Positions 1-64,000 of a stretch of DNA of 64,000 nt are shown one piece after another. Location of the stretch: positions 7,427,036-7,491,035 of the forward strand of contig OX335643.1 in the NCBI GenBank assembly GCA_946894095.1, given 5' to 3'. Position 1 is the first letter of the stretch. Each line of letters starts with the position of its first letter. The notes under the pieces were generated by a model, which was not told the DNA's origin, did not search any database, and worked only from the letters and a program-made list of their open reading frames with translations. Both the position numbers and the translations under genes were made by a program. This stretch comes from Incurvaria masculella. Lineage: Eukaryota; Arthropoda; Insecta; Lepidoptera; Incurvariidae.

Positions 1-39
1 TTCCGTTTTTTATTTGTGAAAAACTGTTCTGAGAGACCA

Positions 40-150
40 AGAGTACTCCGAAAAACAAAATGTACCTCGCCTCGCGATACCACGCTCAGCGAGGCACCGT
101 GCCAGCGGATTTGTAGACTGTCGCAGAGCTATCAAGCTTTTTTAAAATTA
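40..150 (-). mobile_element. Non-LTR (Jockey-like) C-terminal scrap
   Basis: The minus strand encodes a tail reading KKLDSSATVYKSAGTVPR followed by a stop at 86. It closely resembles the plus-strand tail KLNSSVLIHKACSMVPR at about 33470-33520, and the DNA beyond the stop (GCGTGGTNTCGCGAG) is shared as well. This is a short 3' remnant of the same retroelement family, lying in an intron of gene A. The rest of 1-323 shows nothing else recognisable, and the second half of MIB repeat d is not in it. Confidence 0.5.
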
Positions 151-323
151 TGTTTAAAGACTCCAAGGTTATATGATTGAGGATAAACACCCTACGGCAG
201 ACACTTTCATTAATATGAGTCTCAGCGACATCTACATTTGAAGCATTGTAATCAGATTTTTGAAAATAATCTGCAAAAGTTTCTGGTTGTGACATTTGTC
301 GGAAGCAGACCGTCACAACTAAC

Positions 324-674
324 CTTTCTCATTTCGTCAGTGAATCCTATGCGACTTCCAAAGCGCCTCTTAACTGTATCCTCGTCGGCGAGCACCTGCA
401 CTAGGTCTCCTTCCACAAACTCTCCCCTCGCTGCATCGATCGTTGTCTCTCTCTCCGTCGTTGCATCTCTCTCCGTCGTTGTCTCTGTTTCCGTCGGTGT
501 TTCTGTCTCCGTCGTCGTCTCTGTATCCGGGTGGGATGAACTCGTCTCACCGACGATGTACCCCGGGACAGTGCGGGCGCTGACCTTCACCACAGCGATG
601 GCGGCTTCATTTCCATCTTGATCCACAAGTTCACATTTGTACCAGCTCAAATCCTCAGGTTTTACGTCATTTAT
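324..674 (-). CDS. Gene A exon 16: Ig-c 3' part fused to MIB-1d
   Basis: Residues 587-703. It opens after CACACAG with INDVKPEDLSWYKCEL (F/G strands and second Ig Cys), runs through a Thr/Glu-rich linker (TETETPTETETTTERD), and ends with the MIB first half EFVEGDLVQVLADEDTVKRR. The donor is AAG|GTTAGT at 323. In modules a and b these two parts are separate exons. Here they are one open frame, with relic splice signals inside (donor-like GTGAGA starting at 550, acceptor-like ACAG ending at 521) only 30 nt apart, too short for a normal intron. Confidence 0.85.
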
Positions 675-3600
675 CTGTGTGCAGTTCCAAACGAGCTCAA
701 TGTTTTATATGGTACGAGTGATGCTGAAACCTCTCAAAATCCATGGTACTCGTAATTATTATTATAATAGGGTTATAATTCAACCCTAGACTAGAGGAAC
801 ACATATGTGCGCAAGACTTATATGATTTTCTCATGGATATTAAAAAAAATATCATCAAAATCGGTTCACCCTGGCGAAAGTTATGAGGTAACAAAGATAA
901 AAAAAAACATACAGACGAATTGATAACTTCCTCCTTTTTTGAAGTCGGTTAAAAATCACTCACATGGACACATGTTACAACTAAACCGAACTTATAACGA
1001 ATTAAAGCGAAGGAAATACTTTTTCACCAACCAGGTAATTGACACTTACAAAGCAAGTGTTACGTGCAATTTTAGTGAACAGTTTTAAAAAATAGACTTG
1101 ATGCGTTCATAAAATAGTTTAAAAAAAAAGTTCACTACCAATTATGAACTAAAAAGTACATGTATCCGTTTTAAGCTAATAGTGTACTTGAATCATAATA
1201 ACAGTAATTATAAAACCGATATAATAACAAATAAAATTAAAATGAAGAGCCGTTGGCTGAATACACGTATTTTATTCTACCGAATGTAGAATCCAATGTA
1301 AAAATGATGTGTCCACATTACCTGCAGTGTCAAGATTTGCGATGCCCCTTCGAGACGCTCTTCAATGTCAACTCTACCAAATAAATGTTCGTGATAGATG
1401 ACTTCGTCCCCCTTTACCTGGCATACGAGGAATGCATGTTATGAATATCATACATCTTTTGATGTTGAATATTTTCCTAAATTAGCTAGTTATTTCTGAT
1501 AATATAAAACTGAAATTCATACAGGGTGTTAGCGGAGGTATGGTGTTCCTTGGCAAATTTGGAGCAAAAAACATTTTTGTGTACGACTGAAAATAATGTT
1601 TTCTACCTTTTTTGCTCCAAATATGCCAAGAAACACGTGGTTAACATTTGGACCATACCTCCGCTAACACCCTGTATAATGTTAGTAAATATTTTTTTTT
1701 AAATCGCAATTAGGAAAATTATGCAGGTGTGATTCAAATAATCTATAGCATTTAAGGTGGGCCATCCTGCTCAACTCCCCATAAAAACGGGGAAAGAAGA
1801 TCACGCCCATATTTCTTGTCAGAGATCCCAAATTTTGCTCAAAATAGCTTTATTTGATTGATGACCGTTGGCATTGTAAAATTGTGTTTGGTTCTAAGTT
1901 ATAAGGTCCGAAAGTTCGAATTTTTCACGCGTTTTATACAATAACTTTGAGGTGGATTAAGCAATGATAAAGTAAGAACATCTTAAAAAGATTAGTCATG
2001 AGACATAGCTTAATTAATCAAGATTTATAATCGATTTGGGTTTTGTTTGATTTTTTTACTATAGCGGTCGTGGTTTGCATTTTAGCTGTAAGTCGTTTTG
2101 TAATTAAAATTTTCGTAAATGTTACCAAATCATATTATTCACTATGCACATTGTCTTTTTTATGGACATGTTGCATCTTTCTCATCACGGAGCCTGTCTT
2201 TTTCTTTGAAACAGAGAAGGTCCAAGAGCGCAACATCTCGGTTTTGTACCGTGCCCGCGAATGAGTTAGTCCCGCCGGGTTGGGCCACCTTAAGGGGGTT
2301 AATCAGTATCGAGACCTGCGGCCTTATAACCGAACAGCGATAGTCGCTGCCAGCGTTAGTATCGCTGCTAATGAGCCATCGCATACAAGATTTTTCGGCT
2401 ACCATCGACTTACCGATACCCTATGTCGATGGCGGCTACAGATAAAAATTAATTGCGGTTGCCTATCTTTTATCCGCAGTAACGGTAGCCGCAAAATTTG
2501 GTATGCGATGTCTCCTTAGCAGCGACACAGTCGCTGTTCGGCAATAAGGCCGCTGAATTGATTGAGGATAAAAAAATGGAATTAAATAAAACCTTTTTTG
2601 TCATACATATCTGAAGTAAATTTATATAGCGGAACCAATTTTGTACCGCATTTTTGCAACTATACATTTCACAAATCGACTTAGTTTCTGATACTTACCA
2701 ACCGCGTTAAGGGCTACAGATGAATTTAATTACCTACACCCTGTATAAATGGAACTCCTAATTTTAATTGGAAAATATAAAACAAATCTGTAATCTTTTT
2801 GACGTATTTGTTTTGTTCATAAATTCATAAGCAAGTTATATTTGATAAATAAGATTTGGTTATTATTATAAAATGAAGACGTTTCATATGTTCAGTATCG
2901 ATCACAATCTTTGTGTATTCATAATCAATATTTAAATCTTGGAACTTCAAAACGAGAAAACAAATAATTTAAAAGCTTAAAAAGTATATTAACTGGGTCG
3001 TTATAACTTTTCATTTCATCAAATTTCAGTTTTATTAAACAAATTACTCACCATTTTCACAATAAATTTGGAGCTTTTTTCCGGTACTGTGCATGTTAGA
3101 TTCACAGAATTTCCTATTGTCGTACGCATAATGCTGATTGTTTCTTTGCTATGAACACATTCTGTAAAAAATATTGATGTTTAAATATGAAACACATTAA
3201 TACAACGAAATAAATCTCAGCTTAATAAATATGTTTACGATAAGTTAAAAAAGGTGGGAAATAAATATATCCAGCAGTATTTCATTTTTAGAATCAAACA
3301 AGTTTTCTAAAAAAAATGTAATAGAGTTGTACTAATAAAACAAGATTACACTACTAAAATAAAAAAGCTGCATGGGTTGCATACTAGCAAGCAATCCAGT
3401 CACGAGGAGTACATTGCGTATAACATTTCTGCCACTCAAAAAATATTGAGGCATTCCTTTAGGCTCCGACTGAGTTCAGCGGGGATCTCCGTACGCATTA
3501 TATTTGCGTTAGGGTTCATTGTTGTATGCGCGTCAGAATCGTTTTCATGCGAGCGTGACGAAGCGAAATTGTTTTTAGTCTGTAAAGTCTATTATTTAAC

Positions 3601-6600
3601 GTAAATTTATATATGTTTCACGCTAATTCACTAGATAAATATGTGATCTTGTACGACAAAAAAAAATCTAAATCATTTATTATCTCCAAGCGCGCCGCCT
3701 GGTGTTTACAAAGTTATTTCTTATAAAGAATATAACCGGCGCATTAAAATCGGTTTACGGTCATACACTAGATAATAGTCCAAACTTTGATATTTTTTAT
3801 TTTTTAATGGGTGTTTATTCTTAACTGACGCTGAATTTTTGTTTTATGCAACATGGATGGCAAAAACCACTATCGTTATGATATTAGCCCAATACACCAG
3901 ATTCCCGAAGGAATTAGTTGCCTTACCAGGACCTTCCCTTTATGAGCACTACTACATTGAACTGGATGGAAAACACGGACAATTTTTCATTACCGCTTCG
4001 ACCATCTTTTCATCAAATGCGATGGTACCAACCCGGGCGGGCTTAAACCCTACCACCTAGTAGGGGACCTACAGTTTTACATGGATTCCGAACCATGCAT
4101 TTGTGACGAAATGCACTTATCGAAATCAGAAAGAGAAAGAAAGTGGTGTATGTAGGAGCGAGGAATTGAACCCAGACCTCTAGTACGCTAGGTCAGTTCC
4201 CGCGCCACTAGGCTACGAGCAGCTCGTAAATAAAAATAACCCAAAATTATTGGAGATTAGCGTCATATGCAGCCTTAAGGAATATCGGGTGGTACGGTAC
4301 GTTGATTCTTAGTTTTTTTAATGCATCATGTTGCTGGATTAGCGGCATTGTTCATGAGGTATATTCAGGTTGCAGAACAATTCCGAACTATCGGAGGCAC
4401 TCGACACCGGCGGATGGACTGCAGGAAAACTCTCATGTGGGGTGGTAAAATTGCGGTAAGCCTGTTTAGGCAATCAAGTTCCATACAATGGCTTTATGGC
4501 CATATGCTTATAATAATTGATTAACTTACTTTTTGATATTTTTGGTGCACTACTTCCTGCCGAGGCGAGTTTGATGAGAGCCTTGGGGTGGTAATACCAG
4601 GTGTCACCACAAATTTCCACGTATAATTTCTTGTCGCTGTCTATCCTTAGCACTTTTCCTATTTTCCCCAGCGTCTTAAACAATGATAAACAGAGTTTTT
4701 TTTTTATGTGACTGGACATGGATGGCTAATACCACAAGTTCTGTCATGGTATTAGCCCAACACACCACATGGGAACTAGGTGCCATGCCAGGACCTTCCT
4801 TATATTGCACGGCTACATTGAACTGGATGGAAAACACGGACAATTTTCATTGCCGCTTCGACCATCGTTCATCCAATGCGATGGTACCATCCCGGGCGGG
4901 ATAAACCCTACCACCTAGTAAGTAAGGAAGGGGACCTACAGCTTAACGTGGAATCCGAACCACGGCCAGCCTCTCTTAACGGTCGAATGGTCACCCATCC
5001 AAGACCAGACCGGACCCAGCGTTGCTTAACTTCGGAGAGCGATCGCCGAAGTGTCGCGCCACTGGGCCACTGAGGCTGACAATACATTTTGACACATCTT
5101 GCCGGCACTGGCTAACTTACCATTAAGTAAATAAATATACTTTTTCGTACTAAGCAGGTACGTCGCTTATTCCAAGAAATTTGATATGAATGTATCACAC
5201 TGCACACTCTTCTTCGCCAGAAGTAATCGAACCGACAGGAAAGAAAAGACGAATCCGAGTGTGTAATATACATCTAATGGAGGAAATAAAGAAACTGAAA
5301 ACTGAAACACAATCGACCGTTAAGAAAGGACACATTAATTAAAGAAAGAGCTCAGTAAAAAGAATTACTTTACGAATATACTGCAAGGCTGGACGCGAAC
5401 TAGCAAAACATACCATTCGCGGATATTGCGTCTTCAAATTTCGCCGCAGTCCCTCCTCCCGTAATCAATGCCTCCTACTAACACAGTGTTTAAGATTATA
5501 CCTACATACATTTATTTAACTCTTCATTTGCGTTGCGGGCATTGACTGCAAAGATTGAACATTCAAACATATTGATACATACAAATGTTATGTGTAATAC
5601 AAATCTTATATGTAATAAGTCAACCTAATACTGGCTCTAGCGTCTGATGCCAAATACGATTTTGGTGACGACGGCAATATGTTTAAAATAAAATTGCGTG
5701 AAAACTGTTTCTAGCTTTAGTATTTTTTTTATATTCCTTGCGTTCTATATTCCGTAAAAAGGTACTTTCCAATCTGTTTAAATGACAGTACCTCTAGAAA
5801 TTGCACAGTTGCACGCATGATTTGCGTAGCCGTATTGTTCAATCAGTTATGAGTGTTATTTTTACTTAGGGTTTCTGCCACCAAGTACTGATTTACTTAA
5901 TCTTCACATTAAAGGGATTTTCTGGCCATCTTGCAATCGATACTAGTACAAGATATTGTATTGTATTTGCATTCTTTATTCATCATCCATAGAGACTACA
6001 CTGCACTCGGATTTGTCATATTTTAACATTGGCCAGTTCAGCAAAACAAAACACAGCGAAGAAGAATTGGAAAGAAACTCCGCTGTTTTTTTTTCAATAT
6101 CCACTTAGTCTGAATTTACAAAAGTGTTTGTCAATTATGTTTTTGTTGTAGTTTATCATAAACTACTACAGTGAGCTGATAACATGGTTACATATCCCTT
6201 TCAATGCTACAACCTACAGAAAATTAAGAGCATAATGGTTTGAGAGCAGCCCCATCAATAAAGAAAGAATATATTCCCGTATGGGATTTTGACCAATACC
6301 CGGAAACTTAACTTAAAATACATAACTAAAATAAAATAAAATTCGGGTGTATATAGCCCTCGTCATTATTGATACGAAATTGTATCAAATCAAAATGTAT
6401 TGGTCAGTAACTTCATACTGCACGTAGTACTTATCAATGATAATGAGCACTTAAGTAATAAAGGCACTTTAAGTGTCGATTAAAATAAATCAGTAGTTGG
6501 TGAAAACCAGGCTCAGCCGTACTATCAACACTAGCATCGGTCTAAATAAATGTTTAATATTAACTGTTTGGGCTCATTTATAGATACTTTACTAAAATGG

Positions 6601-9600
6601 ATTGCATTTTAACTGTGCTAAAACAGAACAGTTTGAAATAATTTAATTTCTGTGATGATTTCGTGTTACAATGATCCTATGAAATAAAACGCAGCCAACA
6701 TAAGATTACCTGCTGCATTTTGCTGACAAAGCCGACGCTCTTCTCGTGTATCACTCTAACTTTGTCTTCGTCGGAGAGCACCTGCACCATGTCTCCTTCC
6801 TCGAACTCTCCCACCGCAGCCGGAGTCATCTCTCTCTCTAGGTAGGGTGAACTTGTATCTGTTGCAATTAATGCAAACATAAATTCTCTCTTTGAATTTG
6901 AATTTGAATTCCTCTAAGACATTTTACGACTGTCGTGAAGTCATCTCTGGCTCTCGGGCTCTGAGATTAAAACATTTGAAGAAATACTCTCTATGTCCAT
7001 TGCCCAAGGCACAATTTTGCCCGCCGACTGCGAATAAAACTAGCGTAATCGTAATTCGGGCCCTAACGTTTCCCACCCCTAAAAGTTATCGAATCTTATA
7101 AAAAAAATCTTGGTTTTATGACAGTAAGTTTTTATTTTTTAGTAAATATCTGTTTTTTGCCATTGAAATAAAATATAAAATGACAGTAAAAAAAGACAAC
7201 TTTTTTCAATATTTTCTAATCTAAAAGGTTAACCATAAAAATAAAAAAAACATTTGGATGTACGTTTCAAAAATATATTTTTGAATCCAAACTTAAAAAA
7301 ACCTAGTAAAATCGCCCGTAGTTTAAGGAATTGACAGGGTAACGACTGTCTTAGTAATAGAATGAAACAAAATGAAAATATGCAAGAGACCAGCGGTCTT
7401 TTAGTAGCTTCAGGGTACGAGCAGCTTCAAATAAAATCAATGTTAAGCCAAACTCACTTGCTTCGCGCAACACCTTCACAGCGCCGGCGGCAGCCAGTCC
7501 TTCGTGGTTCCTAAGCTCGCAACTGTACCAGCCGGCATACTCAGACACCATATTTTCGATCTGCCCGAAAATGTGTTCGATTATGAGGTCATAAGAAAAC
7601 CAACAAATAAGTCTATGAGTAATTGATGTTTGAAAACATCATGTTTGGATATATCTAATCATTTAGAAGAAATGAACCCCAATGTATTACAATCAAGGAT
7701 TTCATATATATTTTTTTATGTGACTGGACATGGATGGCTATATCACAAGTTCTGTCATGGTATTAGCCCAACACACCACATAGGAACTAGATGCCATGCC
7801 AGGACCTTCCTTATATTGCACGGCTACATTTAACTGAATGGAAAACACGGACAATTTTCATTGCCGCTTCGACCATCGTTCATCCAATGCGATGGTACCA
7901 ACCCGGGCGGGATAGACCCTACCACCTAGTAAGTAAGGAAGGGGACCTACAGCTTAACGTGGAATCCGAACCACGGCCAGCCTCTCTCAACGGTCGAATG
8001 GTCACCCATCCAAGACCAGACCGGACCCAGCGTTGCTTAACTTCGGAGAGCGATCGCCGAAGTGTCGCGCCACTGGGCCACTGAGGCTGACAAAATTTAT
8101 GAATGGAGATATGTTTTCTTATTCAATCATGCCACATCGGCCCAACCGTCATTGTCGTCGACTAGTCTTTTGACCAGCCCTTTGAGTTACTATTCATGTA
8201 GAATATATTTCAGCCCGACATTGAGCCGAGCGGGACCGGGTACCTCAGCTAGTTCAGGATAAAGATGGGGGATCGACTCAGAGCATCTGACATCTAATAC
8301 TTCTGTTCATATTTGTTTGGTGATTCAAATCGCCACTACCATTTGTTTTATTAATTGAAAAGCTTACTTACCAGCATTGTGTAGATCGTAGTTGAATTTT
8401 CGTTTCGAATGCTGAGACGTTCAGGAATAAATTTTACACCATCCTTTAACTGTTGAAAACGAATTATGTATAAGTATTGAAATATTAAACTTCTATTTAT
8501 AATTAACAAATATTACATCTCCAAATATTCTCTTTTTAACGAATCAACAGGTTAACCCCAGAACGGTTCAATTGAAAACATAATATCCAATAACACTTTT
8601 CCAGAAAAATAAAAATCGAACAAAATTTAAATATGTCAAATAGTAGAAATCTTAATTACCCCTCAAATAAAAAAAACCTAGAATATAGGCCAGATATTCA
8701 CATTACGAATAACGTACTATCTTGAAAAGGCAACTATTACGCTCTTGGTTTCATATTTTGGAACCAATTACAGATTTTATGAGAAACTATCTGAAGCGAC
8801 AGTGGAATAATGCAAACTTTAACTAGGTAGATCAGTCGTTGCATGGATAAACATAGAAGATAGAAATCAAATAGCTCTTTTAACAAATTACCGTGACTTC
8901 AAAAACTTTGTTTTATTCTACGAAAGTCTAAAGACTTTAGTTATCCGAACACTTTACTATCTTCACTGCTCTCCTTCGGTTTAAATTAGAACCGGGAGCA
9001 ACAATCTGATTTCCACATGAAGGTTTCTATATTCTCTTGCTTCTTACGATGCATGGCTGCACGTATTTTGAAAGTATCAACATCTAAATATTAATATTAT
9101 GACTTTAAAACTATAATTATGAATGCTCACCCATGTCAGGTTATAGGAACGTTCGGGCGTGTTGTTATATGTAACTGCTTCCACTCTTACGGTATTACCG
9201 ATTCTCTCTTGCTTCACTTTGATCGTGGCCTCGGTATGGATGCAGTCTGGTCACATGAAATAATTTAAATTGAAATAAAAGCTTTCTTATATAAAACCAA
9301 TAAAAAAACATTGAAGACGCCTTGTCCGTTATCCTGAGACTCCTCATATTATTTAAGTAGGAGCCTAAGTTAAATATGAAATAGGTATCATAAATATGCA
9401 AAATATCATTTTCCTTTTATTTACCAATATCTGTAACAATGGTCTATGAATGATAAGCATACCTTTAGATACCAAAGGCGTACTGCTGCTGTTTGCTGAC
9501 TCGAGCTTGATTACTGCCTTGCGGTTATAAGCCCACGAAGTTCCACAAACACTTATTTGAAGGTCTCCACCATATTGGCTATTTTCGACGATTCCTATTT

Positions 9601-12600
9601 TTCCCAGAGTCTGCAATAAAAAAAAATTGTGTACCCGACCGGCCACAATATTCGATCTCTATTTTTAGGTGAAATCTTGAACTAACTACATGCAAAAACA
9701 ACGGAATTATACACTAAACTGTGAAGCATTATGGCGTGTGGTCATAGATCATGTTTCACAGAATCTGTGTTCATTGGTTCACATGTATCAAATTTGAAAA
9801 AAAGTTTTTTAACTTCATAGAAGCTGCGATGTGACGTGAGGTCATAACTTGTATGAAGCTCTTCAACGCTATTTAACTGTAATGCGTTCGACGTTAATTT
9901 GCAGGTGGGACGACGACACCATGTGCATCGGCGGAATGCAGTGGTTCCGTGCCGCTGAGGGCCGGGAGGACTCGATAAAGATTGTAGAGGCGTATGTCCA
10001 GCAGTGGACGCAAACACGCTGACTGACTGGCATGCGTTCTGTTATAACGTGAGGCATAAAATGTATGTAAGTACGATGTTGGACTGATCTGTGGTAGACA
10101 GGACCAGCTTTTTCCAATTGTACCACAATGCGAAGTGTTTTTATTATTCATTATGGAAATCTGGATGCTGCCATGCGTTATCTCACAAATTTTAGAAAAT
10201 TCGACACGCTTTACAGCTCAGCATATATATTGAAACTCAGTCAGTGTCTGTAACACATGTTGTTTCTATGTATCATCCAATTGACCAATTTGAAGGTTAA
10301 AATTGAAAAATTTGTATTTTTTTACCTTGTGAATCTTATACACACGACCACTTTGTAACTAACATGTAAGATTCTGGCTCCTGATAGACTAGCAGGATAG
10401 GATTACAATAAAGGTAAATACCAGTTGCATTAAGCTATTCCAACCACCATGGCCATACTCTAGTTTGCGGACTGTATCCTGGTCATATAGCACCTGCACC
10501 ACGTCTCCCACCGAGATGGTTTCGTCGTCCATATCCGTCGTCTCCATTGTCGTCTCCATCGTAGTCTCCGTTGTCGACTCTGTTCCTATCCATAAGGCAT
10601 TATTATTATCACGATCTTAGGCTGGAAGAAACTGGAACTAACACTAACCTAACTATTGTCAAAAGTGGCATTTCATCCATACGAAATGTGTCCGCAGTAC
10701 AGAAATAAATATAATTAAATCTGCTGGCAAGTGATACCTTCCTACGGGGTGCATAGGTACGCGGATGGCTCAGGGGTTAGGACTCTGCATGTGGTGCCGT
10801 GATATAAGAAACTACTATTTTTCGTAAGTTTTCGTTTCTTATTTGACTATTTATCTCAACCATAGAGTGGTCCTCCCCATTTCGATGCACCAGCGCGTAC
10901 CGTTGACGATTTATTTAATTAACTTCTGGAAGAACTACACTAAGCTAAGCTGATGGAAGTCAGTTGAGAATAAAAGAAGCCGCAAGGAAACTGCACGGGC
11001 ACAGAATAAGTAATAGTGCTACGCACGTGGCACGGGTAAATACCGTCCAATTAACGTTTATTTTTAAACTCAACGGTTTTTTTGTGTATAGCTTAAGGCA
11101 AAGAACAAAAGAAACAGCACCCTCAGTGTAAAGGTATGAACAATATAAATTACTTAATCACACAAAGTTTAATACCCACAAATGTATAGTTACAATAAAT
11201 AACGCTCAAACTCCACCAATGGGTGGGTCATATGTATGGTAAGAAAAAATGGCATCAAAATCAAGAGAACGGACTTTACGACATTATTAACAAAATAGAG
11301 ACTTATTCTAGCAGTAATCCTTCCTGTTGCTACAACCACAAAAGTAATATAGCTAAAACAGAAGGAATAATATAACACAGGATCATAAATACAGGACGGA
11401 ACACGCGGCGATAGGCAGCTCATATTCTCAATTTGCACACAATGATTATTTCAAGCTATACAGTTACGCAGATAGACCATGAAAGTCAGATGAAAGTAGC
11501 CCTGACAAGGGATTCACAGATCAGTGTGTAAACAATCAAAGCAGAGAAAAAAAGGGGAGGTTGGCGTTAAACGGGTCCCCGCCGCATGGACATATTGTTC
11601 ATGTAATCATATTGGAAAACGGCCACGCTCCGTGTGCTGAATAAATAATGACGGAAGTGGTGACTGAAACTATTTGGCATAGCTCCACGTGTGATTTTTT
11701 ATTTTTTCATCAATACATTCTCATATAAATTTATAAAATAATAGCCACCCACAGAACTGAAACCCCAAATCCAATCTTTGAAAATTATGGAGCGACTCTC
11801 AATCTGTGTCATCGACTTTTTCGTTGTTGCCATACGTGGTGTCATGTATTTAAAAAAAACCTTAAAATTAAGTTAAATTTTGAGTTTAAGGGAATTTGTT
11901 TTGAGTTTATGAGTGAGAGAATTGAGTTTAATGGAAATTACCATTATATTCATTGTCTACTATGACCTCCACTGCCCCAGCAGCTTCTAATTCACCATTA
12001 TTAATCACCTCACAGGTGTACCAGCCTGCATCTTCAGTCTTCGCATCTTTGATCTGTGTGAACGAAATTAATTTCAGTAACATCAATTATTTTAAATACA
12101 ACATCAGGTTCACACACTTCATACATTTTAGATAAATCTGCTTTTATATTTGCGAATATTCAACACACTAAACATTTTGGTTTCAATGATTGCGCGAAGG
12201 TCAGATCTGATCACTGTCGTCGATAGACGTTTTTCTTCACGGAGATCGACGATCGACGATCTCCGTCTTTTCGTTAGAATGATCGGCAACAGAAAAAATG
12301 CAGGAGCCCATAAATGTCAAACCTACACATATTTTTTAAATCAATATATCTGTAAAAGAACAAACTAAAATTAACCTAGCGACACTACATAAAAAAACAA
12401 AAATCACTAACCGTACAACAAGTATAGAAATCCGCCATGATGAAGATTGGTATCGTGCCATACACTTAGTCAAATTTAACTCCTATGTCTTGGATAACAA
12501 GTCGGCTAGTAGGAATATGCGGCAGTTTTTGAGTTAACTAGTACACCTTCATCGTGAAAGGAATCTTAGTGGTATGGAAATGCAATTTTTTTTAAATATA

Positions 12601-15600
12601 TTTCAATATTTTATAAGATTCATGCTTAGGGTATGCCCTAAGCATGAATCTTTCTGGGTCCAACCGGCTGACTTTGATGCGAGAGGGCGAGCCTTTACTG
12701 CCAGAATTATTAGAAATGTGGTGACCATCCTTTACCTGGCAAAGAAAATATTTATATAAAACAATATACAATACAATCATTACATCTTACAATGCTTTAT
12801 TTCAATCAAATAATTACAAGAGGTGTCATGAGACACCCGGTTGAAACGATACTCCTTTCGCTATATACCATTCTGTCACCCCATCGTAGTGCAAGAAGCG
12901 AAGTGCTGGAGTATGGCATGCTAGTTCAGAGTGGTTCGGATTTGAGTATTCTTCGACGGGACTGAGAGAAATTCGTTCCGTACTAGCCTGCGATTTGTGA
13001 TTTGAAAATGAAATAATTGAGCAGAACGCTACCAAATTCACGGAATAACCCCCTGCGTTATTCCGTGAATCTAAACTTGCCTAAAAATTCAACATTTGTG
13101 TAAACTCCAGATTGACGGGAGGACTGAAGCGCTGTCTCTTTGACAGACAACGAGCGTAAGGAACATAGTTCCAAAAACCAGATAATACTCACCCAACGTA
13201 CGCTAGAAGATGAGGAAATTTCCTCCACTATGCATCCAATTTTTACATCGGTCCCAAATTGTATTTGGTTGATTTTAACGGTGGCCTTAGATCGCTTGCA
13301 ATCTGGAAAATCAAAGAAATCATCCTAATATGTTAAATAATTCTGAATTAAGATCATAACAGGTTAGTAGAAATAAAACTTACATTAATTAAAGAAATAA
13401 AACTGGAAAATAAACCAAACCTGCACGAGCAGTCATACAAAGATGTGGTCTGTATACATATACTATAAGTGGCTGTGCAAATAAGATGGCCTATTGAATA
13501 ACATTTCCACACATAGTTACTTTTGATTATGGCCGATTCGGATTCCTTAAACTGTTCGATAAAATGTAAAATACGGGTATATGTCACTAGGTATATTTAT
13601 GTGTTACAATGGAGGCAAACATTAAGCAATTAAATACACTGCTATGGTCACCAAATACTTAGCAGTAAAAGATTCAGCTGAACCTAATTTGATTTAAAAT
13701 AATATATTATAGCCTTTTGCTGCTAATAAATCAAATAAACATATCATGTTTGAAATATCACCATATATATGTTTATTTAGACTTAAATAGGTAAGACATG
13801 GGTAAGCCATAATCAGAACACTGTTTATCCGAAAACAATAATCACCATATATGTTGCAAGTTTTTTTTAATGCAAACTGACGTGGATGCCTGATACCACA
13901 CAACTTCTTCTTCTTCTTCTGCCTTTTGTTGTCCACTGCTGGACGTAGGCCTCCCCCAGACTTCGCCAAGTTGTGCGTTCTCCTGTTTTTCTTCGCCAGT
14001 TGTCACCTGCTGTCTGACGTATATCGTCTGACCAACGTGCTGGCGGTTTGCCGACACAACTACCGTTATGATATTAGCCCAATACACCACATTTCCAATG
14101 GAATTAGGTGCCACACGGCTACATTGAACTAGATGGAAAACACGGACAATTTTTCATTGCCGCTTCGACCATCTTTTCAGTAATTGGTGACGTTTCAAGT
14201 AAGAAACGTTGAGGATGACGTTTAAACTTATGTTGATACATTAACATGTCGAGCGAAATTCACTCACCCGAAGATATCTCTGGTCCACTATCGCCGGCCG
14301 ACGCGAGCTTGGTGACGGCCTTGGCGCTGTAGAACCAAGTCCTATCGCAGATGGATACTTCAAGGTCGCCGTCTGAATCTATGTACTTGACTTTTCCTAT
14401 TTTTCCCAGGGTCTAGAAATTCCATCCAGAAAAAAAAACAATATTAACAAAAAAAACCGATTTCAAAGAAAAAGTATTGCAAAACAAATTAACATGCGCT
14501 AAAAAGTAAAAAAATACCGGCATTTTTGTAGTTACGTTTTTTGTTTTTAGATTAGAATATTATAATATTTTCATGGTGATTTTACAAATACCTGCACTGC
14601 TTTTGAATCGAATACAAATCAACTTCCTTTATTTTTAATCTTTTATCCTTCCTACATTTTAAAGTTTCCTCATGATAAAATTGAAAAAAAAATGAAACCA
14701 GTTTGGGAACAGATCAGCGATGTTTGTTTTTGTTTCCAGCTAGATCCAGGCGTTACGTGATGTTACGGAGGTATTTACAAACTCTATCACAAACATTGAA
14801 TATTCTTGGTGGATCTTAAATATTTTTTTCTCCGAAACAGGAAATATTTGATCCTTGTTTTTTGTTTTATGTTACCTTATCGTAAATTAACACCACTAAG
14901 GTATATTTTCATTACCGAAATCTTAGTTAATTTCAAATACATGGCTAAGAAGATATAAATATGGAAATAGAATGTTAAACTTTAGGGTGGGTTAGGTTAG
15001 GTTAGGTTAGGTTAGGTTAGGTTAGCTTCCACAAATGTGGAAAGAAGATCATGCGCACATTTCTTGTCGGAGATTTAAAATTATACTCAAAACATACAGC
15101 TGTTGATCCAACTAGATATTTGATGTCCATTGACATTGTAAAAGGTTTCAAGTTATTAGATCCGAAAGATTCGTGCATTAGGAAACAATCGCACTTACTG
15201 GTTTCATGTAATGGTTGAATCCTATGCCGTGGCTCTGCAGCCTTGTCACCAACTGCTCGTAGGGGGAGATCTGCACGAAGTCCCCCGGCGAAATCTCTGT
15301 GGTGGCGACCAGACATGTCCCCACAACTGCGTGACAAGAACTCAGCATGTTAATTTTTCACCTTTAGTTAGAGACTATTGTTTCAAGAAATATAACGCAC
15401 TGAAAAGGATTAAATATCATTGGAAATCCAAGAGGATATTTCATTTAATTAATTTAAACTTTTTGGTAGTCAAACTATACTAAGTTACGTCACAAAGATC
15501 CGCGGATTCGATCAACCCAGTAAAGAAGAACCCGCAAAGAAAATTCTCAGGTTTACATATCATATTTTTCCGTCCACAATTATATAATAACCTCAATGAT

Positions 15601-16557
15601 CTAGTTCAATGCAATGAATTCGTGCCTGTTTCCTCAGTCAAATTAAGAAATATTTTTCAGAAATTCTGAATTTTTAGTAAATAAACTGATAGCTACGTCT
15701 GTAAATTTTCGTTTTTTTTATAACTTAACATTTATCCATGATACACGCCTTTTTATATGTGTAAACAACCTTTTGGAAAAACAAAAACGTATAAACTATA
15801 ACTCGGTCCCCGGTCCACCTAGAAGGACGTAGACATCTCCAGGGATTGTCATTAAAAACGTTATAATTTACTCTTAATATAAATTTAATTTGTTTATAGA
15901 ACTTCTCATGGATGGCTAATAACAAACAACTAACGTCTTGATATCAGCCTACTACACCACATTCCCGAAAGTGCCATGCCAGGACATTCTCTATATGAGT
16001 GCGGCTACCCTGAACTGGATGGAATATACGGACAATTTTTGTGCGGACGAATTAAAAATAAATAATGAAGGACGGCGAAATCAGGTATGATTTCATTTAA
16101 AATTTCGCTTTCATTTGAAAAACCTACCAAGTGCAAATCGGACTGGCACACGAAGGGTTCCGTACTATCGTACAAGATCTAACACAAAAAATCAGGTTTT
16201 TTATATGGGGCCCCCCTTCATTCTTTATTTTTTTACCTACTGGTTGTTATAGCGGCAAAATAAATACACACTCTGTTAAAATTTCAGCTGTCTAACTATT
16301 TCGGTTCATGAGACCTGTGACAGACGCACGGACGGATGGACGGCCAGCGGAGGCATAGTAGTACGGAAACCTAAATACTATCAATAACCTATATTCGCTG
16401 CATAACCTTAGTATAAGTAAATTTTTTTACCAAATCAAGAAACAATACATGAGTTCCAAGCGGTGTGTTAATTGTATGATAATTTCATATATTCAAACTC
16501 ACCCAAGAAGACAGTAAAGAATAAAAATGATTTGAAAAATAACACTGCGAGCTCCAT
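324..16557 (-). CDS. Gene A: secreted multi-module MIB-repeat/Ig protein (16 exons seen, 3' end off window)
   Basis: Sixteen exons join in frame to 703 codons without a stop: signal peptide (residues 1-18), then three modules of MIB SH3 repeat plus one Ig domain (about 19-217, 217-420, 420-628) and half of a fourth MIB repeat (to 703). MIB repeats show the GD.VQ(V/I) start, a GHGGW- or GIGF-type middle, and a second half with LGKIGKV, a VCG or similar Cys, TW and a Y-N/H-P/R stretch. Ig domains resemble Ig1 of Amalgam/Lachesin. Exon phases repeat exactly in each module (1-0, 0-1, 1-0, 0-0, 0-1). Known: MIB repeats normally act inside the cell in Mind bomb, binding Notch-ligand tails. Inferred: a secreted multivalent binder. 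It is divergent to gene B. Odd points are a GC splice donor in module a, a missing Ig cysteine in module b, and a fused exon in module c/d. Independent genes per module are unlikely because no second signal-peptide exon is seen and the phases chain. Confidence 0.85.
437..530 (-). repeat. Coding low-complexity Thr/Glu repeat (GAGACNACG-type)
   Basis: Irregular 9-bp repeats of the ACGGAGACA/GAGACGACG kind on the minus strand encode a TET/TTE-rich linker between Ig-c and MIB repeat d. The linker before MIB repeat b (10530-10585) uses the same motif (TETTMETTMETT). It looks like a slippage-prone hinge, possibly O-glycosylated because the protein is secreted (inference). Confidence 0.7.
745..952 (-). 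repeat. Lepidopteran-type dispersed repeat with the CGACTTCAAAAAAGGAGG end
   Basis: The block ends in AACCGACTTCAAAAAAGGAGG-like sequence (reverse orientation) and holds the GTTACCTCATAACTTTCGCC and GGTGAACCGATTTTGATGAT segments. Copies of these lie at 36776-37330 and 38459-38520. No coding capacity is seen. Confidence 0.6.
1322..1417 (-). CDS. Gene A exon 15: Ig-c middle part
   Basis: 96 nt, residues 555-586, beginning VKGDEVIYHEHLF and ending ASQILTLQ. Borders are CCAG|GTAAAG and CTGCAG|GTAATG, phase 0 to 0. The TLQ end matches exon 5 of genes B and C (TFTLQ). Confidence 0.8.
1519..1677. mobile_element. Foldback MITE with CAGGGTG termini
   Basis: Nearly palindromic element with about 25 bp perfect terminal inverted repeats (ATACAGGGTGTTAGCGGAGG...), followed by imperfect inner arms that include TTTGGAGCAAAAAACAT. 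TA dinucleotides flank CAGGGTG on both sides, as expected for Tc1/mariner-type MITEs. A decayed relative may lie at about 21840-21930. It sits in an intron of gene A. Confidence 0.75.
1752..2293 (+). mobile_element. TTAA-flanked MITE, copy 1
   Basis: About 540 bp bounded by TTAA with GGTGGGCCATCC at the left and GGTTGGGCCACC at the right. Three further copies at 19598, 41881 and 51030 have the same length class and ends. TTAA borders suggest piggyBac-type mobilisation (inference). No ORF. Confidence 0.8.
2310..2557. mobile_element. Foldback MITE with GCGGCCTTAT arms
   Basis: The left arm GCGGCCTTATAACCGAACAG and a right arm whose reverse complement is GCGGCCTTATTGCCGAACAG enclose further inner complementarity (ATGGTAGCCG, GCATACCA segments). 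It directly abuts the TTAA MITE at 2293. Confidence 0.65.
3052..3161 (-). CDS. Gene A exon 14: Ig-c first part
   Basis: Residues 518-554. It starts with the conserved acidic/lysine-Cys pair seen in all five family members (KCVHSKETISI) and holds the first Ig cysteine in TIGNSVNLTCTV. It ends KFIVKM|GTGAGT where the paralogs end V-R-W, so the core Ig Trp has been replaced. Phase 1 to 0. Confidence 0.85.
3400..4320. repeat. Long dispersed repeat Q, copy 1, split by a SINE
   Basis: 3400-3840 and 4225-4300 match the two halves of a second copy at 35150-35950 (shared tracts include GTTAGGGTTCAT, TATGTTTCAC, AATATGTGATCTTGTAC, GGTCATACACTAGATAATAG and GGAG(A/G)TTAGC(G/A)TCATATG). The gap is filled by the SINE at 3838-4219. 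No coding potential is recognised. Confidence 0.6.
3838..4219 (-). mobile_element. tRNA-headed SINE (family T)
   Basis: Reverse-oriented SINE. Its head carries Pol III promoter-like boxes (TAGCCTAGTGG as A box, GGGTTCAATTCC as B box), followed by a body shared with all other T and S copies (GGTGGTAGGGTTTAAGCCCG, GGTCGAAGCGGCAATG, TGGCATGGCACCTAATTCC-type segments) and an A-rich tail after GTCAGGTCGCATAAAA. Confidence 0.85.
4530..4674 (-). CDS. Gene A exon 13: MIB repeat c, second half
   Basis: Residues 470-517: TLGKIGKVLRIDSDKKLY, then VEICGDTWYYHPKALIKLAS. The LGKIGKV start and the CG-TW-Y-P-AL-K core are the signature of the MIB SH3 repeat second half. Borders are TTAAG|ACGCTG and AAAA|GTAAGT, phase 0 to 1. 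Confidence 0.9.
4696..5080 (-). mobile_element. 5S-rRNA-headed SINE (family S), copy 1
   Basis: The head (5080 downward) contains CTCCGAAGTTAAGCAACGCT and TTGGATGGGTGACCATTCGA, which are recognisable 5S rRNA internal promoter sequence. From TGGTTCGGATTCCA onward the body matches the tRNA-headed family. It ends in GTCACATAAAAAAAA. It inserts close beside exon 13. Confidence 0.9.
5220..5530 (-). mobile_element. tRNA-like SINE (family N), copy 1
   Basis: Minus-oriented copy of a block also present at 55490-55810. It includes a tRNA-like stretch with GGTATGTTTTGC and GGTTCGCGTACAGCC-type B box, then AGTAATTCTTTTTACTGAGC and TTAATGTGTCC(T)TT. 5530-6700 beyond it contains only short scraps of the GGCCTTTTTCACC element (5876-5960, 6412-6520) and no exon. 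Confidence 0.6.
6412..6520 (+). mobile_element. Fragment of MITE family G
   Basis: It contains GCACTTAAGTAATAAAGGCAC and TTGGTGAAAACCAGGCT, the right-end sequence of the complete copy at 28743-28904. Confidence 0.55.
6710..6858 (-). CDS. Gene A exon 12: MIB repeat c, first half
   Basis: Residues 420-469. A linker NTSSPYLEREMTPAAVG is followed by EFEEGDMVQVLSDEDKVR and an end GFVSKMQQ|GTAATC. It aligns with the GD-V-V first half of MIB repeats in exons 2, 7 and 16 and in genes B and C. The GHGGW motif is replaced by EKSVGF. Phase 1 to 0. Confidence 0.88.
7458..7560 (-). CDS. Gene A exon 11: Ig-b last part
   Basis: Residues 386-419: IENMVSEYAGWYSCEL carries the second Ig cysteine in the AGWYSCE context, then GAVKVLREA|GTGAGT. 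Acceptor is GGGCAG. Phase 0 to 1. Confidence 0.87.
7711..8091 (-). mobile_element. 5S-rRNA-headed SINE (family S), copy 2
   Basis: Nearly identical to the copy at 4696-5080, including the 5S-derived head (GTTGCTTAACTTCGGAGAGC in plus orientation) and the A-tail end at 7711. It lies in the intron between exons 10 and 11. Confidence 0.9.
8200..8262 (+). mobile_element. Possible Helitron-like 3' end
   Basis: The sequence AGCCGAGCGGGACCGGGTAC followed by CTCAGCTAGT resembles CAAGCGGAGCCGGGAACCTC followed by GGCTAGT at 57755-57783. A GC-rich short stem close to CTAGT is typical of lepidopteran Helitron termini. The 5' limit was not found. Confidence 0.35.
8372..8449 (-). CDS. Gene A exon 10: Ig-b middle part
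   Basis: 78 nt, residues 360-385: LKDGVKFIPERLSIRNENS then TTIYTML|GTAAGT. It is seven residues shorter than the matching 99-nt exon in genes B and C. Phase 0 to 0. Confidence 0.82.
9131..9246 (-). CDS. Gene A exon 9: Ig-b first part, lacking the canonical cysteine
   Basis: Residues 321-359: DCIHTEATIKVKQERIGN, then TVRVEAVTYNNTPERS and YNLTW|GTGAGC. The position holding Cys in the paralogs (LDC, FDC, IGC, LTC) is Ala here, so the core Ig disulfide cannot form, although Trp and the downstream YSCE are kept. Phase 1 to 0. Confidence 0.85.
9463..9610 (-). CDS. Gene A exon 8: MIB repeat b, second half
   Basis: Residues 272-320: TLGKIGIVENSQYGGDLQIS, VCGTSWAYNRKAVIKLES, then a Ser-rich end. Acceptor TTGCAG|ACTCTG, donor AAAG|GTATGC, phase 0 to 1. 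Confidence 0.9.
9900..10035 (+). mobile_element. RTE-type non-LTR 3' end fragment
   Basis: The plus strand reads RWDDDTMCIGGMQWFRAAEG then EAYVQQWTQ, followed by a TGACTGACTGG tail. This is the C-terminus of RTE-clade reverse transcriptase ORFs, matching the larger copy ending at 23470. Confidence 0.7.
10422..10585 (-). CDS. Gene A exon 7: MIB repeat b, first half with Thr/Glu linker
   Basis: Residues 217-271. The linker TESTTETTMETTMETT leads into ETISVGDVVQVLYDQDTV and YGHGGWNSLMQL|GTATTT. It keeps the GHGGW motif of canonical MIB repeats. Phase 1 to 0. Confidence 0.9.
10586..11941. other. Intron of gene A without recognisable content
   Basis: The 1.36 kb between exons 6 and 7 shows no MIB or Ig exon on either strand, no copy of the repeats named elsewhere in this window, and only short chance frames. 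Confidence 0.5.
11942..12053 (-). CDS. Gene A exon 6: Ig-a last part
   Basis: Residues 180-216: IKDAKTEDAGWYTCEVINNG, then AGAVEVIVDNEYN, with the second Ig cysteine in DAGWYTCE. Acceptor CACAG|ATCAAA, donor AATG|GTAATT, phase 0 to 1. Unlike exon 6 of genes B and C it stops at the end of Ig1 instead of running into a second Ig. Confidence 0.9.
12615..12652. repeat. Perfect 17-bp hairpin over a splice donor
   Basis: Arms 12615-12631 and 12636-12652 are perfect reverse complements (AAGATTCATGCTTAGGG) around the 4-nt loop TATG. One arm is the last 16 nt of gene A exon 5; the other lies in the intron. Confidence 0.9.
12637..12735 (-). CDS. Gene A exon 5: Ig-a middle part with a GC donor
   Basis: Residues 147-179: VKDGHHISNNSGSKG, then SPSRIKVSRLDPERFMLR. 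The only end giving the 99-nt length seen in genes B and C is TTAGG|GCATAC, a GC donor; no GT donor is available nearby. The C-terminal part aligns with RIMIV-DD--TFTLQ of the paralogs. Acceptor GCCAG|GTAAAG. Phase 0 to 0. Confidence 0.8.
13193..13302 (-). CDS. Gene A exon 4: Ig-a first part
   Basis: Residues 110-146: DCKRSKATVKINQIQFGT, DVKIGCIVEE, ending SSSSSVRW|GTGAGT. It has the leading Cys, the B-strand Cys and the core Trp. Acceptor TTCCAG|ATTGC, phase 1 to 0. Confidence 0.9.
13866..14180 (-). mobile_element. Family T SINE body, headless, interrupted by an RTE end
   Basis: The SINE tail and body occupy 13866-13904 and 14056-14180 (TACCGTTATGATATTAGCCC, GGAAAACACGGACAATTTTT). They are split by a foreign insert, with ACACAACT present on both sides of the insert as an apparent target-site duplication. 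Confidence 0.75.
13905..14055 (-). mobile_element. RTE-type non-LTR 3' fragment nested in a SINE
   Basis: The minus strand reads VGKPPARWSDDIRQTAGDNW, then [15 protein letters not shown], and ends in an AAGAAG microsatellite tail. This is the standard RTE C-terminus and a 5'-truncated insertion. Confidence 0.8.
14268..14412 (-). CDS. Gene A exon 3: MIB repeat a, second half
   Basis: Residues 62-109: TLGKIGKVKYIDSDGDLEVS, ICDRTWFYSAKAVTKLAS, ending ISS. Acceptor TCTAG|ACCCTG, donor TCGG|GTGAGT, phase 0 to 1. Confidence 0.92.
14437..14530. repeat. Fragment of the AACCGACTTCAAAG repeat
   Basis: AACCGATTTCAAAGAAAAAG and the following GCTAAAAAGTAAAAAAATAC with TTTTTGTAGTTACG match one arm of the foldback at 37327-37551. 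14530-14990 beyond it is AT-rich and shows nothing recognisable. Confidence 0.5.
14991..15025. repeat. Interstitial (TTAGG)7 telomere-type repeat
   Basis: Seven perfect GTTAG units in a row, preceded by GGTGG. TTAGG is the ancestral insect telomere repeat. It lies in the intron between exons 2 and 3 of gene A, directly before a partial TTAA-MITE-like tract (15025-15200: AGATCATGCGCACATTTCTT and related). Confidence 0.9.
15199..15326 (-). CDS. Gene A exon 2: MIB repeat a, first half
   Basis: Residues 19-61: VVGTCLVATTEISPGDFVQI, SPYEQLVTRLQSHGIGF, ending NHYMKP|GTAAGT. It is the first domain after the signal peptide. Acceptor CACGCAG|TTGTGG, phase 1 to 0. Confidence 0.9.
15903..16040 (-). mobile_element. 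Family T SINE fragment
   Basis: Diverged tail half of the SINE body (CATGGATGGCTAAT, CACCACATTCCCGAAAG, GTGCCATGCCAGGACATT, CTGAACTGGATGGAA). Confidence 0.65.
16118..16373 (+). mobile_element. Element P (GGTTCCGTAC-ended repeat), copy 1
   Basis: Starts ACCTACCAAGTGCAAATCGG-ACTGGCACACGAAGGGTTCC, holds a GTTATAGCGGCAAAATAAAT core and GGACGGATGGACGG microsatellite, and ends GTACGGAAACCTAA. The subterminal GGTTCCGTAC and GTACGGAAACC are inverted. It lies in intron 1 of gene A. Confidence 0.75.
16503..16557 (-). CDS. Gene A exon 1: start codon and signal peptide
   Basis: 55 nt encoding MELAVLFFKSFLFFTVFL, a classical hydrophobic signal peptide, ending CTTGG|GTGAGT in phase 1. The same exon layout (52 nt, phase 1) opens genes B and C. 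A TATA box lies about 50 nt upstream. Confidence 0.9.
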
Positions 16558-16606
16558 TTTCACTAAGTTGGTGACGGTTCTGCTCCACGCAATCAAATTG
16601 CGGGGA

Positions 16607-16614
16607 TATTTATA
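16607..16614 (-). promoter_or_regulatory. TATA box of gene A
   Basis: TATAAATA on the minus strand in the context GGGTATAAATATCC, 50 nt upstream of the gene A ATG. Transcription would start near 16580, giving a short 5' leader of about 20-25 nt (inference). Confidence 0.65.
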
Positions 16615-16697
16615 CCCGTTGAAATGTTTACTCCTCTTCTTCTTGGTATGAGATTAACCAAAGACCTTTGACATGATAAGCAATTTTGACTGATAAT

Positions 16698-16797
16698 TTT
16701 TTTTCATGAAAGCGGTCATCGGTGGCTAATATCACACGGCATTTCCAAAGGAATAATGTAGGTGCCATGCCAGGACCTTGCCTTTATGTGGGATCGG
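16698..16797 (-). mobile_element. Family T SINE fragment
   Basis: Diverged tail piece: TGGCTAATATCACACGGCAT, then GGTGCCATGCCAGGACCTTG. It lies just upstream of the gene A promoter. Confidence 0.6.
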
Positions 16798-16965
16798 TTA
16801 GCAAGAATGATAAGGAAGGTGACGAGATGTTCATAGTTCACTATCACCAAAAGTGTCACCAAAATCGTTATTCTCTTTTTTACAAAGAAATACCGCAAAT
16901 AATTGATTGAAACCTTCGTAGACGATAAGATAGGTTTGTAATGGTTCACATTTTTCATAGCTCTG

Positions 16966-17165
16966 CAGGCCTATTCCTATTCCTAATCAGGAATCCTGAG
17001 TCCAAAAAACCGCTGTTATTGCGGTTCTTAAAAAGATTTTTTTGACTAAAAAATCCTGGAGCATAATATTTCAATAAATCAAGCTCGCTTTGAAAACCGC
17101 TCTAAAATCGGTTTTCTAGACTCAGGATTCCTGATTCCTGATAACGGAATTCCAGGAATAGGCCT
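16966..17165. mobile_element. Foldback MITE family F, copy 1
   Basis: Almost fully palindromic 200-bp element: CAGGCCTATTCCT at the left, AGGAATAGGCCTG at the right, with inner arms carrying CAGGAATCCTGAGTC and GACTCAGGATTCCTG. Copies lie at 18169, 43172 and (decayed) 27000. Confidence 0.85.
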
Positions 17166-17439
17166 GATGTTGTTTTCTCATGAATATTTACAACAGACTT
17201 CCGTTTCATATTACAGCCAGGTGGTGCGCGCAGTCGACATCACTATAGGCTCGAAATTGTATCTTTAGGAAAACGCTTGGCACGAGGTTGGAGCGCATGT
17301 ATCACGTCCATTCCTTTTCTATCGTTCTTGCCGGTTATATTGAGTTGAAAATGAGAAAAAATATTCATTGCCTCTTCCACCATCTTTCATCCAAATACCT
17401 GACCCCTATCCATACTTTACAAATCACAGATTAGGCCGG

Positions 17440-17880
17440 TGATAGAATACTGAAGGCACATGTGAAGGTAGTCCGCTGTATTGTGTCCAAGTACTTCAAC
17501 AGGTGTCCTTGGACACAATATAGCGCCGGGCGGCCCGCCTTGTTGGGGCCACAATACACCGAGGGCCTGGAGTCCCTGAGCCACAGACGGTTTTTAGGGC
17601 CGCTCAGTCTTTTCTGTACGTACTACCATGGACGTTGCAATGTGGAACTTGAACATCCGTTATTCCTCCCCATACAATCTAAATTGTTTAGCACCCGCCG
17701 CAGAGAATCAGACCACCCCTTGCGGTTGACATTAGGCTTTTGAGAACGAACCGTTTCTCAAACTCACTTCTCTTCCGCACTACCAGGATATGGAACTCTC
17801 TACCGGCGGGCGTCTTTCCTCATACCTACAACCTGGGAATCGTATCACTTCGTAGTCTCACTATCACCTGCTCGCTTCGC
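17440..17880 (+). mobile_element. Jockey-like non-LTR ORF2 C-terminus, decayed
   Basis: Frame-shifted coding remains read LESLSHRRFLGPLSLFCTYY, HGRCNVELEHPL, then RTNRFSNSLLFRTTRIWNSL and PAGVFPHTYNLG. The RTTR-WN-LP end is the typical terminus of Jockey/CR1-type ORF2 proteins. It abuts a (CGCTT)n tract at 17873-17904. Confidence 0.75.
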
Positions 17881-18168
17881 TTCGCTTCGCTTCGCTTCGC
17901 TTCGTTTTGGATTCAAAGGATTCAAAGGATTGCCGCCCTCAGCGCTCGGGCGCCTTTTATATCGGTGGAGTTTATTTCTAGAACGCTGTAAGTATCGAAT
18001 TTTAGGCACCACAGTATGGCGCACCAGTCGAGAACAATCGCATTCAGGAATTGCCCGACTGTTCCAGAAATTGCTTAGGCCGGCCGAGCAATTTGTATTT
18101 ACCTACGGTATTTACAGTAACAGCATGGCATCCACTTCACCGTGTAAGTAGGTAAGTGGCGCCATCTG
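17835..18168 (+). repeat. Dispersed repeat R, copy 1
   Basis: Shares ordered tracts with 52860-53190: CACTTCGTAGTCTC, TATATCGGTGGAG, GGCGCACCAGTCGA, AATTGCCCGACTGTTCCAGA, AATTG and GGCCGGCCGA. It runs on directly from the Jockey-like fragment and may be its 3' UTR and flank. No gene. Confidence 0.55.
17873..17904 (+). repeat. (CGCTT)n microsatellite
   Basis: Six tandem CGCTT units inside the 3' part of repeat R (17835-18170), whose second copy at 52860-53190 has only two units. Confidence 0.8.
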
Positions 18169-18358
18169 CAGGTCTATTCCTGGCATTCAGTAATCAGGAA
18201 TCAGGAATCCTGAGTCTAGAAAACCGCTTTTGTAGCGTTATTCATAGCGATTTTCTTGACGAAAAAGTAAAGTAACTCGCTTTGAAAATCGCTATACAAG
18301 CGGTCTTCTAGACTCAGGATTCCTGATTCCTGATTACTGAATGCCAGGAATAGACCTG
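18169..18358. mobile_element. Foldback MITE family F, copy 2
   Basis: GCAGGTCTATTCCTGGCATT left arm and the mirror AATGCCAGGAATAGACCTGC right arm, with inner AGTCTAGAAAACCGCTT and matching GCGGTCTTCTAGACT. It lies 300 nt upstream of the gene B ATG. Confidence 0.85.
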
Positions 18359-18661
18359 CTGGTATCCCAGCTCACGAGACTGCTTACTGCTATCGCGCGT
18401 ATGCGTATCGGTTTTGTAATTGAGCTTTTCCTTCCGCAGATGGCGCGTGCGCTCGTAACAATAATAATAATAATGATCATTTTAGAATTGTCAAATTTGA
18501 AGATATGCACCATCGATATATGCATGCACACAAACTACACAACATTATTTCTCTGTGTCAAAGTTCACTTACGTTTTCTGAAGATAAAGCAAAGGAAGTC
18601 CAGATAGTATATCACGCATAAGTATTGTGGCCGCTGGAGAGCGAGCACTTTCTTTGAAATC

Positions 18662-18713
18662 ATGGAACTCCCAGCAACTGTTAAAGTGATTTTATTTCTT
18701 GGTTTATGTTATG
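18662..18713 (+). CDS. Gene B exon 1: signal peptide
   Basis: 52 nt, [17 protein letters not shown], then a phase-1 donor TATG|GTAAGT. No clear TATA box is seen upstream. Confidence 0.9.
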
Positions 18714-21700
18714 GTAAGTTTTGATTTAATACGTTATTTACGCCTTTCAATAATATTAATAATAATAGTTTGAATTCATAACCACCTGATCTAGTTAGCA
18801 CTGTGTGTCAGGTGCCAATGGTTTTTCCCATCTAGATGAATCCTTATATATATGCAGTTATTTTAATTAAAGTTAAAAGAGAACAAAATGTATACTTACA
18901 TAGAAAAAATATAATTTAGAAACACGGAGGTAAAACACGATCGAAATACAGTTGGGTGTAGGTGTATGTGTGATTGTCAGTGACTGTGTGCAGTGTAATT
19001 GGTAGTGTATGTGTAGATGTAAACAAAAAAAGGATGTGAAATTACGTGTTTGAGGAATGGGGGTCATGTATTGTGCGAAAGCGATCATAGTTTGATATAT
19101 ATTAGTCGTATTCATAGTTAGCTGTCAAAATTTCGACTTTCAACCGGAGATAATCCATGTTTGAAATTTATCACACTGAATATCATTTTGGGAGGTTGTC
19201 AGATATGGACCACTACATGATGAAACCATGCACCATTTTGTGAAAATGTACTGAAAATGATTAACGTGGAATCGGAAACACGAACGACGAATTGTTTATT
19301 CGTATCTTACGAAATACTCGGGAATAAAAGCTGTGGGCCCAATTGTGTTCTTTTTACGCTCCGGAACCCACACAGCACAAAAGTATGCAGCAGTAAGTAA
19401 TACGGGGACCTACAAATTTACGTGGATTCAGAACCTCGGGTTACTCTTATTTTCAATGCAAAGTTCACATTTAAAACCCTAGGATTGAGCCCGCCAACTT
19501 CAATACATAGTACCACAGGTCTTACTCCCCTCACGGAGCCGAAACAAGTTTATAGTCCAAAAAAGTGAGGCTGACTCAGATTTAAAAACAACTGACTTTA
19601 AGGTGGGCCATCTCGCTCAACTCCCCATACAAACGGGGAAAGAAGATCACGCCCATATTTCTTGTTAGAGATCCCAAATTTTGCTCAAAATTGCTTTATT
19701 TGATCGAACTAGATGTCTGATGACCGTTGGCATTGTAAAATTGTATTTGGTTTCTAAGTTATAAGGTCCGAAAGTTCCAAATGTTTCGCGGGTTTTATAC
19801 AACAACTTTGGAGGTGGATCACGCAATGATAAAATAAGAACATCTTGAAAAGATTAGTCATCGGACATAGGTTATTTAATCAAGATTTATAATCTATGTG
19901 GTTTTTGTTAGATTTTTTACTACAGCGGTCGTGGTTTACTTTTAGCTATAAGTCGTATTGTAAATAAATTTTTCATAAATCTTATCAAATCATACACTAT
20001 GCACATTTTCGTTTTTGTGGACATGTTGCATCATCCTCATCACGGAGCCTGTCTTTTTCTTTGAAACAGAGCGCAACAGCACGGTTTTGTACCGTGCCCG
20101 CGAATGAGTTAGTCCAGCCGGGTTGGGCCACCTTATGGGATTTATTCGTAGGGATACATTTAAGAATTATTTATTGAATGATTTGACTAGTAGTTCGCCT
20201 TCGCGCGAAATTCGCGCAACGGGGCGATGCAGGATTTTCGACCCCAACTATAACTCGGCAACGCCGTGACCGGTTTGGGTCATGTGCAAGTCTTTCAAAA
20301 ACATACATTTATACATACATGCATATAAACGCCGGGTTGTTCAAGTAAACTTTGCTTGCTCATTCAACGAGAAACGCACGTTTTGTCCCTCAGGTGACCT
20401 TTTTTAAGCCTTCATGCATTAATTTACCTCCAATAACTGTAACACTGACCATTATCGCAAAAAACTGACTTGTAAATGTATAAAATGAAATTTATAAAAA
20501 AACCGACCAAGTGCGAGTCGGACTCGCACACGAAGGGTTCCGTACCATCGTACAAGATTTAACTCAAAAAAATACGTTTTTTGTATCGGGCCGCCCTTTA
20601 TTTTTATTATTTTTTAATGTTACCTATTTGTTGTTATAGCGGCAAAATAAATACATATTCTGTGAAAATTTCAGCTCCCTACCTATTACGGTTAATGAGA
20701 TACAGCCCTGTGACAGACGGACGGACGGACGGACGGACAGCGGAGGCTAATTAATAGGGTTCCGTTGGCACCCTTTGGGTACGGAACCCTAAAAACTAAC
20801 TTTGTCTGATTTGGCTGACCAGTTTCAACTCCTGCCCTCATTACTAGAGAGTTCTCATGTCAGATGTAATATTCCAGGCTTCGTTGCGGACGCGAAGAAA
20901 GCATTACAAGTGGGGGATGTCGTGCTGGTGGCATCCAATAAAGAGACTGTGGTAGCTCTGCAGGAAAATCACGGAGGTTACAACGGAGACATGGACAAGG
21001 TAATATCAATTTTATTTGCAATTAGTATTAGTAAGGCAATCAATTCATACTTTGAACTTTATCAAGCATGAGTTTGGTCGATATTTGAATCCATATAACT
21101 GTCTCTCACCATAAATAAAAGAGGAAAGTATAAGCTAACTTCATTCAACGTACAAAACTGCTAATTTTCGCTAATGTAAAGTTCGGTATAGTTAGTCCGC
21201 CCACTCTGAATAGCACTGTATCTGTCGTATTCAGAGTGGACGGACTAACTTTAGTACGCGTATTAAGGTCGGACTAAACTGGTTTTTGTATGGTAGTCCG
21301 GTGCTAACCCCGTACACGGTAGTACACGTAAAGGTTCACTCTAATTACGACTTTATAATTCTTACAACTAAAAAAATATATACTTAATATTAACCGTCAC
21401 CACCACCGAGAGAAAATTAAGAGTAGGTACAATGGTTTGAGATTAAAAGTAAATTATGAATAAGATTCCTGTATGAGAGTCTGACCAACACCTACATACA
21501 ATAAAATAATACTTAACTACTGTTCGGGAGCACAGTGAGACAGAGAGGGTAGGTATATTCCTACCCTCTTTAACTCGTATTGAAAAATGTTTTTTTTCTT
21601 CTAATACGCAGGCTCTGGGGAAAATAGGGCGCGTTCGTAGTCTGGAGAGTGACGGTGACATTCAAGTGAGAGTCTGCGGAACTACGTGGTTCTACAACCC

Positions 21701-24700
21701 CGACGCTGTCACCAAGATTGCGTCGTCTGGTGATGTTCCGAGACTGGACGCTTTTGCAGGTATCACTGTCATACCAGACATAGAAACAAGCGAATTCGGG
21801 TGCTTTGAGCATTTTATCTGGTAATGGTACACCACTTCAATGTTTAACCAAGTATTCCTTGGTATGTTGGGAGCAAAAAAAGTTGAAAAGATTTTGATGT
21901 ATGGTTCTTAAAATTCGTTCTTCCCATATATTTTTCGTACATAAATAAACACCTAATTTTGCATGATTTGAAATGTTTAAATAAAACATGGAGTTATGTA
22001 AAATCAGCCAGTGCGAGACGAAGACGATAATTTCGTGAATAATGGACGGATTTTGAAATGATTGTTATTATTTTATTTTTATTTTGTTAACCAGTTTAAT
22101 TAGAGTTACCAGAAGTTTGCGGTTGCATTATTTTTTTGTTTCAGATACATGTGAAAAAGGCCCTGTGATCGAGATATCAAAGAAAAGAGTCAGGAAAGTC
22201 GGAAGGACAATCGACCTGGACTGTACTGTAAAAAACAATACATTCAATTCCACATACGTGCGCTGGGTGAGTCAGGCCACTAAATATTATTTCGAATTTT
22301 ATTCCATTATATTTATTTGAGTTATTTCACAATCTGATGACGGAATCGATTAACTCAGTGAAGAAGAACCCGCACATAAACTTCACTGGTCTTATTATTT
22401 TTGTTTAAATTTATGCTATAATACACTGAATGCTACTGCAAAACTTTCATATTGGGTAGAACCGTCTGAGCTAAAGAACCAAAAACTACAAAGAAACAAG
22501 AATTCACTGTGTGATCAGTCTAAAATAGAGATTACTTTACCAAATATCCAATTTGTTGCATGCAAATTACCTAACCAAATATAGAATGCCCAACCCATCC
22601 TCCTTGGTAAAGGCGTAAGGCAGGGGGATGTGATCTCACCCCAAGCTTTTCACAAACGCATTGGAAGATGGGACAACATTAGTATCAACGTTAATGGAGA
22701 TTGTTTTCAGTCATCTTTGCTTCGCCGATGACATTGTTCTTCTGTCAAATTCCCGAGTTCAGCTTCAGACCATGCTGGAAGACCTTTATAAAGCATCGAT
22801 AAAAGTAGGTCTGAAGATGAACTGGGACAAAACCAATGTCATGGCGACCGAGGGTATGACGGGAGGGCAAATCGTTATCGTCAGAGAAGTGATCAAAGGG
22901 GTTGAAGATCTCGTATATATCGGTCAGATTCTACGGCTTGGTAGACAAGGACTGACTAAGGAGGTTTAGAGACGAATTCAACTGGGTTGAGCTGCCTTCG
23001 GAAAGCTTACATTCGCTCTGAGGTCTGTCCTTTCGCAAAATTTAAAGACCCAAATATATGACCAGTGCCTCCTCCCGGTTATGACGTACGGGTGTAAAAC
23101 GTGGACTCTGATGGTCGCCGTTGTCCAAAGTTTGAAAGTTGCCCGGCGAGCAATGGAGCGAACCTTGCTGGGAATATGGTGCGTAACGAGGCAATCCGCC
23201 GACGTACCAAAGTAGTCGCACCGGGTGGCTAAGCTCAATGGCAGTGGGCTGGTCACGTCAGCCGAAGAAGCGACGGCCGTTGGAGTAACCGTGTCCTACA
23301 CTGGCGGCCGTGGACAGGAAAACGGAGTGTGGGAAGACCACCCGCCAGGTAGGACAACGACATCAAATGCGTCGGCAGAAAGCAGTGGTTCCGTACCGTT
23401 GAGAGCCAAGAGGACTGGAAAAAAATTGGAGAGGCGTATGTCCAGCAATGGACGCAAAGATACTGAATGACTGACTGACTAACTAAATAAGTTTATAGTT
23501 TAATAAATATATATACATACGTGGTATTGCAAGCGTTTTTTGTTGTAATAACGGGTGTGTGTGTCCTTGTACATGCCGTTCGTCTCAACTTCTCCTATTG
23601 AACTGCAGAAACATAAAATTACAGACTATAACTAAAGCTATAAAAGGTATTATTTGTTATAATATATGGTGAGCACAGTAAAAAGTTATATATTTAATTT
23701 CACAAAACATTCAATAAATAAAAAGGTAAGCATACGGGATAATTATGAAGCATAGCGCCAAAAGTTTCGAATTTTAAATGCCAACTTTTTGCACATGTCC
23801 TCACAAATATTTAATATATTCCAGCGTATGTACTGGGCTATTTTACTCGCAATTTCAAGTTCTACAATCGGACTAGTGGCCTTTTTGTTGTTGCTGTATC
23901 CATCAAATGTGTAAAGTTAGTGCACAAACACGAGTTACGAATTCAAATGGACTCGTGTTTCTGCTCACTAACTTTAAGTTGAACTGAAAATTGTGAGTGA
24001 AATAGCCCGGTACGGTCCCAGATCATATTTTGAAAATTGGCATGAGATTAAAGACCTAAAACAGAAAAAAGAACCTTTTGTAAATATAACTTTTTACGTT
24101 TTGCTCCTTAATTTTTTCAGAAAAGCCAGCCATTTCTTCACAAAAGGAGGAGATAGAGCATCATTTAATATATTATATATAGTTTTATGGCAGTGCAGCA
24201 ATATTTCTTCATATTTTTAAAGAGTTATAGCAGAAACAGCTTTAAACGACCGAGGCGTTGTCAACTTCAACCCACTCACGCCCTTAATGAAATGTGTGAA
24301 ATATCTTGAACTAAATAATTTTCGGGATGGTTTTTTTTTAGAGAACACTGCTTACTTTTCTCTCCACAATGACTCCCCGAATAATTACACCCGTTGAACG
24401 TGAGTAACCTCTAAGAAAATAATGTAAGTATTGTTGTATTTGTCATCAGTCAAAGGGGGACCTGCACTTCTCCCGCGATACTACCCTGGAGGTGACGGAC
24501 CCTCGCATAATGATAGTCTTTGACGACGATGAAACCTTCACATTGCAGGTAGGTGTTTTTTTAGTGACATTTTAATATGAATACACTGCCATCTGCTGAA
24601 AGAAAGCGGAAGCAATACAGAGTTGGGTGATTTCTCCTGGCGGCGGAAAAAAACACTATTTAAATCGATAATAATTAATGTTGTAAACTGTAACCCTGCT

Positions 24701-26958
24701 ACTAATAAACCTAGATCATTGCCTGAACAGTTATACAATGTTTTGTCCCTTTCTCTCGATTTCGAAACTGCATGTCAATGCAAAGGACAAAACATTGTAT
24801 AACTATTCAGACGATGATCAGCGTTTATATATAATTTTTAGTTAAGATGCGTAAAGCTCGAGTTCCCACTTTACAAACATTTAAGAACGGCCCGTAAGCT
24901 ATGCTCCCCATATAAATGTAGTTTTCTAATCATTTTGAAAACCACTGTTCCAGTTGAATTGATATTTAATATTTAATATCAGGCAACAAATATCCGTATC
25001 AATAGGTTTTTGGTTTTTTGAAAAATCTAAACCGAAGCAAATGAAAGCAAAAATAAACATTCTCATATACATTTTGTTTTCTCTGTGGTTTGACCGGTAT
25101 CAAATATCACGTAAATTACAACGGTAGTTTTCAAATGATAGTAAACCACGTTTGTATGGGGAACGTAATTTTATTATGTTTACGGACCCACCTCAAATAT
25201 AATATAGCCCCCGGCTAAGGAGTAGCAAGGGTTTCAAATAATAAATAATAAAATAACCGTTATTGCCTTTGCATAGATCGACGACATTCAGCTCGAAGAT
25301 GCGGGATGGTACATGTGCGAACTTGTAAGCTCTGACGGAAATTCGTCGTTGTCCGCCGCTGCAGTGGAACTCGTGGTCCACCACCCGCCAGTCTTCTACG
25401 ATAACTCCACGAGCTCTCTGACGGTCGACGAAGGAGAAAGTGAGTATACTTACAATCTCCTTTTGTCAGCCTCAGCATAGATTAGAGAGGAATGGATAGA
25501 TTGCTAACGTCATACAACGGCTCGTATACTTTCGCATAGCGGATCGTAGCCTAGTGGCGCGGGGACTGGCCTAGCGTACCAGAGGCCTGGGTTCAATTCC
25601 GACATGCACCACTGTCTTTCGCTTTCCGAGTTCGATAAGTGCATTTCGTCACGAATGCGAGCTGCTCCATGATTTGGAATCCATGTCAACTGTAGGTACA
25701 CTTCCCCTACTAGGTGGTAGGGTTTAAGCCCGCCCCGGCTGGTACCATCCCATTGGATGAAAAAAAGGTCGAAGCGGCAATGAAAAATTGTCCGTGTTTT
25801 CCATCCAGTCCAATGTAGCCGTGCTCATAAAGGGAAGGTCCTGGCATGGCACCTAATTCCTTCGGGAATGTGGTGTATTGGGCTATATTCATAAGGGTAG
25901 CTGTGTGGTATTAGCCATCCATGTCAGGTCGCATAAAAAAAACGAGTATTGAATAATGACAATAAAAGTCCACAGGTCGCGTTGCAATTCACATTTTAGA
26001 AAACCCACAAAAGCTTCTTGTAGATCGCCCATCGAGTCACTGATTGCAGGTGCTACATTGGAATGCTTCGTCAAGGGATATCCTCGACCAAGCGTTACGT
26101 GGCATCGTGTCTTTCGGGAGTCCATCGCACCAATCGATGACCTCATATACAGGTTTGTGAACCCTGTGAGACCACTGACCATGTCTTATTTATTTAAGGT
26201 TATCATGCTGTCCCCTCGAAGTAGAAATTTCTAGTTCGGATAAAATATTTCAAACAATATAGGGCAGCCGTGAGTGAGAACTATGTAAACTTTTATTATT
26301 CCTCTCTCTTAAAGCGTTCCTTTTAAAGTTACTTCAGCAAGTTAAAGATATGAGGTGATATGTTTACTAGTAGGCTAATGTCACGGACAGACGTCCATGA
26401 CAAATTGATTAAAAAACTTAACCTACCATTTTCCAGAGGTGAGACCCTGGAGATAGAAGCAGTACGTAATGCAGATGACGGTGGGTACTACTGCGTTGCT
26501 GACAATGGAGCCGGACTCACGGCGAGGAGGGATGTCCACTTGATGGTGTCGATAACCCCGAACAACTCTACAGGCCCTTCACTGGTGAGGGTAAGTTTGA
26601 TTGACAAGAATGTTCAGCGACGAATTTATGTTTCCAATGTTGATCAGCAATCATTTATTGATGGACAAATTTTCATTACCTCTTCGACCATTGTTAGTTC
26701 AGTTTTCTAAAGTTAATTTTATAGTTGTATTCTCAAAGGCTTAAATATTTACAGGCTCGAGATGAACCCAAATTTGCCACGACAACTATGGCTCCTCCGT
26801 CACCACCGTCGCTAGTAGAGCAGATGCGAATATTTGCAGAACAGGTCACCAACTCTACCAGGGAGATACGCCAGCGGGTCGACGAGGCTAATGACAAGTT
26901 GAGAGCCTTAAATCATAACTTCACAGTTCCAGATGGCTGCTTCAATGAAGTCAAATAG
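18662..26958 (+). CDS. Gene B: secreted MIB-repeat / two-Ig protein, Amalgam-like
   Basis: Nine exons join to 1167 nt, 388 aa plus stop, all borders GT-AG and in frame. Order: signal peptide (1-17), MIB SH3 repeat (about 18-107; exons 2-3), Ig1 (108 to about 225; Cys134-Cys195, Trp148), Ig2 (about 226-310; Cys241-Cys289, Trp253), and a polar helical tail (322-388). Ig1 and Ig2 have the spacing and motifs of Amalgam/Lachesin-type proteins ([20 protein letters not shown]). Several N-glycosylation sequons (for example N138, N142) and no membrane segment fit a secreted glycoprotein. The tail [20 protein letters not shown] looks like a coiled-coil or oligomerising helix. Known: Amalgam is a secreted adhesion molecule. 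Inferred: the MIB repeat gives it an added peptide-binding head. Its tandem paralog is gene C, and gene A is divergent. Function is otherwise unknown. Confidence 0.93.
18714..19597. other. Gene B intron 1, left part
   Basis: No exon is seen. 19250-19560 has weak likeness to SINE body sequence (GGGGACCTACAAATTTACGTGG). The remainder is AT-rich with no recognisable content. Confidence 0.4.
19598..20136 (+). mobile_element. TTAA-flanked MITE, copy 2
   Basis: TTAA-GGTGGGCCATCTCGCTC at the left and CCGGGTTGGGCCACC-TTAT at the right (last base of the TTAA mutated). Internal sequence matches the copies at 1752, 41881 and 51030. Confidence 0.85.
20497..20793 (+). mobile_element. Element P, copy 2
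   Basis: Full-length copy: AACCGACCAAGTGCGAGTCG start, GAAGGGTTCCGTACCATCG, GGACGGACGGACGGACGG microsatellite, and GGGTACGGAACCCTAAAAA end. It finishes 85 nt before gene B exon 2. Confidence 0.85.
20878..20999 (+). CDS. Gene B exon 2: MIB repeat first half
   Basis: Residues 18-58: [20 protein letters not shown], then [20 protein letters not shown] and K|GTAATA. The HGGYN motif matches the GHGGWN of MIB repeats. Acceptor ATTCCAG|GCTTCG. Phase 1 to 0. Confidence 0.92.
21612..21759 (+). CDS. Gene B exon 3: MIB repeat second half
   Basis: Residues 59-107: [38 protein letters not shown], ending DAFA. Acceptor CGCAG|GCTCTG, donor GCAG|GTATCA. Phase 0 to 1. Confidence 0.94.
22145..22266 (+). CDS. 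Gene B exon 4: Ig1 first part
   Basis: Residues 108-148: [20 protein letters not shown], then RTIDLDCTV with Cys134, two N-glycosylation sequons, and YVRW|GTGAGT. Acceptor TTTCAG|ATACAT. Confidence 0.94.
22590..23475 (+). mobile_element. RTE-type non-LTR reverse transcriptase, broken
   Basis: Carries RT pieces [13 protein letters not shown] (the F-A-D-D catalytic motif is intact) and MNWDKTNVM, then shifted frames with [30 protein letters not shown] and [11 protein letters not shown], ending in TGACTGACTGAC. Several frameshifts and stops mark it as dead. It lies between exons 4 and 5 of gene B. Confidence 0.88.
23476..24449. other. Gene B intron 4 remainder
   Basis: No exon is seen. 23870-24010 has an inverted pair around ACACGAGT/ACTCGTGT (AGTGCACAAACACGAG and CTCGTGTTTCTGCTCACT), a short foldback. 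The rest is AT-rich and unremarkable. Confidence 0.4.
24450..24548 (+). CDS. Gene B exon 5: Ig1 middle part
   Basis: 99 nt, residues 149-181: [20 protein letters not shown], then [19 protein letters not shown]. The DPRIMIV-DD--TFTLQ pattern is the D/E strand region and is shared with gene C. Phase 0 to 0. Confidence 0.94.
24549..25276. other. Gene B intron 5
   Basis: Two facing copies of an ACAAAACATTGTATAACT-type segment occur at about 24730-24750 and 24785-24805, forming a small inverted repeat (TTATACAATGTTTTGTCC and GGACAAAACATTGTATAA). Nothing else is recognised. Confidence 0.45.
25277..25439 (+). CDS. Gene B exon 6: Ig1 end and Ig2 start
   Basis: Residues 182-235: [20 protein letters not shown] closes Ig1 (Cys195). 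[20 protein letters not shown] opens Ig2, as in the linker of Amalgam-type proteins. Donor GAAA|GTGAGT, phase 1. Confidence 0.94.
25538..25941 (+). mobile_element. tRNA-headed SINE (family T), full-length
   Basis: The head reads TCGTAGCCTAGTGGCGCGGG with A box, then CTGGGTTCAATTCCGAC as B box; the body and the GTCAGGTCGCATAAAAAAAA tail follow. It is the best plus-strand copy, between exons 6 and 7 of gene B. Confidence 0.88.
26050..26152 (+). CDS. Gene B exon 7: Ig2 first part
   Basis: Residues 236-269, with [20 protein letters not shown] giving Cys241 and Trp253, and DDLIY at the end. Acceptor TTGCAG|GTGCTA, donor TACAG|GTTTGT, phase 1 to 2. The 103-nt length is the same as in gene C. Confidence 0.94.
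26437..26590 (+). CDS. Gene B exon 8: Ig2 second part
   Basis: Residues 270-321: [20 protein letters not shown], then [19 protein letters not shown] with Cys289, then a short linker with PNNSTGP. Donor TGAGG|GTAAGT. Confidence 0.94.
26755..26958 (+). CDS. Gene B exon 9: helical tail and stop
   Basis: Residues 322-388. A Pro/Thr linker ([10 protein letters not shown]) is followed by [20 protein letters not shown] and [17 protein letters not shown], a heptad-like amphipathic helix, then one Cys and TAG. It matches gene C exon 9 (E-I/V-TNST-EIR). Acceptor TTTACAG|GCTCGA. Confidence 0.93.
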   Translation, partial: ARDEPKFATTTMAPPSPPSLVEQMRIFAEQVTNSTREIRQRVDEANDKLRALNHNFTVPDGCFNEVK

Positions 26959-26999
26959 TAGACATCTCATTACAAATGCTGCTTCCTGTAGTGATCACG

Positions 27000-27188
27000 C
27001 GCTCAGGAATCAGGAATCTTTCAGTCGAGAAAATCGCTCATAAGCGGTTGTCAAATTGGTTTTCTAGAAAAAAATCCGAAGCACAGTAGTTCATGGATTC
27101 AAAGTTTCCCGTGGAGAACATTTATAAATGCGGTTTACTTGACTGAAATATTCCTGATTTCTAAGCTCGGAATTGCAAAAATAGGCTT
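27000..27188. mobile_element. Foldback MITE family F, decayed copy
   Basis: Left CAGGAATCAGGAATCTTTCA and GAAAATCGCTCATAAGCGG, right ATTCCTGATTTCTAAGCTCG and AAAATAGGC, keep the family layout but the arms have diverged. It begins about 40 nt after the gene B stop codon and so probably lies in its 3' UTR. Confidence 0.6.
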
Positions 27189-28358
27189 ACTGACTTTCTT
27201 TACTAATTCCATAATGGTAGGAAACGTTTCAAGTATAATTTAAAAGTCCGAAACGGAATAAAGCCAAAATATTCGTTTGACGTGGTTATGCTCACGTGGA
27301 AACAGAGTTTTTGGTGTATGAGCTAATCCACAAAACATCGGTTTGAATTCACCAAGATTTTCCACAGACGTGGTAAATGCATGCAAACTTATAATGTTAT
27401 TATCGTGGTAATAAGACATACATGTCGTCTCTATGAACTGAATTGTTATTAAGTAAATATACTTGATTATACTTACGTCCCGAGCAAACTTCGTTTTTTT
27501 TTTCAATTAATGTGATGTAAGCGTAGAATCGACCGTGAAACAAGGACACAGTCATTAAAGAAAGCAAAAGCCACGAAAGCGTTAAATCAATGTATGTATA
27601 ATCTTAACAGGGTACTACACTATTCGTGTCGGCCCATACAAAAAGGGAAAGCTATTTCCTACTCCATTTCTAAAGATATTTGGTTTCAATTACGCCAACA
27701 ACATCATCTACCAGCACGTAGACATTCATGTTTTCAAATTTTTTCAAAGTTTTTTATTTACTGGAATGTTAATAATAATGTGAAACATTTTGAAATAAAA
27801 ATTATGCATTATCAAACTGTTTTTAAGTTAATCTAGGAGACGAGCCACAAAGATTTAAAAATATATTCAAGAAAAACATTATAAAATCGGACATGATTTG
27901 ACGGACAGCTTTCTCCTGAGGGTAGCTGCACACATCTTCGTATATGAATAACGGCCGTTTCAATTGTAAAATGTATGCTCTTAATGACAGCTGTTTTTTT
28001 AATTTGAAGATTGAGAACAACTAATTTGGGAGGTACTTTACAATATGAAAAGATCTTCCAGAGACTTACAAACGAAAGTTGAGTAGTCGATGCAAAGTGA
28101 TAATGTGATGAGGTTATCTTCTCGACTTTGAACGAATGGTATCTACAGTGAAGTCAGCAAGGGGTTTTCCCTATATTTGTAAACAAATTAAGTACTTCAT
28201 TTCACGTCACTTCATATTGAGAACATACTTCACTGATTCTTGAAATCATTGCTAATAATTCACCAATGACGCCGAAATTTCCGAAAATATGCACCTAATT
28301 TTTGTAACTTTTAAATATGAACCTCTCTGGACCATACCAAGTTTCACACTAAGATCCT

Positions 28359-28500
28359 TTTTCACCATGTCCTGATTAGCTTGATCGGCGGATAAAGAGG
28401 GTCTTTCTTACCAGCTTGCAATCAATACTCACTATATATATGTTAATCAGCACTGTAAAATGAAGGTCCTTTAAGTGTTGATTCATCTTAATCAACAATT
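28359..28500 (+). mobile_element. MITE family G, diverged copy
   Basis: TTTTTCACCATGTCCTGATT, CTTGCAATCAATACTCAC, AATCAGCACT and CTTTAAGTGTTGATT follow the order of the complete copy at 28743-28904. Confidence 0.6.
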
Positions 28501-28742
28501 AAAGGGCCTTCATTGCATGGTAAAAACTAGGAAGCGTGGTTTTTTTTGAATGGCCTTTATAACTAAAGTGCTGACTACATTGTACAGTATTGCTCGTAAG
28601 ATGGTAAGAAAGGCGACCTAGTCAAAGGTTATGAGCCGATCAAGTTAGTCAGCTTATTTTTAAAACCAAGCTTAGGGTGTTGTTTTAATAAATTAAACAT
28701 TGTATGGGCTGGATGCTAAACGTAATGAAGTTTGAGACACTA

Positions 28743-28904
28743 AGGGCCTTTTTCACCTACTGCTGATTAGCTAGAGCGCCACATATTAAGGGCCTTTCTT
28801 AGCAGTTTGTAATCAATACCAGTACAAGAAAATCAGCACTTTAGTAATAAAGGCCGTTTAAGTGTTGATTAAAATAAATCAGCACTTGGTGAAAACCAGG
28901 CTAC
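28743..28904 (+). mobile_element. MITE family G, complete copy
   Basis: 160 bp: AAGGGCCTTTTTCACCTACT start and TTGGTGAAAACCAGGCT end (inverted GCCT-TTTTCACC termini), with AGTACAAGAAAATCAGCACT and TTTAAGTGTTGATTAAAATA inside. Other copies: 45329-45444, 59518-59682 and fragments at 5876, 6412 and 29678. Confidence 0.75.
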
Positions 28905-29049
28905 ATAAAATTAATATTAAATATAGCCATAGATGTTGTAACCAAATAATTTTCAGAACTTTAGGTTTCTTTTATTATGATAGGGCGCAGGCCAGGCGCT
29001 CACATTGAGGGCCCCCACGAGGCCAATGGGCTCTCGAACTTTCGTGGGT

Positions 29050-29380
29050 CTGCGAAAAATATGCTGGCCAGGCAGGCGCTTCTTCAAACCATATTTGAAG
29101 GCCCCAGATTGTACTTCGGGGGAAAACCTCGGTCTATTCCACAGTTTATCGGCTCTATAGATAAAGGACTTCATTGTAGAGACGATATAACACAGAGATT
29201 AACCGTGCATCCTTTCGAAATGGAGGGGCGTGCATCCCTATTCAGGAATAACCCGGGGCCGTTGACAAGACGTACGGCACGTCGCTGCATCGAGTGCAGT
29301 GAGCCAAGCAGGTATTTAGTTGAGCCGTCTCATGAAAGCGAACAATACTCCACACAGGACCTCATCTGCGCCTTGTAGAG
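29050..29380 (-). mobile_element. Non-LTR ORF2 C-terminal fragment
   Basis: The minus strand reads YKAQMRSCVEYCSLS, a stop, DGSTKYLLGSLHSMQRRAVR and LVNGPG, then a shifted frame with YRADKLWN and GAFKYGLKKRL. The same block occurs on the plus strand at 51640 (YKARIRSCLEYCSHVW; SLNSIQRRAVRLV). The open frame on the opposite strand here is only its shadow. Confidence 0.78.
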
Positions 29381-30473
29381 GAGCAGTTTTTGGTCCGGTG
29401 AGATATACACATGAGCTGATGAGTAGATGCACACGAGTAGATGAGCTGCGGTGGGCGATCATGGACTTCAAATGCTGCTGTGTTTTGTGTCATCGTCGCA
29501 TTGCGTGGAAAGGCAAGGAATTTTCCAGGCAGCTAAGTCTTAGGTAAACTAAACACTGTACTCATTGGTGTACTTGTCTGTTATTGCACTTCTTACCATG
29601 CGATAATTAAGGCTCGCTAAATAAACTCAAACGCTGACAAAATGGGACACTATGTTTGTCAAATGAGAATCTAAGCCTGGTTTTCACCAAGTGCTGATTT
29701 ATATTAATCGACACTTGCCTTTATGACTATACCGCTAATTATCTGAATGATTTTAGTGTATTTCATCCCGTACATGTCGTAAGAGCCGACTAAGGGAATT
29801 TCACACATGTTTTCTATCTATGCTATGAATTCTTCAAGCTTATTAACTTTCTAATATAGGAATTACTTTGACGATAAAGTCGAAATCACGATATTCAATT
29901 TAATCTCTAGTATTTAATTTAAAGTATGATCTGACCATTCGATTTTATTTCACTTATCAAATTTCATCTCTTATACTCAGTCATGATTTGATTATACGAG
30001 ACGCCATGCATTTCAAGTTTACTGTCTAAAAACTCCTACGATTACGGAATCACGGCATAAGTCCATGAAATCCATACTTCTGAGGCCCAGTAACGCGAGC
30101 CTCCTGCATCCAGAGAGAGACGACTGCAAACTATGCAACCTTTAGAACTATATTTGCTCGCCAAGCAGCAGACTAAAAGAGTGTTACAGCTGCATAAAAC
30201 CGAAACCAGTTCAGAGCAATTTCCTCTACGTGATTCCATTATAATAGTGTCTTGGAAACGTTTTTTTGGGCAGAACTTTTATTTCTACATATATTTTTGG
30301 TGTATCCTTGTGCTTTTATTTCGTTATAACCAACGTAAAAATAGAATGCTGATGATAACCCTCGCTCAACCTCGCCTGGAAGCTCGTGATAAACTTGTTG
30401 TTTCTGCGAGCGAATCTTCGATTAAAGATCTTCATTTGTGCGTTGAGTGCTACTTGAGTGAGTCGTATTGGAA

Positions 30474-30525
30474 ATGGAGCGTCTTTCTATTTATAAAGCA
30501 GTATTTTTGCTCACTTTAGTATGTG
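30474..30525 (+). CDS. Gene C exon 1: signal peptide
   Basis: MERLSIYKAVFLLTLVC, 52 nt like gene B, donor TGTG|GTAAGT in phase 1. Confidence 0.9.
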
Positions 30526-33500
30526 GTAAGTAATGGCCCTTGCCCATCTTTTTTTCTTAATATATCCATAATATTTTCCATCACTTGAAAAATTGGTCGC
30601 CATAACTTGCCATAGAAGTAAATTGATATTATTAATCCTTCAGCAATGAACTGCTCAGTATTTTATGAATGAGAATATTGTATTGCCAAATTGTCACAAC
30701 ATGATGGTAACGATATTTCAACTATAAACAATAAAGTTGTTAATGATAACAATACTATATTGTTCACATCTTAAAGACGGATAAGCCAAGCAAATACGCA
30801 GGCACTCCAACTCCGAGGATATAGGATCTGTTTCTGAAATAAATCGATTATACCACGGAGAATGCTCTTCGGAGCTGCGTAACGCCATCTCACTGTTTCT
30901 GCTATCGCTCAACGCGCTCATTCATTGTCAACATTTTATTAAGATCCTCCTCTAGATCGTTAATCTACTGAGTCGGTGAACTGTGGGATGCTTTTCATAC
31001 CGTGGTGGAATACCCTCTACAACCTGCGGTCCTTAAAAAATAGCGTAAAGAAGCCGGCATGGTTTTGGCAGCCTCCAAAAAGTTGGAAAGCATATGGTTG
31101 TTTTCGAGCGCATCTATGTGATCGTGTCAATTTTGCCACGCGACAATAATATTCCCACTCCCATTGTAAACGTTGAGAAGCGATTTATAAAGGAACGCTT
31201 TCATAGAACTGACTCTTAGTTAGTCTTTTAGTCGGTCTTTCTTTCTGTTCGTTCATAACTAGATTTAACTCACCCTATTTCGATACGGTTTATATCGACG
31301 TATAGATAGACTTTTCTCATAAAATGTGGGCTAGATACCATCACGCTACATTTTCTCAGGCAGCAGTTGCGTAAAATATGGGAGAAATTAAAGTAAAACC
31401 GTGCTCTATTTGTTGATCTCCAGGGCCAATGACAACGTCTGTCTCCGCGGAGAAGGTTGTACGTGGAATCAAGGCTGGTGATATAGTGCTGGTGAACTCC
31501 GACAAAGAGCAAGTGAAGAAGATGCAGTCCGGTCATGGTGGTTGGAATGAGGGCATGTCAGCGGTAATGTATCTATTTATCTGAGTATCTATTCATTAGA
31601 TGATTAGGCCATTTCGCACTGTAACTTTGGGACTGGCCTCAATCAGTCAGCCTCAATGGCCCAGTGGCACGACACTTCGGCGATCGATCTCCGAAGTTAA
31701 GCAACGCTGGGTCCGGTCTGGTCTTGGATGGGTGACCATTCGACCGTTGAGAGAGGCTGGCCGTGGTTCGGATTCCACGTTAAACTGTAGGTCCTCTTCC
31801 TTACTTACTAGGTGGTAGGGTTTATCCCGCCCGGGTTGGTACGATCACATTGGATGAACGATGGTTAAAGCGGCAATGAAAATTGTCCGTGTTTTCCATC
31901 CAGTTCAATGTAGCCGTGCAATATAAGGAAGGTCCTGGCATGGCACCTAGTTCCCATGTGGTGTGTTGGGCTAATACCATGACAGAAGGTGTGGTATTAG
32001 CCATACATGTCCAGTCAAATAAAAAAAAAGAAGGATTTTTTAAGTCTGCATATACTTCTTACTATTATAAACTTACATCTTGAAAAAAAAAATTTTTCTA
32101 GGCAGAGACTCCAAACTAAGTCAATATTACACAGGCGTGATAATTGCCGAAATATTGGACAACTTTGAGGAGTAGCTGATAGTGGTATTGGACATCTCCA
32201 AAGCCTTTGACCGTGTTTGGCACCGGAGCCTTCTAGGCAAGCTCCCGTCCTTCGAGATTCCATACAATCCATCCATCGCAAGCTATCGGTCGATTCCCTC
32301 TTAATACTGACGACTTTCCGATAGCTGCTGCTCCGTGCTGCAAACTAAGCTATTTTTCATATTCATTAACGAATTACTGTCTATAGGCATGAATCATACT
32401 TATGCTTTCGACAGCACGGAGCATGAGGGACAGAATTCTGGTTTATAATGAGGTGGATTTTTTGGTTTTTTTTTATGCGACCTGACATGGATGGCTAATA
32501 CACACAACTACCGTTATGATATTATCCCAATTCACCACATTCCCGAAGGAATTAGGTGCCATGCCAGGACCTTCCCTTTATGAGCACGGCTACATTGAAC
32601 TGGATGGAAAACACGGACAATTTTTCATTGCCGCCTCGACCATCTTTTCATCCAATTCGATGGTACCAACTCGGTCGAGCTTAAACCCTACCACCTAGTA
32701 GGGGAAGGGGACCTACAGTTTTACATGGATTCCGAACCATGGAGCAGCTCGCATTCGTGACGAAATGCACTTATCGAACTCTGAAAGAGAAAGATAGTGG
32801 TGCAAGTCGGTATTGAACCCGGGCCTCTGGTACGCTAGGCCAGTCCCCGCGCCACTAGGCTACGAAACGTTATTGATATTGATTGACCTTCTACGGTCGC
32901 AAGACGCAATGCTGAGTTTTCTCTGCAAAGGTAGATACCGTCCCGCGCCTAGCAAGTTTTTAAGACAATATCATACCTGTCTCAAAGTTTTTAGACCTAC
33001 TGGACTGCCACATCTCCAAAGATGTAGTTTCAAAGCATTTTAATGAATCCAAGGTCAAAAGTGCATCTCAAAAACTGGGAATGCTATACCTTTGAAGGTT
33101 ATTTTCACCTGCGCAACTACTTCGTTACAAATAACAGATTAGGCCAGTGATATAATACTAAAGCAACATATGGGAAGACATATTGTTGGACTCAAGGCAG
33201 CGCCGATACCTCCGTCTTTTTAGAGACCCGCATCTCACCGATACCTCAGAGTCTCAGAGCTGCATACAGTTTGAATGGTCACTCAATCTGTTCTACATTC
33301 ATTGGACGTTGCTCTGTGGAACTTGCATCCCTAATTTATGCCCATCCAACCTATATCCGGAGCACATGCAACAGAGAATCAGAGAACCCTTTTGTGGTGG
33401 CTTTTGGGAAGAAACTCTGCCACCACTGTATGCCATTTCTCATACCTAGAGCTTGGGAGTTTTCCAACAAGCTCAATAGTTCTGTATTAATCCACAAAGC

Positions 33501-36500
33501 CTGTAGTATGGTGCCTCGCTGAGCGTGGTTTCGCGAGATGAGGCGGATTTGGCTCTGAACACTTTGGTCTCTCGGCACGGGAAAATAATCACTCCATAAG
33601 GAATTGTGTGGTACAAGACAAACCATGTCAATTTCTACAACATTTATAAAATATCTTTAAACAAAATCGGCATTGTTACAAAAAATCAAGTATCGAAACT
33701 TATCACTGAACGTTCTCAATTACAGGCTTGTGGAAAGATTGGAAAAGTGGAGCTCATTGACGGTGACGATGATGTTAAAGTCAAGGTGTGCGGACGCACG
33801 TGGTACTATAACCCTGAAGCTCTAACCAAATTCGGAACAGCTGGGGAGAGTCTGCATATTACCGGGGGTAAGGAATGTTCACTACCCTTTATTAGAATAA
33901 TTTCAAACAATATTACTCCGGTTCCAGGACATGAAAGAATACTTGCAGAGCACCTTGCATAAATTAAGTACTTTACTAAAGAAAGGCGATGTGATTGGGA
34001 TTGAGAGTCACCGATGGTCATGTCAGGTCATGATATGTTTTTTTCCAGGATCTCAGACAACATTTAAGCAATCTTTAAATTTGTTTGGCATTTTTTATCC
34101 ACTCAATTCATTCGATTTAGATGGTTGAGATGTGTAAAGCAAATTCTCAACATTTTTTTATAATGTGACTAGTCTTAATTTCTTTTTTACATCAAGATCA
34201 CAACCAGTTTGTTTCACATCTGCAATTACAACTCTATTACTCGTAATTAATAAAAAATAATACAAAATGAGAATATAATGTATTGTAAAATAAATTATTT
34301 ACTGTGACCCTATATTAATAATCAAACCAAATGAATATGAATCTTACATAAGGAACTGCACAAATGCGGACTTATCACTAATTTGACTTCCAGTCAAACT
34401 TTGGGGTGATGAGGAAATTAAAATTTGAGGTCAATGCGTAAAGGTTGTCCCAAATCAGTCTATATATTCATGTACAATGTACAAAACAACAAAAACCTAA
34501 CCTTATCAATTTTGTCCCAGCGGTTGCGGGTACACAAAAAAATAATCAAACTTTATTCGTTTTTAATAAATATATTACCTATAATCAATTAAATATTTGC
34601 ATTCATCTCATAATCTCAAATAATTATCATGCTTTTAATTGAAAACAATTAGTTTTACTAAGCGTCAGTTTTTTATGTGATGAAATAATTTTGTAATAAT
34701 TTACCACAAATTCCTAAAAAAAATGATATTAATCTAAATAACAAATTAAACTAATAATAACCTAAAAAATCTATTACACAGAACAAAATATCTACCTAGT
34801 AAAATATTCCTCTATTTTTTTATACAAGATATTTTGTTCAAAACATCTCAAATATCCATCATCCTTATATGTGTCTTGTTAATTTCTAAGAAATATGTTC
34901 AAGCACGTTTTCAATTAATGCAGGTTAGTGAAAAATTTAATGTTTCAGAGGAATGCAGAGGTGCCCCCGAGATCTCAATCACGAAGAAGAGAGTGAGAAA
35001 AATCGGAAAGCTCGTGGATTTCGACTGCACTGTGACTCCTTTTGCTTCTTCTTATGTGCGCTGGGTGAGTGTGATCGGAATTTTTATTTCGTTATTTCAG
35101 AGGTATAACCAACGAATATGGAAGGATGAGAGGAGCGATCGAAACTCATTCGTACGGCGGCAGCGTAACCACGAGTCAGTCAGTGGTTATGGCTCCAACT
35201 GACTCCAGCGTTCAGCAAACAAACGATAACGGCGATCTCCGGAAGTATTGAGTTTGCGTTAGGGTTCATTTTTAGGGTTCCGTACCCAAAGGGTGAAAAC
35301 GGAACCCTATTACTAAGTCTCCTCTGTCCGTCCGTCCGTCTGTCACAGGGCTGTATCTAATGAACCGTAATAGATAGACAGTTGAAATGTTCATAGTGTG
35401 TGTATTTATTTTACCGATATAACAACAAATAGGTAAAATAAAAGAAATATAATTTTGTGTTTAATCTTGTACGATGGTACGGAACCCTTCGTGGACGAGT
35501 CCGACTCGCACTTGGCCGGTTTTTGTGTACGCGTGAGAATCGAGCGCGACAAAGCGAAATTGAGGTTTTTGACCTGTACTGTAATGTCATCTTTTTAATG
35601 TGAATTAATATATGTTTCACACTTATTCACTATATAAATATGTGATCTTGTACCACAAAAAAGAAAATTGCCTAAATTGTTTATAGTTTCCAAGCGCCGG
35701 CTTGAAAACCTAGTAAAAACCTAGGAAATAAGTGTTAACAAACATATTTTTTTAAAAGAATGTGGGCACTTATTAAAACTGTTTTACGGTCATCCACTAG
35801 ATAATAGTATAAACATTGATATTTCGATTTTTTTATGGCTATTTATTCTTAACCGACGCTGGAATAAAATAAAAATTAACGCAAAAGATTGGAGGTTAGC
35901 ATCATATGGAGCCTTAATTAACTGTAAGTTGGTTCGCTTACGAATTCAGGACGCGTAACATTGGATATTCGTTCCGCGAAATGGCATCCTGTGAAGTTTT
36001 TACGTGTTCTTACTAGTCGTAGAGTCTTCGGAACCGTTTGTAGCTGTTCCCATTCATAATGAGAGCTGGTTGTACAAGCTGGCGCAAAAAAACGAATATG
36101 GTCAATGGCCTATGTAGGCGCCCAAGACACTATGCGTCGGACGGAAACCCGACGCTAATCACGAATCTAGCTAGAACTAGAGCTTCTTACTTACACTACT
36201 TTCGGCGCTCGCTGGTCGGAGTCTACTGGCTGTAAGCGGTTTCTCCATGCGCCGCCGCCGACACTTCACTTCACACTTATGTCGACGATTTTCCACAACC
36301 ACACTAAATACGACATACTCGTGAGGCTTTGAAAAATGGTCTCTTTAGACGCCTTCCTTCTGTGTGTAGCAACGTCCAATCGCACGGAATACACTCGATC
36401 TGTCACAGCACTGACAGCTCAAGGCCGTCAGTCAGTCAATACTTTTGTCAGAGGGTAGGCAAGGAGCTTTTCATACAGCCGTCATGTAAACTAAGAAGAC

Positions 36501-39500
36501 GTATTCGATCGTAACTGACGTGATCACCATGCAAAATAAATTGTTTTCTGTCACCAGGTAAAGGAGGGTATAGAATTATCTCGTGACGGTGACCTGAAGA
36601 TTTCAGACCCCCGCATCATGATAGTGACTGATGACTCATCAACCTTCACGCTGCAGGTAAAGTTGCATCAAAAGCTCGTTTGTACTTGTAATAGAGTTAT
36701 GGGTCTAGAATTAAATATTGAAAGAATCCATTAAAGTTCTTCGTAGCTTTTTTTACACGGTTGGATTGAATTTTTAACCGACTTCAAAATAGGAGGAGGT
36801 TCTCAATTCGTCCGTATGTTTTTTTTTGTTTTTTTTTATTCATGTTTGTTACCTTATAACTTTCGCCTGGGTGAACCGATTTTGATGATTATAATCGACT
36901 TCAAAAAAGGAGGCGGTTCTCAATTCGTCTGTATGTTGTTTTTTGTTTTTTTTTTTATGTTTGTTACCTCATAACTTTCGCATGCGTGCACCATGGAGGT
37001 GACATGGCGTGAACTGATTTTGATGATTATTTTTTTATTTGTAAGCTGGTGCTTTCCGTGTGGTCCTGTTTTAACTTGGTTTAGTCCTGACAATGATATC
37101 CATGAGAAAATCATATAAGTCTAATATTGAATTAAGTATGTGCGCCGTTTTAAAATCATAAAAGTCTTAAATTTGTATTAAGATGTGCGCGACAAATGGA
37201 CGAATAACGCAATATAACGCCAACCGATTTCGATGATTATTTTTTTATTGGAAAGGACGTGTACAAAATAGTTAGTGTACTTCAGATTCACTAAAAATAA
37301 ACAAATAAACAAAATAACAAAAAAATAACCGACTTCAAAGAAAAAGCACTAAAATAAAAAAAAATGCTATTTTTGTAGCTACGATTATTGTTATTTTTTG
37401 AGTCGGTGGCAGCCAAGGTAGCCAAGGTTATCATGACTGTCGCAGCGTGTGCCCGGCTGACGCCGACTCAAAAAATAACAATAATCGTAACTACAAAAAT
37501 GGCAATTATTATTTTACTTCTTAGTGCTTTTTCTTTGAAGTCGGTTTTTTAGGGTTCCGTACCCAAAGGGTGAAAACGGAACCCTATTACTAAGCCTCCG
37601 CTGTCCGTCCGTCCGTCCGTCCGTCCGTCCGTCCGTCTGTCCGTCTGTCACAGGGCTGTATATCAGAAACCGTGATAGCTAGACAGTTGGAATTTTCACA
37701 GAGTGTGTATTTCCCTTGCCGCTAGAACAACAAATCATAGACATTACGAAATAGTTAGAATTAAAGGGGGTCCCCATACAACATACGTCTATATTGTCTA
37801 TCCCGCTCGCACCCACTTCGCTGAGCCCGGCGTATGGCCCCCGCGACGCGCGCGCCGCCTCCCCGCACGCCAGTCTGCTCGATAGTCTTCTCGCTCACAC
37901 GTGCTAGACTTTATACACGCTGCGCGCGCATCTAGGTCTATGACTACTTTATATAGATGAACGCTCGCCTCGCGTCGGCAGTTGGTCGCGGACCATTCTT
38001 CTTGTTCGGTGGGGCGTTCGGCGCGGCGCGCGTCTTCTATGCACGCGCGATGTATTTACGATGCTTCGTCAATAATTTATGAAGTCGGTGTGTAGGTATT
38101 AACGCCATATGCAAATTAGAGATTGAATGTGATACAACATAAGAATATATTAAAAAACAAACATTTATTAAATATACAAAGCAAACGTATAGCATAGCTT
38201 TAACTAATTTGTAAATAAAATTATATAATATTTACCAAATACCAAATAATGAAATGAAATGAAATCATTTATTTGTCTCAATTATGGGTTGTACATGATA
38301 CGAAGAAACAATGCTCCCAAAATTCAAAATCATGTCCATGACTGTGTCTTCCATAATTTGCGTTTGACCGCGTACAAATATACATATAAACAATAAAAAA
38401 AAACTGAAAAGAATGTTGTTTTATAGATAATTCCCTTATAAACCTATAACTATTTATTAACCGACTTCAAAAAAAGGAGGAGGTTATCAAGTCGTCTGTA
38501 TGTTTTTTTTTTTTTTTTACATACAACATGTCAAATCAGTACATTTTTCATTGGCTTTTATGAAATATACAAATAGTATATGGTTTTTTTAGTAAGTACC
38601 TGTATATGGATAGCAATACAACACCTATTGATTAACATGATATTCGCCCAACTCACCACATGAAAACTAGGTGCCATGCCAGGACCTTACTTATGCTGCA
38701 CGGCTACGTTGAACTGGATGGAAAAATATCTCTACATATTTTGAACGTACCTAATATTGAATTTTTAGAAACATCACATTATTGCTGTAATGGAACAGAG
38801 AAGCTTTGTAAAAAATATCTAAGCAATTTTTTTATGCGACCAGACATGGACTACCGTTATGATATTAGCCCAATACAGCTGATTCCCTAAGGAATTAGGT
38901 GCCATGCCAGGACCTTCCCTTTTATGAGCGAGGCTCCATTGAACTGGATGGAAAACACGGACAATTTTTTATTGCCGCTTCGACCATCTTTTCATCCAAT
39001 GCGATGGTACCAACCCGGGCGGGCTTAAACCCAACCATCTTGTAGGGGAAAGGGACCTACAGTTTTACATGGATTCCGAACCATGGAGCAGCTCGCATTC
39101 TTGACGAAATGCACTTATCGAACTCGGAATGAGAAAGACAGTGGTGCATGTCGGAATTAAACCCAGACCTCTGGTACGCTAGGCCAGTCTCCGCGCCACT
39201 AGGCTACAAGCCGCAATATTTGCGGGTTAACATAACAAGTACCATACATAAATATTGCAAGTATGAAGTTTCTTTGCGGGTTCTTCTTCACTGGTTGATC
39301 GAATCCGCGGATCAATCAAATTGTGACATGACTTAGCCCCGGTTGCACGAAGAGACGGCCGAGTTAATCAATGTTCAAACACGTCACTTTTAGTGAACCG
39401 CATAGAGTTCCTTCCATACTGTCTGTACAAAGTGACGTGTTTAATCGTACATTGATGTTGATTTAAATTTTTTGTCCTTTTGTGCACTCGGCCCTTAGAG

Positions 39501-42500
39501 TAGTTTGACTATCAGAAGTAGAATAAATAAATGAAATAAAATTGTGTTTAGCTTTCAAAATGCTTTATCAATCACTTCAATGGGTAGGTAGGCAAAAACA
39601 TTTATCGTAAAATGTTTATATACATTTTCTGTTTAAAAAAAACGCAAAGGACGTTTTTGGCCTAGAGACCATTAACAATAAGTGATATATTATCGTTTAT
39701 ATCCACTTATGTGTAACAATTTTCTATCCATATGTAAGTCTATGGTGGGAAATCACCAACCGATGAAGGAAAGAGTTATAGAAACATTAAAAAACATATT
39801 TTTCAAATACATATATTTTTATTACTGCTTTTTCAGTTTCAACGTTAGTTTTTTATGGAACCAGTAAACCTGGTAACCTACAAACCTACTGTAAGGTACT
39901 TTCAAGGCTAAACAATGAATCATTACTATCATTATAAAAATAAGAAACAAAAAAGAAGGACATATCTTTTTCCAACGAATGTGATTTGTATGTACGTATA
40001 ATCGACCGTGAAGCAAGGACACTTTAATTAAAGAAAGAACCCAGTAAAAAGAACTACTTTACGATTATAATGCAAGGCTGGAACTGAACCAGCAAAACAT
40101 ACCATTCGCTGGTAGGTATTGAGTTATTCGGTCAAGTGAACTAAAATATACCAGTTGGCATGGTACGAAATTTAACTAAACGTCAAACTTAGCCCCGATT
40201 GCACGAAAGGACGGCTGAGTTAATCAATGTTCTAACACGTCACTTTTAGTAAACCCCTTGGAGTTGACGTTGATTTTGATTTTTTGTCCTTTCGTGCACT
40301 CGGCCCTCATTTTGCCTCCTTTGCCTATTCACCTGCTATGCACCTAGCGAATGATTTATCATGGTAACCAAACCACCCTGGATATTTGAAGGGCTTCAAA
40401 ATGATACAATTATGTTGATGATATGATTATATTAAGGGTACATGTTTTTTGGAGACACATTTATGTTGATTTCACATAATACGGTTCGAATCTGATAATT
40501 TGTCATATCAAGACGACTGTTGTTAATTTTTTTGAAATAGGCTTTGTAATGCATATTATAAAAATAAATATTTTTCCACGTTGCTTAAGTTACATTATTC
40601 TTCATGTATCAATTCTCGATTGAAGTTCCTCTCTTTTAATAAAAAAAATAATTTTTTTTTTGTAATGAGAACAAAAAAAACAATTTAAAGATATTTTTTA
40701 TATTCATCGTTACATTCAGCATTGGATGTTTGTAGCGGGTTCAAATCCCCGCCCCGTTTATGAATCACTTTCTTTCTTTTTCAGAATTGGATAAATGAAT
40801 TTCGTTACGAATGCGAGTTTGTTGGGAGATGATAGGTGCCCTTTCCCTACGATTGGTACCATCGCATGAGATGATAATACCTATGGTTGAAACGGCAATA
40901 ATAAATTGTCCATGTTTTCCATACAGTTCAATGTAGCCGTGGTGGTAAATAGAAGATCCTGGCATGTCACCTAATTCCTTCGGAAATGAGGGTAATAGCG
41001 GGTAGAGGCGAAGTTCAGAAAGCACAACCGAGGTTCCGTAATTTCCTTAAATATACGATGGTACGGAACCCTTCGTGCGCGAGTCCGACTCGCACTTGGC
41101 CGGTTTTTTTTTTTGTTAGATGAGCTTTATACTCTCTCATCGTTCTCTGAGAATAGTCTATCTTTAACCAAAAGCTTCTGTCTGGGCTCTGTCAGGAAAA
41201 CACTCAACCATAAATCCATAATGTTTCTGCTTACAGATCGACGACATCCAGGAGGAAGATGCTGGCGTTTACACCTGTGAGCATGGGCTCACCTCTGGAG
41301 GCGTCGTAGCCTCTGCCAAAGTGGAGCTTGTAGTCCAAAATCCACCGACCATATCCGACAACTCCACAAGCCTGCTGGTGGTGAGGGAAGGAGAACGTAA
41401 GTTCCTTCTTTTTCAGAAATTTTTGGAGGAAACAGATTAAACAATAAGGGGACATGGACGTAGTTTAGTGTAGTTTAGGCTATCCATGTTCAGTCACATA
41501 AATAAACCGGCCAAGTGCGAGTCGAACTAACATACGAAGGGTTCCGTACCTTAGATACAAGACTTAACACCAAATAATCATGTTTTTTGTGTGGGGGCCC
41601 CCTTTATTTTATATTATTTTTTAATGTTTCCTATTTGTTGTTATGGCGGCAAGATAAATTCACATTCTGTGAAAATTTCAGCTGCCGACCTATTACGGTT
41701 CATAAGATACAGCCCTGTGACGGACGGACGCACAGCGGAGACTCAGTAAAAGGGTTCCCTTGGCACCCTTTGGGTACGGACCCTAAAAAGGAGTCTTGGA
41801 GATCTCAGGAATCTAGTAGGTGGGTGAAAGAAAAGTAAAGGACAGGGACAGTTATCAGCGAAGCAGGTCCAGAAACATAATTAAGATGGCCCAAACCGGC
41901 GGCCCTAACTCATTCGCGGGCACGGTACAAAACCGTGCTGTTGCGCTCTGGGACCTTCTCTGTTTCAAAGAATAAGACAGGCTCCGTGATGAGGAAGATG
42001 CAACATGTCCACAAAAAAGACAATGTGCATAGTGTATGATTTGGTAAGATTTACGAAAATTTTAATTTCAAAACGACTTATAGCTAAAAGTAAACCACGA
42101 CCGCTGTAGTAAAAAATCGAACAAAAACCAAATAGATTATAAATCTTGATTAAATAGGCTATGTCTGATGACTAATCTTTTTAAGATGTTCTTACTTTAT
42201 CATTGCGTAATCCACCTCCAAAATTATTGTATAAAACGCGCGAAAAAAGCGAACTTTCGGACCTTATGACTTAGAAACTTTAATAAATGATAATGATAAT
42301 GCTAATGATAAAATATGACAAATCCGAGTGCAGTGTGCTGCCTGTGGATGATGAATAAACAATAAACAACAACAATACACAACAAACCAAACACAATTTT
42401 ACAATGCCAATGGTCATCAGTTCGATCAAATAAAGCTATTTTGAGCAAAATTTTGGATTTCTGACAAGAAATATGGGCGTGATCTTCTTTCCCCTTTTGT

Positions 42501-45500
42501 ATGGGGAGATGAGCGGGATGGGCCACCTTAATATGTGGTTATATCAAACGATCTAAGCCTGACCACCCTACTAATCGATTCCTTTGAGGGACACCAAAGA
42601 GTTCTTGAATAAATACCAAGCAATATAGTAAACATAACATTCTTTGGTTTTGTAGATTCCCTCTTTATTTCATTAGTTCCCTTGTACATGTTACATGTAT
42701 CCAAAACATATCACCATAGGATGTAAGTGTGAAATATCGGACTTGTACGCAATTCGTTAATATGTAGGTACCACGTACGTTTTACATATTAACTCAATGC
42801 TTGTACGTTAGTAAAGTTTTGTAAGCTAAGACCAATTTTTGTTTTGCAATGATGGTTCGACGACATGGTCCCTAGAAGATTGAATAGGATCTAGTGAACT
42901 ATGTATGTGAACAATAAGTATCACAAGTTATAATAATAAAGTATGATTTAGGTGTTTGTCTTGCTTAAAATCGATCTATAGAATATATCTACAGAAAATT
43001 CCAGACTTATTGGGGCCTTAGAGCGAAAGAGGTGTGCTGTGATCGTACCGTATCTCTGCCTACCCCTCCGGGTATGCATGATGTATGTGTAAACCGAATC
43101 TTAACTCTAGTTACCTTCCATTTGACATAAAGAAACCTTAAATTATTGTTTCGTGCCAGGTTCGTGGATCAGCAGGCCTATTCTTGGAATTCCGTAATCA
43201 GGAATCAGGAATCCTGAGACTAGAAAGCCGCTTTTATAGCGGTTTTCAAAGCGATTTTTTTGATTCCAGAGTATATAGTATTTCAATTTAATCAAGATTT
43301 TTCTGTCGAAAAAATCTCTATAAAGACTGTTTTCTAGACTCAGGATTCCTGATTCCTAATTACGGAATTCCAGGAATAGGCTTGCAGTACTGTGCTTTTA
43401 CAACTATCTATCCAGCAGTGTGTAGGTCTCGTTTCACTATGTAACACTCCGGCCATTAAGTAGTGGCTAAGAAACGTGAAAATGGCTCATTTTTAAAACA
43501 TCTGTTGTGGTTTTGCAGATACTCAGTTGGAATGCTACGCGGACGGTATACCCAAGCCGAATGTGACATGGCATCGTGTTTTCCGGGAGTCGTTTCCACC
43601 CATCAATGACCTCCTCTACAGGTTCGTGTTAATTTGAATCTATAGTGCCATATAGCTTATTTTGCGCGTGGCCAAAATCTGAACTAAACGGTTGCCATAT
43701 CGAACGTTCATCTTCGCGGCTACGGGGATGTCTTGCTATTATAACAATGCAGGTGACCCACTGCTAATTCATTTTAGGCTAAGGTTTTTTGTGGTTAAGT
43801 AATTATTAGTTTGTGAAGATATGTTTGTGGTTTAGGTTAGCCATACATATACATACCTTAACGCCGTTGTCCTGGAAGTTTTTTTTAAGTGACTGGACAT
43901 GGATGGCTAATACCACACCTTCTGTCATGGTATTAGCCCAACATACCACATGGGAACTAGGTGCCATGGCAGGACCTTCCTTATATTGCACGGCTACATT
44001 GAACTGGATGGAAAACACGGACAATTTTCATTGCCGCTTCGACCATCGTTCATCCAATGCTATGGTACCAACCCGGGCGGGATAAACCCTACCACCTAGT
44101 AAGTAAGGAAGGGGACCTACAGTTTAACGTGGAATCCGAACCACGGCCAGCCTCCCCAACGGTCGAATGGTCACCCATCCAAGACCAGACCGGACCCAGC
44201 GTTGCTTAACTTTGGAGAGCGATCGCCGAAGTGTCGCGCCACTGGGCCATTGAGGCTGACAGGAAGTGTAGTAGTAGTTGTTGTTTGATGCGAGTTGTAC
44301 TCAAAAACTCCTTGTTAGATTATAACGAAATAAAAAAATGCTGCATAAAGTCTTATTTAAATTGGATAACAAAAAATATCGTTTGACAGAGTTATAACCT
44401 CCGGGATTGACGTTGGGGTTTATTTTCTTTATAGAATTCAAGAAAACAAATCTAGCGGTAGTAAGTAACCCGACTTCTACAACCCCAATTTTTTTATTAA
44501 AATGATAAAAGATCTAATTTCGGTACATTTTGAATAATATTATTTACCTAAAATAGTAATTTTCATATCCTCAATGTTTGTTTCTTACAGCAGGCTGCAA
44601 ATATTTTCCCGATCAATGGGGATTTTTTTTTTATATGGTAACTCTTAAAAGACAGTGGTGACCTCAGCCACGCGCAAAATAAGCTATGTGGGGCTATAAA
44701 CATCGGCCACTCAGTCGAAAAAAGTAAGTGGTCCCTAAGTCCTATCGATGATAGAGTACTCGAAACAGACACTTCTACATATTTTTTGTTCCAAAGAAAC
44801 CCACGAATAACTTATTAGGATGTGTATTTTTTTATAAACCCTTGAAATTCAATTCAAGACCCAACGCACAGGAACTGATAAACATAACTGAACCATTTGT
44901 AATTGTACAAACATAATGCGGCAAACTGGGAGCACAGTAAGAAGACCAAATTGAATAACGAAGAAATCACTCCATTTAAGAGCTGTATTGTGTTCTTGTT
45001 TTAGCTACGTTTATCATGCTTTGCTCCAAATTGACCAGTTTCAGAAACGCGTTGTTCCTCTAAATACAATTGCATTCAAAGGGGGTGTGTGCGTCAAAAT
45101 AGATGGCGCCATGATCAATCGAAGCTATTTCTGCTATAAATATGAAGTTACAAACTATATCGATGTGCAGTAACTGTTGGAACGAGCATACATAGAAGTT
45201 TTCTATTAAATGTTATAAAACAATAACAAAAATATGATCGAATTTATTTTATTGTTACGAAGATGTATGCAAAAAGTTATCATTTGCAATTTGCAACTTA
45301 TTGCTCTCTGTCTCATAAATTATCTCACGGGCCTTTTTCATCTACTGCTGATTAGCTTAGTAGCCGCTTGCAAGTACAATACCAATACCTGTTACAAATT
45401 CAAGTACAAGATAATTAGGCTAGTTTTCACCAAGTGCTGATTTATTGTATAGTTTATTATATTTTATAATTATATATTAAAAGTATATTTTGTAATAATT

Positions 45501-47198
45501 GTTTTATAACATTCAATACATAAGTGCGTACCGTGGAGAGTTACAGCAGTAATACCCTCGAACGAATGTGGCGCCATCTACATGGGGTCAGAAACACCCT
45601 TTTATCAATTTAGGATTTTCTGCGCAGAACAATAAATGCGTTACACCACTATGGCGTTGCATTAGTTCAGACTGTACGAGTTTAAAACGAATTCAACCCG
45701 TGGCCATTTAGATCTAATCCAACAATTAATCTACTAAATCAAAGACTTCTGTTACTGTTTCTAGTGGTAGTATCCTGGAAATAGCGACAGTGCGCGAAGC
45801 AGATGGTGGCATGTACTACTGCGTTGCTGACAATGGAGCTGGTCGGTCAGTGAGGAGAGACGTCCGCATGGAGGTGTTGACCTCTGGAGTGAAACCAGTG
45901 GTGAGGATTTGAAGATTGAATCACTGATATGAGACAAACCGCAAGGAATGTTAGAAATTTGCTAAGGATACCCCAGATTTTAGCAGCGATGACCCAGATG
46001 GAATTCAAATATGCATCCCTAAGTCACAGTGATAATAATGGCGTAGGTGTGTTTAAGCTTTTAAGCCCAAAGATATAATTTTGAGTATGTTTTATGAATG
46101 AACTGGAACCGTTTTTAAAAATACATGGAGAATAATATATAAGTATGTTTTTTCATGTTAGCACATTACCTCGAAATGGTGTTACTGTTGTATGCCTAAA
46201 CTGTGTCAGAGTCATAAATTTGACAAGCAGTGACAGGTTGTAAATTATGTATTTCTTATTCTCTCCTAAAATATTTCTAAAATCGTCATTAGAGACATTG
46301 AATAAGCCAGAAATTAATTAGACATTAGAGATAGAAATATTATTCTGTCTGGGTATTTAAACAAATTGAATGAAAGCCAAATGTCTTTAGGGTCGTTTTT
46401 ACAACGTTAGACAGGTCCACATTTCATAAATTCCTCCTGGAGTCTTCTCTTTTTAAAGCTGCATAATATGCCCATACAGTCCAAATATCGCCACCGCGCG
46501 TGAATGTGCTTCCGAATAGGCATAGGCATCGCCCGCGAAATGTTTGCTTGCTAGCTCAAGGCTTGTAGCACAGAAAAGTAGTTATTTTTACAGCTTTTTG
46601 CTAAAGCCACACCGCAAAAGTAGTCGGTTTCATTACCATGGATGTAATTACGTCAGCCAACGAATTCCTCGATTATATTCGAATCGACACAATGCTACCC
46701 CTATCTTCACTAGATGGCGCTGATGATTTCGCGTATTGATCCTACGCTAAGGCATTTTGACTGCAATGATTGAGATATCAATTGTCGGGATAGCTCAGTT
46801 GTTTAGAGCAGTGGGCATGTAATCCAAACAACCCGGTTCGAATCCTGCTTCCGACGAATGTCACGACCAAAAACTTTTTTAGATTATTTAATAAAAAAAA
46901 TTACAATGCTTCAAATTTAGATATCGCTGAAAATCGAATTAATTAATGTGTCCTTGTTATACGATTCCACACATAAATCACATATGTACTATACTTACAG
47001 GTTGTATTAAAGGAACCCGAGGTCGCAGCTGTAACTCCCGCGCCGACTTTGTCGGATCAGCTGCAACACTTCACAGAAGAGATCACGAATTCCACCAGCG
47101 AGATACGCTACAAGTTCGAAGAGGTCAGCGAGAGACTGAAGGTGCTGGAGAAGGGACTTCTCCTTCCCGAGTCCTGTGGTGATGCTCCAGTGTCGTAG
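30474..47198 (+). CDS. Gene C: secreted MIB-repeat / two-Ig protein, Amalgam-like
   Basis: Nine exons join to 1146 nt, 381 aa plus stop. The exon order, phases and most exon lengths equal those of gene B, but introns are larger and filled with repeats (16.7 kb total). Order: signal peptide (1-17), MIB SH3 repeat (18-111), Ig1 (112 to about 226; Cys138-Cys197), Ig2 (about 227-310; Cys242-Cys290), and a helical tail (317-381). The MIB repeat is the most canonical of the set: GDIVLVNSDKEQV, GHGGWNEGMS, GKIGKV, VCGRTWYYNPEALTKF. The Ig parts share DDIQ-EDAG-Y-CE and [10 protein letters not shown] with gene B. No membrane segment is seen. Gene B is the tandem paralog upstream. The same functional inference applies: a soluble adhesion or recognition protein with an N-terminal peptide-binding module; partner unknown. 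Confidence 0.93.
30526..31423. other. Gene C intron 1
   Basis: No exon and no listed repeat family is seen; AT-rich with scattered short frames. Confidence 0.4.
31424..31563 (+). CDS. Gene C exon 2: MIB repeat first half
   Basis: Residues 18-64: GPMTTSVSAEKVVRGIKAGD, IVLVNSDKEQVKKMQS, GHGGWNEGMSA|GTAATG. Acceptor CTCCAG|GGCCAA. Confidence 0.93.
31646..32029 (+). mobile_element. 5S-rRNA-headed SINE (family S), plus copy
   Basis: Begins GTCAGCCTCAATGGCCCAGT; the 5S-like part is CTCCGAAGTTAAGCAACGCT with TTGGATGGGTGACCATTCGA. From TGGTTCGGATTCCA on it is the shared body, ending CCAGTCAAATAAAAAAAAAG. Confidence 0.92.
32150..32440 (+). mobile_element. Non-LTR reverse transcriptase fragment
   Basis: VVLDISKAFDRVWHRSLLGK is the RT domain A motif. 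After a gap and frameshift comes FFIFINELLSIGMNHTYAFD, in which the catalytic Y-A-D-D appears as Y-A-F-D, so the element is dead. Confidence 0.8.
32466..32865 (-). mobile_element. tRNA-headed SINE (family T), full-length
   Basis: Head (in plus orientation) CCGCGCCACTAGGCTACGA at 32847-32865; B box GGTATTGAACCCGGGC; tail at the left end ATGCGACCTGACATGGATGG after a T run. Confidence 0.88.
33120..33580 (+). mobile_element. Jockey-like ORF2 C-terminus, decayed
   Basis: Broken frames: RQRRYLRLFRDPHLTDTSES, then SLDVALWNLHP in one frame, and SNKLNSSVLIHKACSMVPR with its stop in another. The 3' part GCCTCGCTGAGCGTGG recurs at the left edge of the window (about 60-100). Confidence 0.72.
33726..33867 (+). 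CDS. Gene C exon 3: MIB repeat second half
   Basis: Residues 65-111: ACGKIGKVELIDGDDDVKVK, VCGRTWYYNPEALTKFGT, ending HITG. Acceptor TTACAG|GCTTGT, donor GGGG|GTAAGG, phase 0 to 1. Confidence 0.94.
34949..35064 (+). CDS. Gene C exon 4: Ig1 first part
   Basis: Residues 112-150: EECRGAPEISITKKRVRKIG, KLVDFDCTV with Cys138, ending YVRW|GTGAGT. Acceptor TTTCAG|AGGAAT. Confidence 0.94.
35150..35950. repeat. Long dispersed repeat Q, copy 2, split by element P
   Basis: Matches 3400-4320 in order. It is interrupted by element P at 35271-35524, whereas copy 1 is interrupted by a SINE at a different point. Confidence 0.6.
35271..35524 (-). mobile_element. Element P, copy 3
   Basis: Reverse orientation: AGGGTTCCGTACCCAAAGGG at the left, CCGTCCGTCCGTC microsatellite, and GGTACGGAACCCTTCGTGGA, GTCCGACTCGCACTTGGCCG at the right. 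It is nested in repeat Q. Confidence 0.85.
36558..36656 (+). CDS. Gene C exon 5: Ig1 middle part
   Basis: 99 nt, residues 151-183: VKEGIELSRDGDLKISDPRI, then MIVTDDSSTFTLQ|GTAAAG. Acceptor CACCAG|GTAAAG. Confidence 0.94.
36776..37330 (+). repeat. CGACTTCAAAAAAGGAGG repeats, two partial copies
   Basis: Two starts, at about 36778 (GACTTCAAAATAGGAGGAGG) and 36898 (GACTTCAAAAAAGGAGGCGG), each followed by CAATTCGTC(C/T)GTATGTT, a T run, and GTTACCT(T/C)ATAACTTTCGC. It is a shortened tandem or nested arrangement. Confidence 0.65.
37327..37551. mobile_element. Large foldback element with AACCGACTTCAAAGAAAAAG ends
   Basis: Left arm AACCGACTTCAAAGAAAAAG, then TTTTTGTAGCTACGATTATT and GTTATTTTTTGAGTCGG. 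The right arm is the reverse complement (CCGACTCAAAAAATAACAAT ... CTTTTTCTTTGAAGTCGGTT). Arms are about 80-90 nt around a 60-nt GC-richer centre. The right end runs straight into element P copy 4. Confidence 0.8.
37549..37790 (-). mobile_element. Element P, copy 4, truncated
   Basis: AGGGTTCCGTACCCAAAGGG, a long CCGTCCGTCCGTCCGTCCGT microsatellite, CACAGGGCTGTATATCAGAA, then decay after GGGGGTCCCCATACAACATA; the GGCCAAGTGCGAGTCGG end is missing. Confidence 0.75.
37780..38060. other. CpG-rich island within an AT-rich intron
   Basis: Dense CGCGCG-type sequence (GCGACGCGCGCGCCGCCTCC, GGCGCGGCGCGCGTC) follows the truncated element P. No coding similarity is recognised. It could be part of a larger repeat, the lost end of the P copy's host sequence, or an internal promoter. 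Confidence 0.45.
38590..38728 (-). mobile_element. Family S SINE body fragment
   Basis: CTCACCACATGAAAACTAGG, TGCCATGCCAGGACCTTAC and CTGCACGGCTACGTTGAACT show the S-type variant of the shared body; the head is absent. Confidence 0.65.
38826..39211 (-). mobile_element. tRNA-headed SINE (family T)
   Basis: Tail TTTTTATGCGACCAGACATGG at the left, head CCGCGCCACTAGGCTACAAG at the right. Internal ACTACCGTTATGATATTAGC follows directly after CATGGA, so a short tail segment is deleted. Confidence 0.85.
39333..39497. mobile_element. MITE family H, copy 1
   Basis: Inverted ends TTAGCCCCGGTTGCACGAA and GTGCACTCGGCCCTTAG, with inner inverted ACACGTCACTTTTAGT and AAAGTGACGTGT. 165 bp; the second copy is at 40189. 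Confidence 0.75.
39960..40120 (-). mobile_element. tRNA-like SINE (family N), partial
   Basis: AATCGACCGTGAAGCAAGGA, AATTAAAGAAAGAACCCAGT and GCAAGGCTGGAACTGAACCA match the copies at 5220-5530 and 55490-55810. Confidence 0.6.
40189..40308. mobile_element. MITE family H, copy 2 (internally shorter)
   Basis: TTAGCCCCGATTGCACGAAA left, CTTTCGTGCACTCGGCCCTC right, lacking the ACTGTCTGTACAAAGTGACG segment of copy 1. Confidence 0.7.
40720..40995 (+). mobile_element. Diverged tRNA-headed SINE
   Basis: B-box-like GCGGGTTCAAATCCCCGCCC is followed by a decayed body (GATAAATGAATTTCGTTACG, GGTACCATCGCATGAGATGA, CAATGTAGCCGTGGTGG, ATGTCACCTAATTCCTTCGG). An element P scrap (41051-41114, GGTACGGAACCCTTCGTGCG) follows. 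Confidence 0.65.
41237..41396 (+). CDS. Gene C exon 6: Ig1 end and Ig2 start
   Basis: Residues 184-236: IDDIQEEDAGVYTCEHGLTS with Cys197, then VVQNPPTISDNSTSLLVVRE. Acceptor TTACAG|ATCGAC, donor GAAC|GTAAGT. Confidence 0.94.
41504..41791 (+). mobile_element. Element P, copy 5
   Basis: AACCGGCCAAGTGCGAGTCG start, GAAGGGTTCCGTACC, GTTATGGCGGCAAGATAAAT core, TTTGGGTACGGACCCTAAAA end, about 100 nt after exon 6 of gene C. Confidence 0.82.
41881..42531 (-). mobile_element. TTAA-flanked MITE, copy 3, with insertion
   Basis: TTAA-GATGGCCCAAACC at the left and GGATGGGCCACC-TTAA at the right, reverse orientation. About 110 nt at 42275-42385 (ATGACAAATCCGAGTGCAGT, AATAAACAATAAACAAC) is foreign; a relative of that insert occurs at 60600-60665. 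Confidence 0.82.
43172..43384. mobile_element. Foldback MITE family F, copy 3
   Basis: GCAGGCCTATTCTTGGAATT left and AATTCCAGGAATAGGCTTGC right, inner CAGGAATCCTGAGACTAGAA and TTTTCTAGACTCAGGATTCC. It lies 130 nt upstream of gene C exon 7. Confidence 0.85.
43519..43621 (+). CDS. Gene C exon 7: Ig2 first part
   Basis: Residues 237-270: HTQLECYADGIPKPNVTWHR, then VFRESFPPINDLLY. Cys242 and the Trp are in place. Acceptor TTGCAG|ATACTC, donor TACAG|GTTCGT. Confidence 0.94.
43879..44260 (-). mobile_element. 5S-rRNA-headed SINE (family S), copy 4
   Basis: Same layout as 4696-5080; head GTTGCTTAACTTTGGAGAGC in plus orientation, tail AAGTGACTGGACATGG at the left. Confidence 0.9.
45060..45190 (+). 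repeat. Dispersed repeat with AGGGGGTGTGTGC / TAGATGGCGCCA
   Basis: AAAGGGGGTGTGTGCGTCAA, AATAGATGGCGCCATG and TTTCTGCTATAAATATGAAG recur in order at 55320-55440. Nature unknown. Confidence 0.5.
45329..45444 (+). mobile_element. MITE family G, short copy
   Basis: GGGCCTTTTTCATCTACTGC at the left, TAGTTTTCACCAAGTGCTGA at the right (internally rearranged). Confidence 0.6.
45765..45900 (+). CDS. Gene C exon 8: Ig2 second part
   Basis: Residues 271-316: [38 protein letters not shown], ending GVKPV. Acceptor TTCTAG|TGGTAG, donor CAGTG|GTGAGG. Confidence 0.93.
46784..46855 (+). tRNA. tRNA-like sequence, probably a pseudo-tRNA or SINE head
   Basis: 72 nt with a perfect 7-bp acceptor stem (GTCGGGA/TTCCGAC with one G-T pair), a D arm GCTC...GAGC, A box TAGCTCAGTTG and B box GGTTCGAATCC. 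The anticodon stem (GTGGG/TCCAA) and T stem (CCCGG/CCTGC) have mismatches, and position 33 of the loop CATGTAA is A, so no isotype can be assigned. It lies in intron 8 of gene C, and an A-rich tract follows. Confidence 0.45.
47001..47198 (+). CDS. Gene C exon 9: helical tail and stop
   Basis: Residues 317-381: a Pro-rich linker (VAAVTPAPTLS) then DQLQHFTEEITNSTSEIRYK and FEEVSERLKVLEKGLLLPE, an amphipathic helix, one Cys and TAG. It aligns with gene B exon 9. Confidence 0.93.
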   Translation, partial: VVLKEPEVAAVTPAPTLSDQLQHFTEEITNSTSEIRYKFEEVSERLKVLEKGLLLPESCGDAPVS

Positions 47199-47280
47199 AA
47201 AGACTTTTCATCATGCCTTCAGCATGTTTAGAAGTACGCTAACCTTGACACAGTGAAATCTTTGACGATGCACTTTTCTG

Positions 47281-47286
47281 AATAAA
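47281..47286 (+). promoter_or_regulatory. Poly(A) signal of gene C
   Basis: AATAAA 83 nt after the stop codon, followed by GTAGGTTCATTC and a T-rich stretch (TTATTTTTTTTTCC), as expected for 3' end formation. Confidence 0.75.
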
Positions 47287-47329
47287 GTAGGTTCATTCAA
47301 TGCTATGTGTTATTTTTTTTTCCTTATTA

Positions 47330-47815
47330 AAGATGATTCACGCTAGACCGGAGCGGGTACACGTCGGCGCGGGAACGGAGTCCAATTTAAACAATGGCAA
47401 AAAAACAGAAGCATTCACAGTACACCGGGCAAGACACGGCAACGAGCGCGGGCGCCCCGTACGGGTCCCGTGTCCGAATGCCCGAGCATATTGTGTCCCG
47501 GAGCCGCCCGTACCCGCGCCGTCCCGTTCATGAATCTCGTGTGTTCGTGCTAACACGGGCACGACCCGGGCGACAGTCGACGACGGTGTGAATTTGAGAG
47601 AGCAGGTTGGTGCGTCTTTTGAAATGGCATTCCGAGACTTCTTCACCGCGAACAATGGCAATTACTGCCAATTCATGCAGCGAAAACTTAGTAATTTTGT
47701 GAAATCGTTTGCCATCGAACGGCCGCCAGAGTGGAGACGGGACAACAGCGGCGCCACGGCTCCCTCGTACCGTCCCCGCGCTGCTCTGGCTTCGTTCTGG
47801 CTTGTGGTGTTTCAA
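47330..47815. other. GC-rich block, unassigned
   Basis: After the gene C 3' end comes an unusually GC-rich block (CGGAGCGGGTACACGTCGGC, CCGCCCGTACCCGCGCCGTC, TCCCTCGTACCGTCCCCGCG) with overlapping open frames on both strands. Weakly inverted ends suggest a DNA element. No protein family is recognised. Confidence 0.4.
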
Positions 47816-47878
47816 TAATTTGATAGTTCAAAATAACTGTCCTATTGAAAAAGGAGTACCTACATAGTATACGACATA

Positions 47879-47980
47879 ATATAAGGAAGGTTCTGGCATC
47901 GCACCTACTTTTCATGAGGTGTGTTAGGATAATATGCCACCAGGTGTGGTATTAGCCATCCATGTCCAGTTAAATAGATA
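47879..47980 (+). mobile_element. Family S SINE body fragment
   Basis: ATAAGGAAGGTTCTGGCATC, GAGGTGTGTTAGGATAATAT and GTGTGGTATTAGCCATCCAT form the tail half of the shared body. Confidence 0.7.
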
Positions 47981-48875
47981 CATAATTGATTTTACCAACT
48001 GGCAATTTTTTTCCCTCGTTTGTGAAGTTATTCAATTTCTATTTAAATGTATGACTCATATGAAGTAAAGATAATACTCTTCGAATGACAATCACCACAA
48101 ACTATTTTTTCGTGCTGCTGATTCAACACATGGACTGGGAGATGCGCAGCAGATCGATTCGGACGAAATCCGCACTGGTCAATGTATCGCTAAAGAATTC
48201 ATTACTCTCTAGATAACTCATTAACTGAGAATCGATGATCCAATCCATCACTTCGCTTGGTTTCAGCGGAGAAGGTCCATAATGGCTATGTGTTGGTAAT
48301 TGGACGGCAAGATCTTGCGCCTATTTAGGCACAGGCTAAAAGTTGGGGAATTTAAAAGCGGCAAGCACTCCGGTAGGGAACGATACGTGGCAGGCCTCTG
48401 CTGTCTGTCGCATGGGTAAGGACAAGAAAAAGTATTTTTTTGGACCCGACATAAAAGCTACTAACTGACGTCTCGCTTCGGCAGTGCTGCCCGATCTTTC
48501 TTTCACACCCTCCGTCTTTAGTGCAAAACGTGAAGGATCGGCGACGCGACGGCGCGCTCGGATAAGCCACTAAGCATGCAGCAGATACCATCGACCATTG
48601 CACAGTGTTTGTATTTTAATGAAGTATGTAATAAAAGTACTAATACAAATAATTAAATACACTCACAAATAAAACCATTATTAATATGAATCAAAATTTA
48701 CACTTTGATTAAATGAAAATACATTTAAAGCATAATACTTTCGGCTTACAAATAATGTTAATTATTACACGGTACTCGTACATATGTTTATGTCATTTTA
48801 ATTTATAGTTAGAAATTCCGGACGCGTAACATCGAATGTTCGTTGTACTAAATAGCTGTGAAATTCTCACGTGCG

Positions 48876-48917
48876 TATGCTAGGCAAGTCCCCGCGCCAC
48901 TAGGCTACGAGCCGCTC
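48876..48917 (-). mobile_element. Family T SINE head fragment
   Basis: GCTAGGCAAGTCCCCGCGCC and ACTAGGCTACGAGCCGCTC are the tRNA-like head alone. Confidence 0.65.
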
Positions 48918-49139
48918 AACTGAGGCTGCTTGGTGTGCAGTGTGTGGTCTAGCGTTGTCTGAAACATCAGTGGGCTAGAGCAACCATACTCGGTGGTTTT
49001 ACGGCTAGCTTTATTATCATGGTTCGCAATTGTTGACAACACAGATCTGACGTAATCGTCTGGCCAGATCTTAGGAAGCTGTAGTGGATGACACCAACTC
49101 TGGTCCACCAGACACTCACCAGTACCTTTTACTGAGTCA

Positions 49140-49550
49140 AATTTCCCTTAGGGCAGGTTTTGGCCGGTCCTCCTGGGCACTGTGATTAGTATTTCCGATT
49201 ATACTAAACGATCCATTTTTCATCACAAGTAACGATACCATACAAAGTCCCCTCGTTTTGTGGTTGAGCATCGCAACGCATCAATCGACGCGTATTTGTT
49301 GGTGTGCTTCACTCAATTAAACCAATTTTTCAAGCTTTTTAAATTTTCCATTTTCTTTCAAATGAATTAAAATTGTTTTATCACTCACACCGAAGCCCGC
49401 CGCTAACCCTGACGTGGTTTGCGATAGATTTACTTCCACGATCTCTTATAATTCTTCATTCATAATTCTTCCAGAACCAAAACGTTGGATCCAAACACGT
49501 ACTGGTTCTTTTTCACAAGCATTTTACTACTTTTCATAACTCTCCTCTCA
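49140..49550 (-). mobile_element. Mariner-like transposase remnant
   Basis: The minus strand has broken mariner frames: FQRFGSGRIMNEEL, a stop, then NLSQTTSGLAAGFGVSDKTI, LIHLKENGKFKKLEKLV, and VTCDEKWIV, a catalytic-domain motif of mariner transposases. Stops and frameshifts make it non-functional. Confidence 0.75.
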
Positions 49551-49887
49551 TAGATAGTTGCCAATAGAATGATTGTTACATTTACTTTATCATGCACCCC
49601 ACGCTTTTAACTCTGAATTGAATTATTTTGTTAATAACTTAAACTTTATTATAATTTTATTTTGAGGTGATAAACTCTGATTGATTGTTCGATCTTCTAC
49701 TACTGTAATATAAACTCTTTAAAATTAAAAATTATTTTATATTTTTTAGTTCGGTTAGCTATAAAAGCGTGTTTTTTAGTTTTTTTAAACTATTATTTAT
49801 TTTTCATTTTTTAGTTCGATTTATAAATTAGTTATTATTACTACAGAGGATCTATAAAACAATTGATTATGAAAATGTTATGAAATT

Positions 49888-50255
49888 ATTGCATTGTCAT
49901 GGGTCCTTGATACGTATGCAAAGTTTCGAATTAAAGACTTCTGGAAACTGGTGAAAATTAATCTCAAAGATTCCATTACATACATAGATACATACAACCC
50001 AAGCTTATATAAAAGCGTGTTATTAATAACTAGCTCTGTCTCTTTTACTCCACTACAGAGGATATATAAAAGAATTTATTAATCCTGGCGGTCCCAATAA
50101 GGATAATGGGAAACTGATATCAAATTATTGCATTGTCATCGGTCCTTGATACGTATGCAAAGTTTCAAATTAATCAGACTTCTGGAAACTGGTGAAAATT
50201 AAGTTAAAAAAAGATTCCGTTACATAGACACATAGATACAACCCAAGCTAATAAA
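49888..50255. repeat. Tandem duplication, about 240-nt period
   Basis: ATTGCATTGTCAT-GGTCCTTGATACGTATGC and the following ACTTCTGGAAACTGGTGAAA, then ACAACCCAAGCTxATAAAAG, occur twice, starting at about 49888 and 50128. The rest of 49600-50700 is AT-rich without further content. Confidence 0.65.
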
Positions 50256-50702
50256 AGCGTGTTAAAAATATATATTTTTTTAGGATTTATTCATACAAAA
50301 ATATTAGTTTTTTAAACAAGTAAAATATTATTTTAAATTGTTTTAACATAAAAATATATCAAATTGTATAAATATGAAATATTACAAAGATTATTTTGTT
50401 TCTTTCAAAATAAAAATATACAAAAATAAAGAACAAGATAATCAATTATTTAAATGTTAACATAAGTTTAAACAAAATGTATCATTTGGTGGTTTATTTT
50501 AAAAAGATTTTTCTTTCCGCTTTTCCTCCTGGGCTAATCTAATGTGTAATCAGTAGTGTTTGGACTGATTCCGTCATAAACATTTACCCCGAGAATCGAC
50601 CCCGAGCCTTTTTGGTGAGAAGCGGGTATACCTATGATATGATAACACTGTATACAATTACCTTGCTAAGCGGAGACGGAGATATAATTGAAATATTTAT
50701 GA

Positions 50703-50731
50703 CGCAGCCTCTTGAATATCAAGAGGCTGCG
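50703..50731. repeat. Perfect 13-bp hairpin
   Basis: CGCAGCCTCTTGA and TCAAGAGGCTGCG are exact reverse complements with the 3-nt loop ATA. No T run follows and no role is evident. Confidence 0.8.
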
Positions 50732-51029
50732 TTGCAAAGAAACATGCGGTTAAAAAAAAGGATAATTCATATTTCACATAGCAATACACATATATTATAA
50801 TAAACACTCAACAAGACAGTAGCAAGAGTATAATGATTGAATATTCCGGCTTTCGTGTCGTTTTCCATCCTGCCTGGCCTTCACTTGGGCGGCAGACACA
50901 TGTTTCGGTACCCAGAAGAATAACTTAATTAGAGTTGTGCGTGTTCAGTGCGAAGCGTAGACCTTCCAGGGAACAACTCTCGTATGGACGACCACATAGG
51001 GTTTCTTGTTGTCAACCTGACGCATGACC

Positions 51030-51569
51030 TTAAGGTGGGCCATCCCGCGCAACTCCCCATACAAATGGGGAAAGAAAATAACGCCCATATTTCTTGTCAG
51101 AGATCCGAAATTTAGCCCAAAGTAGCTTTATTTGATCGATCTAGATGTCTGATGACCGTTGGCATTGTAAAATTGTGTTTGGTTTCTAAGTTACAAGGTC
51201 CGAAAGTTCGAATTTTTCGCGCGTTTTATGCGATAACTTTGAAGGTAGATTACGCAATGATGAAGTAAGAACATCTTAAAAAGATTAGTCATCAGACATA
51301 GCTTACTTAATCAAGATTTATAATAGTTTTAGTTAGATTTTTGACTACAGCAGTCGTGGTTTACTTTTAGCTATAAGTCGTTTTGTAATTAAAATTTTCG
51401 TAAATCTAACCAAATCATGCACTATGCACATTGCCTTTTTTGTGGTCATCTGTGGCATCTTCCTCATCACGGAGCCAGTCTTTGAAACAGAGAAGATCCC
51501 AGAGCGCAACCGCACGGTTTTGTACCGTGCCCGCGAATGAGTTAGTCGCGCCGGGTTGGGCCACCTTAA
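51030..51569 (+). mobile_element. TTAA-flanked MITE, copy 4
   Basis: TTAA-GGTGGGCCATCCC left and GGGTTGGGCCACC-TTAA right, 540 bp, with intact TTAA on both sides. Confidence 0.85.
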
Positions 51570-51609
51570 TTTCAGGCCCCATATCGAGGATAAAGTCAAG
51601 CTCGCCTAA

Positions 51610-51800
51610 AAATACGGGGTGTCCTCAAAAGTGAATATTTCATGCCTGACCAAAAACTGCTCCTCTACAAGGCACGGATAAGGTCTTGCTTGGAATATTG
51701 TTCGCATGTGTGGGACGGCTCAGCTAAGCACCTGCTTGGCTCTCTCAACTCGATACAGCGTCGGGCCGTGCGTCTCGTCGACGACCCCGAGGTATCTATT
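51610..51800 (+). mobile_element. Non-LTR ORF2 fragment
   Basis: LLYKARIRSCLEYCSHVWDG, then LLGSLNSIQRRAVRLVDDPE. Same family as the minus-strand fragment at 29050-29380. Confidence 0.78.
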
Positions 51801-52118
51801 TATTTATTTATTTGGAAAAGCAAACAGGTACAGACATGATCAACATATCCTAAGGGATGTAGAGTCTCTCTCGAAGAAAGCGAATACTTCCTATATTTTA
51901 TCGCTGGTTTTTTTTTTGTAGATGATACAAACATTTACACTTCATGAAAAACATTTTTTTAACAAGGAAAATCCATGGCCGTAAAAAAATACAAATTTCC
52001 TCCCTCAACATTTATTTGATAAATGTAGTACTTCGTGAACATTCGTCATACTCTCAGTCCGACGATACTTATGCGGTCTTTAAACATTTTTGATAAATTA
52101 TATTATATTTATAATTTT

Positions 52119-52427
52119 TAGGGTTTCGTACCCAAAGGGTGAAAACGGAACCCTATTACTAAGCCTCCGCTGTCCGTCCATCCGTCCGTCCGTCCGTCCG
52201 TCCGTCCGTCCGTCTGTCACAGGGCTGTATCTCATGAACCGTAACATAGGTAGGAAGCTGAAATTTTTACAGAGTGTGTATTCATTTTGGCGCTATAACA
52301 ACAAATAGGTGAAAGAATAATGAAAGGGGGGGCCCATACAAAAAAACTTTATTTTTTTTAATTAAATCTTGTTCGATGGTACGGAACCCTTCGTGTGCGA
52401 GTCCGACTCGCACTTGGCCGGTTTTTT
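52119..52427 (-). mobile_element. Element P, copy 6
   Basis: AGGGTTTCGTACCCAAAGGG, CCGTCCGTCCGTCCGTCCGT microsatellite and GTCCGACTCGCACTTGGCCG end; a full-length reverse copy. Confidence 0.85.
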
Positions 52428-52859
52428 AAAAAGCTAAATATACAATGGATAACGAAACAATCTGAAATGATCCGAATTATCATTACGCATTAAGGAATGA
52501 GCAGTGGGTAAAGTATGAGATTCGAAGAAAAACCGACTGTTTTTTCGGACTTCAAAGCGGGCGTAGCTGCAGTCATTTGCTAGCACACTACATATAAACA
52601 AGTAGGCTGCCTGCAAACAGGTGCCTGAATATGAACTTCATTTGGAGCCGCACTCTGTTGATTAAACTGTATTATTGCGTGCACGTTATCCACGACTCTA
52701 CCAGACATACCGTTTTCTCGGTTGGGGTTTAGATAGGGTCGAAATCACCCAAAGTTATCCTTTTATTTAAAGAACTTACAAATAAACTCACAAAACGGCA
52801 ATTTTATTTCACGACGATTTCGAACGCTAACTCACACTCACTCTTTGAACTGTTTCACT

Positions 52860-53190
52860 GGAAGAGCTAGTTCACTAGTATCACTTTGTAGTCTCGCTAT
52901 CGCCTGACGCTACGCTTCGCTTCCCAAAAAGGGACTGCCCACTCCGAGCGCTGAAGTTGCCTATCATATCGGTGGAGCATCTTTGTAAACACTCCACCGA
53001 TATCTAGGCGTCCCTGCAGGGCGCACCAATCGAAAAGAATGTTCTTCGGTAATTGCCCGACTATTCCAGAAATTGTTCTCAGTCAGGCCGGCCGATCAGT
53101 TTTATTATATAAGGCCGAATTCCCTTCACTTTCCGCGCTTCAGCTTAGTAGTGGCACCATGCCTTTGCAGTTGGCGTTTTAAAGATGACC
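52860..53190 (+). repeat. Dispersed repeat R, copy 2
   Basis: Matches 17835-18168. In this copy an extra CTCCACCGATATC arm makes a local hairpin with ATATCGGTGGAG. Confidence 0.55.
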
Positions 53191-53659
53191 TGCAATGAAA
53201 GTCGCTATCTCCAATGCTCTAGAACTACCAACCCAGCTAAGGCAAAAATAAGCTCAGAAAAGAGTCATAGTAAGCAAGAGTCGGCCGCGACACTGAGAAA
53301 CGAGAGACTGAGAAAAAAATATGTGAAACCAAAACCGTGTTACAGCCACACGCAAATCGCATAAAAAAAGGGACAGTCCTAGAGCCTGGCACCATCGCGA
53401 CTAACATACGTACATTAAACACCGTCGCAGAAGCCTTGAATCGCATAAATGCAATAACATGTCCATCACCGGTCGACTGGGCTGAGCTAGCGGATAAATA
53501 ATCAAAAAAGAAATTATATCACCCATATCTAAGATGTTCGAGAAATTGGTAACAGAGAGGCTATAACAAAATATTTGGACTTCAAAATTGTTTTCACTAA
53601 AAGGCAGAATGAATAAAGAAAGGCTGCATAAGGTACAAAGGTAAAGGAAAAATTGCATT

Positions 53660-53920
53660 TGGTAGGAGTCTTCTCACTAAAACTACAAGGTTTCTCTCAA
53701 ACCAAAAGGTTGAGGCGTTCGATAGTGTAAATTACGAAATATTGCTTAACATATTGGAATGTTATTTTTTAAGGGTAGAAGGTTGAAGTCAATGTGTAAA
53801 GTAGCAGACAAAAAAATCACGTTCAGATTTGGAAAAAATAAAAACTGGAGTGCCCAGGGATTATTCCTAGGACCACTATGATTTTTAAGTTATGTTAGCG
53901 ATACTTCAATAAAAATTACT
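53660..53920 (+). mobile_element. Non-LTR reverse transcriptase fragment
   Basis: VEAFDSVNYEILLNILECYF (domain A) and, in another frame, KIKTGVPRDYS with a degenerate QGSILGPL region. Stops interrupt it. 53920-54900 beyond it is AT-rich with nothing recognised. Confidence 0.72.
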
Positions 53921-54916
53921 TCCGGAAACGTGTTATCTTTTCTGTATTCTTAAAATAGTATTTAGGTAGCAATATCAGTGTATAGTTTAAAGTGTTTGAA
54001 CAATCAAAGATAATACTAATAATTACTTGGTACAATATTGTTTTCTAACAGTCCAATGCAAACAAATGATTTTGCTCGCAATGACCATACTGCGGCGACC
54101 CAGGTAACGCCTAATTTACCTTACTTTTCTGTACCGTATCGTACCGTAAGTGTACAGAATTCGACCTCTGTTGGCTGCACATTATCACATAAGTTGTTAT
54201 GTTGATAATGGCGTTCGTAATGCTGATAACACTTCATAGAGGGTTCATATTAAGATAACCCATGATGGATATCGACACTTGAAATCCGCCTGTCGACTTG
54301 GAAAAAGGTTTTTTATCAGGTACGATATAGATATTTCCCAAGCTTTAAATTGTTTTAGAGCATTTATATCCTTTCATTAGGTTATATTTACACCGTTATA
54401 ATGTCGAATAGTCAAAATCCAAACGCACAAATTTCTTATTGTTGTAACATAGCAGAAATAGCCACAAAAACGATTTTTAAATGAATATAAGATATTTCGA
54501 CCGCACAAATGTTTATTTTTTTATTTTAAGCCTTAGCCTGTGCATACTTTATGTATTGACAAGGTAGGAAAAAACCTTAAAAAACTATGAAGTAATAGCA
54601 TTCTCCTAATTATTTTTTTCTTTCAACTTATGTAACTTTTTCCGTACATTCATTAGAATAGGGAATTTCGTAGATTATAGAAAGATTATAGATTGTAGAA
54701 ATTGCAGGTTTATTTTTCGGGTTTTCTTCTTCCGTATTGTACTTTATTTGTAGACATATTTTTATTGTCATCACTGTTTTCCATGATTATTTTCCATTAA
54801 TTTCTTCCACCTTTTATGTTTTTTCTTTTATTCTGAAATAGATAATAGGTATACACGGTTAATAATAGAAGAAAAAAAAATTAAATTAAATAGAAAATTA
54901 AATTAAGATTAACCCG

Positions 54917-55366
54917 ATGCTGCCATTGTCCCTAATACACTTATGGCATTACCTCTTTGAATTTCAACGCTTATGCGGGCGAATAAAAGAAAATGTTTTG
55001 GAGCGTGGATCACCCGATGCTTCAATTAACAAGTTACCAAGTGCAACTGAAAAGGATAAAGCATCGGGGGACCAAGTGCCAATTGTTTCAACCGCAAAAG
55101 ATAGAAACTTAAAGAGGCTAGTAGGGACTCGTACTTTTTTCGCTTACGTAGCACGGCGGAGGCTGGACGTATGCGAGGAAGCGAGGACATGGCTTGGCCC
55201 CCGCGTATCGACGCACGTAGCATCCCAACAACAAAGCCCCTGTTCCTTAGACCAAGGAACCAGCGTCATGCGATCAGGCCGTGATAGCCGTAGCATGTTT
55301 TTTCTTGATTTTCTTTTCTTAAGGGGGTGTGTGCATCAAAGTAGATGGCGCCACGTTCGTTCGTAA
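54917..55366 (+). other. 149-codon open frame, probably not a gene
   Basis: The longest uninterrupted frame in the gene-free spacer. It begins MLPLSLIHLWHYLFEFQRLC, but no domain is recognisable, there is no paralog here, and its 3' end runs into the dispersed repeat at 55320-55440. It may be a decayed retroelement piece (SINKLPSATEKDKASGDQVP resembles the start of an RT-type ORF region only loosely). Confidence 0.25.
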
Positions 55367-55489
55367 TTATCTCTGCTATATAGGAAGTTATAAAATGTAA
55401 CTGTCGAGGCGAGCATATTATTCGATTACGTCTTTAATATATGTATTTATATTACGTATTTAACGCTATACATGGGTTACGGACCTTGA

Positions 55490-55810
55490 CTGCAAAAGAT
55501 TGAATATGTAGGTGTGTAGATGTATGTAGGTACAATCTTAAAAACTGTGTTAGTAGGAGTCATTGATTACGGGAAGAGGGACTGTAGGAGAATTCCAAAT
55601 TATGGGTATACAGCAGGTGGCGAAATTGGTTAAACGCAATACCCGCGGATGGTATGTTTTGCCGGTTCGCGTACAGCCTTGCAGTATATTCGTAAAGTGG
55701 TTCTTTTTACAGGGATCTTTCTTTAATTAATGTGTCCTTACTTCACGGTCGATTATATGTATGTAACATGTAACATTCCTTGGAATAAGCAACGTACATG
55801 CTTAGTACGA
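55490..55810 (+). mobile_element. tRNA-like SINE (family N), best copy
   Basis: At 55612-55690 a tRNA-like head, GGTGGCGAAATTGGTTAAAC, GCGGATGGTATGTTTTGCCG, GTTCGCGTACAGCC; then GTAAAGTGGTTCTTTTTACA, TTAATGTGTCCTTACTTCAC, GGTCGATTATATG. Reverse copies at 5220-5530 and 39960-40120; a fragment at 62440-62560. Confidence 0.65.
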
Positions 55811-55825
55811 AAGCAAGTATCTTGA

Positions 55826-56226
55826 GCGGCTCGTAGCCTAGTGGCGCGGGGACTGGCCTAGCGTGCCAGAGAACTGGGTTCGATTCCGACTTGCACCACT
55901 GTCTTTCTCCTTCGAGTTCGATAAGTGCATTTCGTCACGAATGTGAGCTGCTCCATGGTTCGGAATCCATGTAAAACTGTAGGTCCCCTTCCCCTACTAG
56001 GTGGTAGGGTTTAAGCCTGCTCGGGTTGGTACCATCGCGTTGGATGAAAAGATGGTCGAAGCGGCAATGAAAAATAATCCGTGTTTTCCATCCAGTTAAA
56101 TGTAGCCGTGCTCATAAAGGGAAGGTCCTGGCATGGCACCTAATTCCTTCGGGAATGTGGTGTATTGGGCTAATATCATAACGGTAGTTGTGTGGTATTA
56201 GCCATCCATGTCAGGTCGCATAAAAA
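55826..56226 (+). mobile_element. tRNA-headed SINE (family T), full-length
   Basis: GCGGCTCGTAGCCTAGTGGC head, CTGGGTTCGATTCCGAC B box, complete body, GTCAGGTCGCATAAAAACAA tail. Confidence 0.9.
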
Positions 56227-56629
56227 CAAAAGTTTATTTATTTAAGTGTTATGTGAGATTAAAAACATAACAGCGTAGTGTGCTCGCCACTATAGGTTTG
56301 GCTAGTAACTTCCTTTTTGGGGAGTTATAGCCGAGCTTATACCTAGCGACAAACTAATGTGGTGCCATTGCTAAAAGAGAAAAAAGGGTACGATCGATAT
56401 TTTCGGAGCTTTTAGATTTTATGACCATATTTTTATATTAACTAAACCAAACCAACCTTTGGGTTCGATGTGATTTTTGGGATCTGATAACCAGATAATT
56501 TTTTGCTTAGTTTTGGGTTATGCATTTGATAACCAGATTATTGTCTGCTTAACTATTGGTTATGCGTCCGATAACCAGAATATTTACCGCTTTAATTTGG
56601 GCTGGCGCCTGGTAACTAGCTTACTAACC

Positions 56630-57300
56630 CTATTACTAAGCCTCCGCTGTCCGTCCGTCCGTCCGTCTGTCCGTCTGTCACAGGGCTGTATCTCATTGAC
56701 CGTATTTTTTTATTTTTTATTTTTTATTTATTTACTCTTTGATACATACATGTAAAGGGCGAGCTTATCGCTAAAAAGCAATATCTTACAACTAACCCTA
56801 CCGAAAAAGAAAGTGTATAGAGTAGTAGAAGTTAAACATTAAAAATTAAATTTTCTTAAAAACTATTAAAAAACGAGACTATGTAAAAAAAAGACTTATA
56901 AACTAAAATCATAGACACACACACACACATACGCAACTACAGTAAATTTTCTAAACGATAATTAAACACTGATGTGATATACAAATAAACATTAGGTAAC
57001 ATAATTTTTTTCTGCTTAAATATGTTCTTAACTCTGTACTTAAATGAATTTAGAGATTCACTTGCTCTTACTTCGTCGGGCAGCTCATTCCAAAGTCTGG
57101 CAGCCTGAACTGTAAATGAGTTTGAGTAAGAGGATGAACGGTGCTCAGGGATCGCCAAGGTCTTACACTCAAGGGAACGGAGGGATAGGCCATGTTCTAA
57201 AAGGAACGAAAGGTAATAGGTAGGGAGCTGAAAAATTCACAAAGTGTGTATTTATTTTGCCGCTATAACAACAAATAGGTAACACTACAAAATCATACTA
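56630..57300 (-). mobile_element. Element P, copy 7, split by a non-LTR insertion
   Basis: 56630-56705 (CCTCCGCTGTCCGTCCGTCC, CACAGGGCTGTATCTCATTG) and 57213-57290 (ATAGGTAGGGAGCTGAAAAA, TTGCCGCTATAACAACAAAT) are contiguous in other P copies. Confidence 0.8.
56706..57212 (-). mobile_element. Non-LTR 3' end with poly(A), inserted in element P
   Basis: The minus strand encodes SSSYSNSFTVQAARLWNELP and DEVRASESLNSFKYRVKNIF before a stop near 56937, the usual ORF2 C-terminus. An A/T-rich tail (TTTTTTTATTTTTTATTTTT on the plus strand) closes it at 56706. A (CA)n tract lies at 56916-56932. Confidence 0.8.
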
Positions 57301-57714
57301 AAATCTAACATGTCAATGGGGAAATTAAAAGTTAGAAAAAATATATTTTAGATTCCAACAATTCAAAAACCTAAGCAAACATTTACTTAGAGCATGTAAA
57401 CAACTCTCAGTAGTGGCATGGTTTGTATGGAGAACTATGTATCTTGTGTGCGTTCGCAAACCATAAAGCTGAGAGGGTACCATGGTAAATTATCTCGCTG
57501 GGTGAACAGGTGAGTGAGTGATTAAATTTGTTCAGATGCATTTCGTAACATGCTAATGTCAAATGACCTGTGATTCTGCGAAGTGAACTGAACTTTACCT
57601 ATCACTCAATTATATTTTCACTCGGCGATGGTAGCATGGTAACTCGAATGATTGCAATGAAACTGTGTCGAGTTGCCGTGTGCACGTCTACGGAGTTCGC
57701 GGAGTCAGACTACA

Positions 57715-57783
57715 TTTTACCAGGCTTTGCCCGAGTGAATATCCACGACATTAACCCAAGCGGAGCCGGGAACCTCGGCTAGT
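57715..57783 (+). mobile_element. Possible Helitron-like 3' end
   Basis: TTTGCCCGAGTGAATATCCA, then CAAGCGGAGCCGGGAACCTC and GGCTAGTAAT, related to 8200-8262. Confidence 0.35.
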
Positions 57784-58328
57784 AATTTTTATGGGTTTTA
57801 TAAAGAAATACCGAAAATAAATCGATTGAAATATTCATAGATAAGATATATTTTAAATATTTCACAGTTCTGCGGGGTGACCATGATATATTAACTCGTC
57901 GCCCCGGGTGAACAGGCAAGTGCGTGAATAATTCTGACATTTAGTTGTATTCCTGGCTTACTGGAAAATTTCAGTTTACTTGACCGAATAACACGTCCTT
58001 TCACAGTTATCATTGTATAAAATGAAACTCACGTCGTGTTGATTTACCATGGAAAAATTAATGAAATGTGTTTGCCTGAAACCTTTAAACTTCCATTAAG
58101 CATGACGTTGGACTCTTGTTTCATATTTATTTATGCATTTATATAGAATCACGCCAAAGTCCATTAGTTGAATTTTAGAAAACGCAACGTTATTGGACGA
58201 GCCCTCTGATTGGTTCAGTGGCACTTCCTGATTAAATTAAATTGGGTAAATTGTTGTGTTCGTTCGTTGTTTCCGTGAATAAGGTTTGTGCAAATTCCGG
58301 CTCGAAGGACCATGTACGTCATATGCTA

Positions 58329-59065
58329 GGGCTACATTAGCGGGCTACGGCGAATATTCGTGTTAACGCGATGTATGTGGCCGGGTACATCGTGTCATCG
58401 CGTAGTATTCGTGCGAAGACGATGTAGTATCGGCGAGCTGTCGGTAAACTGGCGCGGATCAAAGGGATTTGTCGCGACAATATTCGCTTGGGGTGGCTAC
58501 ACCTACGTCAATTCAGTGTCTTCCAGACTTTGAAGCAAGACGGACGTGCCTGTATTTTTGTACACTATGAAGTGGAGTAACGAAAAAGTGTTAGAGTTCA
58601 TTCAATTTTATTAAACGGAGAGAATCATATGGAATCGTAGTGACCCCGACCATAAAAAGAAGCACTTGGTACATGATGCGTGGATTCAAATTAAAAATAA
58701 GCTCAGTTGGCCTGGAAGAAATGAAGAAAAAAAAAGATTCATTGTTGGCATACTATAGAGCCCATCTCAATAAAATTCTTTTCATCTCTTTTTCATATTA
58801 TTTCGTAAATGATACTCGTACAATTGTAATAAATAATTATTAACTGACACATAATGCAAAGCCACTGTTTCCTCCATTTTTAAATTACCGCCTACGTCTC
58901 GGCCGCACAACAAACTCAACCAACACATGCGATTCCGACACGATGCATCGCGTCAACCCGACACGAATCTTCGCCCGCTTAATGTAGACAAGAACATCGC
59001 CTATGCCCGAACACGATGTTTTTGTCGCGCCAACACGATACGAATCTTCGCCCGCTAATGTAGCC
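58329..59065 (+). mobile_element. Harbinger-like DNA element with broken MADF ORF
   Basis: Inverted ends GGCTACATTAGCGGGC and GCCCGCTAATGTAGCC enclose 737 bp. Internally MKWSNEKVLEFIQFY, stop, TERIIWNRSDPDHKKKHLVH, DAWIQIKNKLS, then a shifted frame GLEEMKKKKDSLLAYYRAHL is a MADF domain, the DNA-binding companion ORF of PIF/Harbinger transposons. One stop and one frameshift break it, and no transposase is present. Confidence 0.8.
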
Positions 59066-59517
59066 GAAGCAATAGCGAGCTAACTACACCTTTGGAGTAG
59101 ATTGTATTCAGTTCGATAAGGGCGCAAGTAAAACAAAAATGTATTGTACTTAATTAATAAAAACACTTAAATTGTATTAAAAATTGCTTTTTACACCTGA
59201 ATTATTTAGATTAGAATACCTATTAATTTTGAATAACATGTCATTATGGTAGTCAAGAGTTTGCTGTTCACCAATATATAATTATTTGTGAGCAGACTGA
59301 AAATTAGTTCGTAAGTATCAATTAAAACAACATGACAAAATGTCAAACCTTGCGAAGTTTCTTGTCGTTCGTTTTTCTTCGCAAGAAGTAATCGAACCGG
59401 CAGAATAAGAAAAAAATGCCGAATCCGATTGCGTAATTTCCTTCAATTTACATCTAATTTCAATAATCAAAAATGTTTGTAGATTGATGGTCCAGCCATT
59501 ATTTAACGACAAAGCTC

Positions 59518-59682
59518 TAAGCCTGGTTTCCACCAAGCGCTGATTTATTTTAATCGACACTTGAAGGGCCTTTATTACTAAAGTGCTGATTATCTTGTAC
59601 TGGTACTGTTTGCTAGTTGCTACGAAATGCCCTTAATATGTGGCTATTAAGCTAATCAGCAGTAGGTGAAAAAGGCCCTAAG
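59518..59682 (-). mobile_element. MITE family G, reverse copy
   Basis: AAGCCTGGTTTCCACCAAGC at the left and GCAGTAGGTGAAAAAGGCCC at the right. 59090-59510 before it shows only an AT-rich tract. Confidence 0.75.
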
Positions 59683-60089
59683 ACTCCGATGCTTTGATTG
59701 CTCAAATGAGGCAAATATGCATAACCATTTCACAAATAAAGTTTTAACAAAGAATCGAACTTCTTGTTCGCCCTTCGCCCTTGACTCGCCAGCGCGGCCA
59801 GGATGGCTTGGGTGATAATAGTGTGCAGGTGATCTTATAAACATAAAAACTCGAAGGACCCTAAATAAATATAGAATGAAACTAAAATAAAATAGAAATA
59901 AGAAAGGCTCACAGTAGCCGCGAAGTATTCCGGGGCACGGCGCGTTGCACTACTCTTGTCAAGCGTCTGAGTCCCGTCTCCAAAAACCGGGGTATATATC
60001 ATAAATAGCGACGCAGGACTATGACGATATGAACGTGGATGCACACACCCCCTGAACATTCGCTCTTTGTGTCTCCCAGACCGGCAACC

Positions 60090-60233
60090 ATGGAGGCCAT
60101 CACCCTCGACGCGAAGACCCACCAGCTGGCGTTCCACAAGGACTACCCCATGCCGCGGCTGGGCAACGAGCGGGACGTCCTAGTGAAGGTCGCCTACTCC
60201 GGGGTCTGCGGGACCGACTTGCACATCATCCAG
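60090..60233 (+). CDS. MDR dehydrogenase exon 1
   Basis: 48 codons: MEAITLDAKTHQLAFHKDYP, MPRLGNERDVLVKVAYSG, VCGTDLHIIQ|GTGGGC. Confidence 0.92.
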
Positions 60234-63200
60234 GTGGGCACTGCAAACTTAAACTAATCTTGGAGATCCAAATGTCCCTGCGTTCGGGGATCTAGGGATT
60301 CGGATTGAATCGTATCAACTCGTGTTGACGCGTTGATGTAAAATAATCCACGTGTGTGAGCATGATTAAAAAACGGCATGACGGCAGAGATTTATATAGT
60401 TTTAGAAAATATTTAGATTAACCCAATGTCGAGCACTGAACGAATTTCTCTCTGTCCCGTAAAACATTACACTTTCATCCCAAACTTTGGCATCGTGCTC
60501 AACTAAAGGATGACAGGATTGCGTTATTTCTGGGTCGTATGCCACTTGTAATGGGAAGTTTTTGCCAGTACTTCCTCGCTTCGAATGCTGAACTAACTAA
60601 TGATAAAACACGACAAATCCGAGTTCAGTTTGCTGGTAATATGAACAAACAATAAACAATATGCAAATAGAGAAAATGTTAATTATTTATTTGCGAAGAA
60701 CTGACCCAATTGAATTTGTACAAATTATTTTTTCTCTATTCTAGTCTATTTTTTGACAGTGAACTTGGATGACTAATACCACACCTACGATTATGATACT
60801 AGCCCAACACTTGACTCGAACAATTTATTTAATATTATACCTATAATAACAATAAAATTGACACGAACACGTGCACTAGACTCAGAATGCCATAATTGAT
60901 GTAAAGGCCTTGACATTTGTAAATGATAAATACACAGAGAGATAAGCGTAAGTGATATGAATATGATAACACTCTTAAATTATTATTGTACTCATAAAAA
61001 TGCGTACCTCTGTACACATTCAACAAACATGTTTATGAACGCATCCGAAGTTATGTCACGCTGTAAGATTTTTAAGTCGTTAGCGACTCACTGGTTATTT
61101 TAAAGCTTTGTACACTGTTTCATAATGTTTAGATGTTTTCTGAAAAGCATGGGACGTTGGACGATCAGGAAGTTACCATATAGTAAATCAGCTCGCCGTC
61201 ATGGAGGATTTCTTCACCTGCATGCTCGCCGTATGAATAGGCAAGTGGGCGATTCAATGTGACGTTTAGTAGCATTTCTTACCAAGCTAACTGACTTTGA
61301 TTCTGATTGACTTGGCCGAATAACACGTCGATTGACAGTTAGCAGGTACGTAATGCAACTAAACGTCATATTTGATTACTCCTGGTTTGTTCAACTGGAG
61401 AGTTGATTTTCCATGGTAACTCCGCTGGAATGTCTATTATAAGCGGTCTGGAATAACTATTATACGCGGAATTAATGGTCATAGCCGGAATAGATATGGT
61501 TTGATGAGGAATGGCAAAAGTAGCAGGTAAGGCTGATGAGGAGTGTTAAAAGGATAATATGCAAGAGGCGGGTCCTCGAAATGATCCATCACTGTCATCT
61601 GTACACCCGAACCGTAGTTAAGCATTATTTAATTTTAAGTATTGTCAGAATCTCATATAGGAATCTTAATCATACTTTATTATTGAGGTTGCTCTTGGAG
61701 GATTGTACTTCATCACCCTAGACGCCACACATTGAACTTTGATACATTTTCCTCGCAAATGCCAATGCCTACAATAGCGCTGAGGGTGATGCGCTCTGTA
61801 CTCTTATTTTTCTATAGGTGGTAGCCTTTAAAGGGTTAATATTATTTAGTTTTTTTTAGCTGTAAGAATTATAACTAAATGGTGCGAAGGTGTCACATTT
61901 TTTTCTTTTACTGTAGCACTTTGGAAACTGGCCTCATCCGTAGCCGCATGTTAGATTGCGGGCGTATGGTCTTTACAAATAAACTGATATTGGTATTGCC
62001 AGTTTCTTATTTAAAAAAAATCAACATTTTTAAAAGATGTCGATTCATCAGGAATTTTTTTGCAAAATAGTACAATTCACACGTATTATTTACTTATATA
62101 TAATTCAACAGTTACAATTATAACAAATGGGCCTACATATGGACCCTCTCTTTTCAGATGCCATTTAAATCCTGAAAAATTTACTCATATCGACTTTTCT
62201 AAAGGTAACTTTTACGTCAGAATGACCTCGTGAACAATGAACGCTGACCTTGAACTTGACCTTAGGGCGAGTTCCCGGCCCGCATGGACCGCCCCTTCAT
62301 CCCCGGCCACGAGTCCAGCGGAGTGGTGTACGAGGCTGGCAAGGAAACGTCCTTCAAGAAGGGAGACAAGGTCGTCATTGATCCCAACAGGTAATTAATA
62401 ATTTTCTTATGAGAATTGCTAGTAGCTATTTTAATCTTTTTACAGCTCTCTTTCTTCATTAATGTATCCTTGCTTCACGGTTGATTCTTATAACTAACAA
62501 GTTCGCTGAAAAAATCCACGTACTTGCTTAGTATGAAAAAGTATTTTAGTATTAGTATTGCAATTTGCCTTTTCATCGTGGAAAATTGTGTGTCGACATT
62601 TAAATGGTTTAATCACCTTCAAATTTCGCTGTATGATTTTTACAATCTTTGATGTAGATTATATATTTTGAAAAACACGAAATGTATAACAAGTATAAAA
62701 TTTGGTTTTTGCATAAAAAATATTTCTGGATTCTTTTAAAAAACTACCAGAAAGTAATAATTATTATTTTAATTTTCGTGCACTAGTTTCGTACCGGTCT
62801 GTATTGAAGCTCCGATCAATACAAATCCATATCAATCAATCAATAAAAGTCGATGTTGCTGCGCTTTGGAGATACAGCCTATTTGTGGTTAGCCTTTTGA
62901 TTCATTGCGTTTAGAATTGCCCAATGTTAAAAAGTTAAGGCAGTTAACACGGCAGACGCATGCATATAATTTAGTTACTAATATAAATAACTTACCCTTT
63001 AACTCCAAAACACAGCTATACCAAAATGTTTTTATCTCATTGAAATCCGATTCATATTCATTCAATCTTCTTCTATCAAAAAGAAAACCTTGCACAGGTT
63101 TACTTTCGATGTATGCTTAAAAAAAAAACCGGCCAAGTGCGACTCGGACACGCACGCGAAGGGTTCTGTATCATGCCGAAAAAATACCTTTAATTCTTAC

Positions 63201-63627
63201 TATTAATGTTATAGAGCCAATAGAAATAGTATATACTCTGTCAAAAAATCAGCTGAAAGAAGGACAGTAGAGGCCTAATATCAGGTTCTCATTGGTACCC
63301 TATGGTTCCGAAACATAAAAATGGTGGTCAACTCTCTTACACAACGCATTGATAAAAAAACCATCTAGGAAGCCATCTTAAAATAGCCATAAGTAGGGTT
63401 AAAATTGTTTGTATTATGTATGCATATGTATGTATGTTTAACTTTTAATAATGCGAACAGTGCTTGCAATCGTTGCGAGTCCTGCCGCAGTGGAAACTAC
63501 CACTACTGTCTCGTGGGAGGTATCAACAGCACCATCGGTATCTGGGTGAATGGCGGCTGGGCGCAGTACGTGGTTGTGCCCGACACGCTGGTCCACCGCA
63601 TCCCAGATGAGGTCACACTTGAACAGG
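60090..63627 (+). CDS. Zinc-dependent medium-chain alcohol/polyol dehydrogenase, first three exons
   Basis: Exons 60090-60233, 62266-62390 and 63461-63627 join in frame to 145 codons plus one nt. Visible motifs: GVCGTDLH (catalytic zinc Cys and neighbouring residues), PGHESSGVV (His-Glu of the catalytic site), GDKVVIDP, and the structural zinc cluster C-x2-C-x2-C-x7-C in NSACNRCESCRSGNYHYC. This is the N-terminal catalytic domain of the MDR superfamily, sorbitol/threonine/D-altritol-type; the exact substrate cannot be told. The NAD(P)-binding half lies beyond the right edge. Coding exons are GC-rich against AT-rich introns. Start chosen at the ATG in CAACCATGG, a good context. Confidence 0.92.
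60234..62265. other. Intron 1 of the dehydrogenase gene
   Basis: 2 kb. It holds a family T/S SINE scrap at 60750-60813 (GGATGACTAATACCACACCT) and a scrap at 60600-60665 related to the insert in the TTAA MITE copy 3. No exon is visible. Confidence 0.5.
62266..62390 (+). CDS. MDR dehydrogenase exon 2
   Basis: GEFPARMDRPFIPGHESSGV, VYEAGKETSFKKGDKVVIDP, N, with acceptor CCTTAG|GGCGAG and donor AACAG|GTAATT (phase 2). Confidence 0.92.
63118..63325 (+). mobile_element. Element P, diverged copy
   Basis: AAACCGGCCAAGTGCGACTC, GCGAAGGGTTCTGTATCATG, then decayed body to CCTATGGTTCCGAAACATAA. Confidence 0.65.
63461..63627 (+). CDS. MDR dehydrogenase exon 3
   Basis: Completes the structural zinc cluster (ACNRCESCRSGNYHYC), then GIWVNGGWAQYVVVPDTLVH and RIPDEVTLEQ, with donor CAGG|GTAACC. 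Acceptor GCGAACAG|TGCTTG lacks a strong pyrimidine tract. Confidence 0.88.
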
Positions 63628-64000
63628 GTAACCTATCTTCTATATTCGTGCTTGAACACATAAACAGTGCTTCAGTATCTGGGTGGACAGCAGCTTGGCG
63701 CGGTACGTGTCTATGTCCGACATAATGGTCCACAGACTCCCCAGGAGGTTTCGCTTGAACAGGGTAACCAATCTTCTATATTCGTGCTTGAACACATAAA
63801 CAGTACTTCAGTATCTGGGTGGACAGCAGCTTGGCGCAGTACGTGTCTATGTCCGACATAATGGTCCACAGACTCCCCAGGAGGTTTCGCTTGAACAGGG
63901 TAACCAATCTTCTATATTCGTGCTTGAACACATAAACAGTACTTCAGTATCTGGGTGGACAGCAGCTTGGCGCAGTACGTGTCTATGTCCGACATACTGG
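63621..64000 (+). repeat. 136-bp tandem repeat built from exon 3 end copies
   Basis: GAACAGGGTAACC recurs at 63621, 63757 and 63893, a period of 136. Each unit holds a degenerate copy of the exon 3 end (TATCTGGGTGGACAGCAGCT, GTCTATGTCCGACATAATGG, TCGCTTGAACAGG) plus about 40 nt of downstream intron. About 2.8 units are seen before the window ends. Confidence 0.92.

Follow-up and report, generated by a model that had tools for sequence, protein, structure and literature searches.

Mind bomb SH3 repeats joined to immunoglobulin domains in an apparently secreted protein family of the moth Incurvaria masculella

Immunoglobulin (Ig) proteins of the DIP, IgLON, Lachesin and Amalgam type have about three Ig domains and are mostly membrane-anchored. 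Hemolin is secreted and consists of four Ig domains and nothing else, and Dscam1 provides a large insect Ig repertoire that acts in wiring, has been proposed to act in immunity and owes its diversity to exclusive exon choice. To our knowledge, Mind bomb has no signal peptide, and we know of few cases in which an intracellular signalling domain has crossed into secreted proteins. Mind bomb is described as an E3 ligase that combines mib/herc2, ZZ, ankyrin and RING domains (PMC3979679), and the REP region of MIB1 is stated to bind the C-box of Jagged1 and Delta, this C-box being an intracellular part of the Notch ligands (PMC11887331). Hemolin, an Ig protein of insects, is reported to bind surface molecules of pathogens, and Hyalophora cecropia has a single gene for it (PMC11999971).

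In the window, by which we mean the whole stretch of 64,000 nucleotides analysed here (C3:7427036-7491035 of a genome of 552 Mb in 31 contigs), three neighbouring genes, A, B and C, join a predicted signal peptide and MIB-type SH3 repeats to Ig domains; we refer to this combination as MIB-Ig. With the REP region of Mind bomb 1, MIB-Ig proteins have in common the SH3_15 domain, its internal phase-0 intron and a cysteine before the conserved tryptophan, whereas none of the ligase parts of Mind bomb was found in the portions scanned and they have a predicted signal peptide, one repeat per unit and an extra linker cysteine. Unlike the DIP, IgLON and Lachesin proteins, they contain two Ig domains, or single Ig domains alternating with MIB repeats, and no anchor was seen. 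They differ from hemolin, which has no MIB repeat, in their MIB repeats, their differing Ig number and their many units, and from Dscam1 in that their diversity comes from duplication of genes and units (under predicted splicing).

Gene models and domain content

An earlier note on this DNA had proposed three neighbouring genes with exon chains in frame. All three are present, and the chains, assembled manually on the basis of splice signals and reading phase, remained in frame when re-derived from the DNA; the motifs that the note had named were visible in stop-to-stop frames of at least 60 amino acids over the whole window. Gene B (18662-26958) and gene C (30474-47198), both on the plus strand, are each predicted to have nine exons that form a complete open frame from ATG to stop, of 389 and 382 amino acids respectively, with a common phase series (0,1,0,1,0,0,1,2,0) and a common plan of a signal peptide, one MIB SH3 repeat, two Ig domains and a C-terminal amphipathic helix. 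In gene B, exon 1 (18662-18713) encodes the signal peptide, 17 residues then (G); exons 2 (20878-20999) and 3 (21612-21759) encode the two halves of the repeat, MIB-a and MIB-b; exon 4 (22145-22266) carries the linker cysteine and the start of Ig1, exon 5 (24450-24548) the middle of Ig1, exon 6 (25277-25439) the end of Ig1 and the start of Ig2, exon 7 (26050-26152) Ig2 and exon 8 (26437-26590) the end of Ig2; and exon 9 (26755-26958) encodes the amphipathic helix, a terminal cysteine and the stop. Gene C is divided likewise into a signal-peptide exon encoding MERLSIYKAVFLLTLVC(G) (exon 1, 30474-30525), a MIB-a exon (exon 2, 31424-31563), a MIB-b exon (exon 3, 33726-33867), exons for the linker cysteine with the start of Ig1 (exon 4, 34949-35064), the middle of Ig1 (exon 5, 36558-36656), the end of Ig1 with the start of Ig2 (exon 6, 41237-41396), Ig2 (exon 7, 43519-43621) and its end (exon 8, 45765-45900), and a last exon for the amphipathic helix, terminal cysteine and stop (exon 9, 47001-47198).

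Gene A lies on the minus strand, where its in-window part runs from 16557 down to 324 in 16 exons encoding 703 amino acids (predicted splicing). Its plan is a signal peptide followed by successive MIB-Ig units, with three full units and the MIB-a half of a fourth inside the window. Exon 1 (16503-16557) encodes the signal peptide MELAVLFFKSFLFFTVFL and ends in phase 1. Unit 0 comprises exons 2 (15199-15326, MIB-a), 3 (14268-14412, MIB-b), 4 (13193-13302, linker cysteine and first part of the Ig domain), 5 (12637-12735, Ig middle, with a GC donor) and 6 (11942-12053, Ig end). Unit 1, which lacks the first Ig cysteine, comprises exons 7 (10422-10585, a Thr/Glu-rich linker and MIB-a), 8 (9463-9610, MIB-b), 9 (9131-9246, Ig start, with that cysteine replaced), 10 (8372-8449, Ig middle) and 11 (7458-7560, Ig end). 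Unit 2 follows with exons 12 (6710-6858, MIB-a), 13 (4530-4674, MIB-b), 14 (3052-3161, Ig start) and 15 (1322-1417, Ig middle), and exon 16 (324-674) encodes its Ig end, another Thr/Glu-rich linker and the MIB-a half of unit 3, beyond which the gene extends past the left edge of the window. The coordinates given here for the three signal-peptide exons and for the first MIB exon of gene C amend those of the earlier note, and its several MIB repeats per gene are found in A, with a single one each in B and C.

Across the three genes, 31 of 32 donors are GT and one, that of A exon 5, is GC, and all 31 acceptors are AG. The MIB exon pair has phase 1 at both borders in each of the five complete pairs in the window (A units 0-2, B and C). 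By eye, the GC donor lies within a perfect inverted repeat whose 16-base arms enclose a 4-base loop (12616-12651).

The assignment of these exons to the MIB repeat survived a profile check, which returned Pfam SH3_15 and human MIB1. Among bare exon frames, SH3_15 was matched in 7 of 10, with five matches at 7.5e-5 or better, four of them above the curated cut-off of 24 bits, and two weak ones (0.096 and 0.17). All three longer inputs scored above this cut-off: B without its signal peptide (9.2e-16, 58.3 bits), C from exon 3, which holds only the second half of the repeat (7.7e-6, 26.5 bits), and the window part of A from exon 7 (9.9e-29, 99.9 bits). Against the PDB, the spliced MIB part of B matched human MIB1 (4tse) at 4.8e-30, mainly through the second repeat (i-Evalue 6.1e-18). 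When five reference repeats were compared, MIB1 repeat 2 scored best in 28 of 28 paired units (17 human, 11 the moth's own) and was closest by percent identity in 27 of them; identity to the moth's own mib1 repeat 2 was 33-55% over the 28 units. These matches identify the domain shared by the three genes as a genuine MIB repeat. No RING, ankyrin, mib/herc2 or ZZ domain rose above cut-off in the Pfam-scanned parts of B, C and A, in which SH3_15 and Ig families were the only ones to do so; the left part of gene A was scanned with the family's own profiles only.

The Ig domains of all three genes, also proposed earlier, match Ig families above the Pfam cut-off, with Ig_3 scores of 86.5 bits in B, 90.3 in C and 45.3 in A (cut-off 30 bits). 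Among the best 60 of 245 distinct PDB sequences matching the Ig part of B, MDGA1 had the best E-value, DSCAM was present, and Dpr-interacting proteins, OPCML and neurotrimin aligned along most of Ig1-Ig2, a likeness to the DIP, IgLON, Lachesin and Amalgam type. The first-unit Ig domain of a further gene, D (see below), had titin as its best match, followed by DSCAM, LRIG1, neurotrimin, DIPs and others.

The predicted signal exons of A, B and C have 17 or 18 codons and all end in phase 1. A blind scan for such exons, with hydropathy and donor thresholds that we set ourselves, gave a single candidate ahead of each of B and C and none ahead of A at the thresholds used; the signal exon of A was first spotted by eye and later recovered with a profile in which this exon was itself included. 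The absence of a membrane segment, asserted in the earlier note, held up in a 19-residue hydropathy analysis, where the best values after residue 25 were 1.24 for A (window part), 1.07 for B and 0.87 for C. No hydrophobic C-terminus was seen by hydropathy in B and C, nor by eye in A and D, and N-glycosylation sequons are present in MIB-Ig proteins. From these features of the predicted proteins, MIB-Ig proteins are apparently secreted.

Descent from Mind bomb and extent of the family

The moth's own mib1 and mib2 were read in the genome on C5 and C9, respectively. Repeat 2 of mib1 and both repeats of mib2 contain a phase-0 intron just before the LGKIG-type stretch, mib1 repeat 1 has no internal intron, and the secreted MIB units have a phase-0 intron at this same place. 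As the secreted repeat keeps the intron of mib1 repeat 2 and the mib2 repeats, it derives from Mind bomb exons. The MIB-b exon of mib1 seems by eye to end in phase 1, at a weak donor, as in the secreted units, whereas the start of the MIB-a exon is in phase 0 for mib1 and in phase 1 for the secreted units, so this 5' border is not common to both. The earlier proposal of an extracellular reuse of the Mind bomb repeat agrees with the signal-peptide exons, sequons, Ig cysteines, lack of a membrane segment and intron common with mib1 and mib2, and such reuse appears to be the best reading of them. What was a mib1-type MIB exon pair is now a phase 1-1 module placed behind signal-peptide exons and before Ig exons, in keeping with the 1-1 phase rule for shuffled exons of extracellular proteins. 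MIB-Ig is thereby a clean, testable case of a domain switching compartment, in which the domain donor can be named (MIB1 repeat 2), the accompanying intron is still in place and the gain of a cysteine hints at adaptation to oxidising surroundings.

The secreted repeats are about equally identical to the human and to the moth's own MIB1 repeat, and the capture is therefore old or the copies are evolving fast. In a tree of 34 rows of repeats, the secreted repeats are split: 15 rows stand by themselves (95/90), and the other 13 fall among the Mind bomb repeats, in a region with several poorly resolved forks in which the moth's own mib1 repeat 2 sits on a short branch; a single clade of secreted repeats was not rejected (AU p 0.489). 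First units of genes A, D and E group together (100/99), and eight last-type units do so with less support (93/94).

The family stands as proposed and is wider than had been claimed: gene A extends past the window, and further copies lie on the same chromosome. A genome search with PF18346 gave 26 matches, three on C5, three on C9 and 20 on C3. With a 41-residue MIB-b query we obtained at least 51 matches genome-wide, of which one (mib1) is on C5 and at least 50 are on C3 in two clusters, at least nine of them at 7.41-7.46 Mb (five inside the window) and at least 41 at 6.02-6.55 Mb, these counts being lower bounds. Among 50 C3 matches, 49 were stop-free and one had an internal stop.

About 270 kb, part of the DNA of these clusters, was scanned with profiles. 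Gene A runs about 20.6 kb past the left window edge and ends near C3:7406387 in a helix exon of the same kind as in B and C. By profile scans of the flanking DNA, it has six MIB-Ig units in total, with one Ig exon broken, namely the frameshifted first Ig exon of unit 4 (C3:7412300-7412700). A recent tandem duplication within gene A was observed at C3:7421500-7427500 (window 1-465 and the left flank). It contains near-identical MIB-b exons at 7425977 and 7422983, both with AG before and GT behind, which are either alternative exons or include a decaying copy, the latter being considered because the duplicate MIB-a is incomplete. In gene D (C3:6453012 to about 6496597) we found four MIB-b exons accompanied by Ig exons, as well as a helix; the profile scan did not detect one of its Ig middle exons, and a signal exon is likely (profile E 0.025). 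A third gene of the short type starts at C3:6.015 Mb, with a signal exon, MIB repeat and first Ig domain within the stretch scanned. The number of MIB-Ig units thus counted per gene is one in B and C, four in D and six in A.

Splice sites recur across the scanned loci. The MIB-b acceptor was at its expected place in 29 of 29 matches, and among matches reaching the border we found the Ig first-exon donor in 26 of 26, the Ig middle acceptor in 15 of 15, the Ig middle donor in 6 of 7 and the Ig last acceptor in 33 of 33. The MIB-a donor was present at a fixed offset in 22 of 24 scored matches, a scoring that left out five shorter matches, and the other two had GT directly behind the match.

The view that no family like MIB-Ig has been described agreed with the open-access literature, where narrowly framed searches gave none and none was met among the top-ranked results for broad topics; the pair may already figure in automatic annotation elsewhere. 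A search of mature B against 5.8 billion protein sequences yielded 5728 candidates, none at E <= 0.001. As plain Ig proteins were not returned either, this points to a collection with few or no insects rather than to a rare family. Viral contigs contained no relative of MIB-Ig.

Cysteines, constraint and possible roles

The cysteine of the MIB domain is kept in all 29 MIB-b exons and is also present in mib1 repeat 2. A second, linker cysteine is the second residue of the Ig first-exon match in all 26 matches reaching it (one of 27 was too short), a count with a mild bias as the profile itself held that cysteine. In 23 of these 26 the acceptor falls in phase 1 exactly at the linker cysteine, and for B, C and the 6.015-Mb gene, which make up the remainder, its AG lies one codon earlier in the same phase. 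No counterpart of the linker cysteine was found in the stretches examined behind mib1 repeat 2 and mib2 repeat 2. This pattern suggests that the newly acquired linker cysteine behind the MIB domain may be the partner of the old MIB cysteine.

Mature B has seven cysteines, one of them near the C-terminus behind the helix, and mature C has eight, with the C-terminal one placed as in B and an extra one in the MIB repeat; because the count in C is even, the argument for a free cysteine rests on B. In genes A and D, two cysteines immediately preceding the helix take the place of this C-terminal one. For B, the predicted helix spans 37 residues and has core blocks at pLDDT 96-97. Its heptad contrast, taken over 38-residue stretches of our own choosing, was reached by none of 5000 shuffles for B and none for C, by 48 for A and by 140 for D, the heptad pattern being clearer in B and C than in A and D.

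Constraint was estimated as dN/dS for 16 hand-grouped, non-independent pairs of units of the first, last and short types, with middle units and some duplicates omitted. Of 32 estimates 29 were finite, and 28 of these were below 1; the exception was one Ig pair with dN/dS 1.46, dS 0.20 and few changes. A further set of 24 estimates, partly from the same pairs, gave 23 below 1 and one that was saturated. As dN/dS is mostly below 1, the copies compared have mostly been kept as proteins. In three first-unit pairs, dN/dS was 0.19-0.27 for MIB and 0.58-0.75 for Ig, and Ig dN exceeded MIB dN in 10 of 16 pairs. A general rule that MIB is conserved and Ig free to vary fails, however, as MIB dN/dS was above that of Ig in 8 of 10 last-unit pairs.

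We consider it probable (roughly 0.7) that these genes form a large family of secreted MIB-Ig proteins, multivalent and joined through their helices, that act in extracellular recognition or adhesion. The MIB-Ig unit has multiplied within genes and as whole genes on one chromosome. Each unit would be a rigid pair locked by a new disulfide from the MIB cysteine to the cysteine at the Ig start, and the C-terminal heptad helix with its adjacent cysteines could hold chains together as dimers or oligomers. Extracellular protein or peptide partners may be bound by the MIB faces as well as the Ig faces, and the role would most plausibly lie in defence within the haemolymph, or in contact between tissues or gametes. 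We infer a function in recognition or adhesion; if it lies in defence or in gamete or tissue recognition, the family would be a new Ig-based repertoire. Considerably more tentative is the full scenario, in which a cytosolic Notch-ligand-binding domain became a secreted repertoire of at least about 50 stapled and oligomerised units, of varying valency, for haemolymph or surface recognition, probably in insects.

Other readings of the same genes must be weighed against this one. With the architecture unchanged, the proteins could serve mostly in structure or reproduction (as parts of egg coat, seminal fluid, silk or matrix), with the MIB repeat as a mere spacer between Ig domains. The regular repeats, the Thr/Glu-rich linkers of A and the sequons suit extended matrix or mucin-like proteins, and the many tandem copies and the higher MIB dN/dS of most last-unit pairs also fit. 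Stronger constraint on MIB in the three first-unit pairs would be odd for a spacer, a weak objection as the last-unit pairs disagree, and we regard this reading as unlikely. Far less credible is that the genes are mostly pseudogene debris, that is, a decaying duplicated chimera that is not translated. The frameshifted Ig exon in A unit 4, the cut-off duplicate MIB-a, the GC donor of A exon 5 and the single MIB-b match with an internal stop are what such decay would leave, whereas B and C each keep an open frame through nine exons, from ATG to stop, donors and acceptors are nearly all canonical (31/32 GT, 31/31 AG), 28 of 29 finite dN/dS estimates are below 1 and 49 of 50 C3 MIB-b matches are stop-free. 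As a general account, debris was rejected on these open frames, splice sites and dN/dS values.

The closeness of the repeat to MIB1 repeat 2, part of the REP region, might also suggest secreted regulators that still bind Notch-ligand tails through it. We hold this to be highly improbable, since the C-box is intracellular and beyond the reach of a secreted protein, and since each unit has a single repeat and not the pair. As a secreted copy cannot reach the C-box, the partner of secreted recognition or adhesion proteins of the MIB-Ig type must be new.

Other features of the window

Several further elements were observed. In an intron of gene B (22630-23300), frames resemble a fragment of a non-LTR reverse transcriptase, a likeness that we presume from a motif. 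A tRNA-like match (Rfam RF00005, 35.7 bits) lies in the last intron of gene C at 46784-46856, where ARAGORN calls no tRNA; it is perhaps the head of a SINE. A repeated element occurs at about 4910-5110, 7920-8120, 31600-31820 and 44000-44290. Its copies resemble what we take to be 5S rRNA in their letters; a 5S-derived identity was not upheld, as Rfam gave no match for the first copy. At the right end of the window (60033-64000) is a zinc alcohol-dehydrogenase-like gene, in which Pfam ADH_N exceeds the cut-off in one frame and narrowly misses it in another. An exon of this gene lies within a tandem array of 136 bases in 3.4 copies that reaches the right edge (63538-64000), and long open frames run through the array.
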